Source: Thermoanaerobaculales bacterium
GTDB lineage: Bacteria; Acidobacteriota; Thermoanaerobaculia; Thermoanaerobaculales; Sulfomarinibacteraceae
NCBI GenBank assembly: GCA_029287235.1
Contig: JARFRM010000288.1
Location: forward strand, 59,891 to 123,890
Direction of reading: 5' to 3'
Length of the DNA: 64,000 bases
Position 1 is the stretch's first letter. Each line of letters starts with the position of its first letter. The position numbers and the translations under genes were made by a program. Below are positions 1 through 64,000 of the stretch, piece by piece. The notes below the pieces were generated by a model that was not told the DNA's origin, ran no database searches, and was given only the letters and a program-made list of their open reading frames with translations.

Positions 1-2
1 GG

Positions 3-1241
3 CGCCATCCTGAGGGGGTGATCGTGGAGTCCGGATTGGCGGTCCAGCCGGACTCGGGTAAGAACCCCTACGATCGCTTCCGCGACCGACTGACCTTTCC
101 CGTCCGCGACAGCGAAGGCCGACTCATCGCCTTCGGTGGCCGGATTCTCGGCGATGGCGAACCCAAGTACCTCAACAGCCCGGAGAGCCCGCTCTTCCAC
201 AAGAGATCGACCCTTTTCTGTCTCGACCGTGCGCGACGCGCCATCGCCGATGAGTCCGAGGCGGTTGTGGTGGAGGGGTACTTCGATTGTTTTTCCCTCC
301 ACTTGGTGGGCATCACCCACGTCGTGGCGACCCTCGGGACGGCTCTGACCGCCGATCACGCGCGATTGCTGCGGCGCCGAGTCGGGGCCGACGGCAGGGT
401 GGTGCTGTGCTACGACGCCGACACCGCAGGGCGGAGGGCCGCGGCGACTGCAGCCGGAGTCCTCCTCGAAGCGGGGGTTGCGGTTGCGGTGGTCGGCCTT
501 CCCCCGGGGACCGACCCCGACGACGTCGTGCGCGCCGAGGGCGGCGATGCCGCGCGCGCCCTCCTTGCGGAGCCCTCGTCGCTGGTCGAGTTTCTGGTGG
601 AGGATCTGCCCGATGAACGGGCCGCTCGGCAGCGTGAAGCCACCGAGTTGGCCGCGCTGGTGGGGTCGGCGAGGGATCCGCACATCCGCGACGAGCTTTT
701 TATGGAGTTGACCCAACGGATCGGTTTTTCCCAGGATGTCCTCCGTGATCTGGCCCGGCGCGTGGGCGGGCGTGGGGGCGCGTCGCGAGCACCCTCAGCC
801 AGGCCTTCATTGGGCGCCGGTGAGCTTTTCCTCGCGCGCATCATCCTCGATGGCGGCGCCCGGTGGAGACGCCTGGTGGCCGATCAGGTGAATCCGGCCC
901 ACCGCGGCGATGAGCGGTTGGGTCGCCTTATCGAAGCGCTGCGAACCTTCTACGGCGAAGATACGAACGACGATGAGAGCTTTGTCCGTTGGCTGCAGGA
1001 AAACCTCGAGGACGAAGAGCTCATGATGCTGGTGGCCCAGGTAAGCGCAGGGGCGGGCCCCGAGCTCACCGAGGATTCGATTCGGCTGCAGCTGCGGCGT
1101 GTCATGCTCGAGCAGTGGAAGACGGAAGCGAACCGACTCACCGCGGCCATTCGACGCGCGGACGAGCGCGGTGACCATGAGCGGGTCGCGGATCTGCAGA
1201 AGCAGAAGGGTGAATTGAGGTCTCGTATGCCCGATTTCTGA
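3..1241 (+). CDS. dnaG: DNA primase, 5'-truncated by window edge
   Basis: Frame is open to the window start (RHPEG-VIVESGLAVQ). TOPRIM motifs VVVEGYFDCFSLHLVGITHVVATLGTALT and VVLCYDADTAGRRAA; followed by rpoD. Confidence 0.95.
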   Translation, partial: RHPEGVIVESGLAVQPDSGKNPYDRFRDRLTFPVRDSEGRLIAFGGRILGDGEPKYLNSPESPLFHKRSTLFCLDRARRAIADESEAVVVEGYFDCFSLHLVGITHVVATLGTALTADHARLLRRRVGADGRVVLCYDADTAGRRAAATAAGVLLEAGVAVAVVGLPPGTDPDDVVRAEGGDAARALLAEPSSLVEFLVEDLPDERAARQREATELAALVGSARDPHIRDELFMELTQRIGFSQDVLRDLARRVGGRGGASRAPSARPSLGAGELFLARIILDGGARWRRLVADQVNPAHRGDERLGRLIEALRTFYGEDTNDDESFVRWLQENLEDEELMMLVAQVSAGAGPELTEDSIRLQLRRVMLEQWKTEANRLTAAIRRADERGDHERVADLQKQKGELRSRMPDF

Positions 1242-1536
1242 GGTTGAAATTGGCCAATCCTGTAGTTTTTTCGACGTTTTCTGTCTTAGGGGTTGCCAAA
1301 TCGGACATCGAGGCCCATATTTCTTCAGATGACAAAAAGACCTGAGAGGAAGGTCTGTGTCGATCTGGAAGTGCCCGCCACGCTCTCGTACCCGATGGAT
1401 GTATTTTCTCTGAAAGCTTCGAGTGGGAAGTGATTTCGATCGAAGCCTGTTGTGTAATCGCGTGCCGAGATCTGAAAGTCCATTGGGGGACAGAGGGCAC
1501 AACGACAAATCCGAATTTGATTCGAGGTGACGTTTC

Positions 1537-3252
1537 ATGGAGCAGCCGCGCGTTCTGGCTGAGGAAAAGTACCCCGAGCTCGTCAAGCTGATTCAAACCG
1601 GCAAGGAGCGCGGATTCATCATGTACGAGGAGCTCTTCGAGAACTTGCCCGAAGAGGTTACGGGCATCGCCGAGAAGCTCGATGACATCTACATCCGTCT
1701 TGGCGAGCTCGAGATCGAAGTGGTCGAAGCCGACAGCGTCGAGCCCGAAGCCAAAGACGGTGAGAAGGAAGCGGGAGCCAAGGAGAAGGACAAGGATGTT
1801 CCCGCCAGGCCTCAGCCGAGGCCTGCGACCGAACAGCTTGAAAAGACCAATGATCCGGTCCGCATGTATCTGCGGGAAATGGGAACGGTCAAGCTGCTCG
1901 ATCGCGACGGCGAGGTCGAAATCGCCCAGAGGATCGAGGCCGGCGAGGCCAGGGTCTTCATTGCACTTTCCAAAGAGCCGGCGTTGCTCGAGCTCTTCCT
2001 GAGAACAAACGAACGGGCCCGGCGAGAGCGCCGTGGTGTCCGCGAGCTGCTCCAGGGGCACTCCTCCGAGCTCGACGAAAAGGCCGAGGATCGGGTTCGC
2101 GAGAGCCTCGTTATCTTTCGGACGATCAACGGTCTGGACGATGAGTCGAAAGAGCTCAGGCGTCGCCTGCGCCGGTGCAAGAAAAGCGGCAAACGGCACG
2201 CGGAGCTGTCCGACAAGATTGCGGCCAACACCGCTGACATCGCGCTCCTCGTTCGCCGGGCCGATTTCACGACCACAACCAGGAATCGACTGCTGACCTT
2301 TCTCGGTGAGGTGGAGCGCCAGTTCTCCATTCCCATCCAGACGATCAACCGGGATCGTAAGAAGCTGCAGCTCGAGCGCAATGTGGAGCGGCGCCAGTTC
2401 TACCAGGCTCGGGCCGGTCGATACGCGGACGAGCTCGAGAAGCTCGAGGAGCGGTTCGAGATCCCCTATGACGATCTCAAAATCCTCCTCGCCGAGGTGC
2501 GGCGGGGCGAGGCCAACACCGATCAGGCCAAGCAGGAGCTCATCGTCGCCAACCTTCGGTTGGTGGTCTCCATCGCCAAGAAGTACACCAACCGCGGTCT
2601 TCAGTTTCTCGACCTCATCCAAGAAGGCAATATCGGTCTGATGAAGGCGGTGGACAAATTCGAGTACCGCCGGGGCTACAAGTTTTCGACCTACGCCACC
2701 TGGTGGATCCGGCAGGCCATCACCCGCGCGATTGCCGACCAGGCGCGCACGATCCGCATTCCGGTGCACATGATTGAGACCATCAACAAGCTCACCCGGA
2801 CCACCCGAATGTTGGTCCAGGAGCTCGGCCGGGAGCCCACCGTCGAGGAGATCGCGGGTCGGATGGAAATGCCGGTTTCGAAGATCCGCAAGATCCACAA
2901 GATCTCCCAGGAGCCGATTTCGCTGGAGACTCCCATCGGCGAGGAGGAGGACTCCCACCTGGGTGACTTCATCGAGGACACCAACTCGGTCTCGCCGATC
3001 GACGCAGTGATCATGCGGACTCTCAAGGATCACACCGAGTCGGTGCTCAAGTCGCTGACGCCGCGCGAAGAACAGGTCCTGAAGTTGCGCTTCGGAATCG
3101 GTGACGGCACCGAGCACACCCTCGAGGAGGTCGGGCGAACCTTCAACGTCACCCGTGAGCGGATTCGCCAGATCGAATACAAGGCGCTGAGGAAGCTCCG
3201 CCATCCCACGCGGGCTCATCTGTTGAAACCATTTTCCGAGGGGAACAACTGA
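1537..3252 (+). CDS. rpoD: RNA polymerase primary sigma factor (sigma-70)
   Basis: [29 protein letters not shown] (region 1.2), [74 protein letters not shown] (region 2), [41 protein letters not shown] (region 4). Confidence 0.97.
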
Positions 3253-3286
3253 CCACAGCTTGAGTTGCGCAAGCTATCAGCCCTTG

Positions 3287-3309
3287 GCTGAAAGCAATTA
3301 GCTTTCAGC
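3287..3309. repeat. Short hairpin GCTGAAAGC-AATTA-GCTTTCAGC downstream of rpoD
   Basis: Perfect 9-bp stem with 5-nt loop; no U-tract, so not a clear terminator. Confidence 0.6.
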
Positions 3310-3391
3310 TGGTGAGGGTGATGGTTGGCCGGAGGCTAATCGCTGACAGCCGGCGGCTTGTTCTTCGACCCCGTCGGAGCTAGAATGCGCT

Positions 3392-3464
3392 GGGCCCATA
3401 GCTCAGCGGTTAGAGCCGCCGGCTCATAACCGGTCGGTCCCAGGTTCGAATCCTGGTGGGCCCA
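3392..3464 (+). tRNA. tRNA with CAT anticodon (elongator Met or lysidine-type Ile2)
   Basis: GGGCCCATAGCTCAGCGGTTAGAGCCGCCGGCTCATAACCGGTCGGTCCCAGGTTCGAATCCTGGTGGGCCCA folds as a cloverleaf: 7-bp acceptor, anticodon loop CTCATAA, T-arm CCAGG-TTCGAAT-CCTGG. CCA not encoded. Confidence 0.9.
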
Positions 3465-3486
3465 CGGCTCGTCTATTGGGTTCGAA

Positions 3487-4269
3487 GTGGAAATTGAGAA
3501 TTCGCAGCAAGGGGAATCGGTGAACAACGTACGCCACGATCTCGCTCTCATGGTTCGACTCCAAGAATTGTACGATCGCATCGCTGTTGCGATTCGAGAG
3601 CGACAGACCCCGCCTCACGAGGTCCGAAAACTCCACCAAGCCAACCTCGATCGCCAGGCCGAGCTCGAGAAGATCGAGCAGCAAGTGCAGACGCACGATG
3701 ACGAGCTCAAGGAGGTTCGCAAGAAAGAGGAGGAGTGGAAGCTCGAGCTCGAGCATTTCCAGCGTCAGAAGGGAATGGTCACGAATGAGCGCGAGTTCAC
3801 CGCGGTGATCTCCGAGATCGACTATGCCACCAAAGCCCTGGAAGAGGCGGCGTCACGACGACGGGAGCTCGAGGATATCAATGGCGCTCTCGTTGCCGAG
3901 ATCGAGGAGCGCCGGGGGGCTCGCCCTGAAGAAGAGGCCGCGCACAAGGATGTCGTTGAGGCTTGGGAGAATCGCAAGCAGGAGCTCATGGCCCAGGTTC
4001 ACGGGCTCGTCACCGAAGCCAAGAACCTGGAATCCGGTATCGATCCCAAGAACCGTGCGCGTTTCATGCGGCTGCTCGAGTCGAAGAAGGGCACCGCGGT
4101 GGCGGTGGTGGTGGAAGGCTCGTGCTCGCTCTGTCACTTCGCTCTGCGCCCTCACCTGCAGCAGCGGGTTCGGCGTTGTGAGGAGATCATCACCTGCGAG
4201 ACCTGCCACCGGATCCTCTACATGGAAGAGACCATCAACGAGGTGGACACCGCGACCGAGAGTGTCTGA
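3487..4269 (+). CDS. Coiled-coil protein with C-terminal C4 zinc ribbon (CT398-like / zf-RING_7)
   Basis: Long heptad-rich coiled coil, then CSLCHFALRPHLQQRVRRCEEIITCETCHRILY. Confidence 0.85.
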   Translation: MEIENSQQGESVNNVRHDLALMVRLQELYDRIAVAIRERQTPPHEVRKLHQANLDRQAELEKIEQQVQTHDDELKEVRKKEEEWKLELEHFQRQKGMVTNEREFTAVISEIDYATKALEEAASRRRELEDINGALVAEIEERRGARPEEEAAHKDVVEAWENRKQELMAQVHGLVTEAKNLESGIDPKNRARFMRLLESKKGTAVAVVVEGSCSLCHFALRPHLQQRVRRCEEIITCETCHRILYMEETINEVDTATESV

Positions 4270-4272
4270 CCG

Positions 4273-4965
4273 ATGAGCGCGAATCTCGCAGGACGCCTCG
4301 CGTCGGTGCAGGGGCGGATCGCTGTGGCGGCGGAGGCCGCGGGTCGCGATCCTCGTGGGATCACTCTGATCTCGGTTTCCAAAACCCAACCTGCCGAGAT
4401 CGTGAGTGAAGCCGTGGCCGCAGGCGCCCATGACCTCGGTGAGAACCGTGTCCAGGAAGCTCAGGCCAAGAAACCCGGTGTTCGACGGGCGAGGTGGCAT
4501 CTCATCGGGCCGTTGCAGCGCAACAAGGCGCGGGCTGCCCTCGAGGTCTTTGACGTGATTCACACCATCGACCGGCTGGAGATCGCCAATCGCCTCCAGT
4601 TTCTCCTCGAGCAGCACTGGCCCGACCGGGTGTTGGACGTCTTGCTGGAGGTTAATGTCGGGGATGAGCCGCAAAAGGCGGGTGTGTCGTCGGCGGATGC
4701 TCTCGAACTCCTCGAAGAGGCGCGAGCTCTCGATCGACTGGCGGTTCGCGGGCTGATGGCAATCCCACCGTTCGCGAATGATCCCGAGGCATCGCGTCCT
4801 CATTTTCGCTCGTTGTGCGAGCTTCGCGATCGGATGGAGAACGAGACGGGCCACCCTCTTCCCGAGCTCTCCATGGGGATGAGCCACGACTTCGAGATCG
4901 CGGTGGCCGAGGGTGCAACCCTGGTTCGTGTGGGAACGGCGATCTTCGGAGCTCGAGGCGGTTGA
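4273..4965 (+). CDS. YggS/PLPBP family pyridoxal phosphate homeostasis protein
   Basis: LISVSKTQPAEIVSEAVAAGAHDLGENRVQEAQAK, WHLIGPLQRNK, LSMGMSHDFEIAVAEGATLVRVGTAIFG. Confidence 0.95.
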   Translation: MSANLAGRLASVQGRIAVAAEAAGRDPRGITLISVSKTQPAEIVSEAVAAGAHDLGENRVQEAQAKKPGVRRARWHLIGPLQRNKARAALEVFDVIHTIDRLEIANRLQFLLEQHWPDRVLDVLLEVNVGDEPQKAGVSSADALELLEEARALDRLAVRGLMAIPPFANDPEASRPHFRSLCELRDRMENETGHPLPELSMGMSHDFEIAVAEGATLVRVGTAIFGARGG

Positions 4966-5076
4966 TTCGAATCGGACCGCGGTGAAACCAAAGATCTCGA
5001 CCGGCCTCCAGTTTCTTCTTGCTCCGCGCCCGGCTTTGTGAAAAAATTCTCATCGAGCGGAATCGTGGAGCAAACC

Positions 5077-6321
5077 ATGGATGAGAACAACGTGATCTCG
5101 CCGGAACAGGCGACGCACACCTTTCGACTGGCCGAAGAATCGGCACCGGAATGCATCGAGTTTCTTCGCGACCTCGTGACGATCCCTTCGCCGAGTCGCG
5201 GCGAGCGCCTCGCCTGCGAGCGGGTCATGCGCGAGATGGAATCGCTGGGCTATCGCGATGTCCATCTCGACGAGATGGGCAACGTCCTCGGCCGTTTCGG
5301 CAGCGGGCCCAGGGTTCTCGCCATCGACGCCCACATCGACACGGTGGGGATCAGCAACCCGACCCACTGGAAGTACGACCCTTTTCGGGGTGTCGTTTCC
5401 GGCGGCATCCTCTACGGCCGCGGAGCTTCGGACCAGAAGGGCGGATTGGCAGCGGTGATCCACGGTGTTGCGCTGGCGGCGAGGATCGGGATACCCGACG
5501 ATTTTTCGGTGTGGGTCACGGCGACCGTCAACGGTGAGGACTGCGTCAGTCTTGCGTGGCAGTACCTCATCAACGAGACCGAGCTCCGGCCCGAGGTCGT
5601 GGTCGTTTCCATGCCCTCCCACCTGGGGGTGTGTTTCGGTCAACGGGGTCGGATGGAGATTGAAATCGTGACCCGCGGAGTTTCGACCCACGGATCGCAG
5701 CCCGACCGTGGAACAAACGCCATCTATCTGATGAGCCCCATCGTCGACGCACTCGCCGATCTCCACGGCGAGCTGGTGACCGACCATCCGAATCTTGGAC
5801 GGGGGTCCATCGCGGTCACCGAGTTCAGCTCCCAGTCGCCGTCGCTGACTGCGATTCCCGATGAGAGCCGGATTCACATCGATCGCCGGCTGACCATTGG
5901 TGAGACTCCCGACGAGGCGCTCGCCGAGATCGGTGCGCTGGCGGCCGTTCAGGAGTGTCAGGCCGAGGTCAGGCTGCTCGACTACAACCAGCCGTCGTGG
6001 CGCGGTTTCGCCTATCCGACAGATAAGGTCTTCCCGGCTTGGGAGACGTCGATCGACGGTGCGGCGGTCGGTGCCGCCATGAGCACCGCCAGGCAGGTCC
6101 TTGGGCGAGAGCCGAGGATCCACCGGTCGAAGTTCGCATCGAGCGGGTGTGCCACCGCCGGTCTCTTCGGAATCCCGACGATCGGTTTCGGTCCGGCCGA
6201 TGAGCTTCACTCGCACTCGGTCAACGACCAGATCGCGCTCGCCCAGCTCCAGCCTGCCATGGCCTTCTACGCCATGTACACGGAGATTTATCAGGCGGCG
6301 ACGTCCGATCGCAATCCGTAG
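5077..6321 (+). CDS. M20 family metallopeptidase, YgeY-like selenium-metabolism-linked hydrolase family
   Basis: IDAHIDTVGISNPTHWKYDPF, GRGASDQKGGLAAVIHG, HIDRRLTIGETP, GFGPADELHSHSVNDQI. Start ATG at 5077 preferred over upstream GTG at 5038. Confidence 0.85.
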   Translation: MDENNVISPEQATHTFRLAEESAPECIEFLRDLVTIPSPSRGERLACERVMREMESLGYRDVHLDEMGNVLGRFGSGPRVLAIDAHIDTVGISNPTHWKYDPFRGVVSGGILYGRGASDQKGGLAAVIHGVALAARIGIPDDFSVWVTATVNGEDCVSLAWQYLINETELRPEVVVVSMPSHLGVCFGQRGRMEIEIVTRGVSTHGSQPDRGTNAIYLMSPIVDALADLHGELVTDHPNLGRGSIAVTEFSSQSPSLTAIPDESRIHIDRRLTIGETPDEALAEIGALAAVQECQAEVRLLDYNQPSWRGFAYPTDKVFPAWETSIDGAAVGAAMSTARQVLGREPRIHRSKFASSGCATAGLFGIPTIGFGPADELHSHSVNDQIALAQLQPAMAFYAMYTEIYQAATSDRNP

Positions 6322-6325
6322 GGTC

Positions 6326-6492
6326 TAGGAGCCTGCACCGCATAGATGGTGGATGGATTTCGGAGCGTCATTCGTGGCCGTTTTTCGCCTGATTCGCCGG
6401 TTCATACTGGTGGTATGGGCCAAGAAACAGGCGAAAAACGGGCCAAATGCCGCCCGAAAGGCGCCGCCGATTCTATGCGGTGCAGGCTCCTA
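6326..6492 (-). repeat. 167-bp palindromic repeat, copy 1 (inverted relative to copies 2 and 3)
   Basis: TAGGAGCCTGCACCGCATAGA...TCTATGCGGTGCAGGCTCCTA terminal inverted repeats; central hairpin CATAC-TGGTG-GTATG; about 7 mismatches to copy 3 (reverse complement) with no indels. Confidence 0.93.
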
Positions 6493-6542
6493 ACCCGTTC
6501 TTCTCACCAGCTGTTCGGCTGCGGTCGATTCAGTGCACTGGT

Positions 6543-6590
6543 TGAAACGCAAAGATCGCAATGATCGCAAAGTCCATCGCAAAGCACCCG
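6543..6590 (+). repeat. Quasi-periodic GCAAAG intergenic repeat (sense half)
   Basis: aacgcaaagatcgcaatgatcgcaaagtccatcgcaaagcacc; GCAA(A/T)G recurs every ~9-13 bp. Confidence 0.7.
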
Positions 6591-6668
6591 TCTCATCAAT
6601 ACCCATCGCAACGGGTTGATTGTGTTCAGACATCGACAGAATGTTGTGTCGGTGTGATGGGTCAGTCA

Positions 6669-6760
6669 TGCGATGTCCTTTGCGATTTTCTTAGCGTGCT
6701 TGGCGGTCTTTGCGGTAAGACTGCGATGGAATCTGTGTGATCTGTGGGCCGTAGCGTCGT
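6669..6760 (-). repeat. Quasi-periodic GCAAAG / ATCTGTG intergenic repeat (antisense half)
   Basis: gcgatgtcctttgcgattttcttagcgtgcttggcggtctttgcggtaag...ctgcgatggaatctgtgtgatctgtggg; closely matches 9956-10012. Confidence 0.75.
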
Positions 6761-6786
6761 GCGATGACCCGGCATCCGGCATCTCG

Positions 6787-8145
6787 CTACTGCAGCAATC
6801 CGACCAGATCCGAAACCGACTCGATGGGCACGGTCCCAAGCGGGAGCTCGGCGTCCGTCGCCCGCGCCGGGAGCGCGACTCTGCCAAAACCCAAAGCGGC
6901 GGCTTCGCGGACCCGTTCACCGGTACGGTTGACGGCTCGGACCTCGCCGAGAAGTCCGATCTCGCCGAAGACCGCGAGATCGGTGGGCAGCGGACGATCC
7001 GCCGCCGATGAAATCAATGCGGCTGCAACAGCGAGATCGAGCGCCGGTTCCTTCAGCGACAGACCGCCGACGAGATTGAGAAAGATGTCGCGGTCGGCGA
7101 AACTGATCCCGGCGTGGCGCTCGATGACCGCGACGAGGAGCGCGAGACGCGAGCCGTCAAAGCCGTGCGCGACACGCCGCGGTGTGCCCAGGGCAGAGGG
7201 CGCTACGAGCGCCTGAACCTCGACGAGGAGTGGTGCGGTCCCCTCCAGGGCGGCGGAGACAGCAGAACCCGGAACGCCCTGACGGCGATCTTCGAGGAGC
7301 CACGCCGATGGATTCTGAACTCCCTCGAGACCGCGCTCGGTCATGGACCAGAGGGCGAGCTCGGCCACCGTGCCGAAACGATTCTTCCCCGCCCGCAGCA
7401 CCCGAAGATCATGGCCCGGTTCGCCCTCGAGGGAGAGCACCACGTCAACCAGGTGCTCAAGGAGTTTTGGACCGGCGATGTGACCCTCTTTGGTGACATG
7501 GCCGACGAGGACGACTGGAATCCCACGCGATTTCGCAAGGTGCTGAAAGCGGGCCGCCACCTGGCGCACCTGGCTCACCGAACCGGCCACCGCATCGAGC
7601 TCCTCGGAGGTCATGGTCTGGATCGAGTCGACCACGATCAGCTGAGGTGAGCTTGCCTCGAGCTGGTCCATGACCGCATCGCAGGAGGTCTCAGGTAGCA
7701 GTATGAGCTCGGCCTCGAGACCACCGATGCGGCGCGCGCGAAGCGCAACCTGTTCGGACGACTCTTCACCGGTGACATAGATGACCGGTCCGCGGTCGGC
7801 CGCCGTTGCAGCCGCCACCTGGAGCAGCAGGGTCGATTTGCCGACCCCGGGCTCGCCGGCGACCAGCACCAGGGATCCCGGGACCAGACCACCGCCGAGG
7901 ACGCGGTCGACGCCGTCGAGCCCGGTGGGAGTACGGGTCGTGGGCACGGCGGCGGCCTCGGTGATCGGCACCGCGCTGGCGCCGCGCCTTGTCTGTGGCT
8001 TCGGTTTGCCGCCGCGGCTGCTCCTGGGTGGTTTGAGCTCCTCGGCGAAGCTGTTCCACGAACCGCATCCCGGGCACTGTCCGAGCCACTTGCTCGACTC
8101 GTGACCGCAGTCGGTGCAGAAAAAAATCGTCTCCTTGGCGGCCAC
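6787..8145 (-). CDS. radA: DNA repair protein RadA
   Basis: Zinc finger CTDCGHESSKWLGQCPGCGSWNSF, Walker A GEPGVGKSTLL, KNRFG motif, C-terminal Lon-like domain. Confidence 0.96.
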   Translation of the reverse strand: MAAKETIFFCTDCGHESSKWLGQCPGCGSWNSFAEELKPPRSSRGGKPKPQTRRGASAVPITEAAAVPTTRTPTGLDGVDRVLGGGLVPGSLVLVAGEPGVGKSTLLLQVAAATAADRGPVIYVTGEESSEQVALRARRIGGLEAELILLPETSCDAVMDQLEASSPQLIVVDSIQTMTSEELDAVAGSVSQVRQVAARFQHLAKSRGIPVVLVGHVTKEGHIAGPKLLEHLVDVVLSLEGEPGHDLRVLRAGKNRFGTVAELALWSMTERGLEGVQNPSAWLLEDRRQGVPGSAVSAALEGTAPLLVEVQALVAPSALGTPRRVAHGFDGSRLALLVAVIERHAGISFADRDIFLNLVGGLSLKEPALDLAVAAALISSAADRPLPTDLAVFGEIGLLGEVRAVNRTGERVREAAALGFGRVALPARATDAELPLGTVPIESVSDLVGLLQ

Positions 8146-8163
8146 GGACTCAGCCCGTCGGAT

Positions 8164-9549
8164 CTACCACGGGGCATCAGCCTCGCGGTGGGACGTGTCC
8201 GCGTTCTCGAAACGGGTGAACTCGTGCTGGAAGACGAGATCGATGTCGCCGATGGGGCCGTTACGTTGCTTGGCGATGAGGAGCTCGGCCTTGCGGGGGT
8301 CCTCGACATCCCGGTCGTAGACCGATGGACGGATGATGAACATGACGACGTCGGCATCCTGTTCGATGCTCCCGCTCTCACGCAGATCCGACAATTGCGG
8401 CCGGTGATCGCCACCGCGACGCTCGGGCTGCCGGCTGAGCTGTGAGAGCACCAGCATCGGTACGCCGAGGTCTTTGGCGATCCCCTTGAGACCCCGCGAG
8501 ATGGCCGACACTTCCTCGTTTCTGCTGGGAAAGCGCGACCCGCCCGACATGAGCTGGAGATAATCCACCATGACCAGATCGAGTCCCTTATCCTGCTTGA
8601 GCCGGCGTGCCTTGGCCGAGAGCTCGAGCACCGTGATGCCCGGGGAGTCGTCGACCCAGATGTCGGCGTCCTGCAGCGCCTGGGCCGCCATTTCGAGCTT
8701 GGGCCAGTCCGACTTGGCGAGGTAACCCCCGGAAAGTCTTTTTTGGTCGACCCGACCCTCGGCCGAGAGCATGCGGCGAACCAGCTGTTCGGCCGACATC
8801 TCGAGGGAAAAGATGGCCACCTTCTTGTTGGTGCGGAGGGCGGCGTGGGTGCAGATGTTGACGCCGAGAGAGGTCTTCCCCATGGACGGGCGGGCGGCGA
8901 GGATGACCAGATCCTTGCTTTGGAAACCCGAAGTGAGCTCGTTGAGGCGAACAAAACCGGTGTCGAGTCCGGTGAGGGGCGAGTGCGATGACCGGCTCTC
9001 CTCGATATTCTGGAGCTCGGTTTCGGCGAGGCCGCGGATGTGCTGAAGACCGCCGGCGAGGGTGTCCTCGGCGATGTGGTAGACATCACGCTGCGCCGAC
9101 TCGACGGCCTCGCGAGCCTCTCCGTGATCCAGGGAGCAGGTGGTGAGGATCTTCTGCGCCGCGCCGATGAGCTGGCGTTTGATCGACTTGTCGTGGACGA
9201 TCTCACCATAGTGGGTGACATTGGCCACATCGGGCAACGCATCGACCATGGATGACAGATAGGCCGCCCCACCGACCCTCTCGAGCTGGCCCTGCTCGCG
9301 CAGGTGGTTGGTCACCGTCAGGAGATCCACCGCCTGACCGTGTTCCTGCAGGGCGATGCAGGTGGAGTAGATGAGGCGGTGGGCCTCGATGTAGAACTCG
9401 TCCTCGCGGACCTTCTCGAGGACCATGAGCAGCGCGTTGGGGTCGAGGAGGATGGCGCCGAGAACGGCGCGCTCGGCCTCGGGCTCGTACGGCAGGCGCT
9501 CGACCATCGGTGGGCCGGATCGGATCACGTCGGATGGGTTGCTGCTCAT
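8164..9549 (-). CDS. dnaB: Replicative DNA helicase
   Basis: PYEPEAERAVLGAILLDPNAL, DLVILAARPSMGKTSLGVNI, DLVMVDYLQLM, LSQLSRQPERRGGDHRPQLSDLRESGSIEQDADVVMFI. Confidence 0.97.
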   Translation of the reverse strand: MSSNPSDVIRSGPPMVERLPYEPEAERAVLGAILLDPNALLMVLEKVREDEFYIEAHRLIYSTCIALQEHGQAVDLLTVTNHLREQGQLERVGGAAYLSSMVDALPDVANVTHYGEIVHDKSIKRQLIGAAQKILTTCSLDHGEAREAVESAQRDVYHIAEDTLAGGLQHIRGLAETELQNIEESRSSHSPLTGLDTGFVRLNELTSGFQSKDLVILAARPSMGKTSLGVNICTHAALRTNKKVAIFSLEMSAEQLVRRMLSAEGRVDQKRLSGGYLAKSDWPKLEMAAQALQDADIWVDDSPGITVLELSAKARRLKQDKGLDLVMVDYLQLMSGGSRFPSRNEEVSAISRGLKGIAKDLGVPMLVLSQLSRQPERRGGDHRPQLSDLRESGSIEQDADVVMFIIRPSVYDRDVEDPRKAELLIAKQRNGPIGDIDLVFQHEFTRFENADTSHREADAPW

Positions 9550-9589
9550 GGGCCAACCATCCTACATCAACCGAATCGCGGTACGGGCC

Positions 9590-9730
9590 CGAACCGGTAT
9601 TCGTGTCCGTATCCGATCCCGATCCCGATCCCGATCCCGTATCCGATCCCGATCCCGTTCCCGATCCCGTTCCCGTTCCCGATCCCGGATGCCGGTCCAT
9701 CGCTATCGGGATCGCAGTCGCTATCGAACG
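9590..9730. repeat. Degenerate hexanucleotide tandem repeat (GATCCC/GTTCCC)n; minus strand is (GGGATC)n
   Basis: 11 CCC runs separated by 3-nt GAT/GTT spacers at 9615-9686 with one GTATCC interruption, flanked by degraded hexamers. Confidence 0.92.
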
Positions 9731-9954
9731 AGAAGCGACCGGGAAAGCTGCCGGCAGCCCGATTCAGGCATGCGCCGTCGACGAGACGCCGATTGTCGCA
9801 GATGCCGTCGCCTGGATACCGATGAGGTGACCGACTTCGTGTTTGCGGCGATCTGCCAACCGCTCTGCGATGTTTTTGCAGTGCTACGGTCCTGATTTCT
9901 TGAATTCCCGTCAAGGAATTTCCTGCCACGCAAGTGTGCGATGGGATAACAATG

Positions 9955-10035
9955 CGATGGCCTTTGCGATGTTCTTGGCGTTCGTGGCGGTCTTTGCGGT
10001 GAACCTGCGACGCGACCTTGGCGCCTTTGCGGCTC
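9955..10035 (-). repeat. Quasi-periodic GCAAAG intergenic repeat
   Basis: gcgatggcctttgcgatgttcttggcgttcgtggcggtctttgcggtgaacctgcga; near-identical layout to 6669-6725. Confidence 0.75.
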
Positions 10036-11110
10036 AACCCTTCTGTAGTTCCCGCAAAACCTCGACCGCCTCGGCGGTTTCGACCCGCTGATCGAGGACG
10101 ACCCCGTCATCGGTGGGGAGAACCCACGCGATCCCGTCGGCGTCGCGTTTCTTGTCCACCGCGATGTAGGAGCAGACCGCCCCGGCATCGAGATCGGCGA
10201 TGCCTGGGCGCTCGCCGAGCTTTCGGGAGGCGGTGCGAAGTTCCTTCTCGCCGTCGGCCGAGAGCAGTCCGTGTCGTCGCCCGAGGATCGCCGCGGCTTC
10301 GAGGCCCCACGCCACCGCCTCGCCGTGGAGAAATCGTTCGTAGCGGGTGGCCGCCTCGAGGGCGTGGCCCATGGTGTGGCCGAGGTTGAGAGCCTTGCGG
10401 CGGCCGGCTTCGCGCTCGTCTTCGGCGACGACCTCGGCCTTGATGGCTACCGACCGAGCGACGAGGGCCTCCCACGCCTGTGGAGACATCGAGTCGTAGC
10501 CCATCTCGATCGCCTCCGGCGCCAGGTCCAGAAGCGATCGGTCGTTGATCCATGCAGCCTTGACGACCTCGGCGAGACCTGCCCGGAGCTCGCGGGCGGG
10601 CAGAGTCGAGAGGGTGTTGGTGTCGGCGATGACCAGGCGGGGAGGCCAGAAGGCGCCGACCAGATTCTTGCCCTCCGGCAGGTTGACCCCGGTCTTGCCG
10701 CCGACGGCGGCGTCGACCATCCCGAGGAGGGTCGTGGGTGCGGCGATCCAGGCGATGCCGCGAAGATACGTGGCGGCGGCGAAGCCCACGGTGTCGGTGA
10801 TGATCCCGCCGCCGATCGCGAGCGCCGAACCACCGCGATCGAGACCGTTTCCGAGCCAGTGTCGGCAGGTTCTTTCGACGGTGGCCCAAGTCTTGTTGGT
10901 CTCGCCGCCGGGCAGCTCCAGGAGATCCAACCCGAGGGCGGCGGCCAGCTTCCGACCATGGAGCGGTCCCACCGTCGTGTCGGTGACGATGGAGCGGGGA
11001 AGGGCGAGATTCTCGCCGTTGAGAATCTCGCCCAGTCTCTCGAGGCCTCCGGGTCCCACAATCGTCCTGTAGTCGCCCCGTCCTGACTTGACGTCGAGAT
11101 TGGCAGTCAT
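10034..11110 (-). CDS. aroB: 3-dehydroquinate synthase
   Basis: LELPGGETNKTWATVERTCRHWLGNGLDRGGSALAIGGGIITDTVGFAAATYLRGIAWIAAPTTLLGMVDAAVGGKTGVNLPEGKNLVGAFWPP. Start MTANLDV chosen over upstream M. Confidence 0.95.
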   Translation of the reverse strand: MTANLDVKSGRGDYRTIVGPGGLERLGEILNGENLALPRSIVTDTTVGPLHGRKLAAALGLDLLELPGGETNKTWATVERTCRHWLGNGLDRGGSALAIGGGIITDTVGFAAATYLRGIAWIAAPTTLLGMVDAAVGGKTGVNLPEGKNLVGAFWPPRLVIADTNTLSTLPARELRAGLAEVVKAAWINDRSLLDLAPEAIEMGYDSMSPQAWEALVARSVAIKAEVVAEDEREAGRRKALNLGHTMGHALEAATRYERFLHGEAVAWGLEAAAILGRRHGLLSADGEKELRTASRKLGERPGIADLDAGAVCSYIAVDKKRDADGIAWVLPTDDGVVLDQRVETAEAVEVLRELQKG

Positions 11111-11246
11111 GGAGCCATGGTACACGGAGTGGTGGTCGATGGCGGGATCCGGGATTCTTGGTTCAATTGAGATCGGTTCTTATTTTATTGCTCTGTAAGG
11201 ACTTGAGTGGTACCGTCTGAGGGTTGGCGACGACGCTCCCCGGAGG

Positions 11247-14200
11247 ATGTTGATGAGAACTTCGATCAGGCTGGCGATGGTGGCGATGGTGGCGACTGTG
11301 GTTTTCGGTGGATCGATTCCGGTGGGCGCTTCCGAGGTGATCACGCTCAACCCGGCGACGACCGGTCTCGTTTTCGAAGTCGGCGAGGACGAGATCCTCC
11401 ACCTTCGGGTCTCCGAAGTGCGGCTTGATCACATCGAAATCGGCGGCGCCGACTGGACGATCGTTCAAGTGCCCGGTGGCCACAATTTGATGGATCGAGG
11501 CCTCCCGTCGTTGCCGTATTTGAGCAGCGAGTACCTTCTGGATCGGACCGGCGGTATCGAAGTCGAGCTGGTCAGCCTCAAGCTCCGTGAGATCGACCTC
11601 GGCGCCCGTGGCATGGACGGTGTCGCGCCCTCCAAGGGGCATTTCGATCGGAACGTCGATCCAGAAAGCGTGCCCTGGACCTTTGACGACAAGGTCTACC
11701 AAGGAGCCGCGAGGTACCCGAGGGAGGATGTGTGGGTTGATGGGCCCCACATCGCGGGGCCCCTGCGCGGTCAGACTCTGCGATTCCCCCTGGCCCATTG
11801 GCGTCCCGATACCAATACCCTCTCGGTGGTCGAGGAAGCGTGGTTCCGGGTGGTTGATCTGACCAACGCCGGCAACCCGCGGGTCGGACCGGACCGTCCG
11901 CTAACCGGGCTCTTCGAAGCGTCCGCACGACTCCACGCCGTCAACTACGAGTCCTTCCGCGGCCGGACCTTGTCGTTTGTCGAGACTGGACGGCTGTTGA
12001 TCATTGCCGATCCCGACTTTCTCGACGAAATCGCACCGCTGGCCGAGTGGGAGACCTTGGTCGGCTATCCGACCACCGTCGTGTCCACCGCGGTGACCGG
12101 AAACACCACGACCTCGATCAAGGCCTTTATTCAATCGGTTTACGACGAGCCCGAAGGGTTGGCCTGGATCATCCTGGTGGGGGACTCACCACAGATTCCG
12201 ACTTTGACCGGGGTTCACAGCCAACATTCGCCGTGTGATGCCTGCTACACCAGGCTCGAGGGTGCTGACAACCGGGCGGACGCCGCGATCTCCCGGATCT
12301 CCGCCGTGGATGGGGACCAGGTGACGGTTCAGGTGTCGAAGATCCTTGCGTACGAGCAACAGCCGGACATCGGATCGGCCGGCGCCTGGTATCAGGCGGG
12401 GTTCGGGATCGGGTCGGATGACACGGGAGGAACCGGGCTGGCGGACTGGGAACGGATCGAGCTGCTGCGCGGTGATCTCATGGAACCCGTCTACACCTAC
12501 ACCGAGTTCGACCAGATCTATCACTCAAGCGCCACCGCGGGTCAGGTGTCCACCGCGGTCAATGAGGGCCGGAGCATGGGCCTCTACATCGGCCACGGTT
12601 CGAGCAGCGGATGGGTCACCACGGGTTTCAACACCACCAGCGCACACAATCTGACCAACGCCGAAATGTTGCCGACTATCTGGTCGGTGGCGTGCAACAA
12701 CGGCGAGTTCACCGTCACCGAGTGCTTCGCGGAGGCGTGGCTGCGCAGCGATGCCGGCGGCGCGGTCAGCTTCGAGGGCGGCACAACCACCGAGTCATGG
12801 GTGCCTCCCTGCGATGCCCAGCGCGCCATCGTCGATGCGCTGCGGCTCGAGACCGCCTTCACCACGGGTGGGCAGCACATGGCGGGCAAACAGGGCGTCA
12901 TGGATCTCCATGGCGATAGCAACTCCTCGGAGGGCAACAAGTGGGTGGAGCAGTCGGCACTCTTCGGCTCGTGCACGACCTGGATGCGCACCCTGCCGGC
13001 GGTCAGCCCGGACGAACCCGACGATTTCAGCTCGGCAGGTGGCGTCGTTTCGCTCACCGTGAAAGTGGGTGGAGCCCCTCTCGCCAAGGCCGGTGCCGCC
13101 ATCGTTTCGTTCTACGATTCAACCGGAGGGGTCGATGTCGTGGGTTCGGGCCTGATCGACGACAACGGCGTGGTGACGGCCACCGTGACGGGAGACCCGA
13201 CCCACTGTCACATTCACGGCCAGAATCTGATCCCGACCTCCTTCGAGCTCGGCGCCCGCGAGGCCGGTCGGATCTCCCTCGACGGTGCGGCCTACGCCTG
13301 CGCCGACACGGTCACCCTGCGGGTGGCCGACAGCAACATCCCCGGTTCGAGCCCGGGAACCATCGACACGACGACCGCCGAGCTGGCGACGGGCGGCGCG
13401 ACGCACACGGTGACGCTCACCGAGGTGGCCGCCGACCGCGACATCTTTGTCGGCACCGCGGTCCTCGGGACCGATCTCGCCGTCGGCAACGGCGACACCC
13501 TCGTTGCCACCTACATCGACGCGGATGATGGCGATGGCGGCGTGAACATCTCGCGAACCGCAGACGCGGGGGTTGACTGTTTGGGTCCGGTCATTACCGA
13601 CATCCAGGCGACGGCCGTTGAGTCGTCGGTCAGCTTCAGTTACACAACCGACGAACCGGGCACCACGGTCGTGGTCTACGGGGAGACCGCACCGCCGAGC
13701 TCCGTCGTCAGCGACGACACCTTGACGACCGATCACCAGATCACCATCGACGGTGTTTCGCCGTGTACGACCTACCTCTTCGAAGTCCGATCCGCCGACG
13801 CGCTGAACAATCTGACCAGCGACAGCAACGGTGGCGCTTTCCACCGGGTGGACACGGCCGGCTGGGCGAGCTTCTTCAGCGAGACTTTTGACTCCGACCC
13901 GGGTTGGACCATCGACAACGGCAGCTTCTCGACGACCGGATGGGCATTCGGCGAGCCCACCGGATCCGGTCAGGACAACTACGGCGGGCCCGATCCGACG
14001 GCCGGTTTCACGGGCGTCGATGTCTACGGCGTCAACCTCGAAGGCGACGCGCCGGCAAACGTTGGTGACAACGAGATCAAGCTCACGACGCCGGTGATCG
14101 ATCTGTCCGCGGCGACCTCGGTCCGGCTTCGCTTCCGGCGCTGGCTGGGTGTCGAGCAGAACATCTACGATCACGCGCGGGTTCGGTTGTCCCTTGACGG

Positions 14201-14483
14201 TGGCAACAGCTGGCAGGCGGCCTGGGAGAACGGCAGCACAACCATTGATGATCAGGCGTGGATCGAGCAGGTCATCGAACTTCCGCAGGCGGTCGGCCAG
14301 AACCAGGTACGGATCCAATGGACCTACGGGTCGGCGGATGGCCTCTGGAACTACTGTGGCTGGAACATCGACGATGTCGTCGTCGAGGGCGGCGTGCCCT
14401 GCGGCACTGTGAGCCCGCTCTTCGCCGATGGCTTTGAAATCGGCAGCTGCGGGATGTGGAGCACTGTCGTCGGCGAGAACTGA
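11247..14483 (+). CDS. Secreted gingipain-like (family C25) cysteine peptidase with C-terminal FADGFE motif
   Basis: Signal peptide; WIILVGDSPQIPT; YIGHGSSSGWVTTGF (catalytic His region) and IWSVACNNGEFTVTECFAEAWL (catalytic Cys region); Ig/CUB-like C-terminal domains; ends LFADGFEIGSCGMWSTVVGEN. Confidence 0.8.
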   Translation: MLMRTSIRLAMVAMVATVVFGGSIPVGASEVITLNPATTGLVFEVGEDEILHLRVSEVRLDHIEIGGADWTIVQVPGGHNLMDRGLPSLPYLSSEYLLDRTGGIEVELVSLKLREIDLGARGMDGVAPSKGHFDRNVDPESVPWTFDDKVYQGAARYPREDVWVDGPHIAGPLRGQTLRFPLAHWRPDTNTLSVVEEAWFRVVDLTNAGNPRVGPDRPLTGLFEASARLHAVNYESFRGRTLSFVETGRLLIIADPDFLDEIAPLAEWETLVGYPTTVVSTAVTGNTTTSIKAFIQSVYDEPEGLAWIILVGDSPQIPTLTGVHSQHSPCDACYTRLEGADNRADAAISRISAVDGDQVTVQVSKILAYEQQPDIGSAGAWYQAGFGIGSDDTGGTGLADWERIELLRGDLMEPVYTYTEFDQIYHSSATAGQVSTAVNEGRSMGLYIGHGSSSGWVTTGFNTTSAHNLTNAEMLPTIWSVACNNGEFTVTECFAEAWLRSDAGGAVSFEGGTTTESWVPPCDAQRAIVDALRLETAFTTGGQHMAGKQGVMDLHGDSNSSEGNKWVEQSALFGSCTTWMRTLPAVSPDEPDDFSSAGGVVSLTVKVGGAPLAKAGAAIVSFYDSTGGVDVVGSGLIDDNGVVTATVTGDPTHCHIHGQNLIPTSFELGAREAGRISLDGAAYACADTVTLRVADSNIPGSSPGTIDTTTAELATGGATHTVTLTEVAADRDIFVGTAVLGTDLAVGNGDTLVATYIDADDGDGGVNISRTADAGVDCLGPVITDIQATAVESSVSFSYTTDEPGTTVVVYGETAPPSSVVSDDTLTTDHQITIDGVSPCTTYLFEVRSADALNNLTSDSNGGAFHRVDTAGWASFFSETFDSDPGWTIDNGSFSTTGWAFGEPTGSGQDNYGGPDPTAGFTGVDVYGVNLEGDAPANVGDNEIKLTTPVIDLSAATSVRLRFRRWLGVEQNIYDHARVRLSLDGGNSWQAAWENGSTTIDDQAWIEQVIELPQAVGQNQVRIQWTYGSADGLWNYCGWNIDDVVVEGGVPCGTVSPLFADGFEIGSCGMWSTVVGEN

Positions 14484-14584
14484 GCGCGCGAGCGGCGGCC
14501 TCCTTCCGAACTGGAACAGATGCACCGGATCGTTTTGCCGCGAGGGTCGCCACGGGAACGGGCACGGACGTTGGCGCTTCCAAC

Positions 14585-14612
14585 AAAAGGGGCCCCGCGA
14601 GGGGCCCCTTTT
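14585..14612. terminator. Bidirectional intrinsic terminator between convergent genes
   Basis: AAAAGGGGCCCC-GCGA-GGGGCCCCTTTT, perfect 12-bp stem. Confidence 0.85.
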
Positions 14613-14634
14613 GGGTTGATGATGAATACGTTCT

Positions 14635-17538
14635 TTAGAACCGGAACTTGGCGCCGACCTGGTAGGTTCGCGGGGTGCCTGGAAGATTGTTCGCGCCGAA
14701 GTCATCGTCGAAGTAGTCGAACTCGTCGGTGAGCCAGTTGGAGGCGTCGAAGAGGTTGAAGACCTCGGCGATGAGCTCGAGCTGCATCCGTTTGCCGAGG
14801 TTGGCGGTCCAGCTCAGACGGAGATCGAAGGTGGTGAAGTTGGGCTGCCTTTCGGTGTTGCGGTCGAAGAGTTCGAAAACACCGGGGGCGACCTCGACCA
14901 TGGCGGTCTCGTTGCGGTAGCCGTCACCGTTGTTGTCGTCGGGATCCTCGGCCGAGTACGGGTAGCCGCTCCGCCGGGTGTAGATGCCCGAGACGAGGAA
15001 GTTGGCGGGAAGCTGCCAACCGAAGGAGGTCACGAACTTGTGGCGGGCGTCGAAGTTCGAGTAACCCCAGCTGTAGGAAAGATCGAACTGATCCTGGGGG
15101 AAGTCGCTGGACGACGACACCGAACGCTCGTTGGAGTCGTGGTCCTTGGAGCTCGACCAGGTGTAGGAGAAATCGATGAACCAGTTGTCGGCGAAGCGCT
15201 TGCGACCGTGAAGGATAACCGCGCGGTACTCCTGGTCTGCATCCGAGAAGAACTGGATGATCTGATCGAAGTCGTCGTAGACATCGCCATCGACATAGGT
15301 CGGGCGACCGTCGGGGGTGGTTCCGCCATCGGGACGGATGTTCTGGTCCCACTTGCGCTGGAGCTTCTTGGTGTCCTGCCAGATCGCGCTGATCCCGAGG
15401 GAGAAGTTGCGGACGATCTCGCGCTCGTAGCCGAGGGACATGCGAAGGGTCTCGGGGTTCTCGAAGGACGGGTCGTAGACGAAGATGTCGGGTCGGACCG
15501 CGTCTCCGGCATCCGAAGGCGAGTTCCAGGTGTTGGGAAAATCAGGACAGACGCCGGGGTTGTCGAAGCAACGCACCGAGTAGCGGACCACGCGGATGCC
15601 GTTGGTGAGCATGGCGTTGGCGTCGAGCAGGGTCGGGGTGTTGTCGTAGAACATCCCAATGCCGCCTCGAAGCACCGATTTGCCGTCGCCTCCGATGTCC
15701 CAGGCAAAGCCGACCCGGGGCGCGAAGTTGTTGGAGTCGTTGGGGATCTGACCGGTGAGCGGATAGAGCGGGTTGGTCTCTTTGGGTTTGTCGTGCTGCT
15801 GGAACTCGTAGCGCAGACCATAGGTCAGGGTGAAGTTCGGCGCCGCCCGCCACTCGTCCTGGAAGTAGGCCGCATAGTAGTTGTTGGTGAACTTCACCGC
15901 ACCGTCGTAGTCGGAGAAGCTCTGGGTGTAGCTGAACGGCGTGCCGCCGTCGAGGAAACCCTCGTCATCGCCTTCCCACTCGTTGTAGGAGTAGGAACCA
16001 CCGCCATAGCGGAAGAAGCCGTCGTCAAAGCTGACGAAATCGAGATTGACGCCGAACTTGAAGGTGTGTTGGCCTTTGTAGAAGGTCAGATTGTCGATGA
16101 GCTGGATCCGATTCTCATCCAGAAAGTTGGGCAGGAACTGGTTCTGGCCCCAGTTGGCGCGGAAACGGAAGATCCCGACTTCCGGGATATCGGTGTTGTT
16201 GGCGCCGCGCGGGCGCTCTTCCACCGACCACTGGAGATATGCCTCGTTGAACATGGAGTCGGTGAAGACCGAGTTGAGGGTGCCGACCAGCGAGTTGAAG
16301 CTGTTCTCCTCGAGCCCGTTGTTGGAACGACCGGTGTTGGAGAACGTGGAGGTGAGGTTTTTGCCTTCCTGGGTGGAATAGTTGTCGCGAATGGTCAGCA
16401 GGTGGTTGTCGCTGAGCTGCCAGTCGAGCTTGATGAGGAAGACCAGCGCGTCGTTGGTGGTCGGGATCTCACCGAAGTCTGACTGGGTGGTCTGGCCGCC
16501 GGTCTCGGTCGCGAAGTCGAGACCTGTAAGTGCTTCCCAGTCGGCCGTCCGGTCAAAGGGGAAATCGCGGAACTGGACAAAGTACGGGATCTCGAAGTCC
16601 TGCGCATCCACCGAGGTGAAGAAGTGCAGCTTGTCACGGACGATCGGTCCGCCGAGGGCGAAACCGTACTGGAGTTGCGATTGCTCGGTCGGGTCGCGAG
16701 GATCGACCTGGTCGTTGCCGGCGGTGCTGCCGACCATGGAGTCGTTGGTGTAGTAGGTCCAGAGCTCACCGCGGAAGCTGTTGGTGCCCGACTTTGTGAT
16801 GGCGTTGATCACCGCACCCGAAGAGCTGAACTGGGTGCCATAGTCGGATTTGATGACCTGGAGCTCTTTGATGGCTGCCTGCGAGAAGGTGAAGGGCGGG
16901 CGGGTGCCGCCGCGCTCCTCACCAAAGAAGCTCGACTGGTTGTTGGCGCCGTCGATGTTGAACGAGTTCTGGATCGCGCGGGCGCCGACGTTCAGGCCGC
17001 CACGGGCGCCCTGAACGGCATCGGTGTCACCATAGGTGGCACCCGGGGTCAGCAGTGCGAAGTCGGTGAAGTCGCGGCCCTGCAGGGGCAGGTTGGCGAT
17101 CTGCTCATCGCTGACTTTCGCCGACGCGTTGGGGTTCGTGGTCTCCACCACCGGAGCTTCGGCAGTGACGACGATCTCCTCCTCGACGGCGGAGAGCTCG
17201 AGGGCGAAGTCGATCCGGACCGATGAGCCCAGACCGATGCTGATACCGCGATAGATGGAGGTTTTGAACCCGGCCAGGGTGGATTTGATCTCGTACGCGC
17301 CCACCGGGATCAGGGTGAGGCGGTAGAAACCGCTCCCGTCCGAGACCGCCCGCCGGGTGAAACCGGTCTCCGTGTTCTTGATCTCGATGGTGGCGCCCGG
17401 CATGATCGCTCCATTGGGGTCGGTCACGGTACCGAAGAGCTGACCCGTTGAAGAGTCCGACTGCGCCAAGAGGGTTTGAGGCGCCAGCGCGACGAGCGCC
17501 AACACCAAGAGTCCGCCGATAAATCGATGACCTTTCAT
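14635..17538 (-). CDS. TonB-dependent receptor with N-terminal carboxypeptidase regulatory-like domain (Oar-like)
   Basis: Signal peptide; GQLFGTVTDPNGAIMPGATIEIKNTETGFTRRAVSDGSGFYRLTLIPVGAYEIKSTLAGF; plug domain; C-terminal beta-strand ending YQVGAKFRF. Confidence 0.92.
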   Translation of the reverse strand: MKGHRFIGGLLVLALVALAPQTLLAQSDSSTGQLFGTVTDPNGAIMPGATIEIKNTETGFTRRAVSDGSGFYRLTLIPVGAYEIKSTLAGFKTSIYRGISIGLGSSVRIDFALELSAVEEEIVVTAEAPVVETTNPNASAKVSDEQIANLPLQGRDFTDFALLTPGATYGDTDAVQGARGGLNVGARAIQNSFNIDGANNQSSFFGEERGGTRPPFTFSQAAIKELQVIKSDYGTQFSSSGAVINAITKSGTNSFRGELWTYYTNDSMVGSTAGNDQVDPRDPTEQSQLQYGFALGGPIVRDKLHFFTSVDAQDFEIPYFVQFRDFPFDRTADWEALTGLDFATETGGQTTQSDFGEIPTTNDALVFLIKLDWQLSDNHLLTIRDNYSTQEGKNLTSTFSNTGRSNNGLEENSFNSLVGTLNSVFTDSMFNEAYLQWSVEERPRGANNTDIPEVGIFRFRANWGQNQFLPNFLDENRIQLIDNLTFYKGQHTFKFGVNLDFVSFDDGFFRYGGGSYSYNEWEGDDEGFLDGGTPFSYTQSFSDYDGAVKFTNNYYAAYFQDEWRAAPNFTLTYGLRYEFQQHDKPKETNPLYPLTGQIPNDSNNFAPRVGFAWDIGGDGKSVLRGGIGMFYDNTPTLLDANAMLTNGIRVVRYSVRCFDNPGVCPDFPNTWNSPSDAGDAVRPDIFVYDPSFENPETLRMSLGYEREIVRNFSLGISAIWQDTKKLQRKWDQNIRPDGGTTPDGRPTYVDGDVYDDFDQIIQFFSDADQEYRAVILHGRKRFADNWFIDFSYTWSSSKDHDSNERSVSSSSDFPQDQFDLSYSWGYSNFDARHKFVTSFGWQLPANFLVSGIYTRRSGYPYSAEDPDDNNGDGYRNETAMVEVAPGVFELFDRNTERQPNFTTFDLRLSWTANLGKRMQLELIAEVFNLFDASNWLTDEFDYFDDDFGANNLPGTPRTYQVGAKFRF

Positions 17539-17598
17539 TCCACACTCCCTTCCTTCCTACCTATATGAAAACCCGTGAAAAAATCTTCGGCGCCCACG

Positions 17599-19272
17599 TC
17601 ATGGGGTCACCACTGTTGTGCTTTCCGTGGTCAATGCGGGTGCGATCCACCAATTGTTGTCGATTTCCGGTTGCCATGAACCGTTTCGGGCGATGAAGTC
17701 TCCGATGAGATCGGTCATCTCGTCGGAAGACTGCCAGACGACTTCGGTCTCCGCGAGGTGCGGGTAACCCCCGCCTCCGGCCGCGCGGTAGTTGTTGCAG
17801 ACGAGGGTGAAGACCTGATGAAGATCGACGGCATGGCCTTGGATCCGCATATCACGCACCCGGTGGCCCACCTCCCGGGTGGGGTCCAAACGATAGGAAA
17901 CCCCCGCCATCGTGTCCACGTTGTAGTGCGGGATGGTGGCGTCTGTCAATAGCGTGCAGCCGGTGTTCGAGGCGCAATCGAGCCCGTCGTAATAACGTGC
18001 CGCGTGCTCGAGAATGTCTTTGATTTCTGCTCCGCTGACCGCAACCTTCACAAGGGTATTGGGATAGACGTAGAACGCGTAGATCCAGCGCCAGGTCACC
18101 GGCCCTGCCGAGAGATCCGGGGTACGGTCGGTGAGCAGTGAGGCGAGGGAGAGATCCGCCCCCGACGCTTCGAGCTGGACCCGATGGATGAGATCGAGAG
18201 CGGCGCAATCGCGGAGCCGGCAACCGGCCACGCTCAAAGCCTCGGTGACGTTGCCCACGGGTCCATCGAGGGCCTTGGCGACACGGTGGTGAAGTTCGGC
18301 CATGGAGGCCTTGATCGTTTCATCCGGCACGACATCGATCAGCGGGAGGTTGCGGCCTTCCCACGAGGCGATCCGCCAACCATCGGTCCCGTGTTCAAAA
18401 TCGAGGTCGATTCGGGTCAGTAGGCGGGCGCGGGCCCTCGGTTGCGAAACGATGGCGCCGCCGACCTTCCGGGGGGGGATGTCCCGGTGGGTGTGGCCGG
18501 TGAGGAGAACATCGACTCCGGGAATCTGCGCCAGTCGCCAGGCGAAGTCTTCGTGCTCGGTTCCGGAGGAGGCGCCGTCATCGAGGTCCTTTTCGAATCC
18601 GGTGTGGGCGAGGAGGACGATCAGGTCGCAGTCTTCCTTGTCGCGCAGCAGACGGACCTGCTCGCGGGCGACCTCGTCCATGGGACGGAAGATGAGACCC
18701 CGGTAGTGTTCGGGTCGCTCCCAGCCCGGAATGTTCGGGGTCACCATCCCGATGACTCCGACGCGAATGTCACCGGCTTTGATGACCATGTGGGTCTGGA
18801 ACGCCGGTGTTCCGGTCGTCTCGGCGATGGTGTTGGCCGACAGAAATGGGAAGTCCGCCTGTTCCTCGGCCCGGCGGAGGACCTCGAGCCCGAAGTTGAA
18901 CTCGTGGTTGCCCACCGCCATGGCGTCGTAGCCGATGAGATTCATGGTGGCGATGGTTGGGCTCGGTTCGGACCAGCGGACATGGGGGAACTGCTCAAGC
19001 GGCGTGCCCTGGATGGTGTCGCCCGAATCGAGCACGAGGACGGTTCCGTCACCTTCGTGGCGGATCTCCTCGACCAGAGTCGCCACCTGGGCCAGGGAGC
19101 CGTCGGCGGGCCGGTTTCGGAAGTCGTCCCAGGGCAGGACGCTGCCGTGAAGATCGGAGGTGTGAAGGAGAGTGAGTCTCTGATGCTGCGCCGCGGCATA
19201 CTGTGGTGTGAGGGTGGTCACCGATGCGCACCCCACAATGAGAATTGTGGAAAGCCGAAGTCGTCCAGCCAT
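17599..19272 (-). CDS. Bifunctional UDP-sugar hydrolase/5'-nucleotidase-like metallophosphoesterase
   Basis: LLHTSDLHGSVLPWD, DSGDTIQGTP, AVGNHEFNFGLEVL, VDVLLTGHTHRDIPP, C-terminal 5'-nucleotidase domain. Confidence 0.9.
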   Translation of the reverse strand: MAGRLRLSTILIVGCASVTTLTPQYAAAQHQRLTLLHTSDLHGSVLPWDDFRNRPADGSLAQVATLVEEIRHEGDGTVLVLDSGDTIQGTPLEQFPHVRWSEPSPTIATMNLIGYDAMAVGNHEFNFGLEVLRRAEEQADFPFLSANTIAETTGTPAFQTHMVIKAGDIRVGVIGMVTPNIPGWERPEHYRGLIFRPMDEVAREQVRLLRDKEDCDLIVLLAHTGFEKDLDDGASSGTEHEDFAWRLAQIPGVDVLLTGHTHRDIPPRKVGGAIVSQPRARARLLTRIDLDFEHGTDGWRIASWEGRNLPLIDVVPDETIKASMAELHHRVAKALDGPVGNVTEALSVAGCRLRDCAALDLIHRVQLEASGADLSLASLLTDRTPDLSAGPVTWRWIYAFYVYPNTLVKVAVSGAEIKDILEHAARYYDGLDCASNTGCTLLTDATIPHYNVDTMAGVSYRLDPTREVGHRVRDMRIQGHAVDLHQVFTLVCNNYRAAGGGGYPHLAETEVVWQSSDEMTDLIGDFIARNGSWQPEIDNNWWIAPALTTESTTVVTP

Positions 19273-19387
19273 GGCGTGCGGGGATCATATCAGAGCCCGA
19301 GGGTCCGGTCTTGCTTGGCGGGTGGACCGTGACCGCGTATAACTGAGCCATGGTTTCATTTGCTCAACGACTCAGGATCGCCTCCCC

Positions 19388-20575
19388 ATGAGACGGCTTC
19401 GATTTCTTACAGGTGGGGAGTCCCATGGACCTCGGCTGACCGCGATTGTCGAAGGTCTGCCGGCGGGTCTCGAACTCGATCGGACGGGCATCGACGGGTG
19501 GCTCAAGAGAAGGCAGCACGGCTTCGGCCGCGGCGGCCGGCAGCGAATCGAGACCGACATCGTTGAGGTCACCGGAGGGCTCCGGAACGGAAGGACCATG
19601 GGCGGCCCGCTGGTGCTCGAGCTCGAAAACCAGGACTGGAAGAACTGGTCCGAGGTGATGGATCCCTGGGCGACCGATCAGGAGCAGGCACAGAATCGCG
19701 CAGTGACCCGGCCTCGGCCCGGGCACGCCGACTACTCCGGTGGGGCTGCTACGGACCAGCTCGAGGACATGCGCAACGTGCTCGAACGGGCATCGGCGCG
19801 TGAGACCGGGGCGAGGGTCATGGCCGGCGCGGTCTGCGCCCGACTGCTCGCCCGGTATGGGATCGTGCTGCGGTCGGCGGTGCTTCAGCTCGGGCCGCAC
19901 GTCGTCACCGAAGGTCCGCCGACGTGGGAAGATCTCGCCGCGGTAGATTTCGATTCACCCCTGGTCACACCCCGTCCCGACCGCGAAGAGGCTCTGGTGG
20001 AGGCGGTTCGCGCCGCCCGCACCGATGGCGACACCATGGGCGGGGTGGTCGGCGGCGTGGTTCGCGGGCTGCCGCCGGGTCTCGGTTCGCACACCCACTG
20101 GGATCGCAAGCTCGATGGGCTGATCGTTCACGCTCTGGTGAGCATCCACTCGGTCAAGGCCGCCGCCATCGGGGCCGGGATCGAGGTGGCGGGGCGCTTG
20201 GGGTCCCAGGCTCACGATGCGATCCACGTAGCTGACGGGCGGTTGCGCCGGGACAGCAATCGCGCCGGCGGGCTCGAGGGCGGGGTGACCAATGGTGAGG
20301 ATCTGGTGGCGAGGGCCTATTTCAAGCCCATCTCCACGCTCCGCAAGGGGTTGCCGTCGGTGGATCTCACGACCGGCGAGACCGGAGCGACGGCGTGGGA
20401 GCGTTCCGATGTGACCGCCATCGGCGCGGCGCCGGTGATCGTCGAGTCCATGCTCGCGCTGGTCCTCGCCGACGAGCTGCTGGTCAAGCTCGGCGGTGAC
20501 GCGATCGTCGATACCGACACCGCTTGGGAGGCGCTCTGCAAACGTCTCGAGCCCTGGTGGCGTCCCCGCGCCTAG
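19388..20575 (+). CDS. aroC: Chorismate synthase
   Basis: MRRLRFLTGGESHGPRLTAIVEGLPAGLELD, RPRPGHADYSGGAATDQLEDMRNVLERASARETGARVMAGAV, GGLEGGVTNGEDLVARAYFKPISTL. Confidence 0.96.
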   Translation: MRRLRFLTGGESHGPRLTAIVEGLPAGLELDRTGIDGWLKRRQHGFGRGGRQRIETDIVEVTGGLRNGRTMGGPLVLELENQDWKNWSEVMDPWATDQEQAQNRAVTRPRPGHADYSGGAATDQLEDMRNVLERASARETGARVMAGAVCARLLARYGIVLRSAVLQLGPHVVTEGPPTWEDLAAVDFDSPLVTPRPDREEALVEAVRAARTDGDTMGGVVGGVVRGLPPGLGSHTHWDRKLDGLIVHALVSIHSVKAAAIGAGIEVAGRLGSQAHDAIHVADGRLRRDSNRAGGLEGGVTNGEDLVARAYFKPISTLRKGLPSVDLTTGETGATAWERSDVTAIGAAPVIVESMLALVLADELLVKLGGDAIVDTDTAWEALCKRLEPWWRPRA

Positions 20576-20679
20576 AGTTCTGCTGCTGACCCGGAAGAAG
20601 GTTCCTTCGGCTCCGGCCTTCCTGGACGCCCAAGGCGTCCCAGCGTCGCGCGATCAGCGTGGTCATGTGTCCTTGCGGT

Positions 20680-21252
20680 TCACTTTCCCAAGCGCAGCGC
20701 TTCGAGCTTCTTGCGCAGGCGCTTGCGTACCCGCATGAGCCGCATCTTGAGCGCGCCCTCGCTGAGCTCGAGGCGGCCGGCCATGCTCTCGATGCTCTCG
20801 CCGTTGGCCTTGGCGACGAGAAGTTCCACGACCTCGGGATCCTCGCTGTCGAGAACCGTCATCATGAGCCGGGCCTCGGCGACCCGCTCGGCCTGTTCGT
20901 GAGGGTCGTCGTCGGACTCGACATGGAGGGCGGCGTCGAGCTCGTCCTCCTTGCGCACCGCCATCCGCCGGAGGTAGTCCCGAGCCGCGTTGGCGGCGAT
21001 CCGTCGAACCCACGCCTTGAAGGTCCGTGGATCCTTGAGGCTGGGCAAACGGTCCCACGCTCGGAGAGCAACGTCCTGGGCGAGATCCTGGGCGGTGTCC
21101 GGCTGGCGGACCCCGCACGCGACAAGGGTCGAGGTGATGGCCGCCCGGTGGGATTGGAGCAGCTCGGCGAAGGCGCTCTCATCACCTGACCTGGCGCGTC
21201 GGACAAGTGCGGCGGTCGCTTCCCATGGGGATTGGTCGGTGGTCGTGCTCAC
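20680..21252 (-). CDS. RNA polymerase sigma factor, sigma-70/ECF-like family
   Basis: LAQDVALRAWDRLPSLKDPRTFKAWVRRIAANAARDYLRR (region 2) and LLVAKANGESIESMAGRLELSEGALKMRLMRVRKRLR (region 4). Confidence 0.88.
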   Translation of the reverse strand: MSTTTDQSPWEATAALVRRARSGDESAFAELLQSHRAAITSTLVACGVRQPDTAQDLAQDVALRAWDRLPSLKDPRTFKAWVRRIAANAARDYLRRMAVRKEDELDAALHVESDDDPHEQAERVAEARLMMTVLDSEDPEVVELLVAKANGESIESMAGRLELSEGALKMRLMRVRKRLRKKLEALRLGK

Positions 21253-21289
21253 GTGGTCCTAGGATACCGTGTTACCCTACGCCGACGGC

Positions 21290-25680
<4,391 letters not shown>

Positions 25681-25683
25681 GTT

Positions 25684-25777
25684 TTAGCCATTGGCCATTA
25701 GCCATCAGCTCCATCGCAGGGGTTGATTGAGCCGCCACGAAATGCGATCGTGGTCAAGCTAACAGCTAACAGCTTTA
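25684..25777. repeat. Short intergenic phrase repeats TTAGCCATTGGCCATTAGCCAT and AGCTAACAGCTAACAGCT
   Basis: Direct 7-9 bp imperfect tandem repeats at 25684-25706 and 25756-25775. Confidence 0.65.
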
Positions 25778-26668
25778 GTACAGACTCGTCAGTCTGTACT
25801 CCGCCAGGAGCCTTGCATCGATGAGGTCGTATCGGCTGCCCTCGACGCGGAAGTACTGGGGTCCGACGGTGTAGTTGCGCTCGATCTTCTGGACCACGAT
25901 TTCGGGGTCGGCCAACATTCGGAGGGGGGCGCTGACGAGGCTGTAACTGAGGAATCGGAGATCGTCCTCGGTGTCGAAGATGCCGTCAAGCCCGGCCGAG
26001 GTCAACACGAGCCGCAGCCACTCGCCCTTGCCGAGCTCGGGTCGATCGACGGTGTGGAACTTGGCCTGCAGGCCTGCCTCGAGATCGGCCGCGATCACAG
26101 GATCGTTCGCCCAGCCGTCGCCGCGGTCGACGATCCGGGTCTCGATGCGGTAGGGATTGCCCCAGCCGTCGACCGAGCGAACTTCGAAGAACTCGCGAAC
26201 CGAGGCCGGAGCCATGTCGGTGTCCGCACCGAAAAACACCAGCGGCATCCAGCCGCGCACGTTCATCGTCGATTTCGGAGCGAGCACCGGCGCCCAGTCG
26301 CCCTCGAACGCAAAGGCCTCGATCTCGCGGACCGCGTAACGTGACGCCGCCGCGCCGATCTCGTGCGCCCGATGGATGGTCACCAACTCGGCGGCCCGGC
26401 CGCTGTCGCCGGAGACCATCCAGCGAAGCGTCGTCGGCAGATCGGGTCCGGGCCCGGTGTCGCGCAGGCGGGCGAATCCCAGGACCGGTAGGAGAATGAT
26501 GGCGCCGTAGACCAGGAACCGCCAGCCGCCGGAGGCGAGAGTCTGGAGAATCGAGCGACGGGGCGGGACGGCCACGGCGGTGCTGAGATCCCAACCGCAG
26601 TTCGAGCAGATCGTGGACCGCACCGGCATGTCGGCGCCGCAAGACGCGCAAGTAGTGACGTTATCCAT
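25775..26668 (-). CDS. Zinc-ribbon single-pass membrane protein
   Basis: MDNVTTCASCGADMPVRSTICSNCGWDLS followed by TM segment FLVYGAIILLPVLGFARL. Start chosen at internal M of ORF 25775..26773. Confidence 0.75.
   Translation of the reverse strand: MDNVTTCASCGADMPVRSTICSNCGWDLSTAVAVPPRRSILQTLASGGWRFLVYGAIILLPVLGFARLRDTGPGPDLPTTLRWMVSGDSGRAAELVTIHRAHEIGAAASRYAVREIEAFAFEGDWAPVLAPKSTMNVRGWMPLVFFGADTDMAPASVREFFEVRSVDGWGNPYRIETRIVDRGDGWANDPVIAADLEAGLQAKFHTVDRPELGKGEWLRLVLTSAGLDGIFDTEDDLRFLSYSLVSAPLRMLADPEIVVQKIERNYTVGPQYFRVEGSRYDLIDARLLAEYRLTSLY
25777..25800. repeat. Perfect hairpin AGTACAGACT-CGTC-AGTCTGTACT overlapping the 3' end of the zinc-ribbon CDS
   Basis: 10-bp perfect stem, 4-nt loop, read directly. 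Confidence 0.85.
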
Positions 26669-26700
26669 GTTGCAAGAGTAGCGCATGTGAAGGTGTGAGC

Positions 26701-26785
26701 TGAAACCGCAGAGACGCAAAGTGGGCAAAGACACCGCACATCGCATGTCGCAACCACGAAGGCACCAAGACACGTAGGACTCACA
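26701..26785 (+). repeat. Quasi-periodic intergenic repeat (GCAAAG, then CAACCACGAAG type)
   Basis: tgaaaccgcagagacgcaaagtgggcaaagacaccgc...gtcgcaaccacgaaggcaccaagacacgtag. Confidence 0.75.
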
Positions 26786-26875
26786 AGATCATCACATATC
26801 ATCTGTCGATCTGACGTTGCGCTCGACGAGGCACGCGACGTCAGATTGATCGCGATGCTGGGCGATCTTGGCATC

Positions 26876-27685
26876 TTAGAGGTTTCTGTTCCCGCGTCTC
26901 CGCCCGGTCCGCGCGATGAGCCACCTCGTGGGCGCCGGAGCCAGCGCCGCAGTCCAGACCATGAGGCGAAGGGCGAAGGGATGGTAGACCACCGGCCGCG
27001 GTCGGCGGACGACATCGAGAACGATCTCGGCGCAGCTCTCGGGGGAGCTGACTGAGATCCACGAGCCGAGGCTGGGGATGTGCTCGTGGGATCCCGGGTT
27101 GACTTGGAAGTACTCGCTCGAGACCTCTCCGAAGTAGATCAGCGAGCTCCTGACGCCGGTGCCTCTGAGATCCTGACAGAGCGCCTCATGGAGTCCGCGG
27201 AGAGCCCACCGCGACGCTGTGTAGGCGGTGGCACCGGGCCACGGGATGACCGATGCCGGAGAGCCGACGTGAATCAACAGGCCTCGGCCGGCAGCGATCA
27301 TTTCGCCGATGAAGGCGCGGCTGGTTTGGGCCGCCGCGAGGTAGGGCGCGCCGATCATGGAGTCGATCTCGGCCGGGGTGGTCTCCTCGAGGAAACGCCA
27401 GATCCCGGCGCCCGCTGAATTGACGACCAGCGACGGGGCGCCCCAGATCGCGAGCACCCGATCGGCCATCTCGTTGACGGCGGAGCCTCGCGAAGCATCG
27501 AGCGCTTCGACCATGGCCTCGCCGCCGGCCTCTCTGATGGTTGTCGCGAGCTCCTCGAGTCGATCGGCGCGACGCGCCACCAGCACCACCCGCCAACCGT
27601 CATTGGAAAGGGTGAGCGCCGATGCCGCCCCGATTCCGCTGGACGCTCCGGTGATCACGGCGATAGGTTGAGAGGATTTGGTCAT
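26876..27685 (-). CDS. SDR family NAD(P)-dependent oxidoreductase
   Basis: AVITGASSGIGAASALTLSNDGWRVVLVARR, LVVNSAGAGIW, YTASRWALRGLHEALCQDLRGTGV. Confidence 0.93.
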   Translation of the reverse strand: MTKSSQPIAVITGASSGIGAASALTLSNDGWRVVLVARRADRLEELATTIREAGGEAMVEALDASRGSAVNEMADRVLAIWGAPSLVVNSAGAGIWRFLEETTPAEIDSMIGAPYLAAAQTSRAFIGEMIAAGRGLLIHVGSPASVIPWPGATAYTASRWALRGLHEALCQDLRGTGVRSSLIYFGEVSSEYFQVNPGSHEHIPSLGSWISVSSPESCAEIVLDVVRRPRPVVYHPFALRLMVWTAALAPAPTRWLIARTGRRRGNRNL

Positions 27686-27805
27686 GGGGAAAGCGTACCT
27701 GAACCAGAGGAGTCAAGGTCCCGTTCGATTGACGCCGACGAGGATCTGTAGTCGCTTTTGCCCGTGATTGCCCCCCGGACGTTGTTTGGCCGATACGGCC
27801 CACGA

Positions 27806-27872
27806 CCCACTTTGTGTCTTCGAGGCTTTGTGGTTGCGACGTCATCTGCGCTCTCTCCGGTTTCTCCGTGCG
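27806..27872 (-). repeat. Quasi-periodic intergenic repeat (CACAAAG / GTCGCAACCAC type)
   Basis: ctttgtgtcttcgaggctttgtggttgcgacgtcatctgcgc; shares GTCGCAACCAC (as reverse complement) with 26747 and 38860. Confidence 0.65.
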
Positions 27873-27941
27873 CTGGCTGGGCCTCGGTGTTCGACCCGTT
27901 ACCTCTCCCGACGTCACGCGTCCTAATGAGTGGAGAAGATG

Positions 27942-28505
27942 ATGATTTCCCCGAATTGCCCCGACCACGGACGACTGGTGCTCGACCTTGCACTGGGTCG
28001 CCTCGACGATGAGGCCGCTGGCAAGGCGGAGAGTGTCAGTGAGTCCTGCCCGGTCTGCCGGGCGTGGTGGTACGAGCACTTCGAAAGTGATGCGGCTCAG
28101 GCTGTCGATGATGTTGTGGCCGTGACCTTCAGCGATCTCCAGCTTCCAGCACGACGGCGCAGCCACCGATGGTTGGCGGCGGCGGCTGCGGTTGTGATGG
28201 CGTTCGGCGTAGGGACCCTGTGGTTGTCGCAGAACAGTCCGACCGTTGATGAAGAGATCCCGGCGCGAACGGCGTCGATCCAGACCTTCGATTTCGAGGT
28301 CCCGGAGGCCGTGAGCGAGTTCGCCATGATTGAGGTTCCGGATCCCGATCCGGCGCCCATCCCGCAGCCGGCAGTCCATCGGGTGGTTCCCCAGAAGACG
28401 GTCGTCGCCGCTGCGGACCCGGTTGTGGTCGAGGAATCCTCCGCGCCTCTCTTTTCCGGTGGCTTCGAAACCGGCGACCTCAGCGCCTGGGTGCCGAGCA
28501 CGTAG
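27942..28505 (+). CDS. Anti-sigma-factor-like transmembrane protein with C-terminal GGFETGD-SAW motif
   Basis: CPDHGRLVLDLALGRLDDEAAGKAESVSESCPVCRAWW, TM segment WLAAAAAVVMAFGVGTLWL, C-terminus APLFSGGFETGDLSAWVPST. Confidence 0.7.
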   Translation: MISPNCPDHGRLVLDLALGRLDDEAAGKAESVSESCPVCRAWWYEHFESDAAQAVDDVVAVTFSDLQLPARRRSHRWLAAAAAVVMAFGVGTLWLSQNSPTVDEEIPARTASIQTFDFEVPEAVSEFAMIEVPDPDPAPIPQPAVHRVVPQKTVVAAADPVVVEESSAPLFSGGFETGDLSAWVPST

Positions 28506-28680
28506 GTCTTCGCGCGTCCGCACGGAGACTCGATTCTCGATACTCGATTCATCGCACGCACAAGCAATGGGATTGCGCTGAAAGAGCGCTTGACATGCCG
28601 GGATGACGGACCGAATCCTGCATCTTGCTCGAGCTGCGATACCATACCGTCTGCCCGGTTTTCCGGGTGGGAGGTCCCCA

Positions 28681-30759
28681 ATGCAGCGTTGCTTCCTGAA
28701 TTTCGTCATCACCTCGGCGATCGTGGGCTGTGCGCTCACCGCAGCCGCCGAAACCCACCCCTTCAATGTTCACGACATGGTCGCGATGGATCGGATCGGT
28801 GATCATCAGCCGTCGCCCGACGGATCAATGGTCGCGTTCGTGGTGACGACCATGGATCTCGAGGCCAACCGTGGCGGGCGGAATCTCTGGCTCGCAGCCA
28901 CCGATGGTTCGGTGGTGCGTCAGTTGACGACCCACGGTTCTTCGGATGTGAGCCCCCGGTGGGCGGATGCGCGAATGCTCTACTTTCTTTCGACTCGATC
29001 GGGATCGTCGCAGGTGTGGCGGATGGCCGTCGATGGAGGAGAGGCCGAGCAGGTGACCGAGGTGCCCCTCGACATCGAGGCTTTCAAGATCGGACCCGGC
29101 GGCAAGGCGCTCTACCTGGGTCTCAAGGTCTTCGCAGATTGCGAGGACCCGGTGCCGTGCACGGTCGAGCGACTCGAGATTGAAGCCGCGCGGAAAACGA
29201 CCGGGATGGTCTTCGATCAGGTCTTCGTCCGTCACTGGGACTTCTGGAAGGACGGCCGCCGCAATCATGTGTTCAGGCTCGCCCTGGGCGAGGACGGATT
29301 GCCGAGCGGCCAACCGGTGGACCTGATGTCCGGCGTCGACGGCGATTGCCCGACCATTCCCTGGGGTGGTGGCGAAGACTGGACAGTCTCGCCCGACGAC
29401 GCGACGGTGGTGTATACGGCCAAGGTGGTCGGCGGCTCCGAGGAGGCCTGGTCCACCGACTATGACCTCTGGGTCGTGCCCACCGACGGGTCGTCCCCGG
29501 CAACCAAACTGACCGAGGCCAACCGGGCATGGGACGCATCGCCCGTGTTTTCACCCGACGGCACGAAGCTCGCCTATCTCGCCATGACCAGAGCCGGTTA
29601 CGAGGCGGACCGCTTCCGAGTGTTGATCATGGACTGGCCCGGCGGTGAGCCCCGGGTGCTGACCGAGGCCTGGGATCGGTCGCCGCGCGCCATCGTATGG
29701 TCGCCCGATGGGGCCTGGCTCTATGCATCGGCCGACAACATAGGCAATCACTCCATCTTCCGCATCGACCCGAGTAACGGAGCCGTTCAAGCCCTCCTCA
29801 CGCGTCACACGAACTCGGGTCCGAGACCACTGGCGGACGGTCGCCTGCTCTTCGCGCGTGACAAGCTGACCTCGCCGGTGGAGCTCTTCGTCCGGCCGGC
29901 CGACGGAGGAGATCCGATCCAGATCACCGACCTCAACGGTGATCGGCTTGCGGCCGTCGACTTCGGTTCCTACACTCAGTTCTCGTTCGCCGGAGCCCAT
30001 GGTGATGAGGTCTTCGGTTATTTCATCGAGCCCGTCGATCGCGATCCCGGCAAGAACTACCCGCTCGCCTTCTTGATCCATGGTGGTCCCCAAGGCAGCT
30101 TCGACGATCACTTCCACTATCGGTGGAACCCTCAGATCTACGCCGGTCACGGGTACGCGGTGGTCATGATCGACTTCCACGGATCCACGGGCTACGGTCA
30201 GGCCTTCACCGATGCCATCAACGGCGACTGGGGCGGGGCGCCTTTCGAGGATCTCATGAAGGGGCTCGATGATGTCCTGCGCCGTCACAGCTGGATCGAC
30301 CCCGACCGGGTGGCGGCGGCGGGCGCAAGCTTCGGCGGCTACATGATCAACTGGATTCAGGGCAAGACCGATCGTTTTGCCGCTCTGGTATGTCACGACG
30401 GCAACCTCGACGAGACCATGGCCTACTTCAACACCGAGGAACTGTGGTTCCCCGAGTGGGAGCACGGTGGGACCCCATGGGCGAATCCTGAAGGCTACGC
30501 CAAACACTCGCCGGTACGGCTTGTGGGCAACTGGAAGACTCCGGAGCTCGTCATCCACGGTGCCCTTGATTACCGCGTCGTCGACACCCAGGGACTGGCC
30601 ACATTCAACGCACTCCAGCGCCGCGGGGTGCCGTCGCAATTGCTCTACTACCCGGATGAGAATCACTGGGTCTTGAAACCGCTCAACTCCATCCAGTGGC
30701 ACGAGGTCGTGCTCGACTGGATGGACCGGTGGACACAGCCCGCCGGCAGTGAAGAGTGA
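28681..30759 (+). CDS. S9 family (prolyl oligopeptidase/acylaminoacyl-type) peptidase
   Basis: Signal peptide, WD40-like PD40 repeats, AAAGASFGGYMINWIQG, VIHGALDYRV, DENHWVLKP. Confidence 0.93.
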   Translation: MQRCFLNFVITSAIVGCALTAAAETHPFNVHDMVAMDRIGDHQPSPDGSMVAFVVTTMDLEANRGGRNLWLAATDGSVVRQLTTHGSSDVSPRWADARMLYFLSTRSGSSQVWRMAVDGGEAEQVTEVPLDIEAFKIGPGGKALYLGLKVFADCEDPVPCTVERLEIEAARKTTGMVFDQVFVRHWDFWKDGRRNHVFRLALGEDGLPSGQPVDLMSGVDGDCPTIPWGGGEDWTVSPDDATVVYTAKVVGGSEEAWSTDYDLWVVPTDGSSPATKLTEANRAWDASPVFSPDGTKLAYLAMTRAGYEADRFRVLIMDWPGGEPRVLTEAWDRSPRAIVWSPDGAWLYASADNIGNHSIFRIDPSNGAVQALLTRHTNSGPRPLADGRLLFARDKLTSPVELFVRPADGGDPIQITDLNGDRLAAVDFGSYTQFSFAGAHGDEVFGYFIEPVDRDPGKNYPLAFLIHGGPQGSFDDHFHYRWNPQIYAGHGYAVVMIDFHGSTGYGQAFTDAINGDWGGAPFEDLMKGLDDVLRRHSWIDPDRVAAAGASFGGYMINWIQGKTDRFAALVCHDGNLDETMAYFNTEELWFPEWEHGGTPWANPEGYAKHSPVRLVGNWKTPELVIHGALDYRVVDTQGLATFNALQRRGVPSQLLYYPDENHWVLKPLNSIQWHEVVLDWMDRWTQPAGSEE

Positions 30760-30828
30760 GGCGCACGATCGAGTCACCACTTCACTGTTGATCAGGTGTT
30801 GATATGATGGGGCATCCCGGAGGATGAC

Positions 30829-31449
30829 GTGATCATCACTTGCCCGGAGTGCGAAACAAAATATCGATACGACGAGCGACTGTTTGACGGCGAGGCCGTG
30901 AAACAGGTCAAGTGCACTTCGTGTGGAGTTTCCTTCGAGACCGCCAATCCGGTGCTGAAAGATGCGGATTCCGGGACGTCGGGTGATGACGACATCGGCG
31001 AAAAATTCGAGCTCGCCGATGACTCCGGAGCCACGTGGAATCCGGCGTTCTCCGAGGTTCCGGAATCGACGCCGTCCCCGGTTACGGACTCAACTCTCCC
31101 CGGAGGGGGACCCGGCGAAGAACCGCCGATGCCGGCCGACCCCCGTTATTCGCTGGCGGTCATAGCCGGTGGCCAAGCCGGCAGCGTCTTCCAGATCCAA
31201 AAAACCCGGACCTTCCTCGGTAGGGGGTCGGCGATGGACATCCAGTTGCGGGATTCCGAGGTGTCTCGTCGGCATGCCTTGCTCGAAATCTGCGAACCCG
31301 ATGTCAGCTTGACGGACCTCCAAGCGACCAACGGAACGTGGTTCAACGGCGCCCAGATCCAATCGACCAAACTGGGCCACCAGGATGAGTTCACCCTCGG
31401 GTCGACCACCCTGATGCTCATCGTGACTCCGGTGCGTGACACGCCATAG
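30829..31449 (+). CDS. MJ0042-type zinc-ribbon plus FHA domain protein
   Basis: MIITCPECETKYRYDERLFDGEAVKQVKCTSCGVSFE; FHA: FLGRGSAMDIQLRDSEVSRRHALLEI...TDLQATNGTWFNG. Confidence 0.9.
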   Translation: MIITCPECETKYRYDERLFDGEAVKQVKCTSCGVSFETANPVLKDADSGTSGDDDIGEKFELADDSGATWNPAFSEVPESTPSPVTDSTLPGGGPGEEPPMPADPRYSLAVIAGGQAGSVFQIQKTRTFLGRGSAMDIQLRDSEVSRRHALLEICEPDVSLTDLQATNGTWFNGAQIQSTKLGHQDEFTLGSTTLMLIVTPVRDTP

Positions 31450-31593
31450 CGTCAGTTTGACGTGATTGCGCCCGACCAGCAGCTTGAATCGAACATTGAT
31501 ACCGGCATCGGTTTTGCTTATCGTGCGCCATTGAATAACGAATTTCCACCGGCCGGGGCACGGTCCCACAGCCGGCCGACAAGGAGTCTTGCG

Positions 31594-32541
31594 ATGATCG
31601 AAGTCGAAAACCTGACGAAGATCTACGTCGACAGCCCGGTGGTCGACCGCCTCTCGTTCTTCGTCCCCGAGGGCCAGATTCTCGGATTCCTCGGTCCCAA
31701 CGGCGCCGGCAAGACCACCGCCATGCGGATGATGACCGGATTCCTGCCCGCCACCTCGGGCGAGGTCGTGGTGGCCGGGATCAATCTCGACGCTGACCCT
31801 GTGGGCCTCCGTCGAAAGATCGGCTATCTGCCCGAGAATGTGCCCCTCTACCCCGAGCTGCGAGTGGAGGAGTACCTTCGGTTTCGCGCCGATGTCGAGG
31901 GTGTTCCCCGAGCCGAATTCCCCGGTCGGCTCGACTATGTGATCGAGCGATGCATGCTCTCGGATGTCAGCCGGCAGGTGATCGGCACCCTTTCCAAGGG
32001 CTTCCGTCAGCGTGTGGGTTTGGCGGGAGCGTTGATTCACGAGCCGCCGGTCCTCATCCTCGACGAGCCCACCGTCGGCCTCGATCCCAATCAGATCATC
32101 AAGGTGCGGGAGCTCATCACCGAGCTCGGTCAGGACCACACGGTGGTACTGTCGACCCACATCCTGCCCGAGGTCGAGCAGGTCTGTGAACGGGTCTTCA
32201 TCATCGACAACGGGAGAATCGTCGCCGACGGAACTCCCGACGCGCTTCGGACCCGGCTCATCGGAAACCCGGTCGTCCGGGTCGAGGTCAAGGGTGCGGA
32301 CGTCGATGCCGTCGAGTCGCTCGGACGGTTGCCCGGCGTCGTCGCCGCCGAGGGGAGGACGAACGGTGTTTTCCTTGTCGAGCACCTCAGCGACGCGGAC
32401 CCCCGTGAGGCTGTCTTTCACCTCGCCGTGGAGCGAGGCTGGGTGCTCATCGGTCTGACGCCCGAGCAGGCGACCCTCGAGGACGTCTTTGTTCGGTTGA
32501 CGACCGCCGATGAGGCGGCGTCCATGGCCCGGGAGGTGTGA
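31594..32541 (+). CDS. ABC transporter ATP-binding protein (GldA-like)
   Basis: FLGPNGAGKTTAMRMMTGFL, LSKGFRQRVGLAGALIHEPPVLILDEPTVGLDPNQI. Confidence 0.95.
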   Translation: MIEVENLTKIYVDSPVVDRLSFFVPEGQILGFLGPNGAGKTTAMRMMTGFLPATSGEVVVAGINLDADPVGLRRKIGYLPENVPLYPELRVEEYLRFRADVEGVPRAEFPGRLDYVIERCMLSDVSRQVIGTLSKGFRQRVGLAGALIHEPPVLILDEPTVGLDPNQIIKVRELITELGQDHTVVLSTHILPEVEQVCERVFIIDNGRIVADGTPDALRTRLIGNPVVRVEVKGADVDAVESLGRLPGVVAAEGRTNGVFLVEHLSDADPREAVFHLAVERGWVLIGLTPEQATLEDVFVRLTTADEAASMAREV

Positions 32542-32542
32542 G

Positions 32543-33283
32543 ATGAAGGCATTTTCGGCCGTCGTCCGCCGCGAGCTCATCGCCTACTTCTCGTCGCCGT
32601 TGGCCTACATCGTCATGGCGGCTTTTCTCCTGCTCCAGGGAGCGCTCTTCGCGCTGATCATCGGCTACCTCAGCCAGCCCGGCCAGTCATCGTTGTCGAT
32701 CCTCCAGGCTTTTTTCGGGGGCACGATTTTCTTCTGGTTTTTCCTGGTGGTGGCACCACTCATCACGATGCGTCTCGTGGCCGAGGAACGGCGCTCGGGC
32801 ACCATCGAGGTGCTGCTGACCTCGCCGGTGACCGAGGCCCAGGTGATCGCCGGCAAGTTTTCCGCGGCCCTGGCTTTTTATCTCGCACTCTGGCTCCCGA
32901 CGGTGGTCTACGTGCTCATGATCAAAAGCCAGGCCTCCGTCGATTGGGGCGCGGTGGCGGCGTCGTATCTGGGGGTTGCGCTCATCGGCGCCCTCTTTGT
33001 CTCCCTCGGCCTCTTCGCCTCGACACTGACCCGAAACCAGATCATCGCCGCAGTTCTCGCCTTCACCGGCCTCATCATCCTCTTTGGGATGCCGTTGTTG
33101 CGAGGCCTGTTGATTTCCTCATCGGGATTCGGTGCGGTGATCGACCATGCCGATCTTTGGCAGCACATGGCGGACTACTCGAAGGGCATCGTCGACACCC
33201 GGTACGTCGCCTACGAGCTGTCGCTCACGTGCCTCTTTCTCTTTCTGTCGACCAAGAGCCTCGAACTGAACAAGTGGAGGTAG
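32543..33283 (+). CDS. ABC transporter permease (GldF-like)
   Basis: Six hydrophobic segments; RRELIAYFSSPLAYIVMAAFLLLQG; RSGTIEVLLTSPVTEAQVIAGKF. Confidence 0.9.
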   Translation: MKAFSAVVRRELIAYFSSPLAYIVMAAFLLLQGALFALIIGYLSQPGQSSLSILQAFFGGTIFFWFFLVVAPLITMRLVAEERRSGTIEVLLTSPVTEAQVIAGKFSAALAFYLALWLPTVVYVLMIKSQASVDWGAVAASYLGVALIGALFVSLGLFASTLTRNQIIAAVLAFTGLIILFGMPLLRGLLISSSGFGAVIDHADLWQHMADYSKGIVDTRYVAYELSLTCLFLFLSTKSLELNKWR

Positions 33284-33286
33284 GCG

Positions 33287-34780
33287 ATGAGAAAGCAAGC
33301 ACTGCGTTACGGTGTGGCGGGCGGCGCGGCCCTGGTCCTGGTCCTCGGTCTGGTCCTCATGGCCAATTGGCTCGGGGCTCGCCACTACAAACGGTGGGAT
33401 TGGACGTCGTCAAAGCTCTACTCCCTGTCCGAAAAGAGCCTCAACCTGGTCGGATCCCTGGAAGAGGACATCCGGATTGTGGTCTTCATGGTTCCGGGCA
33501 GTCCTCTCTACGATCAAGTACATGAGCTTTTGTCGAGATACCAGGCGGCGTCCGACCAAATCGCCGTGGAGTACATCGATCCCGACAAGGAGCCGCTCAG
33601 AACCACCCAGCTCACCCAGGAGTACGGTGTCTCCGTGGCCGACACCGTGGTCTTCATTGTCGGTGATCGAACCAAGTACGTGACCGCCGAACAGATGGTG
33701 GAATACGACTACGCGGGCATGGAGTATGGCCAGCAGCCGACCATCCGAGCCTTCCAAGGCGAGGAGCAATTCACATCGGCCATCCTGTCGCTGGTGGCGA
33801 CGGAGGTACCGAAGATCTACTTTGTCACCGGCCACGGAGAAGCCTCTCTGGCGTCGGTGGGGACCGGCGCTCTGGCCGAACGCAGCCTGACGGTACTTGC
33901 GGATTCTTTGCGGCGGGACAACATGGAGGCGGAAGACATCAGCCTGCTGTCGGGTGACGTGCCATCCGATGCCGACGTCCTCGTGATTGTCGGGCCGACC
34001 ACCGCCTACACCGCTGCCGAAATCGCGGTCCTCGACGCATATCTCGATGGTGGTGGGAGGCTTCTGGTGGCCCTCGATCCCCTCATCGAGCCCGAAGGAA
34101 CCATGCGGATGACCCGCCTCGAGGGCTTTCTCGCCAATCGCGGCGTCGTGGTCAACAACGATTTGGTGGTGGATCCGTCGCGCAAGCTGCCGTACTTCGA
34201 TCTGTCGGCGGTCTATCTGACCGATTTCGCGGATCACCCTGTGACCAAGGGACTCGAGGGAATTGCCGTTCTCTTCACCGTGACGCGATCATTGGGCGTC
34301 GACTCGGACGATGCCCGGGTCCTGGTGGAGACCACCGACGAGGGCTGGGGCGAAACCGATCTCGGGATGCTGCTCCGGGGTGATCCTGTCGTCTTCGACG
34401 ATGGCATCGACACCCTGGGTCCGGTTGCGGTGGCGGTGGTGGCGGAGGGCTCGGCGACAGCCGCAGTGTTCGATGACGGGGGTGATCCGACCGCTGATCT
34501 CGAGGGTGAGCGCACTTACCGCCTGGCGGTGTTCGGCGACTCCGATTTTCTCACCGATGTGGACATCGGCAACGCCGGCAACTCGATCATGGCCATGAAC
34601 ACTCTCAACTGGATGACCTTTCGAGAGATCTCCATGGGAATTCCGCCTCGAAATGTAGAAGATCTGAACCTCTTCATCGGTCAGCAGCAGATGCGGATCA
34701 TCCTCGTGGTGGTTCTCCTCGTGATGCCGGGTGCGGCCATCGCCATGGGAATCCTGGTGTGGCGGCGCCGCAAGCACTGA
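33287..34780 (+). CDS. GldG family protein
   Basis: N-terminal TM; DWTSSKLYSLSEKSLNLVGSLEEDIRIVVFM; YIDPDKEPLRTTQLTQEYGV; C-terminal TM. Confidence 0.9.
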   Translation: MRKQALRYGVAGGAALVLVLGLVLMANWLGARHYKRWDWTSSKLYSLSEKSLNLVGSLEEDIRIVVFMVPGSPLYDQVHELLSRYQAASDQIAVEYIDPDKEPLRTTQLTQEYGVSVADTVVFIVGDRTKYVTAEQMVEYDYAGMEYGQQPTIRAFQGEEQFTSAILSLVATEVPKIYFVTGHGEASLASVGTGALAERSLTVLADSLRRDNMEAEDISLLSGDVPSDADVLVIVGPTTAYTAAEIAVLDAYLDGGGRLLVALDPLIEPEGTMRMTRLEGFLANRGVVVNNDLVVDPSRKLPYFDLSAVYLTDFADHPVTKGLEGIAVLFTVTRSLGVDSDDARVLVETTDEGWGETDLGMLLRGDPVVFDDGIDTLGPVAVAVVAEGSATAAVFDDGGDPTADLEGERTYRLAVFGDSDFLTDVDIGNAGNSIMAMNTLNWMTFREISMGIPPRNVEDLNLFIGQQQMRIILVVVLLVMPGAAIAMGILVWRRRKH

Positions 34781-34802
34781 CGCCGCGGGTGGGAGGAGCG
34801 AG

Positions 34803-36146
34803 ATGCGAAGCGGAACCCTGATCATCCTGGCGATCGTGGCGGTGGCACTGGGTGCGTTCATCTTCTTTGTCGAGCGTCATCAACCGACCACCGATGAGGC
34901 CGTGGAAAGGGCCGACCGGGTTTTCCCCGAGCTCGACGAGGACACGATCGAGACGGTGGAGATCGAGTCCAACCACGGTCACGTTCGGTTTTCACTGGTC
35001 GAGGGTGAGTGGCGGATGGTCGAACCGTTGGACTGGGCGGCGGACCCGACGGCCGTGCGTTCCCTGCTCGGAGCCATCGCCAATCTCGATGCCGAGAGAA
35101 CGCTCTCTCTCGGCGAGGTGGCACTGTCCGACTACGGTCTCGATAATCCCCTCCTTGGAGTGGTACTCGTGGATGCGAACGGGGTGCGCTTTGCCCTTGC
35201 GGTGGGAGATGCGACGCCCCTCGGGTCGAAACGAGCCGTCCGACGAGGCACGGATGACGAGATCATCCTGAGCGCGGACGCCTTTGTGGCCGCCCTCGAT
35301 CGGGAGGTCGACGAGTGGCGATCGCGAGACGTCATCGAATTGGCCGAGCACGATCTCGAGTCGATCGAGATCTCGACCGTCGAGGATCGGATCCGGGTCG
35401 AACAGATCAACGGCCGCTGGCAGCTCATCGAGCCCCTGGTCGATCTCGCCGATCGCGACCAGCTTCAGAGCCTGGTCTCCGAGCTCAACACGCTTCGGGT
35501 CGGTGAGTTTCTGTCCGAAGATGGAGATCCTTCCGAGCTCGGGCTCGATCCTCCCGCGTTTCGCGTCGTCCTGAAACCGAAGGGCGGGGAAACAACCACG
35601 ACTCTCGAGCTGTCGGCCTCCGAGGAGGGTGCGGGCACGGTTGTCTGTCGCCGCAACGGGGTGGATCTCTTCCAGGTGTCTGATTCCATCGCGACCAGAC
35701 TTTCCAAGGCGCCGGTCCTGTGGCGGTCTGACAAGGTGTGGTCGTTCAGCACGTGGGACGCGGCGACGATCGAGTTGACGGGATCCGCCGGCAAGATCGT
35801 TCTCGACCGGGTTGACGGTCTCTGGCAATTCGACGACGGCGGTGAGGCCGACAACGCCGAGGTTCGCCGGCGGCTCAACGCTCTCTCAGACCTGGAGGTT
35901 CGCGAACACGATCTCATGTTGCCTCCCACCCAGGTCATGGGGAGCGTGATCGTCGTCCTCGAAGACGACAACATCGAAGGCCTCACCTACACCTTCTATG
36001 CGCCCATAGAGGAGGGCGGCCACGCTGCGGTGACCGTCAGCGCGCGCGCTAACGTGATGGGGGTCGACGCCGTGACCGCGGAGACCATTCTCGGCAATCT
36101 CGAGAAGCTGAAACCGATCGTGGAGGGTGACCCCGCCGGCGAGTAG
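34803..36146 (+). CDS. DUF4340 domain-containing protein
   Basis: N-terminal TM LIILAIVAVALGAFIFF; repeated DUF4340-type segments; directly downstream of GldG-like gene. Confidence 0.85.
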   Translation: MRSGTLIILAIVAVALGAFIFFVERHQPTTDEAVERADRVFPELDEDTIETVEIESNHGHVRFSLVEGEWRMVEPLDWAADPTAVRSLLGAIANLDAERTLSLGEVALSDYGLDNPLLGVVLVDANGVRFALAVGDATPLGSKRAVRRGTDDEIILSADAFVAALDREVDEWRSRDVIELAEHDLESIEISTVEDRIRVEQINGRWQLIEPLVDLADRDQLQSLVSELNTLRVGEFLSEDGDPSELGLDPPAFRVVLKPKGGETTTTLELSASEEGAGTVVCRRNGVDLFQVSDSIATRLSKAPVLWRSDKVWSFSTWDAATIELTGSAGKIVLDRVDGLWQFDDGGEADNAEVRRRLNALSDLEVREHDLMLPPTQVMGSVIVVLEDDNIEGLTYTFYAPIEEGGHAAVTVSARANVMGVDAVTAETILGNLEKLKPIVEGDPAGE

Positions 36147-36284
36147 GATCAGAGGTCGTGACGTCTTGATCGGCGCCGCCGGCCCATGGTCGTGAGGTCT
36201 TGAACTCAACGGCGCGCGTTCTCCAGATACCAAAACCCCAAGACCCTCCCGCCAAGCTACAATGCTCCGACCCTGGAGGTTTTC

Positions 36285-38585
36285 TTGACGCAGGCGGTCT
36301 GGCGGGAGCGGTTTGACGAACTTCGGCGGCGGCGGCCCGGTCTCGCCCAGCGGGTGTGCCGTCGGCTGCTGCTCGACATGCAGCGACAGGGCCTCATCGA
36401 CCTCGACGACATCGACGAGGAGATCGCCGTCGCCCTCAACCTCTCGGGTTCGCCGGCCAGGCTCGACCCGAATAGGCCAAAGCCCCGGTTGCCCAAACAG
36501 AGTCGGCACGCGCTCTACGAGTTGGCGTTGAAATACGCCGAGCGCCACCTGTCGGCCGACGAAATCGACACCACCATCGTGCTCACCGAAAAGCGGGCGC
36601 TCGCCCTCGAGGTGGCGCGGTTGGCGGAGGACGCCGACACCCCTCTCGGCGAGCTCCGCGACAGGGTGCACGAGTTTCTCGAGTTCGCGCCCGGCGAGGG
36701 CTCGTCCCTTCCCGAGGACGTCATCGGCACCCGCGCCGCCCTGGTCCGAAGGTTGCTCACCGATCACCTCGATTTCATCGCGGTGGCGAAGCGATTTGTC
36801 CGGGTCAGTGACTTCGGCTGGGTGCTCGATCGAATCGTCCCCACCTATGGTCAACAGGGGCGCCTCGGCGGCAAGGCCGCAGGGCTGGTTCTCGCCCACT
36901 CCATCCTGCAACAAGCGCACTACGAGGGGCGACTCAATGCCGAGTACCGTATCCCGCGGTCGTACTTTCTGCCGTCCAACGGCATCCTCGAGTTCATCGA
37001 GTACAACAATCTCGAGGAGATCATCAACGTCAAGTACAAGGACCTCGAGGAGGTGCGGCAGGAGTACCCGCTGGTCGAGCGCCTGTTCAAGAACGGCGCC
37101 ATGCCTCCGACCATCCACGACGGTCTCGAAAAGATGCTCATGGAGATCGGCGAACGGCCGCTGGTGGTCCGCTCGTCCAGCCTGCTCGAGGATCGCATCG
37201 GTCACGCCTTCTCCGGCAAGTACAAGAGTCTCTTCATTCGCAATCAGGGCACCATCGAGGCGCGATTGGACGCGCTCGAGAATGCCATTTCCGAGGTCTA
37301 TGCTTCGGTCTTCCACCCCGACCCCATCGAGTACCGGCGCAGCCGCGGGCTCCTCGATTTCCAGGAACAGATGGGCATCCTCATCCAGGAGGTGGTGGGT
37401 CGCGAGGTCGGCAACATGCTGGCGCCGGTCTTCGCCGGGGTGGCGTTTTCACGTTGCGAGATGCGCTGGTCGCCACGCATTCGCCACACCGACGGAATGG
37501 CGCGGTTGGTGCTCGGGCTCGGAACCCGGGCGGTGGACAGGACCGTTGACGACTATCCGGTTCTCGTCGCTCTCGAGCAGCCGACGCTCAGGGCGGTGCA
37601 ACAGCCGAATGAGGTCTACCGCTACTCGCAGGGTGCAGTCGACGTCATTGACCTCAACGAAGGCCAGTTCGATTCCATCTCCATCGAGCGATTCCTCGGG
37701 CGGGTTGGGCGCAAGCTGCCGCTGATGAACAAGATCTTCTCGATCTATCGCCACCGCCAGCTCCTGCCCATGGTGGGGCTCATGGCGCAGGTCGAGCCGT
37801 CCGAGCTCGTCGTCACCTTTGACGGGTTGGTGAAATCGGAATTCCCGAGCTCGCTCAAATCCATGCTCGATCTGTTGGAAGATGGTTTGGGTGAGCCCGT
37901 GGACGTCGAGTTCGCCCACGACGGGGAGAATCTCTTCATGCTCCAGTGTCGGGCTCTGAGCCTGGGGTCGTCGGCACAGCGGGTCCCGGTTCCGGCCACT
38001 ATCGACATCAGCGATCAGGTCTTCTCAGCCAACCGCTACGTACAGATGGCGCAAAGCCCCAACATCGAGTATGTGGTCCTCGTCGACCCGCGTGACTATG
38101 AGAAGCTGCCGACCCGAGAAGCCATGCTCCGCGTCGGCCGGGCGGTCAGTGCGCTCAATCAGAAGCTCCCCGAACGACGCTTCATCCTGATGGGACCCGG
38201 CCGTTGGGGCAGCAGCGGCGACATCCGGCTCGGCGTGCCCGTGACCTACTCCGACATCAGCCACACCGCCATGCTGGTGGAGATCGCGCGGCAACGCGGG
38301 TCCTATCTGCCGGATGTGTCCTTCGGTACCCACTTCTTCAACGATCTTGTCGAGTCGAAGATCGCCTACCTGCCGGTCTATCCTGACGACAAACGGGTCG
38401 TCTGGCACGAGGAGTTCCTCTGCGGATCCCCCAACGCCCTGGCCGAGCTGGCGCCCGATTTCGCGGATATGGAGCACGTGGTCCGCGTCATCCATGTGCC
38501 GGCGGTCGCCCATGGCCGGCTCATGCACGTGGTGATGGACGCCGAGGCCGATCGGGCGTTGGCGTTCCTCGCTCCTCCCAAGTGA
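36285..38585 (+). CDS. PEP/pyruvate-binding (PPDK N-terminal domain-like) protein
   Basis: LGGKAAGLVLAHSIL, YRIPRSYFLPSNGILEFIEYNN, PLVVRSSSLLEDRIGHAFSGKYKSLFIRN, DFQEQMGILIQEVVG, RRFILMGPGRWGSSGD. Confidence 0.85.
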   Translation: MTQAVWRERFDELRRRRPGLAQRVCRRLLLDMQRQGLIDLDDIDEEIAVALNLSGSPARLDPNRPKPRLPKQSRHALYELALKYAERHLSADEIDTTIVLTEKRALALEVARLAEDADTPLGELRDRVHEFLEFAPGEGSSLPEDVIGTRAALVRRLLTDHLDFIAVAKRFVRVSDFGWVLDRIVPTYGQQGRLGGKAAGLVLAHSILQQAHYEGRLNAEYRIPRSYFLPSNGILEFIEYNNLEEIINVKYKDLEEVRQEYPLVERLFKNGAMPPTIHDGLEKMLMEIGERPLVVRSSSLLEDRIGHAFSGKYKSLFIRNQGTIEARLDALENAISEVYASVFHPDPIEYRRSRGLLDFQEQMGILIQEVVGREVGNMLAPVFAGVAFSRCEMRWSPRIRHTDGMARLVLGLGTRAVDRTVDDYPVLVALEQPTLRAVQQPNEVYRYSQGAVDVIDLNEGQFDSISIERFLGRVGRKLPLMNKIFSIYRHRQLLPMVGLMAQVEPSELVVTFDGLVKSEFPSSLKSMLDLLEDGLGEPVDVEFAHDGENLFMLQCRALSLGSSAQRVPVPATIDISDQVFSANRYVQMAQSPNIEYVVLVDPRDYEKLPTREAMLRVGRAVSALNQKLPERRFILMGPGRWGSSGDIRLGVPVTYSDISHTAMLVEIARQRGSYLPDVSFGTHFFNDLVESKIAYLPVYPDDKRVVWHEEFLCGSPNALAELAPDFADMEHVVRVIHVPAVAHGRLMHVVMDAEADRALAFLAPPK

Positions 38586-38699
38586 TGAGCTGACCACAGC
38601 ATTTCACCGGCTCGGCACCAGTCAACAGTTCACGGTCGCCAGTTCACAGATCGGATTTCGCCGAGTTTCCGCGACAACGGGACCGTTGAAGCACAATCG

Positions 38700-38900
38700 A
38701 ACCGCAAGGACGCGAGGGTCGAATCGCTGTTTCACCGCAAAGATCGCGATGCTCGCTAAGAACAACTCAAAGACGATCACTTATTGGAACCATCGCACCA
38801 TCGCACCATCGCACGGAGAAACCGCAGATGACGCAGATGGACGCGAATTCCATAGCAACGTCGCAACCACGAAGACACGAAGACGCGAAGCGGAAAAATC
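38700..38900 (+). repeat. Block of several quasi-periodic intergenic repeats
   Basis: accgcaaggacgcgag...caccgcaaagatcgcgatgctcgc; (ACCATCGC)x3 at 38789-38812; gaaaccgcagatgacgcagatggacgcg; gtcgcaaccacgaagacacgaagacgcgaag. Confidence 0.8.
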
Positions 38901-39046
38901 GCCTCGAAGATTGGGGAAAAGGTCGGGCTTGAAGTCGGCAGGGTCAATCATCCGAAGGGCAGGCGAGGTCGAAAACGGGTATTTGGGTTGATGCGATGAG
39001 AATCGGAGGCGATGAAGTCGAGTTTGTGTGCGTGCTTTGGATACCG

Positions 39047-39077
39047 AAAAGAGCGCCCGGCGGTTGCCGGGCGCTTT
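39047..39077. terminator. Bidirectional terminator between convergent genes
   Basis: AAAAGAGCGCCCGGC-GGTT-GCCGGGCGCTTT. Confidence 0.8.
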
Positions 39078-39082
39078 GCGAT

Positions 39083-39110
39083 GAACTGTGAACTGTGAAC
39101 TGTGAACTGT
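39083..39110. repeat. (GAACTGT)x4 perfect 7-bp tandem repeat
   Basis: gaactgtgaactgtgaactgtgaactgt, followed by related cgaccgtcgac. Confidence 0.95.
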
Positions 39111-39130
39111 CGACCGTCGACTTTGTGTTC

Positions 39131-40414
39131 CTACGCCCATCCCCGCAGGTGGCACGCCGTCGCGACCCGCTGGATGGCGATCATGTAGGCGGCGTCGCGC
39201 ATGTACTCGCCGGTTTCTTCGGCGAGGTCGGCCACGGCGTGGAATGCGGTGGTCATCTTCTGATCGAGGCGACTGAGGACTTCGTCCTTGGGCCAGAAGA
39301 AATTGGTGTTGCACTGAACTTGCTCGAAGTAGGAGCAGGTGACGCCACCGGCGTTGGCGAGGAAGTCCGGGATCACAAAGACTCCGCGCCGCTTGAGCAC
39401 CTGATCGGCCTCGGGGGTTGTCGGTCCGTTGGCGCCCTCCGCCAGAATCTTCACATTGGCGTGGATGCGCTCGACGTTGTCGGCGGTGATCTGATTCTCG
39501 AGGGCGGCCGGGATCAGGATCTGTACATCCTGCTCGAGCCAGGCATCGGCCTCCAGGCGTTGGTAGCCGGCCGCCTCGGCCTTGTGCTTGTCGATGGCCC
39601 CGAATCGGTTGGTGATGGACAGCAGGAACTCGGTGTCGATGCCGTCGGTCTTGCGGTAGGTGTAGGACGTCTGATCCTGTTGGTCCCAGCAGGACACCGC
39701 GACCACGGTCGCGCCGAGCTCGATGAGCAGCTTGGCCGCGTACTGTGCGACGTTCCCAAAGCCCTGGATCGAGGCGCGAATGCCCTCAATGGGAAGGTCC
39801 ATTCTCTGCAGAGCTTCACGAACGGTGAAGACCACGCCGTAGCCGGTTGCCTCGGTGCGGCCGAGAGAACCACCGACTTCGACGGGTTTGCCGGTGATCA
39901 TCCCGGGGTAGTGGCCGCCGGCGAGCTTCTCGTACTCGTCGAGGATCCACACCATGTGCTGTGGGTTGGTCATGACATCGGGCGCCGGAACATCGTTGAT
40001 GGGTCCGATGTTCTTCGAAACCTGGCGCACCCAGCCGCGACAGAGTGCTTCCTGTTCGCGTGGTGAGAGGTTGTGCGGGTCGCAGATCACGCCACCCTTG
40101 CCGCCGCCGAGCGGGATGTCGACCACGGCGCACTTCCAGGTCATCCAGGTGGCCAGCGCACGAACGGTATCGATGGTCTCCTGGGGGTGGAACCGGATGC
40201 CGCCCTTGGCGGGGCCGCGGGCGTCGTTGTGCTGAACTCGAAATCCTTGGAAGACCTTGACCGCACCGTCATCCATCCGGATGGGGATGGTGAAGTGGTA
40301 TTCCCGTTGAGGAGACCGCAGCAGTTGGCGGATCCCATCCTCGAGCTGGAGCAGCTCTGCGACTGCGTCGAATTGGCGTTGGGCCATGGTGAAGGCGTTG
40401 AACTCGTTGCTCAT
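39131..40414 (-). CDS. Glu/Leu/Phe/Val dehydrogenase (glutamate dehydrogenase)
   Basis: RVQHNDARGPAKGGIRFHPQETIDTVRALATWMTWKCAVVDIPLGGGKGGVICDP; SIQGFGNVAQYAAKLLIELGATVVAVS. Confidence 0.95.
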   Translation of the reverse strand: MSNEFNAFTMAQRQFDAVAELLQLEDGIRQLLRSPQREYHFTIPIRMDDGAVKVFQGFRVQHNDARGPAKGGIRFHPQETIDTVRALATWMTWKCAVVDIPLGGGKGGVICDPHNLSPREQEALCRGWVRQVSKNIGPINDVPAPDVMTNPQHMVWILDEYEKLAGGHYPGMITGKPVEVGGSLGRTEATGYGVVFTVREALQRMDLPIEGIRASIQGFGNVAQYAAKLLIELGATVVAVSCWDQQDQTSYTYRKTDGIDTEFLLSITNRFGAIDKHKAEAAGYQRLEADAWLEQDVQILIPAALENQITADNVERIHANVKILAEGANGPTTPEADQVLKRRGVFVIPDFLANAGGVTCSYFEQVQCNTNFFWPKDEVLSRLDQKMTTAFHAVADLAEETGEYMRDAAYMIAIQRVATACHLRGWA

Positions 40415-40571
40415 GTTCCTCTCCAGTCTTGCGGTCAGATCGCACCTCATGGACAGAGCGCTTGCGGGTTATACGTCCCGGGAGGGTCGAGAGTCAAGGT
40501 GTTTCCGGAGCGACTGTGCGCTGATCGGCGGACCGCGCTATTGTCGATGGTGGCGGAAGGGATGAAACGGC

Positions 40572-40838
40572 ATGGATGAACAGGCTCAGGTGGTTGAGAT
40601 CGGCGAGCACGGTGTTGAGGACCTGGCCGCCCGGGTCGAGGGCGGCGGACGGATCATTCTGACCCGGGACGGACGGCCGGTCGCGGCTGTCATCGGGGTT
40701 GAGACCCTGAGAGTGCTGACCGACGAACGGGAGCTCCTCAGGCGATTGGCCCTCGGCGAGCTCGAGAGCGCCGCCGGCGAGGGCGATGACCTCGAGGCGG
40801 TGCTCGACGACTGTCGATTGCTTCTCGAGGAGAACTGA
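40572..40838 (+). CDS. Phd/YefM-like antitoxin
   Basis: LAARVEGGGRIILTRDGRPVAAVIGVETLRVL; paired with downstream ParE/RelE-like ORF. Confidence 0.7.
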   Translation: MDEQAQVVEIGEHGVEDLAARVEGGGRIILTRDGRPVAAVIGVETLRVLTDERELLRRLALGELESAAGEGDDLEAVLDDCRLLLEEN

Positions 40839-40845
40839 TCCGACC

Positions 40846-41106
40846 ATGAAGGTGACTCCGTCCGCTCGAAAAGAGCTCCTCGAGGTGGTGGCGAGACTGC
40901 AGCGGCGGGACGCCGAGGAAGCGGCGCGGTTCGTGCTCGAGATCGAGGACCGGCTGGAGGAGATCGGCGAAGGACTCGAAGAGGTCCCGGAGTTGGAATC
41001 GGCGAAGCACTCGGCCACGGCGAGCCACGGCCACCGGTTCTATCTGCGAGAACGCACCAACGGCATGTGGCTCATCGCCGTCTGGCCGGAAGCTCCATTG
41101 AGGTGA
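40846..41106 (+). CDS. ParE/RelE-like toxin-family protein
   Basis: TPSARKELLEVVARLQRRDAEEAARFVLEIEDRLEEI...HRFYLRERTNGMWLIAVW. Confidence 0.6.
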   Translation: MKVTPSARKELLEVVARLQRRDAEEAARFVLEIEDRLEEIGEGLEEVPELESAKHSATASHGHRFYLRERTNGMWLIAVWPEAPLR

Positions 41107-41172
41107 GCCGGCTCGCTGCGGTCAGCCTCGCCGAGACCCCGGGACCCCCAAAGATCCAGGTACAATTGCGCG

Positions 41173-41979
41173 ATGTTTCTTTACTCCGGGGGCGACCCGA
41201 ACCTAACGCTCGCGATCTCCCAGGTTTCGCACGCCTGGCTTGCGTGGCAGCTGGCCGAGCACTGGGGTAACCGCCGCTTCAACCGGCCGCTGCCCCGGGC
41301 CGAGGTCTTGGCGGCGGTCATGCTCCACGACTCCGGGTGGACCGAGTTCGACGTCGCCCCGGGGATCGACTCGAAGGGCCGCCCGAGAACCTTTGACCGC
41401 ATGCCGGTGGAAACGCATCTCGAGATTTGGCGGCGATGCATTGATCGGACCGCTCAGCACAGCCGCTATGCCGCCCTGCTGGTGGCGACGCACTTTTCCG
41501 ACATGGCCGAGGTCAAGGCCGTCGATCTCCTTGGGCGAAGGGACATGGGATCGGCCGGTCTCGTGGAGAACTTTCGCGCCGAAATGGACCGTCGGAAACT
41601 CGACTGGGAAGACAGCCTGGCCTCGGATGCTCGGTATCAAGGCTGTCTGCGAGGTCCGATGAGGCAATCCAATGCCGATATCTTGACCCTCGCCGACCGG
41701 ATCTCGGTCTTCCTGTGTGGGTCGCTCGCGTCGGACTTCGAGGTCGCGGCGCCGACCTCTTCCGGCGATGTCGATGCGGTCAGGCTCACCGCCATGGACC
41801 GAACCCGCTGGCGGGTCAATCCCTGGCCCCTGGAGGGCGATCGGGTTCGACTCCAGTGTGAGGGTCGCCGTCTGGTCTCGACCTGTTTCGACTCCGCGGA
41901 TGAGTTTCAGGAGGTTCTCCAGCGAGCGCCGGTCGAGAGGATGACCTTCACTCTGATGCGCTCGTCCGCGGTCGGTTGA
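41173..41979 (+). CDS. DUF3891 family protein
   Basis: ISQVSHAWLAWQLAEHWGN, MLHDSGWTEFDVAP, HSRYAALLVATHFSDMA. Confidence 0.7.
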   Translation: MFLYSGGDPNLTLAISQVSHAWLAWQLAEHWGNRRFNRPLPRAEVLAAVMLHDSGWTEFDVAPGIDSKGRPRTFDRMPVETHLEIWRRCIDRTAQHSRYAALLVATHFSDMAEVKAVDLLGRRDMGSAGLVENFRAEMDRRKLDWEDSLASDARYQGCLRGPMRQSNADILTLADRISVFLCGSLASDFEVAAPTSSGDVDAVRLTAMDRTRWRVNPWPLEGDRVRLQCEGRRLVSTCFDSADEFQEVLQRAPVERMTFTLMRSSAVG

Positions 41980-42022
41980 CAATCGCCGGCCGGGGACTAC
42001 AATACCCTCTTGCTAACGATGC

Positions 42023-42097
42023 TCCGCAGTAGCTCAATGGTAGAGCGGGTGGCTGTTAACCACTAGGTTGGGGGTTCAAGTCCCTCCTGCGGAGCCA
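42023..42097 (+). tRNA. tRNA-Asn (GTT), CCA encoded
   Basis: TCCGCAGTAGCTCAATGGTAGAGCGGGTGGCTGTTAACCACTAGGTTGGGGGTTCAAGTCCCTCCTGCGGAGCCA; anticodon loop CTGTTAA. Confidence 0.97.
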
Positions 42098-42109
42098 AAT
42101 GACTTCTCT

Positions 42110-42138
42110 CGCCCCGAGGACGTCCTCGGGGCGTTATT
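42110..42138 (+). terminator. Terminator downstream of tRNA-Asn
   Basis: CGCCCCGAGGACGTCCTCGGGGCG palindrome followed by TTATT. Confidence 0.75.
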
Positions 42139-42154
42139 GGTCTCAGGGGGCAGC

Positions 42155-42233
42155 GGCCGTGTCCGCAACCGAGACCGTTTCCGTTGCCGAGACTGAGGCC
42201 GTATCTGAAGCCGTTGCTGTGACCGCGATGGTT
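42155..42233. repeat. Degenerate hexamer-periodic repeat (GNNNCC/GNNNCT)n
   Basis: GTGTCC GCAACC GAGACC GTTTCC GTTGCC GAGACT GAGGCC GTATCT GAAGCC GTTGCT GTGACC. Confidence 0.8.
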
Positions 42234-42345
42234 TTATCTGCGTCAATCTGCGTGATCTGCGGGCAATCTGCGATGATGAGATGGAATCTGTGTCCATCCG
42301 TGTGATCCGTGGGCTGCAACGTGTGATGCGTGCGATGTTTGCGAT
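42234..42345 (-). repeat. Quasi-periodic ATCTGCG/ATCTGTG intergenic repeat
   Basis: atctgcgtcaatctgcgtgatctgcgggcaatctgcgatgatgagatggaatctgtgtccatccgtgtgatccgtggg. Confidence 0.75.
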
Positions 42346-42399
42346 GATCCAGCATCCAGCATCGCTCGTCTGTGTTAGGCTCCGGCCTCGGAGGTCTGC

Positions 42400-43341
42400 A
42401 TGACGGAACGACAACGTGCGCTGGTGACCGGAGGCGCGGGCTTCCTCGGATCTCATCTGTGTGAACGGTTGCTCGGCGAGGGGCTCGAGGTCGTCTGTAT
42501 GGACAACCTCATCACCGGCAGCCTCGCCAACATCGAAGATCTCTTCGGCCGCGACGGATTCATCTTCGTCGAGCACGATGTGACCAATTTCATTCACGTC
42601 GCGGGGCGTTTGGACTTCGTACTCCATTTCGCCTCGCCGGCGTCGCCCATCGACTACCTCAAGTTGCCCATCCAGACCCTCAAAGTCGGATCGCTGGGAA
42701 CCCACAAGGCCATCGGTCTCGCCAAGTCCAAGGGCGCGCGTTTTCTGCTCGCTTCGACATCCGAGAGCTATGGCGATCCGCTGGTGCACCCGCAGCCCGA
42801 GGACTACTGGGGCAATGTCAACCCGGTGGGCCCGCGGGGGGTCTACGACGAGGCCAAGCGTTTCGCAGAGGCCATCACCATGGCCTATCACCGGCATCAC
42901 GGACTCGAGACCAGGATCGTTCGGATCTTCAACACTTATGGCCCACGGATGCGCGCGGGTGACGGCCGGGTCGTCCCCGCATTCATCTGCCAGGCTCTGG
43001 ACAACGAGAGTCTGACGGTCTTCGGTGATGGCTCCCAGACCCGCTCTTTCTGCTTTGTCGACGATCTCATCGAAGGTATCTGGCGTCTGTTGAACTCGGA
43101 CTACGTCGAGCCCGTCAATATCGGCAATCCTACCGAGATGACCGTTCTCCAGTTTGCCCAGGAAATCATCCGGATCATCGGCGCCTCATCGGATGTCATC
43201 TTCAAGGACCTGCCGGTCAACGACCCCAAGGTCCGGCAGCCGGACATCACCCTCGCACGCAGGGTTCTCGAATGGGAGCCGAAGGTGGAACTCGAGGACG
43301 GACTGGCCGACACGATCGAGTACTTCAGGCACCATCGGTAA
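42400..43341 (+). CDS. UDP-glucuronate decarboxylase family NAD-dependent epimerase/dehydratase
   Basis: [84 protein letters not shown]. Confidence 0.95.
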
Positions 43342-43659
43342 TTGCTCGGAAATCCCCGTGGAAGGCTTGGAGCCTTCACCGTGCATTTCCGAGATAGACT
43401 CACTGTCATGGTCATCACAGGTGCGAATCGGGTTGGGGTGCCGCTCGTTGCCGCAGCAGTGTTCCTCTTGGTGTTGCCGTCCACCGGTTTCGCCTGCGTC
43501 GAGCATGTGGCCGATCTGCCCGATGGCCCCTCCCGGGCGGTTGATCTCGAGGGAGATCTCGTCTATGTCGCTTTCGGCGATGCCGGGATCAACGTGTACG
43601 ACGTTTCGGCCTGCGAGCCGGCACCCGTTCGTCGGTCCGCCGTCCGTGTGACCCCCTGA
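43342..43659 (+). CDS. Short secreted protein; possible truncated LVIVD-type beta-propeller
   Basis: Signal peptide VPLVAAAVFLLVLPSTGFAC followed by one blade-like unit VDLEGDLVYVAFGDAGINVYDVSACEPAPV, then stop. Start uncertain (43342 or 43408). Confidence 0.4.
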   Translation: MLGNPRGRLGAFTVHFRDRLTVMVITGANRVGVPLVAAAVFLLVLPSTGFACVEHVADLPDGPSRAVDLEGDLVYVAFGDAGINVYDVSACEPAPVRRSAVRVTP

Positions 43660-43798
43660 CCTTCCACTACTTCAATTTTCATTCTCCGAGAATGCAGGGG
43701 CTTGCCAAAGGAAAGAACCGGCGCACCCGTGGGAAACGCGGACGTCGATTGTTCGGTGTGGACCTCCGGACTGCGGCCTTCACAGAACCCCGATCCCG

Positions 43799-46179
<2,381 letters not shown>

Positions 46180-46183
<4 letters not shown>

Positions 46184-46641
46184 TCGTCGTGGTTGAGGAG
46201 CAGGCCCTTGAGCTCCTCCATGAACTGGTTGACGTCCTCGAAACGGCGGTAGACGCTGGCGAAGCGCACATAGGCGACCTGATCGAGGTTGCGCAATCGT
46301 TCGATGACCAGATGGCCGATCTCCTCGGTGGACATTTCCCGGACCTCCTGCGACGCGATGGCGGTCTCCACCGCATCCACCACCACGACGAGGTCCTTCC
46401 GCGGGACGGGCCGTTTCTCACAGGCGCGAAGCATCCCGTTGAGCAGTTTCTCCCGGTCGAAGCTCTCGCGCCGACCGTCGCGTTTGACCACCGTGACCGG
46501 TAGCTCGTCAACCCGCTCGTAGGTGGTGAACCGACGGTTGCATTCCATGCACTCGCGCCGCCGGCGGATCTCCGCCCCCTCGCGCACCTCGCGCGAGTCC
46601 ACGACCCGGCTCGAGGCGCAGGCGCAGAACGGGCAGATCAC
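46180..46641 (-). CDS. nrdR: Transcriptional regulator NrdR
   Basis: ICPFCACASSRVVDSREVREGAEIRRRRECMECNRRFTTYERV plus ATP-cone. GTG start at 46641; the ORF track over-extends it upstream. Confidence 0.95.
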
Positions 46642-47666
46642 TCGGCGCTCCCCTCTTCGGCCAGGTCCTTGACGTCGGAAAAACGCATGCCCAGCAGCGG
46701 TAGACAGAGGAGCCCGATCACCGTGATGGGCACGAAGCAGATGGCGTGATAGACGATGGCGATGGCGGTAGCGAGGTTGAGCTCGACGCCGAAGAAGGTG
46801 GTCAGTCCGACCTGGGTGGCCTTGTGAAATCCACCGACCCCGCCGGGGGTCGGGATCGCGAGGCCGATGACGGCGAGGGTCACCAGGAGGAAGGCCACTC
46901 GGAGCGGCAGATCGAGGTGGAAGGCCAGGAGCGTGACCTTCACTTGCCAGAAAATGATGTACCAGAGAACAAAGGACGCGGTCATGGTCACGAGAAGATC
47001 TCGAGGGCGCTGGAGGACCCGCAGTCCATCGAGAAAGTGGTTGAGAAAGTTGGCAAAGGGCTCCCGCCACGATGGGGCGAAACGCGCCAGTGGTTTGCTG
47101 AGGATCGCGACGAACCGATCCTGATAACGAAAGAGGCCGAGCAGCGTGAGGGTACCGAGAGCCAGCGCGATCCCAACACCATAACCGGAGACCTGAAGGA
47201 GTCGGAGGTTTGCAGCGGCGCCGGCGTCGAGGTCCATCATGGACGGTGGCCAGATCAGGAACACCAGAAAGAAGAGCACCACGGTCCAGAGATCGAAAAC
47301 CCGTTCGGTGAGAATCGAGGCGAGTCCTGCGGAAACCGGGAAGTGATCCCGCTTGGCCAACAGCACGGGTCGGATGATGTCGCCCATGCGTGCCGGAAGA
47401 AGGGCGATGGCGGCGTAACCGACCGCGGTGGCCAGAAAAGCGCTCGAGTGACGGACATGAGCCACCGGTCGGAGAATGAGCATCCAGCGAATGACGCGGG
47501 CCCAGTAGGAAACGAGCGCCAGCAGGGTCGCCAAGGCGATGAGCCACGGGTTGGCCTGTGCCAATCCGGCCATCATTTCCTCGAAGTCGACATTCCACAG
47601 GAAGAACGCCAACAGGGCGACCATCAGCACCAACGAGACACCGATACGAACGGCAGGGCTCTTCAT
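46638..47666 (-). CDS. Lysylphosphatidylglycerol synthase TM region / UPF0104 flippase-like membrane protein
   Basis: Multiple TM segments; LLPARMGDIIRPVLLAKRDHFPVSAGLASILTERVFDL; PTPGGVGGFHKATQVGLTTFFG. Confidence 0.85.
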   Translation of the reverse strand: MKSPAVRIGVSLVLMVALLAFFLWNVDFEEMMAGLAQANPWLIALATLLALVSYWARVIRWMLILRPVAHVRHSSAFLATAVGYAAIALLPARMGDIIRPVLLAKRDHFPVSAGLASILTERVFDLWTVVLFFLVFLIWPPSMMDLDAGAAANLRLLQVSGYGVGIALALGTLTLLGLFRYQDRFVAILSKPLARFAPSWREPFANFLNHFLDGLRVLQRPRDLLVTMTASFVLWYIIFWQVKVTLLAFHLDLPLRVAFLLVTLAVIGLAIPTPGGVGGFHKATQVGLTTFFGVELNLATAIAIVYHAICFVPITVIGLLCLPLLGMRFSDVKDLAEEGSAE

Positions 47667-47729
47667 CGCCCACAGGGTAGTATGATGACGCCGTCTTCAC
47701 AACATCGTGGAGGGACGGCCGGGAGGATC

Positions 47730-48713
47730 ATGGCCGAGACGTCACCAGTTTTCGTGCGTTCGAACCCGCGGGTTCTCGGCCACGACCCGGGTCTGGGTCA
47801 TCCCGAGTCCGCTCAGCGGGTTCAAGTGATTCTGGATGTGCTCGAACCCGGTGCAGCCGGCCGATGGACGGTTGATCGGCAGGCGGCCGTTCCAACGGAC
47901 GAGGATGTGCTCGGGGTCTTGAAGTGGATCCACGACGAGGACTACATCGAGCGTGTTCGCGCCGTGTCGAACGAGGGTCACGGTTGGCTTGACACCCACG
48001 ATTGTCGGGTATCGCCGGAGACCTTCGACTCCGCTGTGGCTGCCGCCGGTCTGGCCATGAACGCGGCCCTCGATCTGGCCAACCGCAGGCTCGATCGAGC
48101 ATTTATCGTCCTTCGCCCGCCCTCCCACCACGCTGAGCGTGACTCGGCCAGGGGCTATTGCTTCTTCAACTCGGTGGCGGTGGCCGCGGAGGTGGTGGTG
48201 GGGAGTCTGGGCGAGCCGGTGGTGATCGTCGACTTTGACGCTCATCACGGCAACGGGACCCAGAAGCACTTCTTTGATCGGGGAGATGTCGGGTACGTGT
48301 CGGTTCACACCTACCCCGGTTTCCCGGGGACCGGGACCGCGGATGAGATTGGGGTGGGGGAGGGTTTGGGAACCACCCGGAACATGCCTCTCGTCGCCGG
48401 GGCTGACGACTCGATCTATTGCGCCGCATTCGAGGAAGCTCTCGACGAGGTTGCATCGAGGCTTCGGCCGGCGGCCATCATCGTGTCAGCCGGGTTTGAC
48501 GCCCATCCCTCGGACCCCATCGGCGCGATGCGGGTTTCGGAAGCGGGTTTCCGCCGTTTGAGCGCGGCGGTGACGGCAACGGCGCACAGATGGGCGAGCG
48601 GCCGGGTTCTCTCGTTTCTTGAAGGCGGATTCGATCGCCAAGCGCTGGCGAATTGCGCGCGGATTCACGTCGAGGAATTAGCCTCTGGGGACGCAGAGAA
48701 AGCCGATGCGTAA
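47730..48713 (+). CDS. Histone deacetylase / acetoin utilization family protein
   Basis: GHDPGLGHPESAQRVQVILDVL, RPPSHHAERDSARGYCFFNSVAVAA, VIVDFDAHHGNGTQKHFFDRGDVGYVSVHTYPGFPGTG, SAGFDAHPSDPIG. Confidence 0.93.
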   Translation: MAETSPVFVRSNPRVLGHDPGLGHPESAQRVQVILDVLEPGAAGRWTVDRQAAVPTDEDVLGVLKWIHDEDYIERVRAVSNEGHGWLDTHDCRVSPETFDSAVAAAGLAMNAALDLANRRLDRAFIVLRPPSHHAERDSARGYCFFNSVAVAAEVVVGSLGEPVVIVDFDAHHGNGTQKHFFDRGDVGYVSVHTYPGFPGTGTADEIGVGEGLGTTRNMPLVAGADDSIYCAAFEEALDEVASRLRPAAIIVSAGFDAHPSDPIGAMRVSEAGFRRLSAAVTATAHRWASGRVLSFLEGGFDRQALANCARIHVEELASGDAEKADA

Positions 48714-48807
48714 TTGTTCGCGATTGTGATCCGTGGTTTCTTTCAAAAAATGAACCCGGTTACTCACAGAAATCAGACTGAAGAAGTGCCGTTCATCACA
48801 AAATTCG

Positions 48808-48835
48808 TTGACCGTAGAATCACATTTGGTATATC
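48808..48835 (+). promoter_or_regulatory. Candidate sigma-70 promoter for the secreted repeat protein
   Basis: TTGACC-16 bp-TATATC in an AT-rich 180-bp intergenic stretch upstream of 48892. Confidence 0.4.
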
Positions 48836-48891
48836 ATCGAACAGGTTAGATTTTCGTCTGCGTAGACCTGCGCTTCAGAGGAGGACAGCTG

Positions 48892-50568
48892 ATGCGTCAC
48901 AGAATTATCATTGCGACATCCATTCTAGTGACGGTTTTGTTCGCCGGGAACGCCGTTGCAGAGACCATATTCCGCCTCGATACACCCGATGATGGGGCGA
49001 CTGTTTTCGGTCTCGTTGCGGTCACGGGCTATGTCCTCGACGACGGTCAGGACTGCGGCCCGCAATGGGCGTGGCGAAACTGTGATTGGGGTCCCACTTT
49101 GGTCAACAAAGTCGACCTCTACGTGGACGACGGGTACGTTGCCACGGCCGATCTCTACCAGCCGCGCTACGACGTGCTTCAGGCCTACCCCTGGTACACC
49201 GGCACACCGTACGAGCGCCCCGGATTCGCCACCTCATTCGATTCCGTCACCCTGAGCGACGGCAGTCACGAGCTCTTCGTGCGGGTCTCCTATGTCGATG
49301 GGACGGCGGAGGACTTCGGTCAACGCTCGGTGACCGTGGACAACAATCTCAACCAGTCGCCGTTTGGCGAGATCGAGCTCCCGGGCGAGGACCAGCCCAT
49401 GAGCGGTGTCTTCCCGGTCACCGGCTGGGCCCTCGATGATTCCGAAATCCGTTTCATCGAGATCCTGGTTGACGGCGTGTCGGTCGGAGATGCCGTGTAC
49501 GGTATTCATCGGCCCGACGTCATGCACAAATTTCCTTCCCATCCTGATGCCGAGTACGCGGGTTGGGTCAAGATGCTCAACACCACACTCTGGGCCAACG
49601 GGATTCACGTTCTGTCGGTTCGCCTAGTAGATGACGAGAACGCATCCCGGGTCATCGGCACCCGCTACGTTCAGACCTTCAACGTCAGCTACAACCTGCC
49701 TCCGTTCGGCGCCATCGACTGGCCCATCGCCAACCACATCATGTTTGCCAAGGGATGTTCGGATCCCGGTGGCTGGTCGAGCCCTCCCTACGAGGATCCG
49801 CAGGTGACCGAGTTGATCACGGGTTGGGCGCTCGATGTCGGGTCCCAGGTCGACAACGGTGGCGTGGGCTATGTTCAGCTGCTGCTCGACGGGACGATTC
49901 TTGCCGACACGAGCTTTCCGGGTTTCTGGCATGGCTGGCTCCGGATGGATGTCAACTACTATGGCCTCCCGCGGATGGACCTGCTCCAGCTCTTCACGGA
50001 CATTCCCAACGCCAAGGACTCTGGTTTTGCATTCGTCGTCGATGTTTCGGATCTCATCATCCGCCAGGGCTTCCGCCAGGGGCTCCACTATCTGAAGATC
50101 CGCGCGGGCGATCTCGAGAACAACGTCGCCGACATCGCTCAGATCCCGGTGATCTTCGACTGTGACGATGACCCGGACCGTCCCTCCTGGGGCGATATCT
50201 ACACCCCGGCCGCCCCAGCGGAGGTCGTGACCGGAACCGTGGATATCACCGGGTGGGCGATCGATTTGGACTTCATCGAGGAAATCGAGGTCTGGGTGGA
50301 CGGAGAATTCGTCGATTATGTCGACGAATTGTACCTCCCCAGCCCCGAGGTGGTTGGACGTTATCCCTGGTTCCCGAGTTACTTCACAGCGAACGCCGGA
50401 TACGCGTATGCATACGACACCGTCGCAGCGGACCTCGCCGATGGTGATCATGTGCTCGTCATCTGGACCGAGGATCGCTGGGGCGGACGGACCTTTATTG
50501 GAGAACGTCGATTCATCGTCGACAACCCGCAGGCCAACGGCGGTTCGGCAGGACTTTCGCTGGACTGA
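48892..50568 (+). CDS. Secreted protein with four tandem Ig-like repeats (TGWALD...DG type)
   Basis: Signal peptide; internal repeats VAVTGYVLDD, FPVTGWALDD, ELITGWALDV, VDITGWAIDL, each followed by a hydrophobic (V/L)DG/DDG strand and a DG/GLHxL strand. Confidence 0.75.
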   Translation: MRHRIIIATSILVTVLFAGNAVAETIFRLDTPDDGATVFGLVAVTGYVLDDGQDCGPQWAWRNCDWGPTLVNKVDLYVDDGYVATADLYQPRYDVLQAYPWYTGTPYERPGFATSFDSVTLSDGSHELFVRVSYVDGTAEDFGQRSVTVDNNLNQSPFGEIELPGEDQPMSGVFPVTGWALDDSEIRFIEILVDGVSVGDAVYGIHRPDVMHKFPSHPDAEYAGWVKMLNTTLWANGIHVLSVRLVDDENASRVIGTRYVQTFNVSYNLPPFGAIDWPIANHIMFAKGCSDPGGWSSPPYEDPQVTELITGWALDVGSQVDNGGVGYVQLLLDGTILADTSFPGFWHGWLRMDVNYYGLPRMDLLQLFTDIPNAKDSGFAFVVDVSDLIIRQGFRQGLHYLKIRAGDLENNVADIAQIPVIFDCDDDPDRPSWGDIYTPAAPAEVVTGTVDITGWAIDLDFIEEIEVWVDGEFVDYVDELYLPSPEVVGRYPWFPSYFTANAGYAYAYDTVAADLADGDHVLVIWTEDRWGGRTFIGERRFIVDNPQANGGSAGLSLD

Positions 50569-50600
50569 TCCCACCGGTCGATATCGCAAGAAATCTACCT

Positions 50601-50628
50601 CCGGCCGGGCATCGCGCCCGGCCGGTTT
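50601..50628 (+). terminator. Putative terminator hairpin
   Basis: CCGGCCGGGC-ATCGC-GCCCGGCCGGTTT. Confidence 0.7.
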
Positions 50629-50768
50629 GATAGGATCGCCCTTGCGCCGGTGACACCAGTTCCGGGGCGCGGCCGCCGGACCGGGAAAATCGAACCCGCG
50701 GACATCGACGAGAGGGGCGCAGCGGCGATCACGAGGTAGTTCATTGCGATCAATATGTGCGTGACAAC

Positions 50769-55485
<4,717 letters not shown>

Positions 55486-55520
55486 CGCGGTACCATGGGA
55501 GTTGAGTGAAAGGAGGGGTC

Positions 55521-55736
55521 ATGGAGATACCCGGCAAGGTCTCCGTCTATTGTCCCTTGATCGACGCCAAGGGCACGGCGGCGAAGCTGTTGGCGATCAC
55601 GTCTCAGGGTTACTATCACCTCGAGGTGGAGATCCGTGGTCGAAGACACACCATGTTCCTCCCCGTCGCCCAGGCCGCGATGTACTTTGCGGAACCTGAA
55701 CCCGAGATCGAAGAGGGTCTCGAGATCGAGCGCTAG
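55521..55736 (+). CDS. Small conserved-looking hypothetical protein
   Basis: MEIPGKVSVYCPLIDAKGTAAKLLAITSQGYYHLEVEIRGRRHTMFLPVAQAAMYFAEPEPEIEEGLEIER; strong SD AAAGGAGGGG; stop codon is the first 3 nt of repeat copy 2. Confidence 0.65.
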   Translation: MEIPGKVSVYCPLIDAKGTAAKLLAITSQGYYHLEVEIRGRRHTMFLPVAQAAMYFAEPEPEIEEGLEIER

Positions 55737-55900
55737 GAGCCTGCACCGCATAGAATCGGCGTCGCCTTTCGGGTGTCGATTGGCCCAGTCTTCGGCGGAT
55801 CCTCGGCCCATACCACCAGTATGAACCAGCGAATCCGCCGAAGAATGGTCCTGATCGACCCTCCGAAATCCATCCACCACCTATACACTACAAGCTCCCA
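55734..55900 (+). repeat. 167-bp palindromic repeat, copy 2 (diverged, covarying arms)
   Basis: TAGGAGCCTGCACCGCATAGAATCGGCG...CATACCACCAGTATG...CTCCGAAATCCATCCACCA...GCTCCCA; same length as copies 1 and 3. Confidence 0.9.
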
Positions 55901-55936
55901 GCGAATAAGGACCATGCCTCGCGTGTTACGTGAAGC

Positions 55937-57085
55937 GTGAATCGAGAGAATGATCTGGGCACGATGCTGGCGGCGAGGTGGCCGGAGGTCCTGCAACGCG
56001 TCAACGACGCGGTGCTGGTGCTCGACCACCAGCGAGTCCTTCGTTTCGTCAACACACCGGCGAGACGCCTGCTCGGCTACGCCGAGGATCATGCCATCGG
56101 GGGCCGCTGTCGTCTGACCACCAAGGGGGTCGATTGCGAGAACGCCTGCCCCCTGACCTTTGCCCTCGAGAGCGACATCGAACAGGTGGACAACTTCGCC
56201 ACCGTCTATCGCACCAAGGACGGGCGGGCCGTGCCCCTGACCGTCACGGTGATCCCGCTACGGGACGACGAGGGGAGCTTTCTGGGGGCGGTGGAGATCC
56301 TCCGCCCGAGGGACCCGGATCCGGGGTTTTTTCTCGCCGGTTCCTCGCTCACCGTGTCGGCCCTGAGGGCCCGGCTCGTACGTCACAGTCGAGGGAGTGG
56401 CCACCTCATTTTGGTGGGCGAGCGGCCGGCGTGCCGAGACGTTGGTCGCGCGATTCACCGGTTTGCGGATCTTCCCATCGAGCTTTTCGAGGTGTGGAGG
56501 GGTTCGTGGGAGTCGACGCCGGCGTGGCCTCCAGGAACCATGTATGCAGATGGAGAGTCGGCCACCACGCTGCTCCAGAGTGATCCGCATGACGGATGGC
56601 GGGTCGTGGCCGGAGTCGCGCCCGGAGATCAGCCGTTGGACGGGCACTTGCCCGCCGAGGTGGTAGAACTGCCGAAGGTGGATGAACTTCGCGATGATCT
56701 GGCCTTGATGGTGATCGCCTGGGCGAACGCCATGGCGCCGGGGATCACGGTCTCACCCGGGGCCCTGCAGCGTCTCGGCCGGCTTGCCTGCGGGAGTGGT
56801 CTTGAAGGCCTTGAGAAGGCCCTGGTCGCGGCGGTGGCCGCCGCCGATGGAAGGATCGAGGATGAACATCTGCCGGGGGATGGCTATACCAGCCATCTGG
56901 TGGATGAGCTGTTGCAGACCGAGAATCCGCTGGCAGCCCTCGAAGGTCGCCTGCTCACCGAGGTGCTCCACCGAAGCGAATGGCGGATGCAGGAAGCCGC
57001 GGATCGCCTCGGTGTGTCGCGCGTGACCCTGTGGAGAAAACTCAAGGACCACGGCATCGAACGCCCGGAGTGTGGCGAGGGCTAG
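55937..57085 (+). CDS. PAS domain regulator with degenerate bEBP-like middle region and Fis-type HTH
   Basis: PAS: VNDAVLVLDHQRVLRFVNTPARRLLGYAEDHAIGGRCRLTTKGVDCENACPL; C-terminal EWRMQEAADRLGVSRVTLWRKLKDHGI; no Walker A or GAFTGA found. Confidence 0.75.
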   Translation: MNRENDLGTMLAARWPEVLQRVNDAVLVLDHQRVLRFVNTPARRLLGYAEDHAIGGRCRLTTKGVDCENACPLTFALESDIEQVDNFATVYRTKDGRAVPLTVTVIPLRDDEGSFLGAVEILRPRDPDPGFFLAGSSLTVSALRARLVRHSRGSGHLILVGERPACRDVGRAIHRFADLPIELFEVWRGSWESTPAWPPGTMYADGESATTLLQSDPHDGWRVVAGVAPGDQPLDGHLPAEVVELPKVDELRDDLALMVIAWANAMAPGITVSPGALQRLGRLACGSGLEGLEKALVAAVAAADGRIEDEHLPGDGYTSHLVDELLQTENPLAALEGRLLTEVLHRSEWRMQEAADRLGVSRVTLWRKLKDHGIERPECGEG

Positions 57086-57106
57086 CCCTCGCCATCACGG
57101 CGTAGC

Positions 57107-57273
57107 TAGGAGGCTGCACCGCATAGAATTGGCGGCGCCTTTCGGGCGGCATTTGGCCCGTTTTTCTCCTGTTTCTTGGCCCATACCACCAGTATGAACC
57201 GGCGAAACAGGCGAAAAACGGCCACAAATGACGCTCCGAAATCCATCCACCATCAATGCGGTGCAGACTCCTA
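57107..57273 (+). repeat. 167-bp palindromic repeat, copy 3
   Basis: TAGGAGGCTGCACCGCATAGAATTGGCGGCGCC...CATACCACCAGTATG...CAATGCGGTGCAGACTCCTA; ~96% identical to reverse complement of copy 1. Confidence 0.93.
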
Positions 57274-57341
57274 GAGGCGGAGCCGGATGATCGATTGAAA
57301 GTTTGCCCGTGACCCGCTCTGGCGTACAATTGAAGTAGACC

Positions 57342-58076
57342 ATGACTTCAATCGAAGCTGCTCCCAACCCGATTCGCCTCCTGATCGTCGAGGATGACGA
57401 GCACCTTGCCCGGGGTCTGTGCAGGAATCTCGAGCTCGAGGGCTTCGAAACCTCCAGTGTCGGCGACGGAGAAGCAGCCCTGGCGGCCCTGGACGGGAGT
57501 TCAGCCCGGCCCGACCTCCTGGTTCTCGACATCATGCTACCCGGGATCGACGGGTTGGAGGTCTGTCGACGGTTACGGGCCGGCGGCAACACCATCCCGA
57601 TCCTCTTCCTGACGGCGCGCGGCAGCGATGCCGACCGCGTCCTCGGGCTCAGACTCGGAGCCGACGACTACCTCACCAAGCCGTTTGTCATCGAGGAGCT
57701 GGTTCTGCGGGTGCGTGGGATTCTCCGCCGGGCGGCATGGTCTCAGACACCATTCCAGACCGGTCCCATGGTGTCCATCGGTGATTGCCAGGTCGACCTC
57801 TCCACCATGAGGGCTACCACCAGGGGCGGTGAGGTGTCGCTCACCGAACGTGAGGTCATGTTGGTGCGGTTCTTTGCCGAAAGCGACGGTCGTGTCCTGA
57901 CCCGAGGAGAGCTTCTGGAGACGGTGTGGGGCTATACCTTCGACACCGCGACGCGAACCCTCGACACCTTCGTCCACAGACTTCGCAAACACTTTGAAGT
58001 TGACCCCAGACACCCAAAGCACTTCCACACAGTCCGGGGAGTCGGCTATCGATTCACCAGCGAAGCTGAGGAGTAG
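57342..58076 (+). CDS. OmpR-family response regulator
   Basis: IRLLIVEDDEHLARGLCRNLE, DLLVLDIMLPGIDGLEVCRRLR, LTARGSDADRVLGLRLGADDYLTKPF, winged-helix TRTLDTFVHRLRKHFEVDPRHPKHFHTVRGVGYRF. Confidence 0.95.
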   Translation: MTSIEAAPNPIRLLIVEDDEHLARGLCRNLELEGFETSSVGDGEAALAALDGSSARPDLLVLDIMLPGIDGLEVCRRLRAGGNTIPILFLTARGSDADRVLGLRLGADDYLTKPFVIEELVLRVRGILRRAAWSQTPFQTGPMVSIGDCQVDLSTMRATTRGGEVSLTEREVMLVRFFAESDGRVLTRGELLETVWGYTFDTATRTLDTFVHRLRKHFEVDPRHPKHFHTVRGVGYRFTSEAEE

Positions 58077-58100
58077 GACCAACCAGACCTCTTGACCCGC

Positions 58101-58148
58101 ACTCCTCACTCCTCGCTATTCACTTTTTACTTTTCACTTTACACTCCT
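58101..58148. repeat. Short phrase repeat ACTCCTCACTCCTC... / TTCACTTTTTACTTTTCACTTTACAC
   Basis: Tandem ~8-9 bp CACTTTT-type units in an otherwise GC-rich region. Confidence 0.6.
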
Positions 58149-58187
58149 TCCCCCGTGATACAATCCGCCGTCTTTCGGAGGTGCCCC

Positions 58188-58709
58188 ATGCGTCGATTGA
58201 TCGTCCCCATCATTTTGGCTGTGCTCCTCGCTTCAGTTCCGGCCACCGCAGGCAAGATCGGATTCGTCAACGCCGAGCGGGCGATGGAGCTCGTCGAAGA
58301 AGGCAAGCAGAAGTTCGAGGATCTCAGGGCCTGGCAAGCGCCGCAGCAGGCAAAGCTCGACAACCTTCGTGAACGGGTGCTCGTGCTTCGCGAACAACTT
58401 TCCCGTGCCCAAGGCTCGGCGGAGCCCGAAGCGATCCAGACGATTGAACGCAACGAGCTCGATGCCATGCGCGCATTCGAAGACGCCCGACGCGACTATG
58501 AGCGCGAGCTCGCCGAGAAGACAGACGCCTTTCTGGCGGATATCGCTGCGAAGATCGGCACCGTCGGCGCCGACTACGGCAAGGCCAACGACTACGACGC
58601 GGTCTTTCTGCTCACGGCCCAGCCGATGGTCTATGTCTCAGAGTCGGCCGATATCACCGACCTGGTCGTCGAGATGTACAACGAGCGCTACCCGGTGAGC
58701 GGTCGGTAA
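58188..58709 (+). CDS. OmpH/Skp family outer membrane chaperone
   Basis: Signal peptide, KIGFVNAERAMELVEEGKQKFEDLRAWQAPQQAKLDNL, long helical hairpin. Confidence 0.8.
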   Translation: MRRLIVPIILAVLLASVPATAGKIGFVNAERAMELVEEGKQKFEDLRAWQAPQQAKLDNLRERVLVLREQLSRAQGSAEPEAIQTIERNELDAMRAFEDARRDYERELAEKTDAFLADIAAKIGTVGADYGKANDYDAVFLLTAQPMVYVSESADITDLVVEMYNERYPVSGR

Positions 58710-58749
58710 TCCCTCGTCCGCTTTCCCGGCCGTCGACAGGAGCCGATCC

Positions 58750-61503
58750 GTGATGTCGATGAGAACGTGGCTCGTCGTATGGACCCTGGCCGGGTGCGTG
58801 ATCAGTCCGGCCGCCGGTTCGGTTGAGCCGGCCGCCGGGTTCGATCTCGAGATCCGGTCGTTTCGGATCGAGACTCCGATCGAGGCCGCGACGACCCAGA
58901 CCATCGATCTCGAGGTGCGCAACCGGGGCGAGGTCTCCTGGTCGTCGGATCTCGGATTCGCCGTCGCCTACCACTGGTTTGGAGCCGATGGTGAGATCGT
59001 GGTCTGGGACGGTGTCCGCAGCCCGTTGATCGAGCCCCTCGGGCCGGGAGAAGACCGGGTTGTTGAAGCGACTCTCCGGAGCCCGGAAAGGGCCGGTGAG
59101 TATCTTCTCCAGTGGGACGTGGTTCAGGAAGGTCGCTTGTGGGTCTCGGAGGTGGATCCGTCCCCCGTTGATCTCGAGCCGGTCACCGTGGTTGCAACTC
59201 ACGCCTTCTCACTGTCTCGGGTGGAGACTCCGAGGGTACTTATTTCCGGGGGCGAACGAAGTACCGGAGTGGTCGTGCGCAACGATGGGACGCGAGCCTG
59301 GCCGGACGATGGGTCGGTTGCCTTCGCCTCCCACTGGCGGACCGTGGAAGGCGAGGTGGTGCTCTGGGAGGGCCACCGGACCCCGTTGACGAGACCGGTG
59401 GAACCGGGCGAGTCAGTCGAGCTCGAAGTGTTGGTCGTGGCGCCACCGTCTGCCGGTCGCATCGCCCTGCAGTGGGATATGGTGGACGAGGGGGTGTGCT
59501 GGTTCTCGGAGCACGACCCCAGCCCCGAGCCCGCCGTCGTGATCCTGGTTCTTCCCGCCACCGTCGTCACTCCCATCATGTGGGCCGTCCTGGTTGCCGT
59601 GGCGGCGATCGCCGCGTTTCCCGGCCGGTGGACGCGTTTCGCGGCCGGGTGGGCGGTGGCCGATATCATCTGGTGTCTTGCCGCCGTCATCCTCAAGCAG
59701 GGGTGGGTCCTCGGTGGCGCCGGCCTCTCCTTTTCGACCGCCGGCGGGTGGTTCACGTGCGCCACCGCGGCGCTCATCGGCTCGAGTCTGATGCTTTTGC
59801 CCGAGCGACTTCGTCCATGGTTGTCTTGGATAACAGCAGCGGTGGTGACGGCGGTCCTCTTCGTCGATCTCATCCACGAACGGTTCTTCGGCGATCTGGT
59901 GTCGCTGGCGGCTCTCCAATCCGCCGGTCAGCTCGACAGGGTTGGGCCCAGCGTGCTGTCTCTCCTCGAGCCCGGCGATCTCTGGTTCTGGGCCGATCTT
60001 CCGGCTGCGTTGCTGCTGGTCTGGGCGGTGAGTCGGATCCCGTCTGGGTTGGTGAGGTGCCGGCGTCTCGCGGCGGTGTTCGGGTTGGCCGTCGTTGGTT
60101 GCGGCGCCGTCGGCATTTTATGCTTGCGTGGAGCGCCGGTTTCTCTCCGCCAGGTCTTCCATACGACCGAGCTGGCTCGTCAGATCGGTGTGCTCAACCT
60201 CCACGCCTCGGATCTCGGGGGAAGCGTGGTGCGGGGCATCGCGCGGCCCGGACTCGACGAAGGAAAGGTGCTCGCCATCGAGACCTACTTCCATGATCGG
60301 CGAGGAATGAGGGCCGGATCGGGGCCTTTCTTCGGCGCCGCCCGAGGCCGTAATCTGATCATGATCCAGGTGGAATCTCTCCAGGCCTTCGTCGTCGGTT
60401 TCCGCGTCGGCGGCCGTGAGGTGACCCCCTTCCTCAACTCCTTCGCCGAGGGAAACATCTTCTTCGTCAACGTCACCGACCAAACCGAGGAGGGACGGTC
60501 TTCGGACTCGGAGCTCGCCACCCAGGTCTCGCTGTTGCCGCCCGATCGGGGAGCTGCCGCCTTCCTGTATGCAGACAATGACTACAGCGGTCTTGCGTCG
60601 ATTTTGGCCGAGCACGGCTACGAGACCATGTCCGCGGTGCCCTTCGATGGCTCTTTCTGGAACCGGCGCACAACGCACCGGGCCTACGGCTACGAGCGCA
60701 GCCTCTTTGTCGAGGACTTCGGCCCCGGAGAGGAAATCGGCTGGGGCCTCAACGACCGGGCCTTCCTGTCCCAGGCCGTCACTCGTCTGGCCGAACTTCG
60801 CGAGCCCTGGTGCGCGTATCTTCTGACCCTGTCTCTCCACCATCCATTTGACGGGTTTCCGGATCACCTGAAGCTGCTCGACATCGGTGACTGGGAAGGA
60901 ACCCCCTTCGGAAACTACCTTCACACCATGCACCACTTCGACCGCGCTCTCGCCGACTTTGTCGCCAACCTCGATGGAGCGGGCCTCGGCAACCGGACTG
61001 CGCTCGCCCTGTGGGGCGACCACGATGCCGGTTTCGAGTGGCGGTCGGAGATCGCCGCCGCCATGGGAGAGACCCACGACGCCGCCGGTTGGTATCTGAG
61101 CCAGCGGGTGCCGCTTCTGATCCGGGTGCCCGATATCGAGGTTCCGCCCGAGGCCCGGGAGTTGCCGGCGGGTCACGTCGATGTTGCGCCCACTCTGCTC
61201 GCCCTTCTCGGGGTGGATCCGGCGCCGTATGCTTTCACGGGCCGGAATCTCCTCGGTTCGCCAGGACCGGGGCCGGTGGTCGGTGAGTACCGGTGTTGGC
61301 GTGATGAGTCCCACCTTTTCCTTCGCCGCGGGCCGCAGCTGAGCGATGGTGAGTGCATCGAGCTTGCAACGATGACAGAGGTCGGCAGCGAGGCGTGTGC
61401 GGCGAGCTTCGAGGCGGCCCGGAGCGAGGTTGAAATATCGCATCTGCTGCTCGAGCACGACCTTCAGCAAAAACTTCGTAAATCGTTGGCGAAGCGACCT
61501 TGA
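58750..61503 (+). CDS. LTA synthase-like membrane sulfatase with two tandem N-terminal Ig-like domains
   Basis: Two repeats ending [20 protein letters not shown] and [22 protein letters not shown] bundle; [61 protein letters not shown]. Confidence 0.82.
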
Positions 61504-61570
61504 CGCGTCGCCCTCCCGGCCCTACGATGAAGCGGTCCCACCACGCTGCATTCTGCAGAAGGAGATCCTC

Positions 61571-62593
61571 ATGAGTCCCGAAAAAGACGACAAACTCAAG
61601 GCGTTGGAGACGGCGATCGGTCAGATCGAGCGTCAGTTCGGCAAGGGCGCGGTCATGCGGCTGGGAGAGAGGCCGAAGATCCGAGTCAATGTCATTCCCA
61701 CCGGTTCCATCGCCCTCGATGCCGCTCTCGGTGTCGGTGGCATGCCCAAGGGCCGGGTGGTCGAGGTCTACGGCCCCGAATCGTCGGGCAAGACCACCCT
61801 CGCGTTGCACATCATTGCCAACGCACAGGCGGCCGGGGGACTGGCGGCCTTCATCGACGCCGAGCATGCCCTTGATCCCGAGTACGCGAACAACCTCGGG
61901 GTCAACCTTGACGAGTTGCTGATCTCGCAGCCGGATTTCGGCGAGCAGGCGTTGGAGATCACAGAGACCCTGATTCGCTCGAACTCGGTGGATGTGGTGG
62001 TCATCGACTCGGTTGCGGCGCTGGTGCCCCGAACCGAGCTCGAAGGCGACATGGGCGACGCGGTGGTCGGTCTGCAGGCTCGACTCATGTCTCAGGCCCT
62101 GCGCAAGCTCGCCGGGATCGTTTCCAAGTCGAACACCTGCCTCGTCTTCATCAATCAGATTCGAGAGAAGATCGGGGTCATGTTCGGCAGTCCCGAGACC
62201 ACCAGCGGTGGCCGGGCCCTCAAGTTCTACTCGTCGGTCCGGGTCGATATTCGGCGGATCGCATCCATCAAAAAGGGTGACCAGGTCATCGGCAACCGGA
62301 CCAAGGCCAAGGTGGCCAAGAACAAAGTTGCGGCGCCGTTCAAAATTGCCGAGTTCGACATTCTCTACGGCGAAGGCATCTCCGGTACCGGCGAACTTCT
62401 CGATCTCGGTGTCGAGCACCGGCTGATCCAAAAGTCCGGTTCCTGGTACTCCTACGGCGAGGAGAGAATCGGTCAGGGACGCGAGGCCGCCCGCGCCTAC
62501 CTCAAGGAACATGAGGACACCTCGGGCGAGATCGAAGTCAAGCTGCGCGAGGCGCTCGGGCTGATTCCGGGTGTGGACACTGAAGAGGACTGA
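61571..62593 (+). CDS. recA: Recombinase A
   Basis: [90 protein letters not shown]. Confidence 0.98.
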
Positions 62594-62613
62594 GCGGACA
62601 ACCACGTTTTTTC

Positions 62614-62643
62614 GGAGCCGCGGCCGGAATCGGCCGCGGCTCC
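62614..62643. repeat. Hairpin downstream of recA
   Basis: GGAGCCGCGGCC-GGAATC-GGCCGCGGCTCC, perfect 12-bp stem; T6 tract is on the 5' side only. Confidence 0.8.
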
Positions 62644-62689
62644 CGGTGGTTGGGCTATGTCGGGAGGCTGGATGAAGGTTTCGAAGATC

Positions 62690-63805
62690 ATGTTGGGCGT
62701 GCTGGCGATGCTGGCGGCGATAGGGAGCACTCACGTGATGGCTGCGGGCGACCCGCTCATCGAGCAGGATCCGGTTGTTCTGCGTTTCGTCGAGCGGGCC
62801 ATCCCCTGGCACCCTGACTCATCTTTCAGAGTGGTGGCCGACGATCGTCGACAGACACCTTCCGGGTCGTACCGGATCGTGAGGGTGTCACGGACCTGCG
62901 ACAACAAGATTCTCACGGGTGAGCCCTCGGTGGTCATCGACGAGGTGACCGGCCTCGCCTATCTCGGCAGCGTCGGTGAGCTCCCTTTCCAACAGTCGGG
63001 TGCGGCTCCGCGGTCGCTTCGGTCGTTCCTCGAGGGTTTTCTCCCGGAAGTCCTCCAACAAAATATGAACATGAGGGTCCGGGTGAGTTGGGATGAACCT
63101 GAGGGGTCGACCTCCGGCGCGATCATCCCTTTCAACCTCATGGTGGAGACCGGTTACGGCGAGTTCGCCAAACCGACCGCCGTGACCTCCGACGGCAGCT
63201 ACCTCATCATGGGGGCGGGAATGCCCTTGGATGGTGATCCGGTGGCCATTCGCCGGGCGCTCTTCGACGAAAGCGATTTCGTGGTCTGGGACCACAACGG
63301 CGGTGACAAGACTTCCGTCGAGATCGTCGAGTTCTCGGACCTCGAGTGTCCGGCGTGCAAGGCCAAGTGGTCGATGGTCAAACGGGTGCTGGAAGCCAAC
63401 AGCGGTGCGGTCAGGCACGGCATGGTCAGCTTTCCCCTGACCTCCATCCACCCATGGGCGTTCCGGGCCTCATCCGCGACCTGGTGTATTGGCGAGCTCG
63501 ACGGGAAGCAGTTGATTCCCTTCAAGGAGCTCTTCTACGATCTTCAGCGCGAGATGGAAGTCCGCCTCGTCACCCAGACCTCGGTTGACTTCGTGGCCGG
63601 CCAGGGCCTCGACGAAACGCTCTTCCGTGGCTGTTATCTGCGGAACGCCTCCCTGGCGGCCGTTCATTCACAGCTCGCTCTCGGCCATCAGGTGGGGGTC
63701 AACGCCACACCAACCTACTTCGTCAACGGTTGGATGATCCAGATGCCCGGTGAGGAGTGGTTTCCGGACCTCATTGCCCGTCTCGCGCGGGGTGAAGAGC
63801 CCTGA
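62690..63805 (+). CDS. DsbA-family thiol:disulfide oxidoreductase/thioredoxin-fold secreted protein
   Basis: Signal peptide; VEIVEFSDLECPACKAKWSMVKRVLEAN (CPAC active site); HQVGVNATPTYFVNGWMI (cis-Pro). Confidence 0.85.
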   Translation: MLGVLAMLAAIGSTHVMAAGDPLIEQDPVVLRFVERAIPWHPDSSFRVVADDRRQTPSGSYRIVRVSRTCDNKILTGEPSVVIDEVTGLAYLGSVGELPFQQSGAAPRSLRSFLEGFLPEVLQQNMNMRVRVSWDEPEGSTSGAIIPFNLMVETGYGEFAKPTAVTSDGSYLIMGAGMPLDGDPVAIRRALFDESDFVVWDHNGGDKTSVEIVEFSDLECPACKAKWSMVKRVLEANSGAVRHGMVSFPLTSIHPWAFRASSATWCIGELDGKQLIPFKELFYDLQREMEVRLVTQTSVDFVAGQGLDETLFRGCYLRNASLAAVHSQLALGHQVGVNATPTYFVNGWMIQMPGEEWFPDLIARLARGEEP

Positions 63806-64000
63806 CCCGGACTATTCATGAGCTGTCTGCTGCGACCAACGATGCATCCGCGCCAGTCGCGTTTTATAACCATTGGGTGGTCAAACAACAGTAGAGTTAG
63901 CCACCGCGCCCCAAAGTGAGAAAAAGCGACAGGCAACCGCGCCCCCTTTCCCACGCGACCAAACCAAAAGAAAAGTACGGGCACCAAGCTCAGACCCCAC

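Follow-up and report, generated by a model that had tools for sequence, protein, structure and literature searches.

The window, that is, the whole 64,000-nucleotide stretch of contig JARFRM010000288.1 that was analysed, contains three copies of a 163-bp non-autonomous inverted-repeat element with the ends GGAG...CTCC. It is best explained, with a probability of roughly 0.8, as a TA-target MITE that is moved in trans into CTAG, often rebuilds stop codons there, and then decays. The family is new and previously undescribed; the kind of element is known. The mechanism is probably as follows. A transposase acting in trans would insert the element at the TA of CTAG and duplicate the TA. As CTAG is rare in the GC-rich host and much of it lies at TAG stops, insertions would often fall in stops. 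The first base of the element, G, would restore TAG and leave the host gene intact, and the resident copy would subsequently decay.

Structure of the element

Including the flanking dinucleotides, each copy spans 167 bp (6326-6492 on the minus strand, 55734-55900 and 57107-57273 on the plus strand), as the preliminary description had it. The element proper and its surroundings are listed in Table 1. Copies 1 and 3 can be aligned without indels at 96% identity (E = 4.5e-73). Copy 2 is 80% identical over positions 1-146 and its right end reads CTCCCA instead of CTCCTA; it is older than the other two.

Table 1. Coordinates of the three copies, their target duplications and adjacent genes in the window
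Feature	Position	Strand	Remark
M20 peptidase gene	5038-6321		TAG stop at 6319-6321
TA, target-duplication copy (2 bp) of copy 1	6326-6327	.	4 bp beyond the M20 peptidase TAG stop
Copy 1, element proper GGAG...CTCC, 163 bp	6328-6490	-	young subfamily
TA, other target-duplication copy of copy 1	6491-6492	.	common to the end of the f2 repeat starting there
71-aa gene	55521-55736	+	native TAG stop is the insertion site of copy 2; no Pfam match
Target TA of copy 2	55734-55735	+	with base 55736 forms the TAG stop of the upstream gene
Copy 2, element proper, 163 bp	55736-55898	+	older
CA (one-base change from TA), second target-duplication copy of copy 2	55899-55900	+	
PAS/Fis-type regulator gene	55937-57085		upstream of copy 3
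TA, left target-duplication copy of copy 3	57107-57108	+	21 bp beyond the PAS/Fis-type regulator stop
Copy 3, element proper, 163 bp	57109-57271	+	young subfamily
TA, right target-duplication copy of copy 3	57272-57273	+	

The proposal that the whole element folds into one long hairpin holds for copies 1 and 3, which were folded and proved to lie far beyond shuffled sequence: copy 1 as RNA has an energy of -102.5 kcal/mol against -52 for the shuffles (z = -13.1), and copy 3 as DNA has z = -10.1. The element had also been called a near-perfect palindrome. This is true of the outer 21 bp, which are inverted repeats, but not of the inner segments, which are asymmetrical and give the element a polarity.

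Copy number and distribution

The host genome (G000) is a GC-rich draft of 5.07 Mb in 336 contigs, 94% complete. Sequence search found the element or parts of it in about 40 places with differing flanks; in about 26, the match is longer than 120 bp. Thus the three copies are neither assembly artefacts nor the only ones in the genome, two possibilities raised beforehand. Several copies are located at the ends of contigs, as a repeat would be expected to be. Shortened forms of about 60-67 bp, which keep the ends but have lost most of the interior, were also observed (L041, L044, L039).

A 20-base core of the element recurs in G001, a genome of the same genus that matches JAHECW01 ('Acidobacteria bacterium isolate Ww181') in the public databases, and in diverged form in a further genus. 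Genome G003 has its own young subfamily, with at least 104 end matches. A covariance model of 44 copies, run on 149 genomes of the class, found the element in at least 12 of them, nine from the same family as the host and two and one from two other families; these counts are lower bounds, given strict filters and a per-genome limit. All three genomes from the two other families carry the ends TAGGAG...CTCCTA. The distant matches (G087, G102 and G107) come from a single model search, with same-looking ends and partly clear homology of the interior. No match to the element was found in plasmids, phages and viral contigs. Nor did the Rfam search give a match above the gathering threshold, in line with the earlier statement that no named family fits.

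Target site and its duplication

The comparison with an empty site, suggested in the preliminary description, could be made at the nucleotide level for copy 2. The empty site in G001 is ...ATCGAACGA TA GCGAATAAG... (...GAACGA-TA-GCGAATAAG...), the filled site in the host is ...ATCGAGCGC TA(GGAG...CTCC)CA GCGAATAAG..., and both flanks can be aligned. Thus the TA, here within ATAG, was duplicated, and one of its copies later became CA. The predicted TA duplications are seen on both sides of most young copies, but at this locus, the sole alignable empty site, the right duplication copy is altered to CA. For copy 1, an empty site was sought at the nucleotide level in G001 and G004, where the spacer is too diverged; the genes flanking this copy are syntenic in both genomes, which are element-free at this place.

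Of the 55 copies for which a target was inferred, 36 have CTAG and seven have TTAG. The TA is preceded by C in 45 of the 55 and by T in nine, and followed by G in 44. As a background, 11 of the 720 TA sites in the window are in CTAG, including some at the copies themselves. The left TA, often lying within a stop codon, is kept in 45 of the 55 copies, and the right TA in 34. The target of the element is TA, mainly within CTAG, and it is duplicated on insertion.

Many copies have flanks that could be taken for CTAG at left and right, which would suit a MITE of an IS5/IS427-type element with the ends GAG...CTC and a 4-bp YTAR duplication. However, five copies with T before the left TA (copy 1 on C25, those at C5, C183 and C197, and the G003 copy at C171) have C at the right, where duplication of YTAR would have repeated the T. 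The duplication is therefore the 2-bp TA; the 4-bp duplication was rejected, and such an origin is extremely improbable.

Insertion into stop codons

Many copies lie exactly on the TAG stop of a neighbouring gene. Orthologues from G001 and G002 stop at the same residue as the host genes that run into the element. At C71, C322, C309, C197, C232 and copy 2, at least one of these orthologues has a native TAG; some others have TGA. The situation at C183, C74 and C188 is less clear, as the orthologues diverge or stop a few codons later. Since there is a G at both ends of the element, TA followed by this G rebuilds TAG and the gene stays intact.

Stop-codon junctions are formed by the left end in 17 cases and by the right end in seven (two-sided binomial, about 0.06). 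This excess, together with the position directly at stop codons, is what one would see if the element were a structured RNA spread as a mobile 3'-UTR, the stop and the hairpin stabilising or ending the transcript and the copies being kept for that. However, insertion into stops is largely explained by the targeting of CTAG: four of the seven CTAG sites outside the copies in the window mark the end of a reading frame that is 100 or more codons long.

Covariation of the arms and decay of the copies

In a 67-pair structure common to 44 copies, 80% of the cells pair and 32 of the 67 pairs are changed on both sides. The covariation score is 0.198, compared with 0.045-0.081 for slid pairings, and in the terminal inverted repeats (outer 21 bp) 89.5% of the cells are paired. 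Paired variation of this kind could be due to an RNA or to matched transposon ends, and the conservation of the inner and apical segments would again agree with an RNA.

Within G003, however, pairs are lost at the chance rate. Single changes keep the pair in 25% of cases, with 31% expected; substitutions affect 5.5% of paired and 4.1% of unpaired sites; and the terminal helix has 22 pair-breaking single changes and one compensated. Between the young consensus of the host and that of G003, the terminal helix differs in six pairs, all changed on both sides and five of them still paired. The arms have thus evolved together between the subfamilies and decay freely inside G003; therefore the symmetry is renewed in the mobile lineage and not locus by locus, which is what a single enzyme having to bind both ends would lead one to expect. 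A functional RNA maintained at every site was rejected on the same grounds. The absence of an Rfam match also speaks against it, and we consider it very unlikely.

Conservation extends to the apical hairpin and to the inner segments (GGCGCCTTTCGGGTGTCG and CGACCCTCCGAAATCCATCC), to the latter also across genera, yet they are asymmetrical. A plain MITE needs no conserved asymmetric inner segments, and the binding of ends alone leaves these segments and the apical hairpin unexplained. Probably the inner segments are kept because they are needed for mobility. One possibility, unlikely but deserving some weight, is that transposition depends on the hairpin, with an unrecognised enzyme recognising the inner segments and the apical hairpin as a folded strand or a cruciform. 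The persistence of the element in several families, with no IS630 gene in its three main carriers, would be consistent with this.

Candidate transposases

If the element is a TA-target MITE, its mover would be a DDE transposase of the IS630/Tc1-mariner type. ISY100, a member of the IS630 family, duplicates TA (PMC2170065), and a preference of IS630 for TA in CTAG is given in the title of Tenzen & Ohtsubo 1991, as it appears in the reference list of PMC2170065. TA duplication together with CTAG preference is the IS630 signature. A DDE_3 (IS630) gene was sought in the carriers G000, G001 and G003, and none was found. Of 40 relatives, seven have an IS630 transposase, and the ends of these seven loci are unlike those of our element. 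The search for a full-length autonomous partner, also suggested earlier, was negative in the draft genomes searched: among the matches listed for G000 and G003, there are no pairs of element ends 0.8-3 kb apart able to enclose a gene. The missing DDE_3 gene or autonomous partner is weak evidence, because draft genomes often lose multi-copy elements. Membership in the IS630 family is something we infer, as the partner transposase is missing. The search for an ISAzo13 transposase gave no match, the control being equally silent.

The element has the general traits of MITEs: a length of 163 bp without coding capacity, many copies, terminal inverted repeats and target duplication. MITEs usually, though not by strict definition, have an autonomous relative in their own genome or in a related one. 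The preliminary description had left the choice between a TA-target MITE and a REP/BIME-like repeat. The empty site, the TA duplication, the CTAG target and the co-evolving inverted repeats support the former; the REP/BIME reading is not supported. REP/REPIN sequences are characterised by a tag (GTAG or CGTC) and a local 20-40 bp hairpin, and by a repeat flanking the RAYT gene.

Like REP/REPIN/BIME sequences and TIRtrons, the element is an intergenic palindromic repeat. A RAYT/TIRYT-like Y1 (HUH) transposase would move a repeat of this type as single-stranded DNA, the right TA being part of the element and no duplication arising. The empty site taken alone is compatible both with TA duplication and with a TA-ending element inserting after CTA, the element is a strong hairpin, and RAYT-like genes, recommended for checking, are present in the host (17 Y1_Tnp matches). 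Moreover, tyrosine transposases flanked by TIRs of their own are known in Acidobacteria (PMC3733652). However, clear inverted repeats flank nine of the 12 RAYT-like loci examined, almost all of these repeats being of a GTGCCA type unrelated to the element, and no RAYT-like gene is flanked by the element's ends (some loci are cut by contig ends). On this basis, RAYT was rejected as the mover. Furthermore, the target is symmetrical (C precedes and G follows), as would fit a double-stranded palindromic target; the ends CTAGGAG... have neither a GTAG nor a CGTC tag; and the outer arms pair with each other end to end, with no local REP hairpins. Hence we regard this origin as improbable. The repeats of the RAYT-like genes L051, L052, L054, L055 and L057-L061 mostly begin with GTGCCAG or GTGCCAC, differ from gene to gene and are TIRtron-like.

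Comparison with known repeats

According to passages of PMC2229807 and PMC10969869, the enterobacterial ERIC (127 bp) shares with the element the TA ends, target duplication, hairpin and adjacency to genes. It differs in size and host, and is set apart here by description, not by sequence; CTAG or stop-codon targeting is not among its features stated in these passages. RUP of Streptococcus pneumoniae (107 bp) is likewise non-autonomous and noncoding, has a TA target and a proposed IS630-type mover, IS630-Spn1 (PMC2229807). An IS630 that matches RUP exists, whereas the search for one matching our element, whose palindrome and arms are longer, was negative. The IS630/ISY100 insertion sequences share the duplicated TA target and, for IS630, the CTAG preference (PMC2170065 and its reference list); in contrast, the element has no transposase gene, and no IS630 with its ends was found in the relatives. 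YPAL/RU-2 of Yersinia (about 168 bp) is similar in its near-identical length, palindrome and intergenic location, but it has no TA ends, its inverted repeats are internal, and its duplications range from 3 to 26 bp (PMC2229807).

Neighbouring repeats

A second, unrelated palindromic family, f2, about 180 bp long and starting TARCCCGNNNTTCTCACCA..., was observed in G000, G001 and G003. It has Y-TA flanks, some copies lie at stop codons, and it is sometimes joined end to end with the first family. Copies were seen in the window (6491-6528), in L027 (1320-1501) and in L028, L147, L154, L161, L165, L169, L173 and L177. The stop site of C322 is occupied by the element in G000 and by an f2-like end in G001 (L185, L154; G001:C195), that is, by two families at the same site. 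Loci L198-L215 (G004, G003) have a shorter hairpin of 80-93 bp whose ends, TAGGAGCNTGTAGGGCATAGG, are related. GGGATGCGCTGCGCGCATCC often comes next, and some copies add a third palindrome that ends in GAACTCCTA, so that the whole is a modular array. Beside copy 1, positions 6539-6730 of the window are another dispersed repeat, GCAAAG-rich and matching several places in G001.

Biological significance

The element, unnamed but well sampled, is a mobile repeat found in uncultured Acidobacteria. It exemplifies harmless insertion by a selfish element, which hits a stop codon and rebuilds it. Its subfamilies show the joint evolution of two transposon ends alongside the decay of resident copies, and the element flags the hosts in which to seek the missing transposase.
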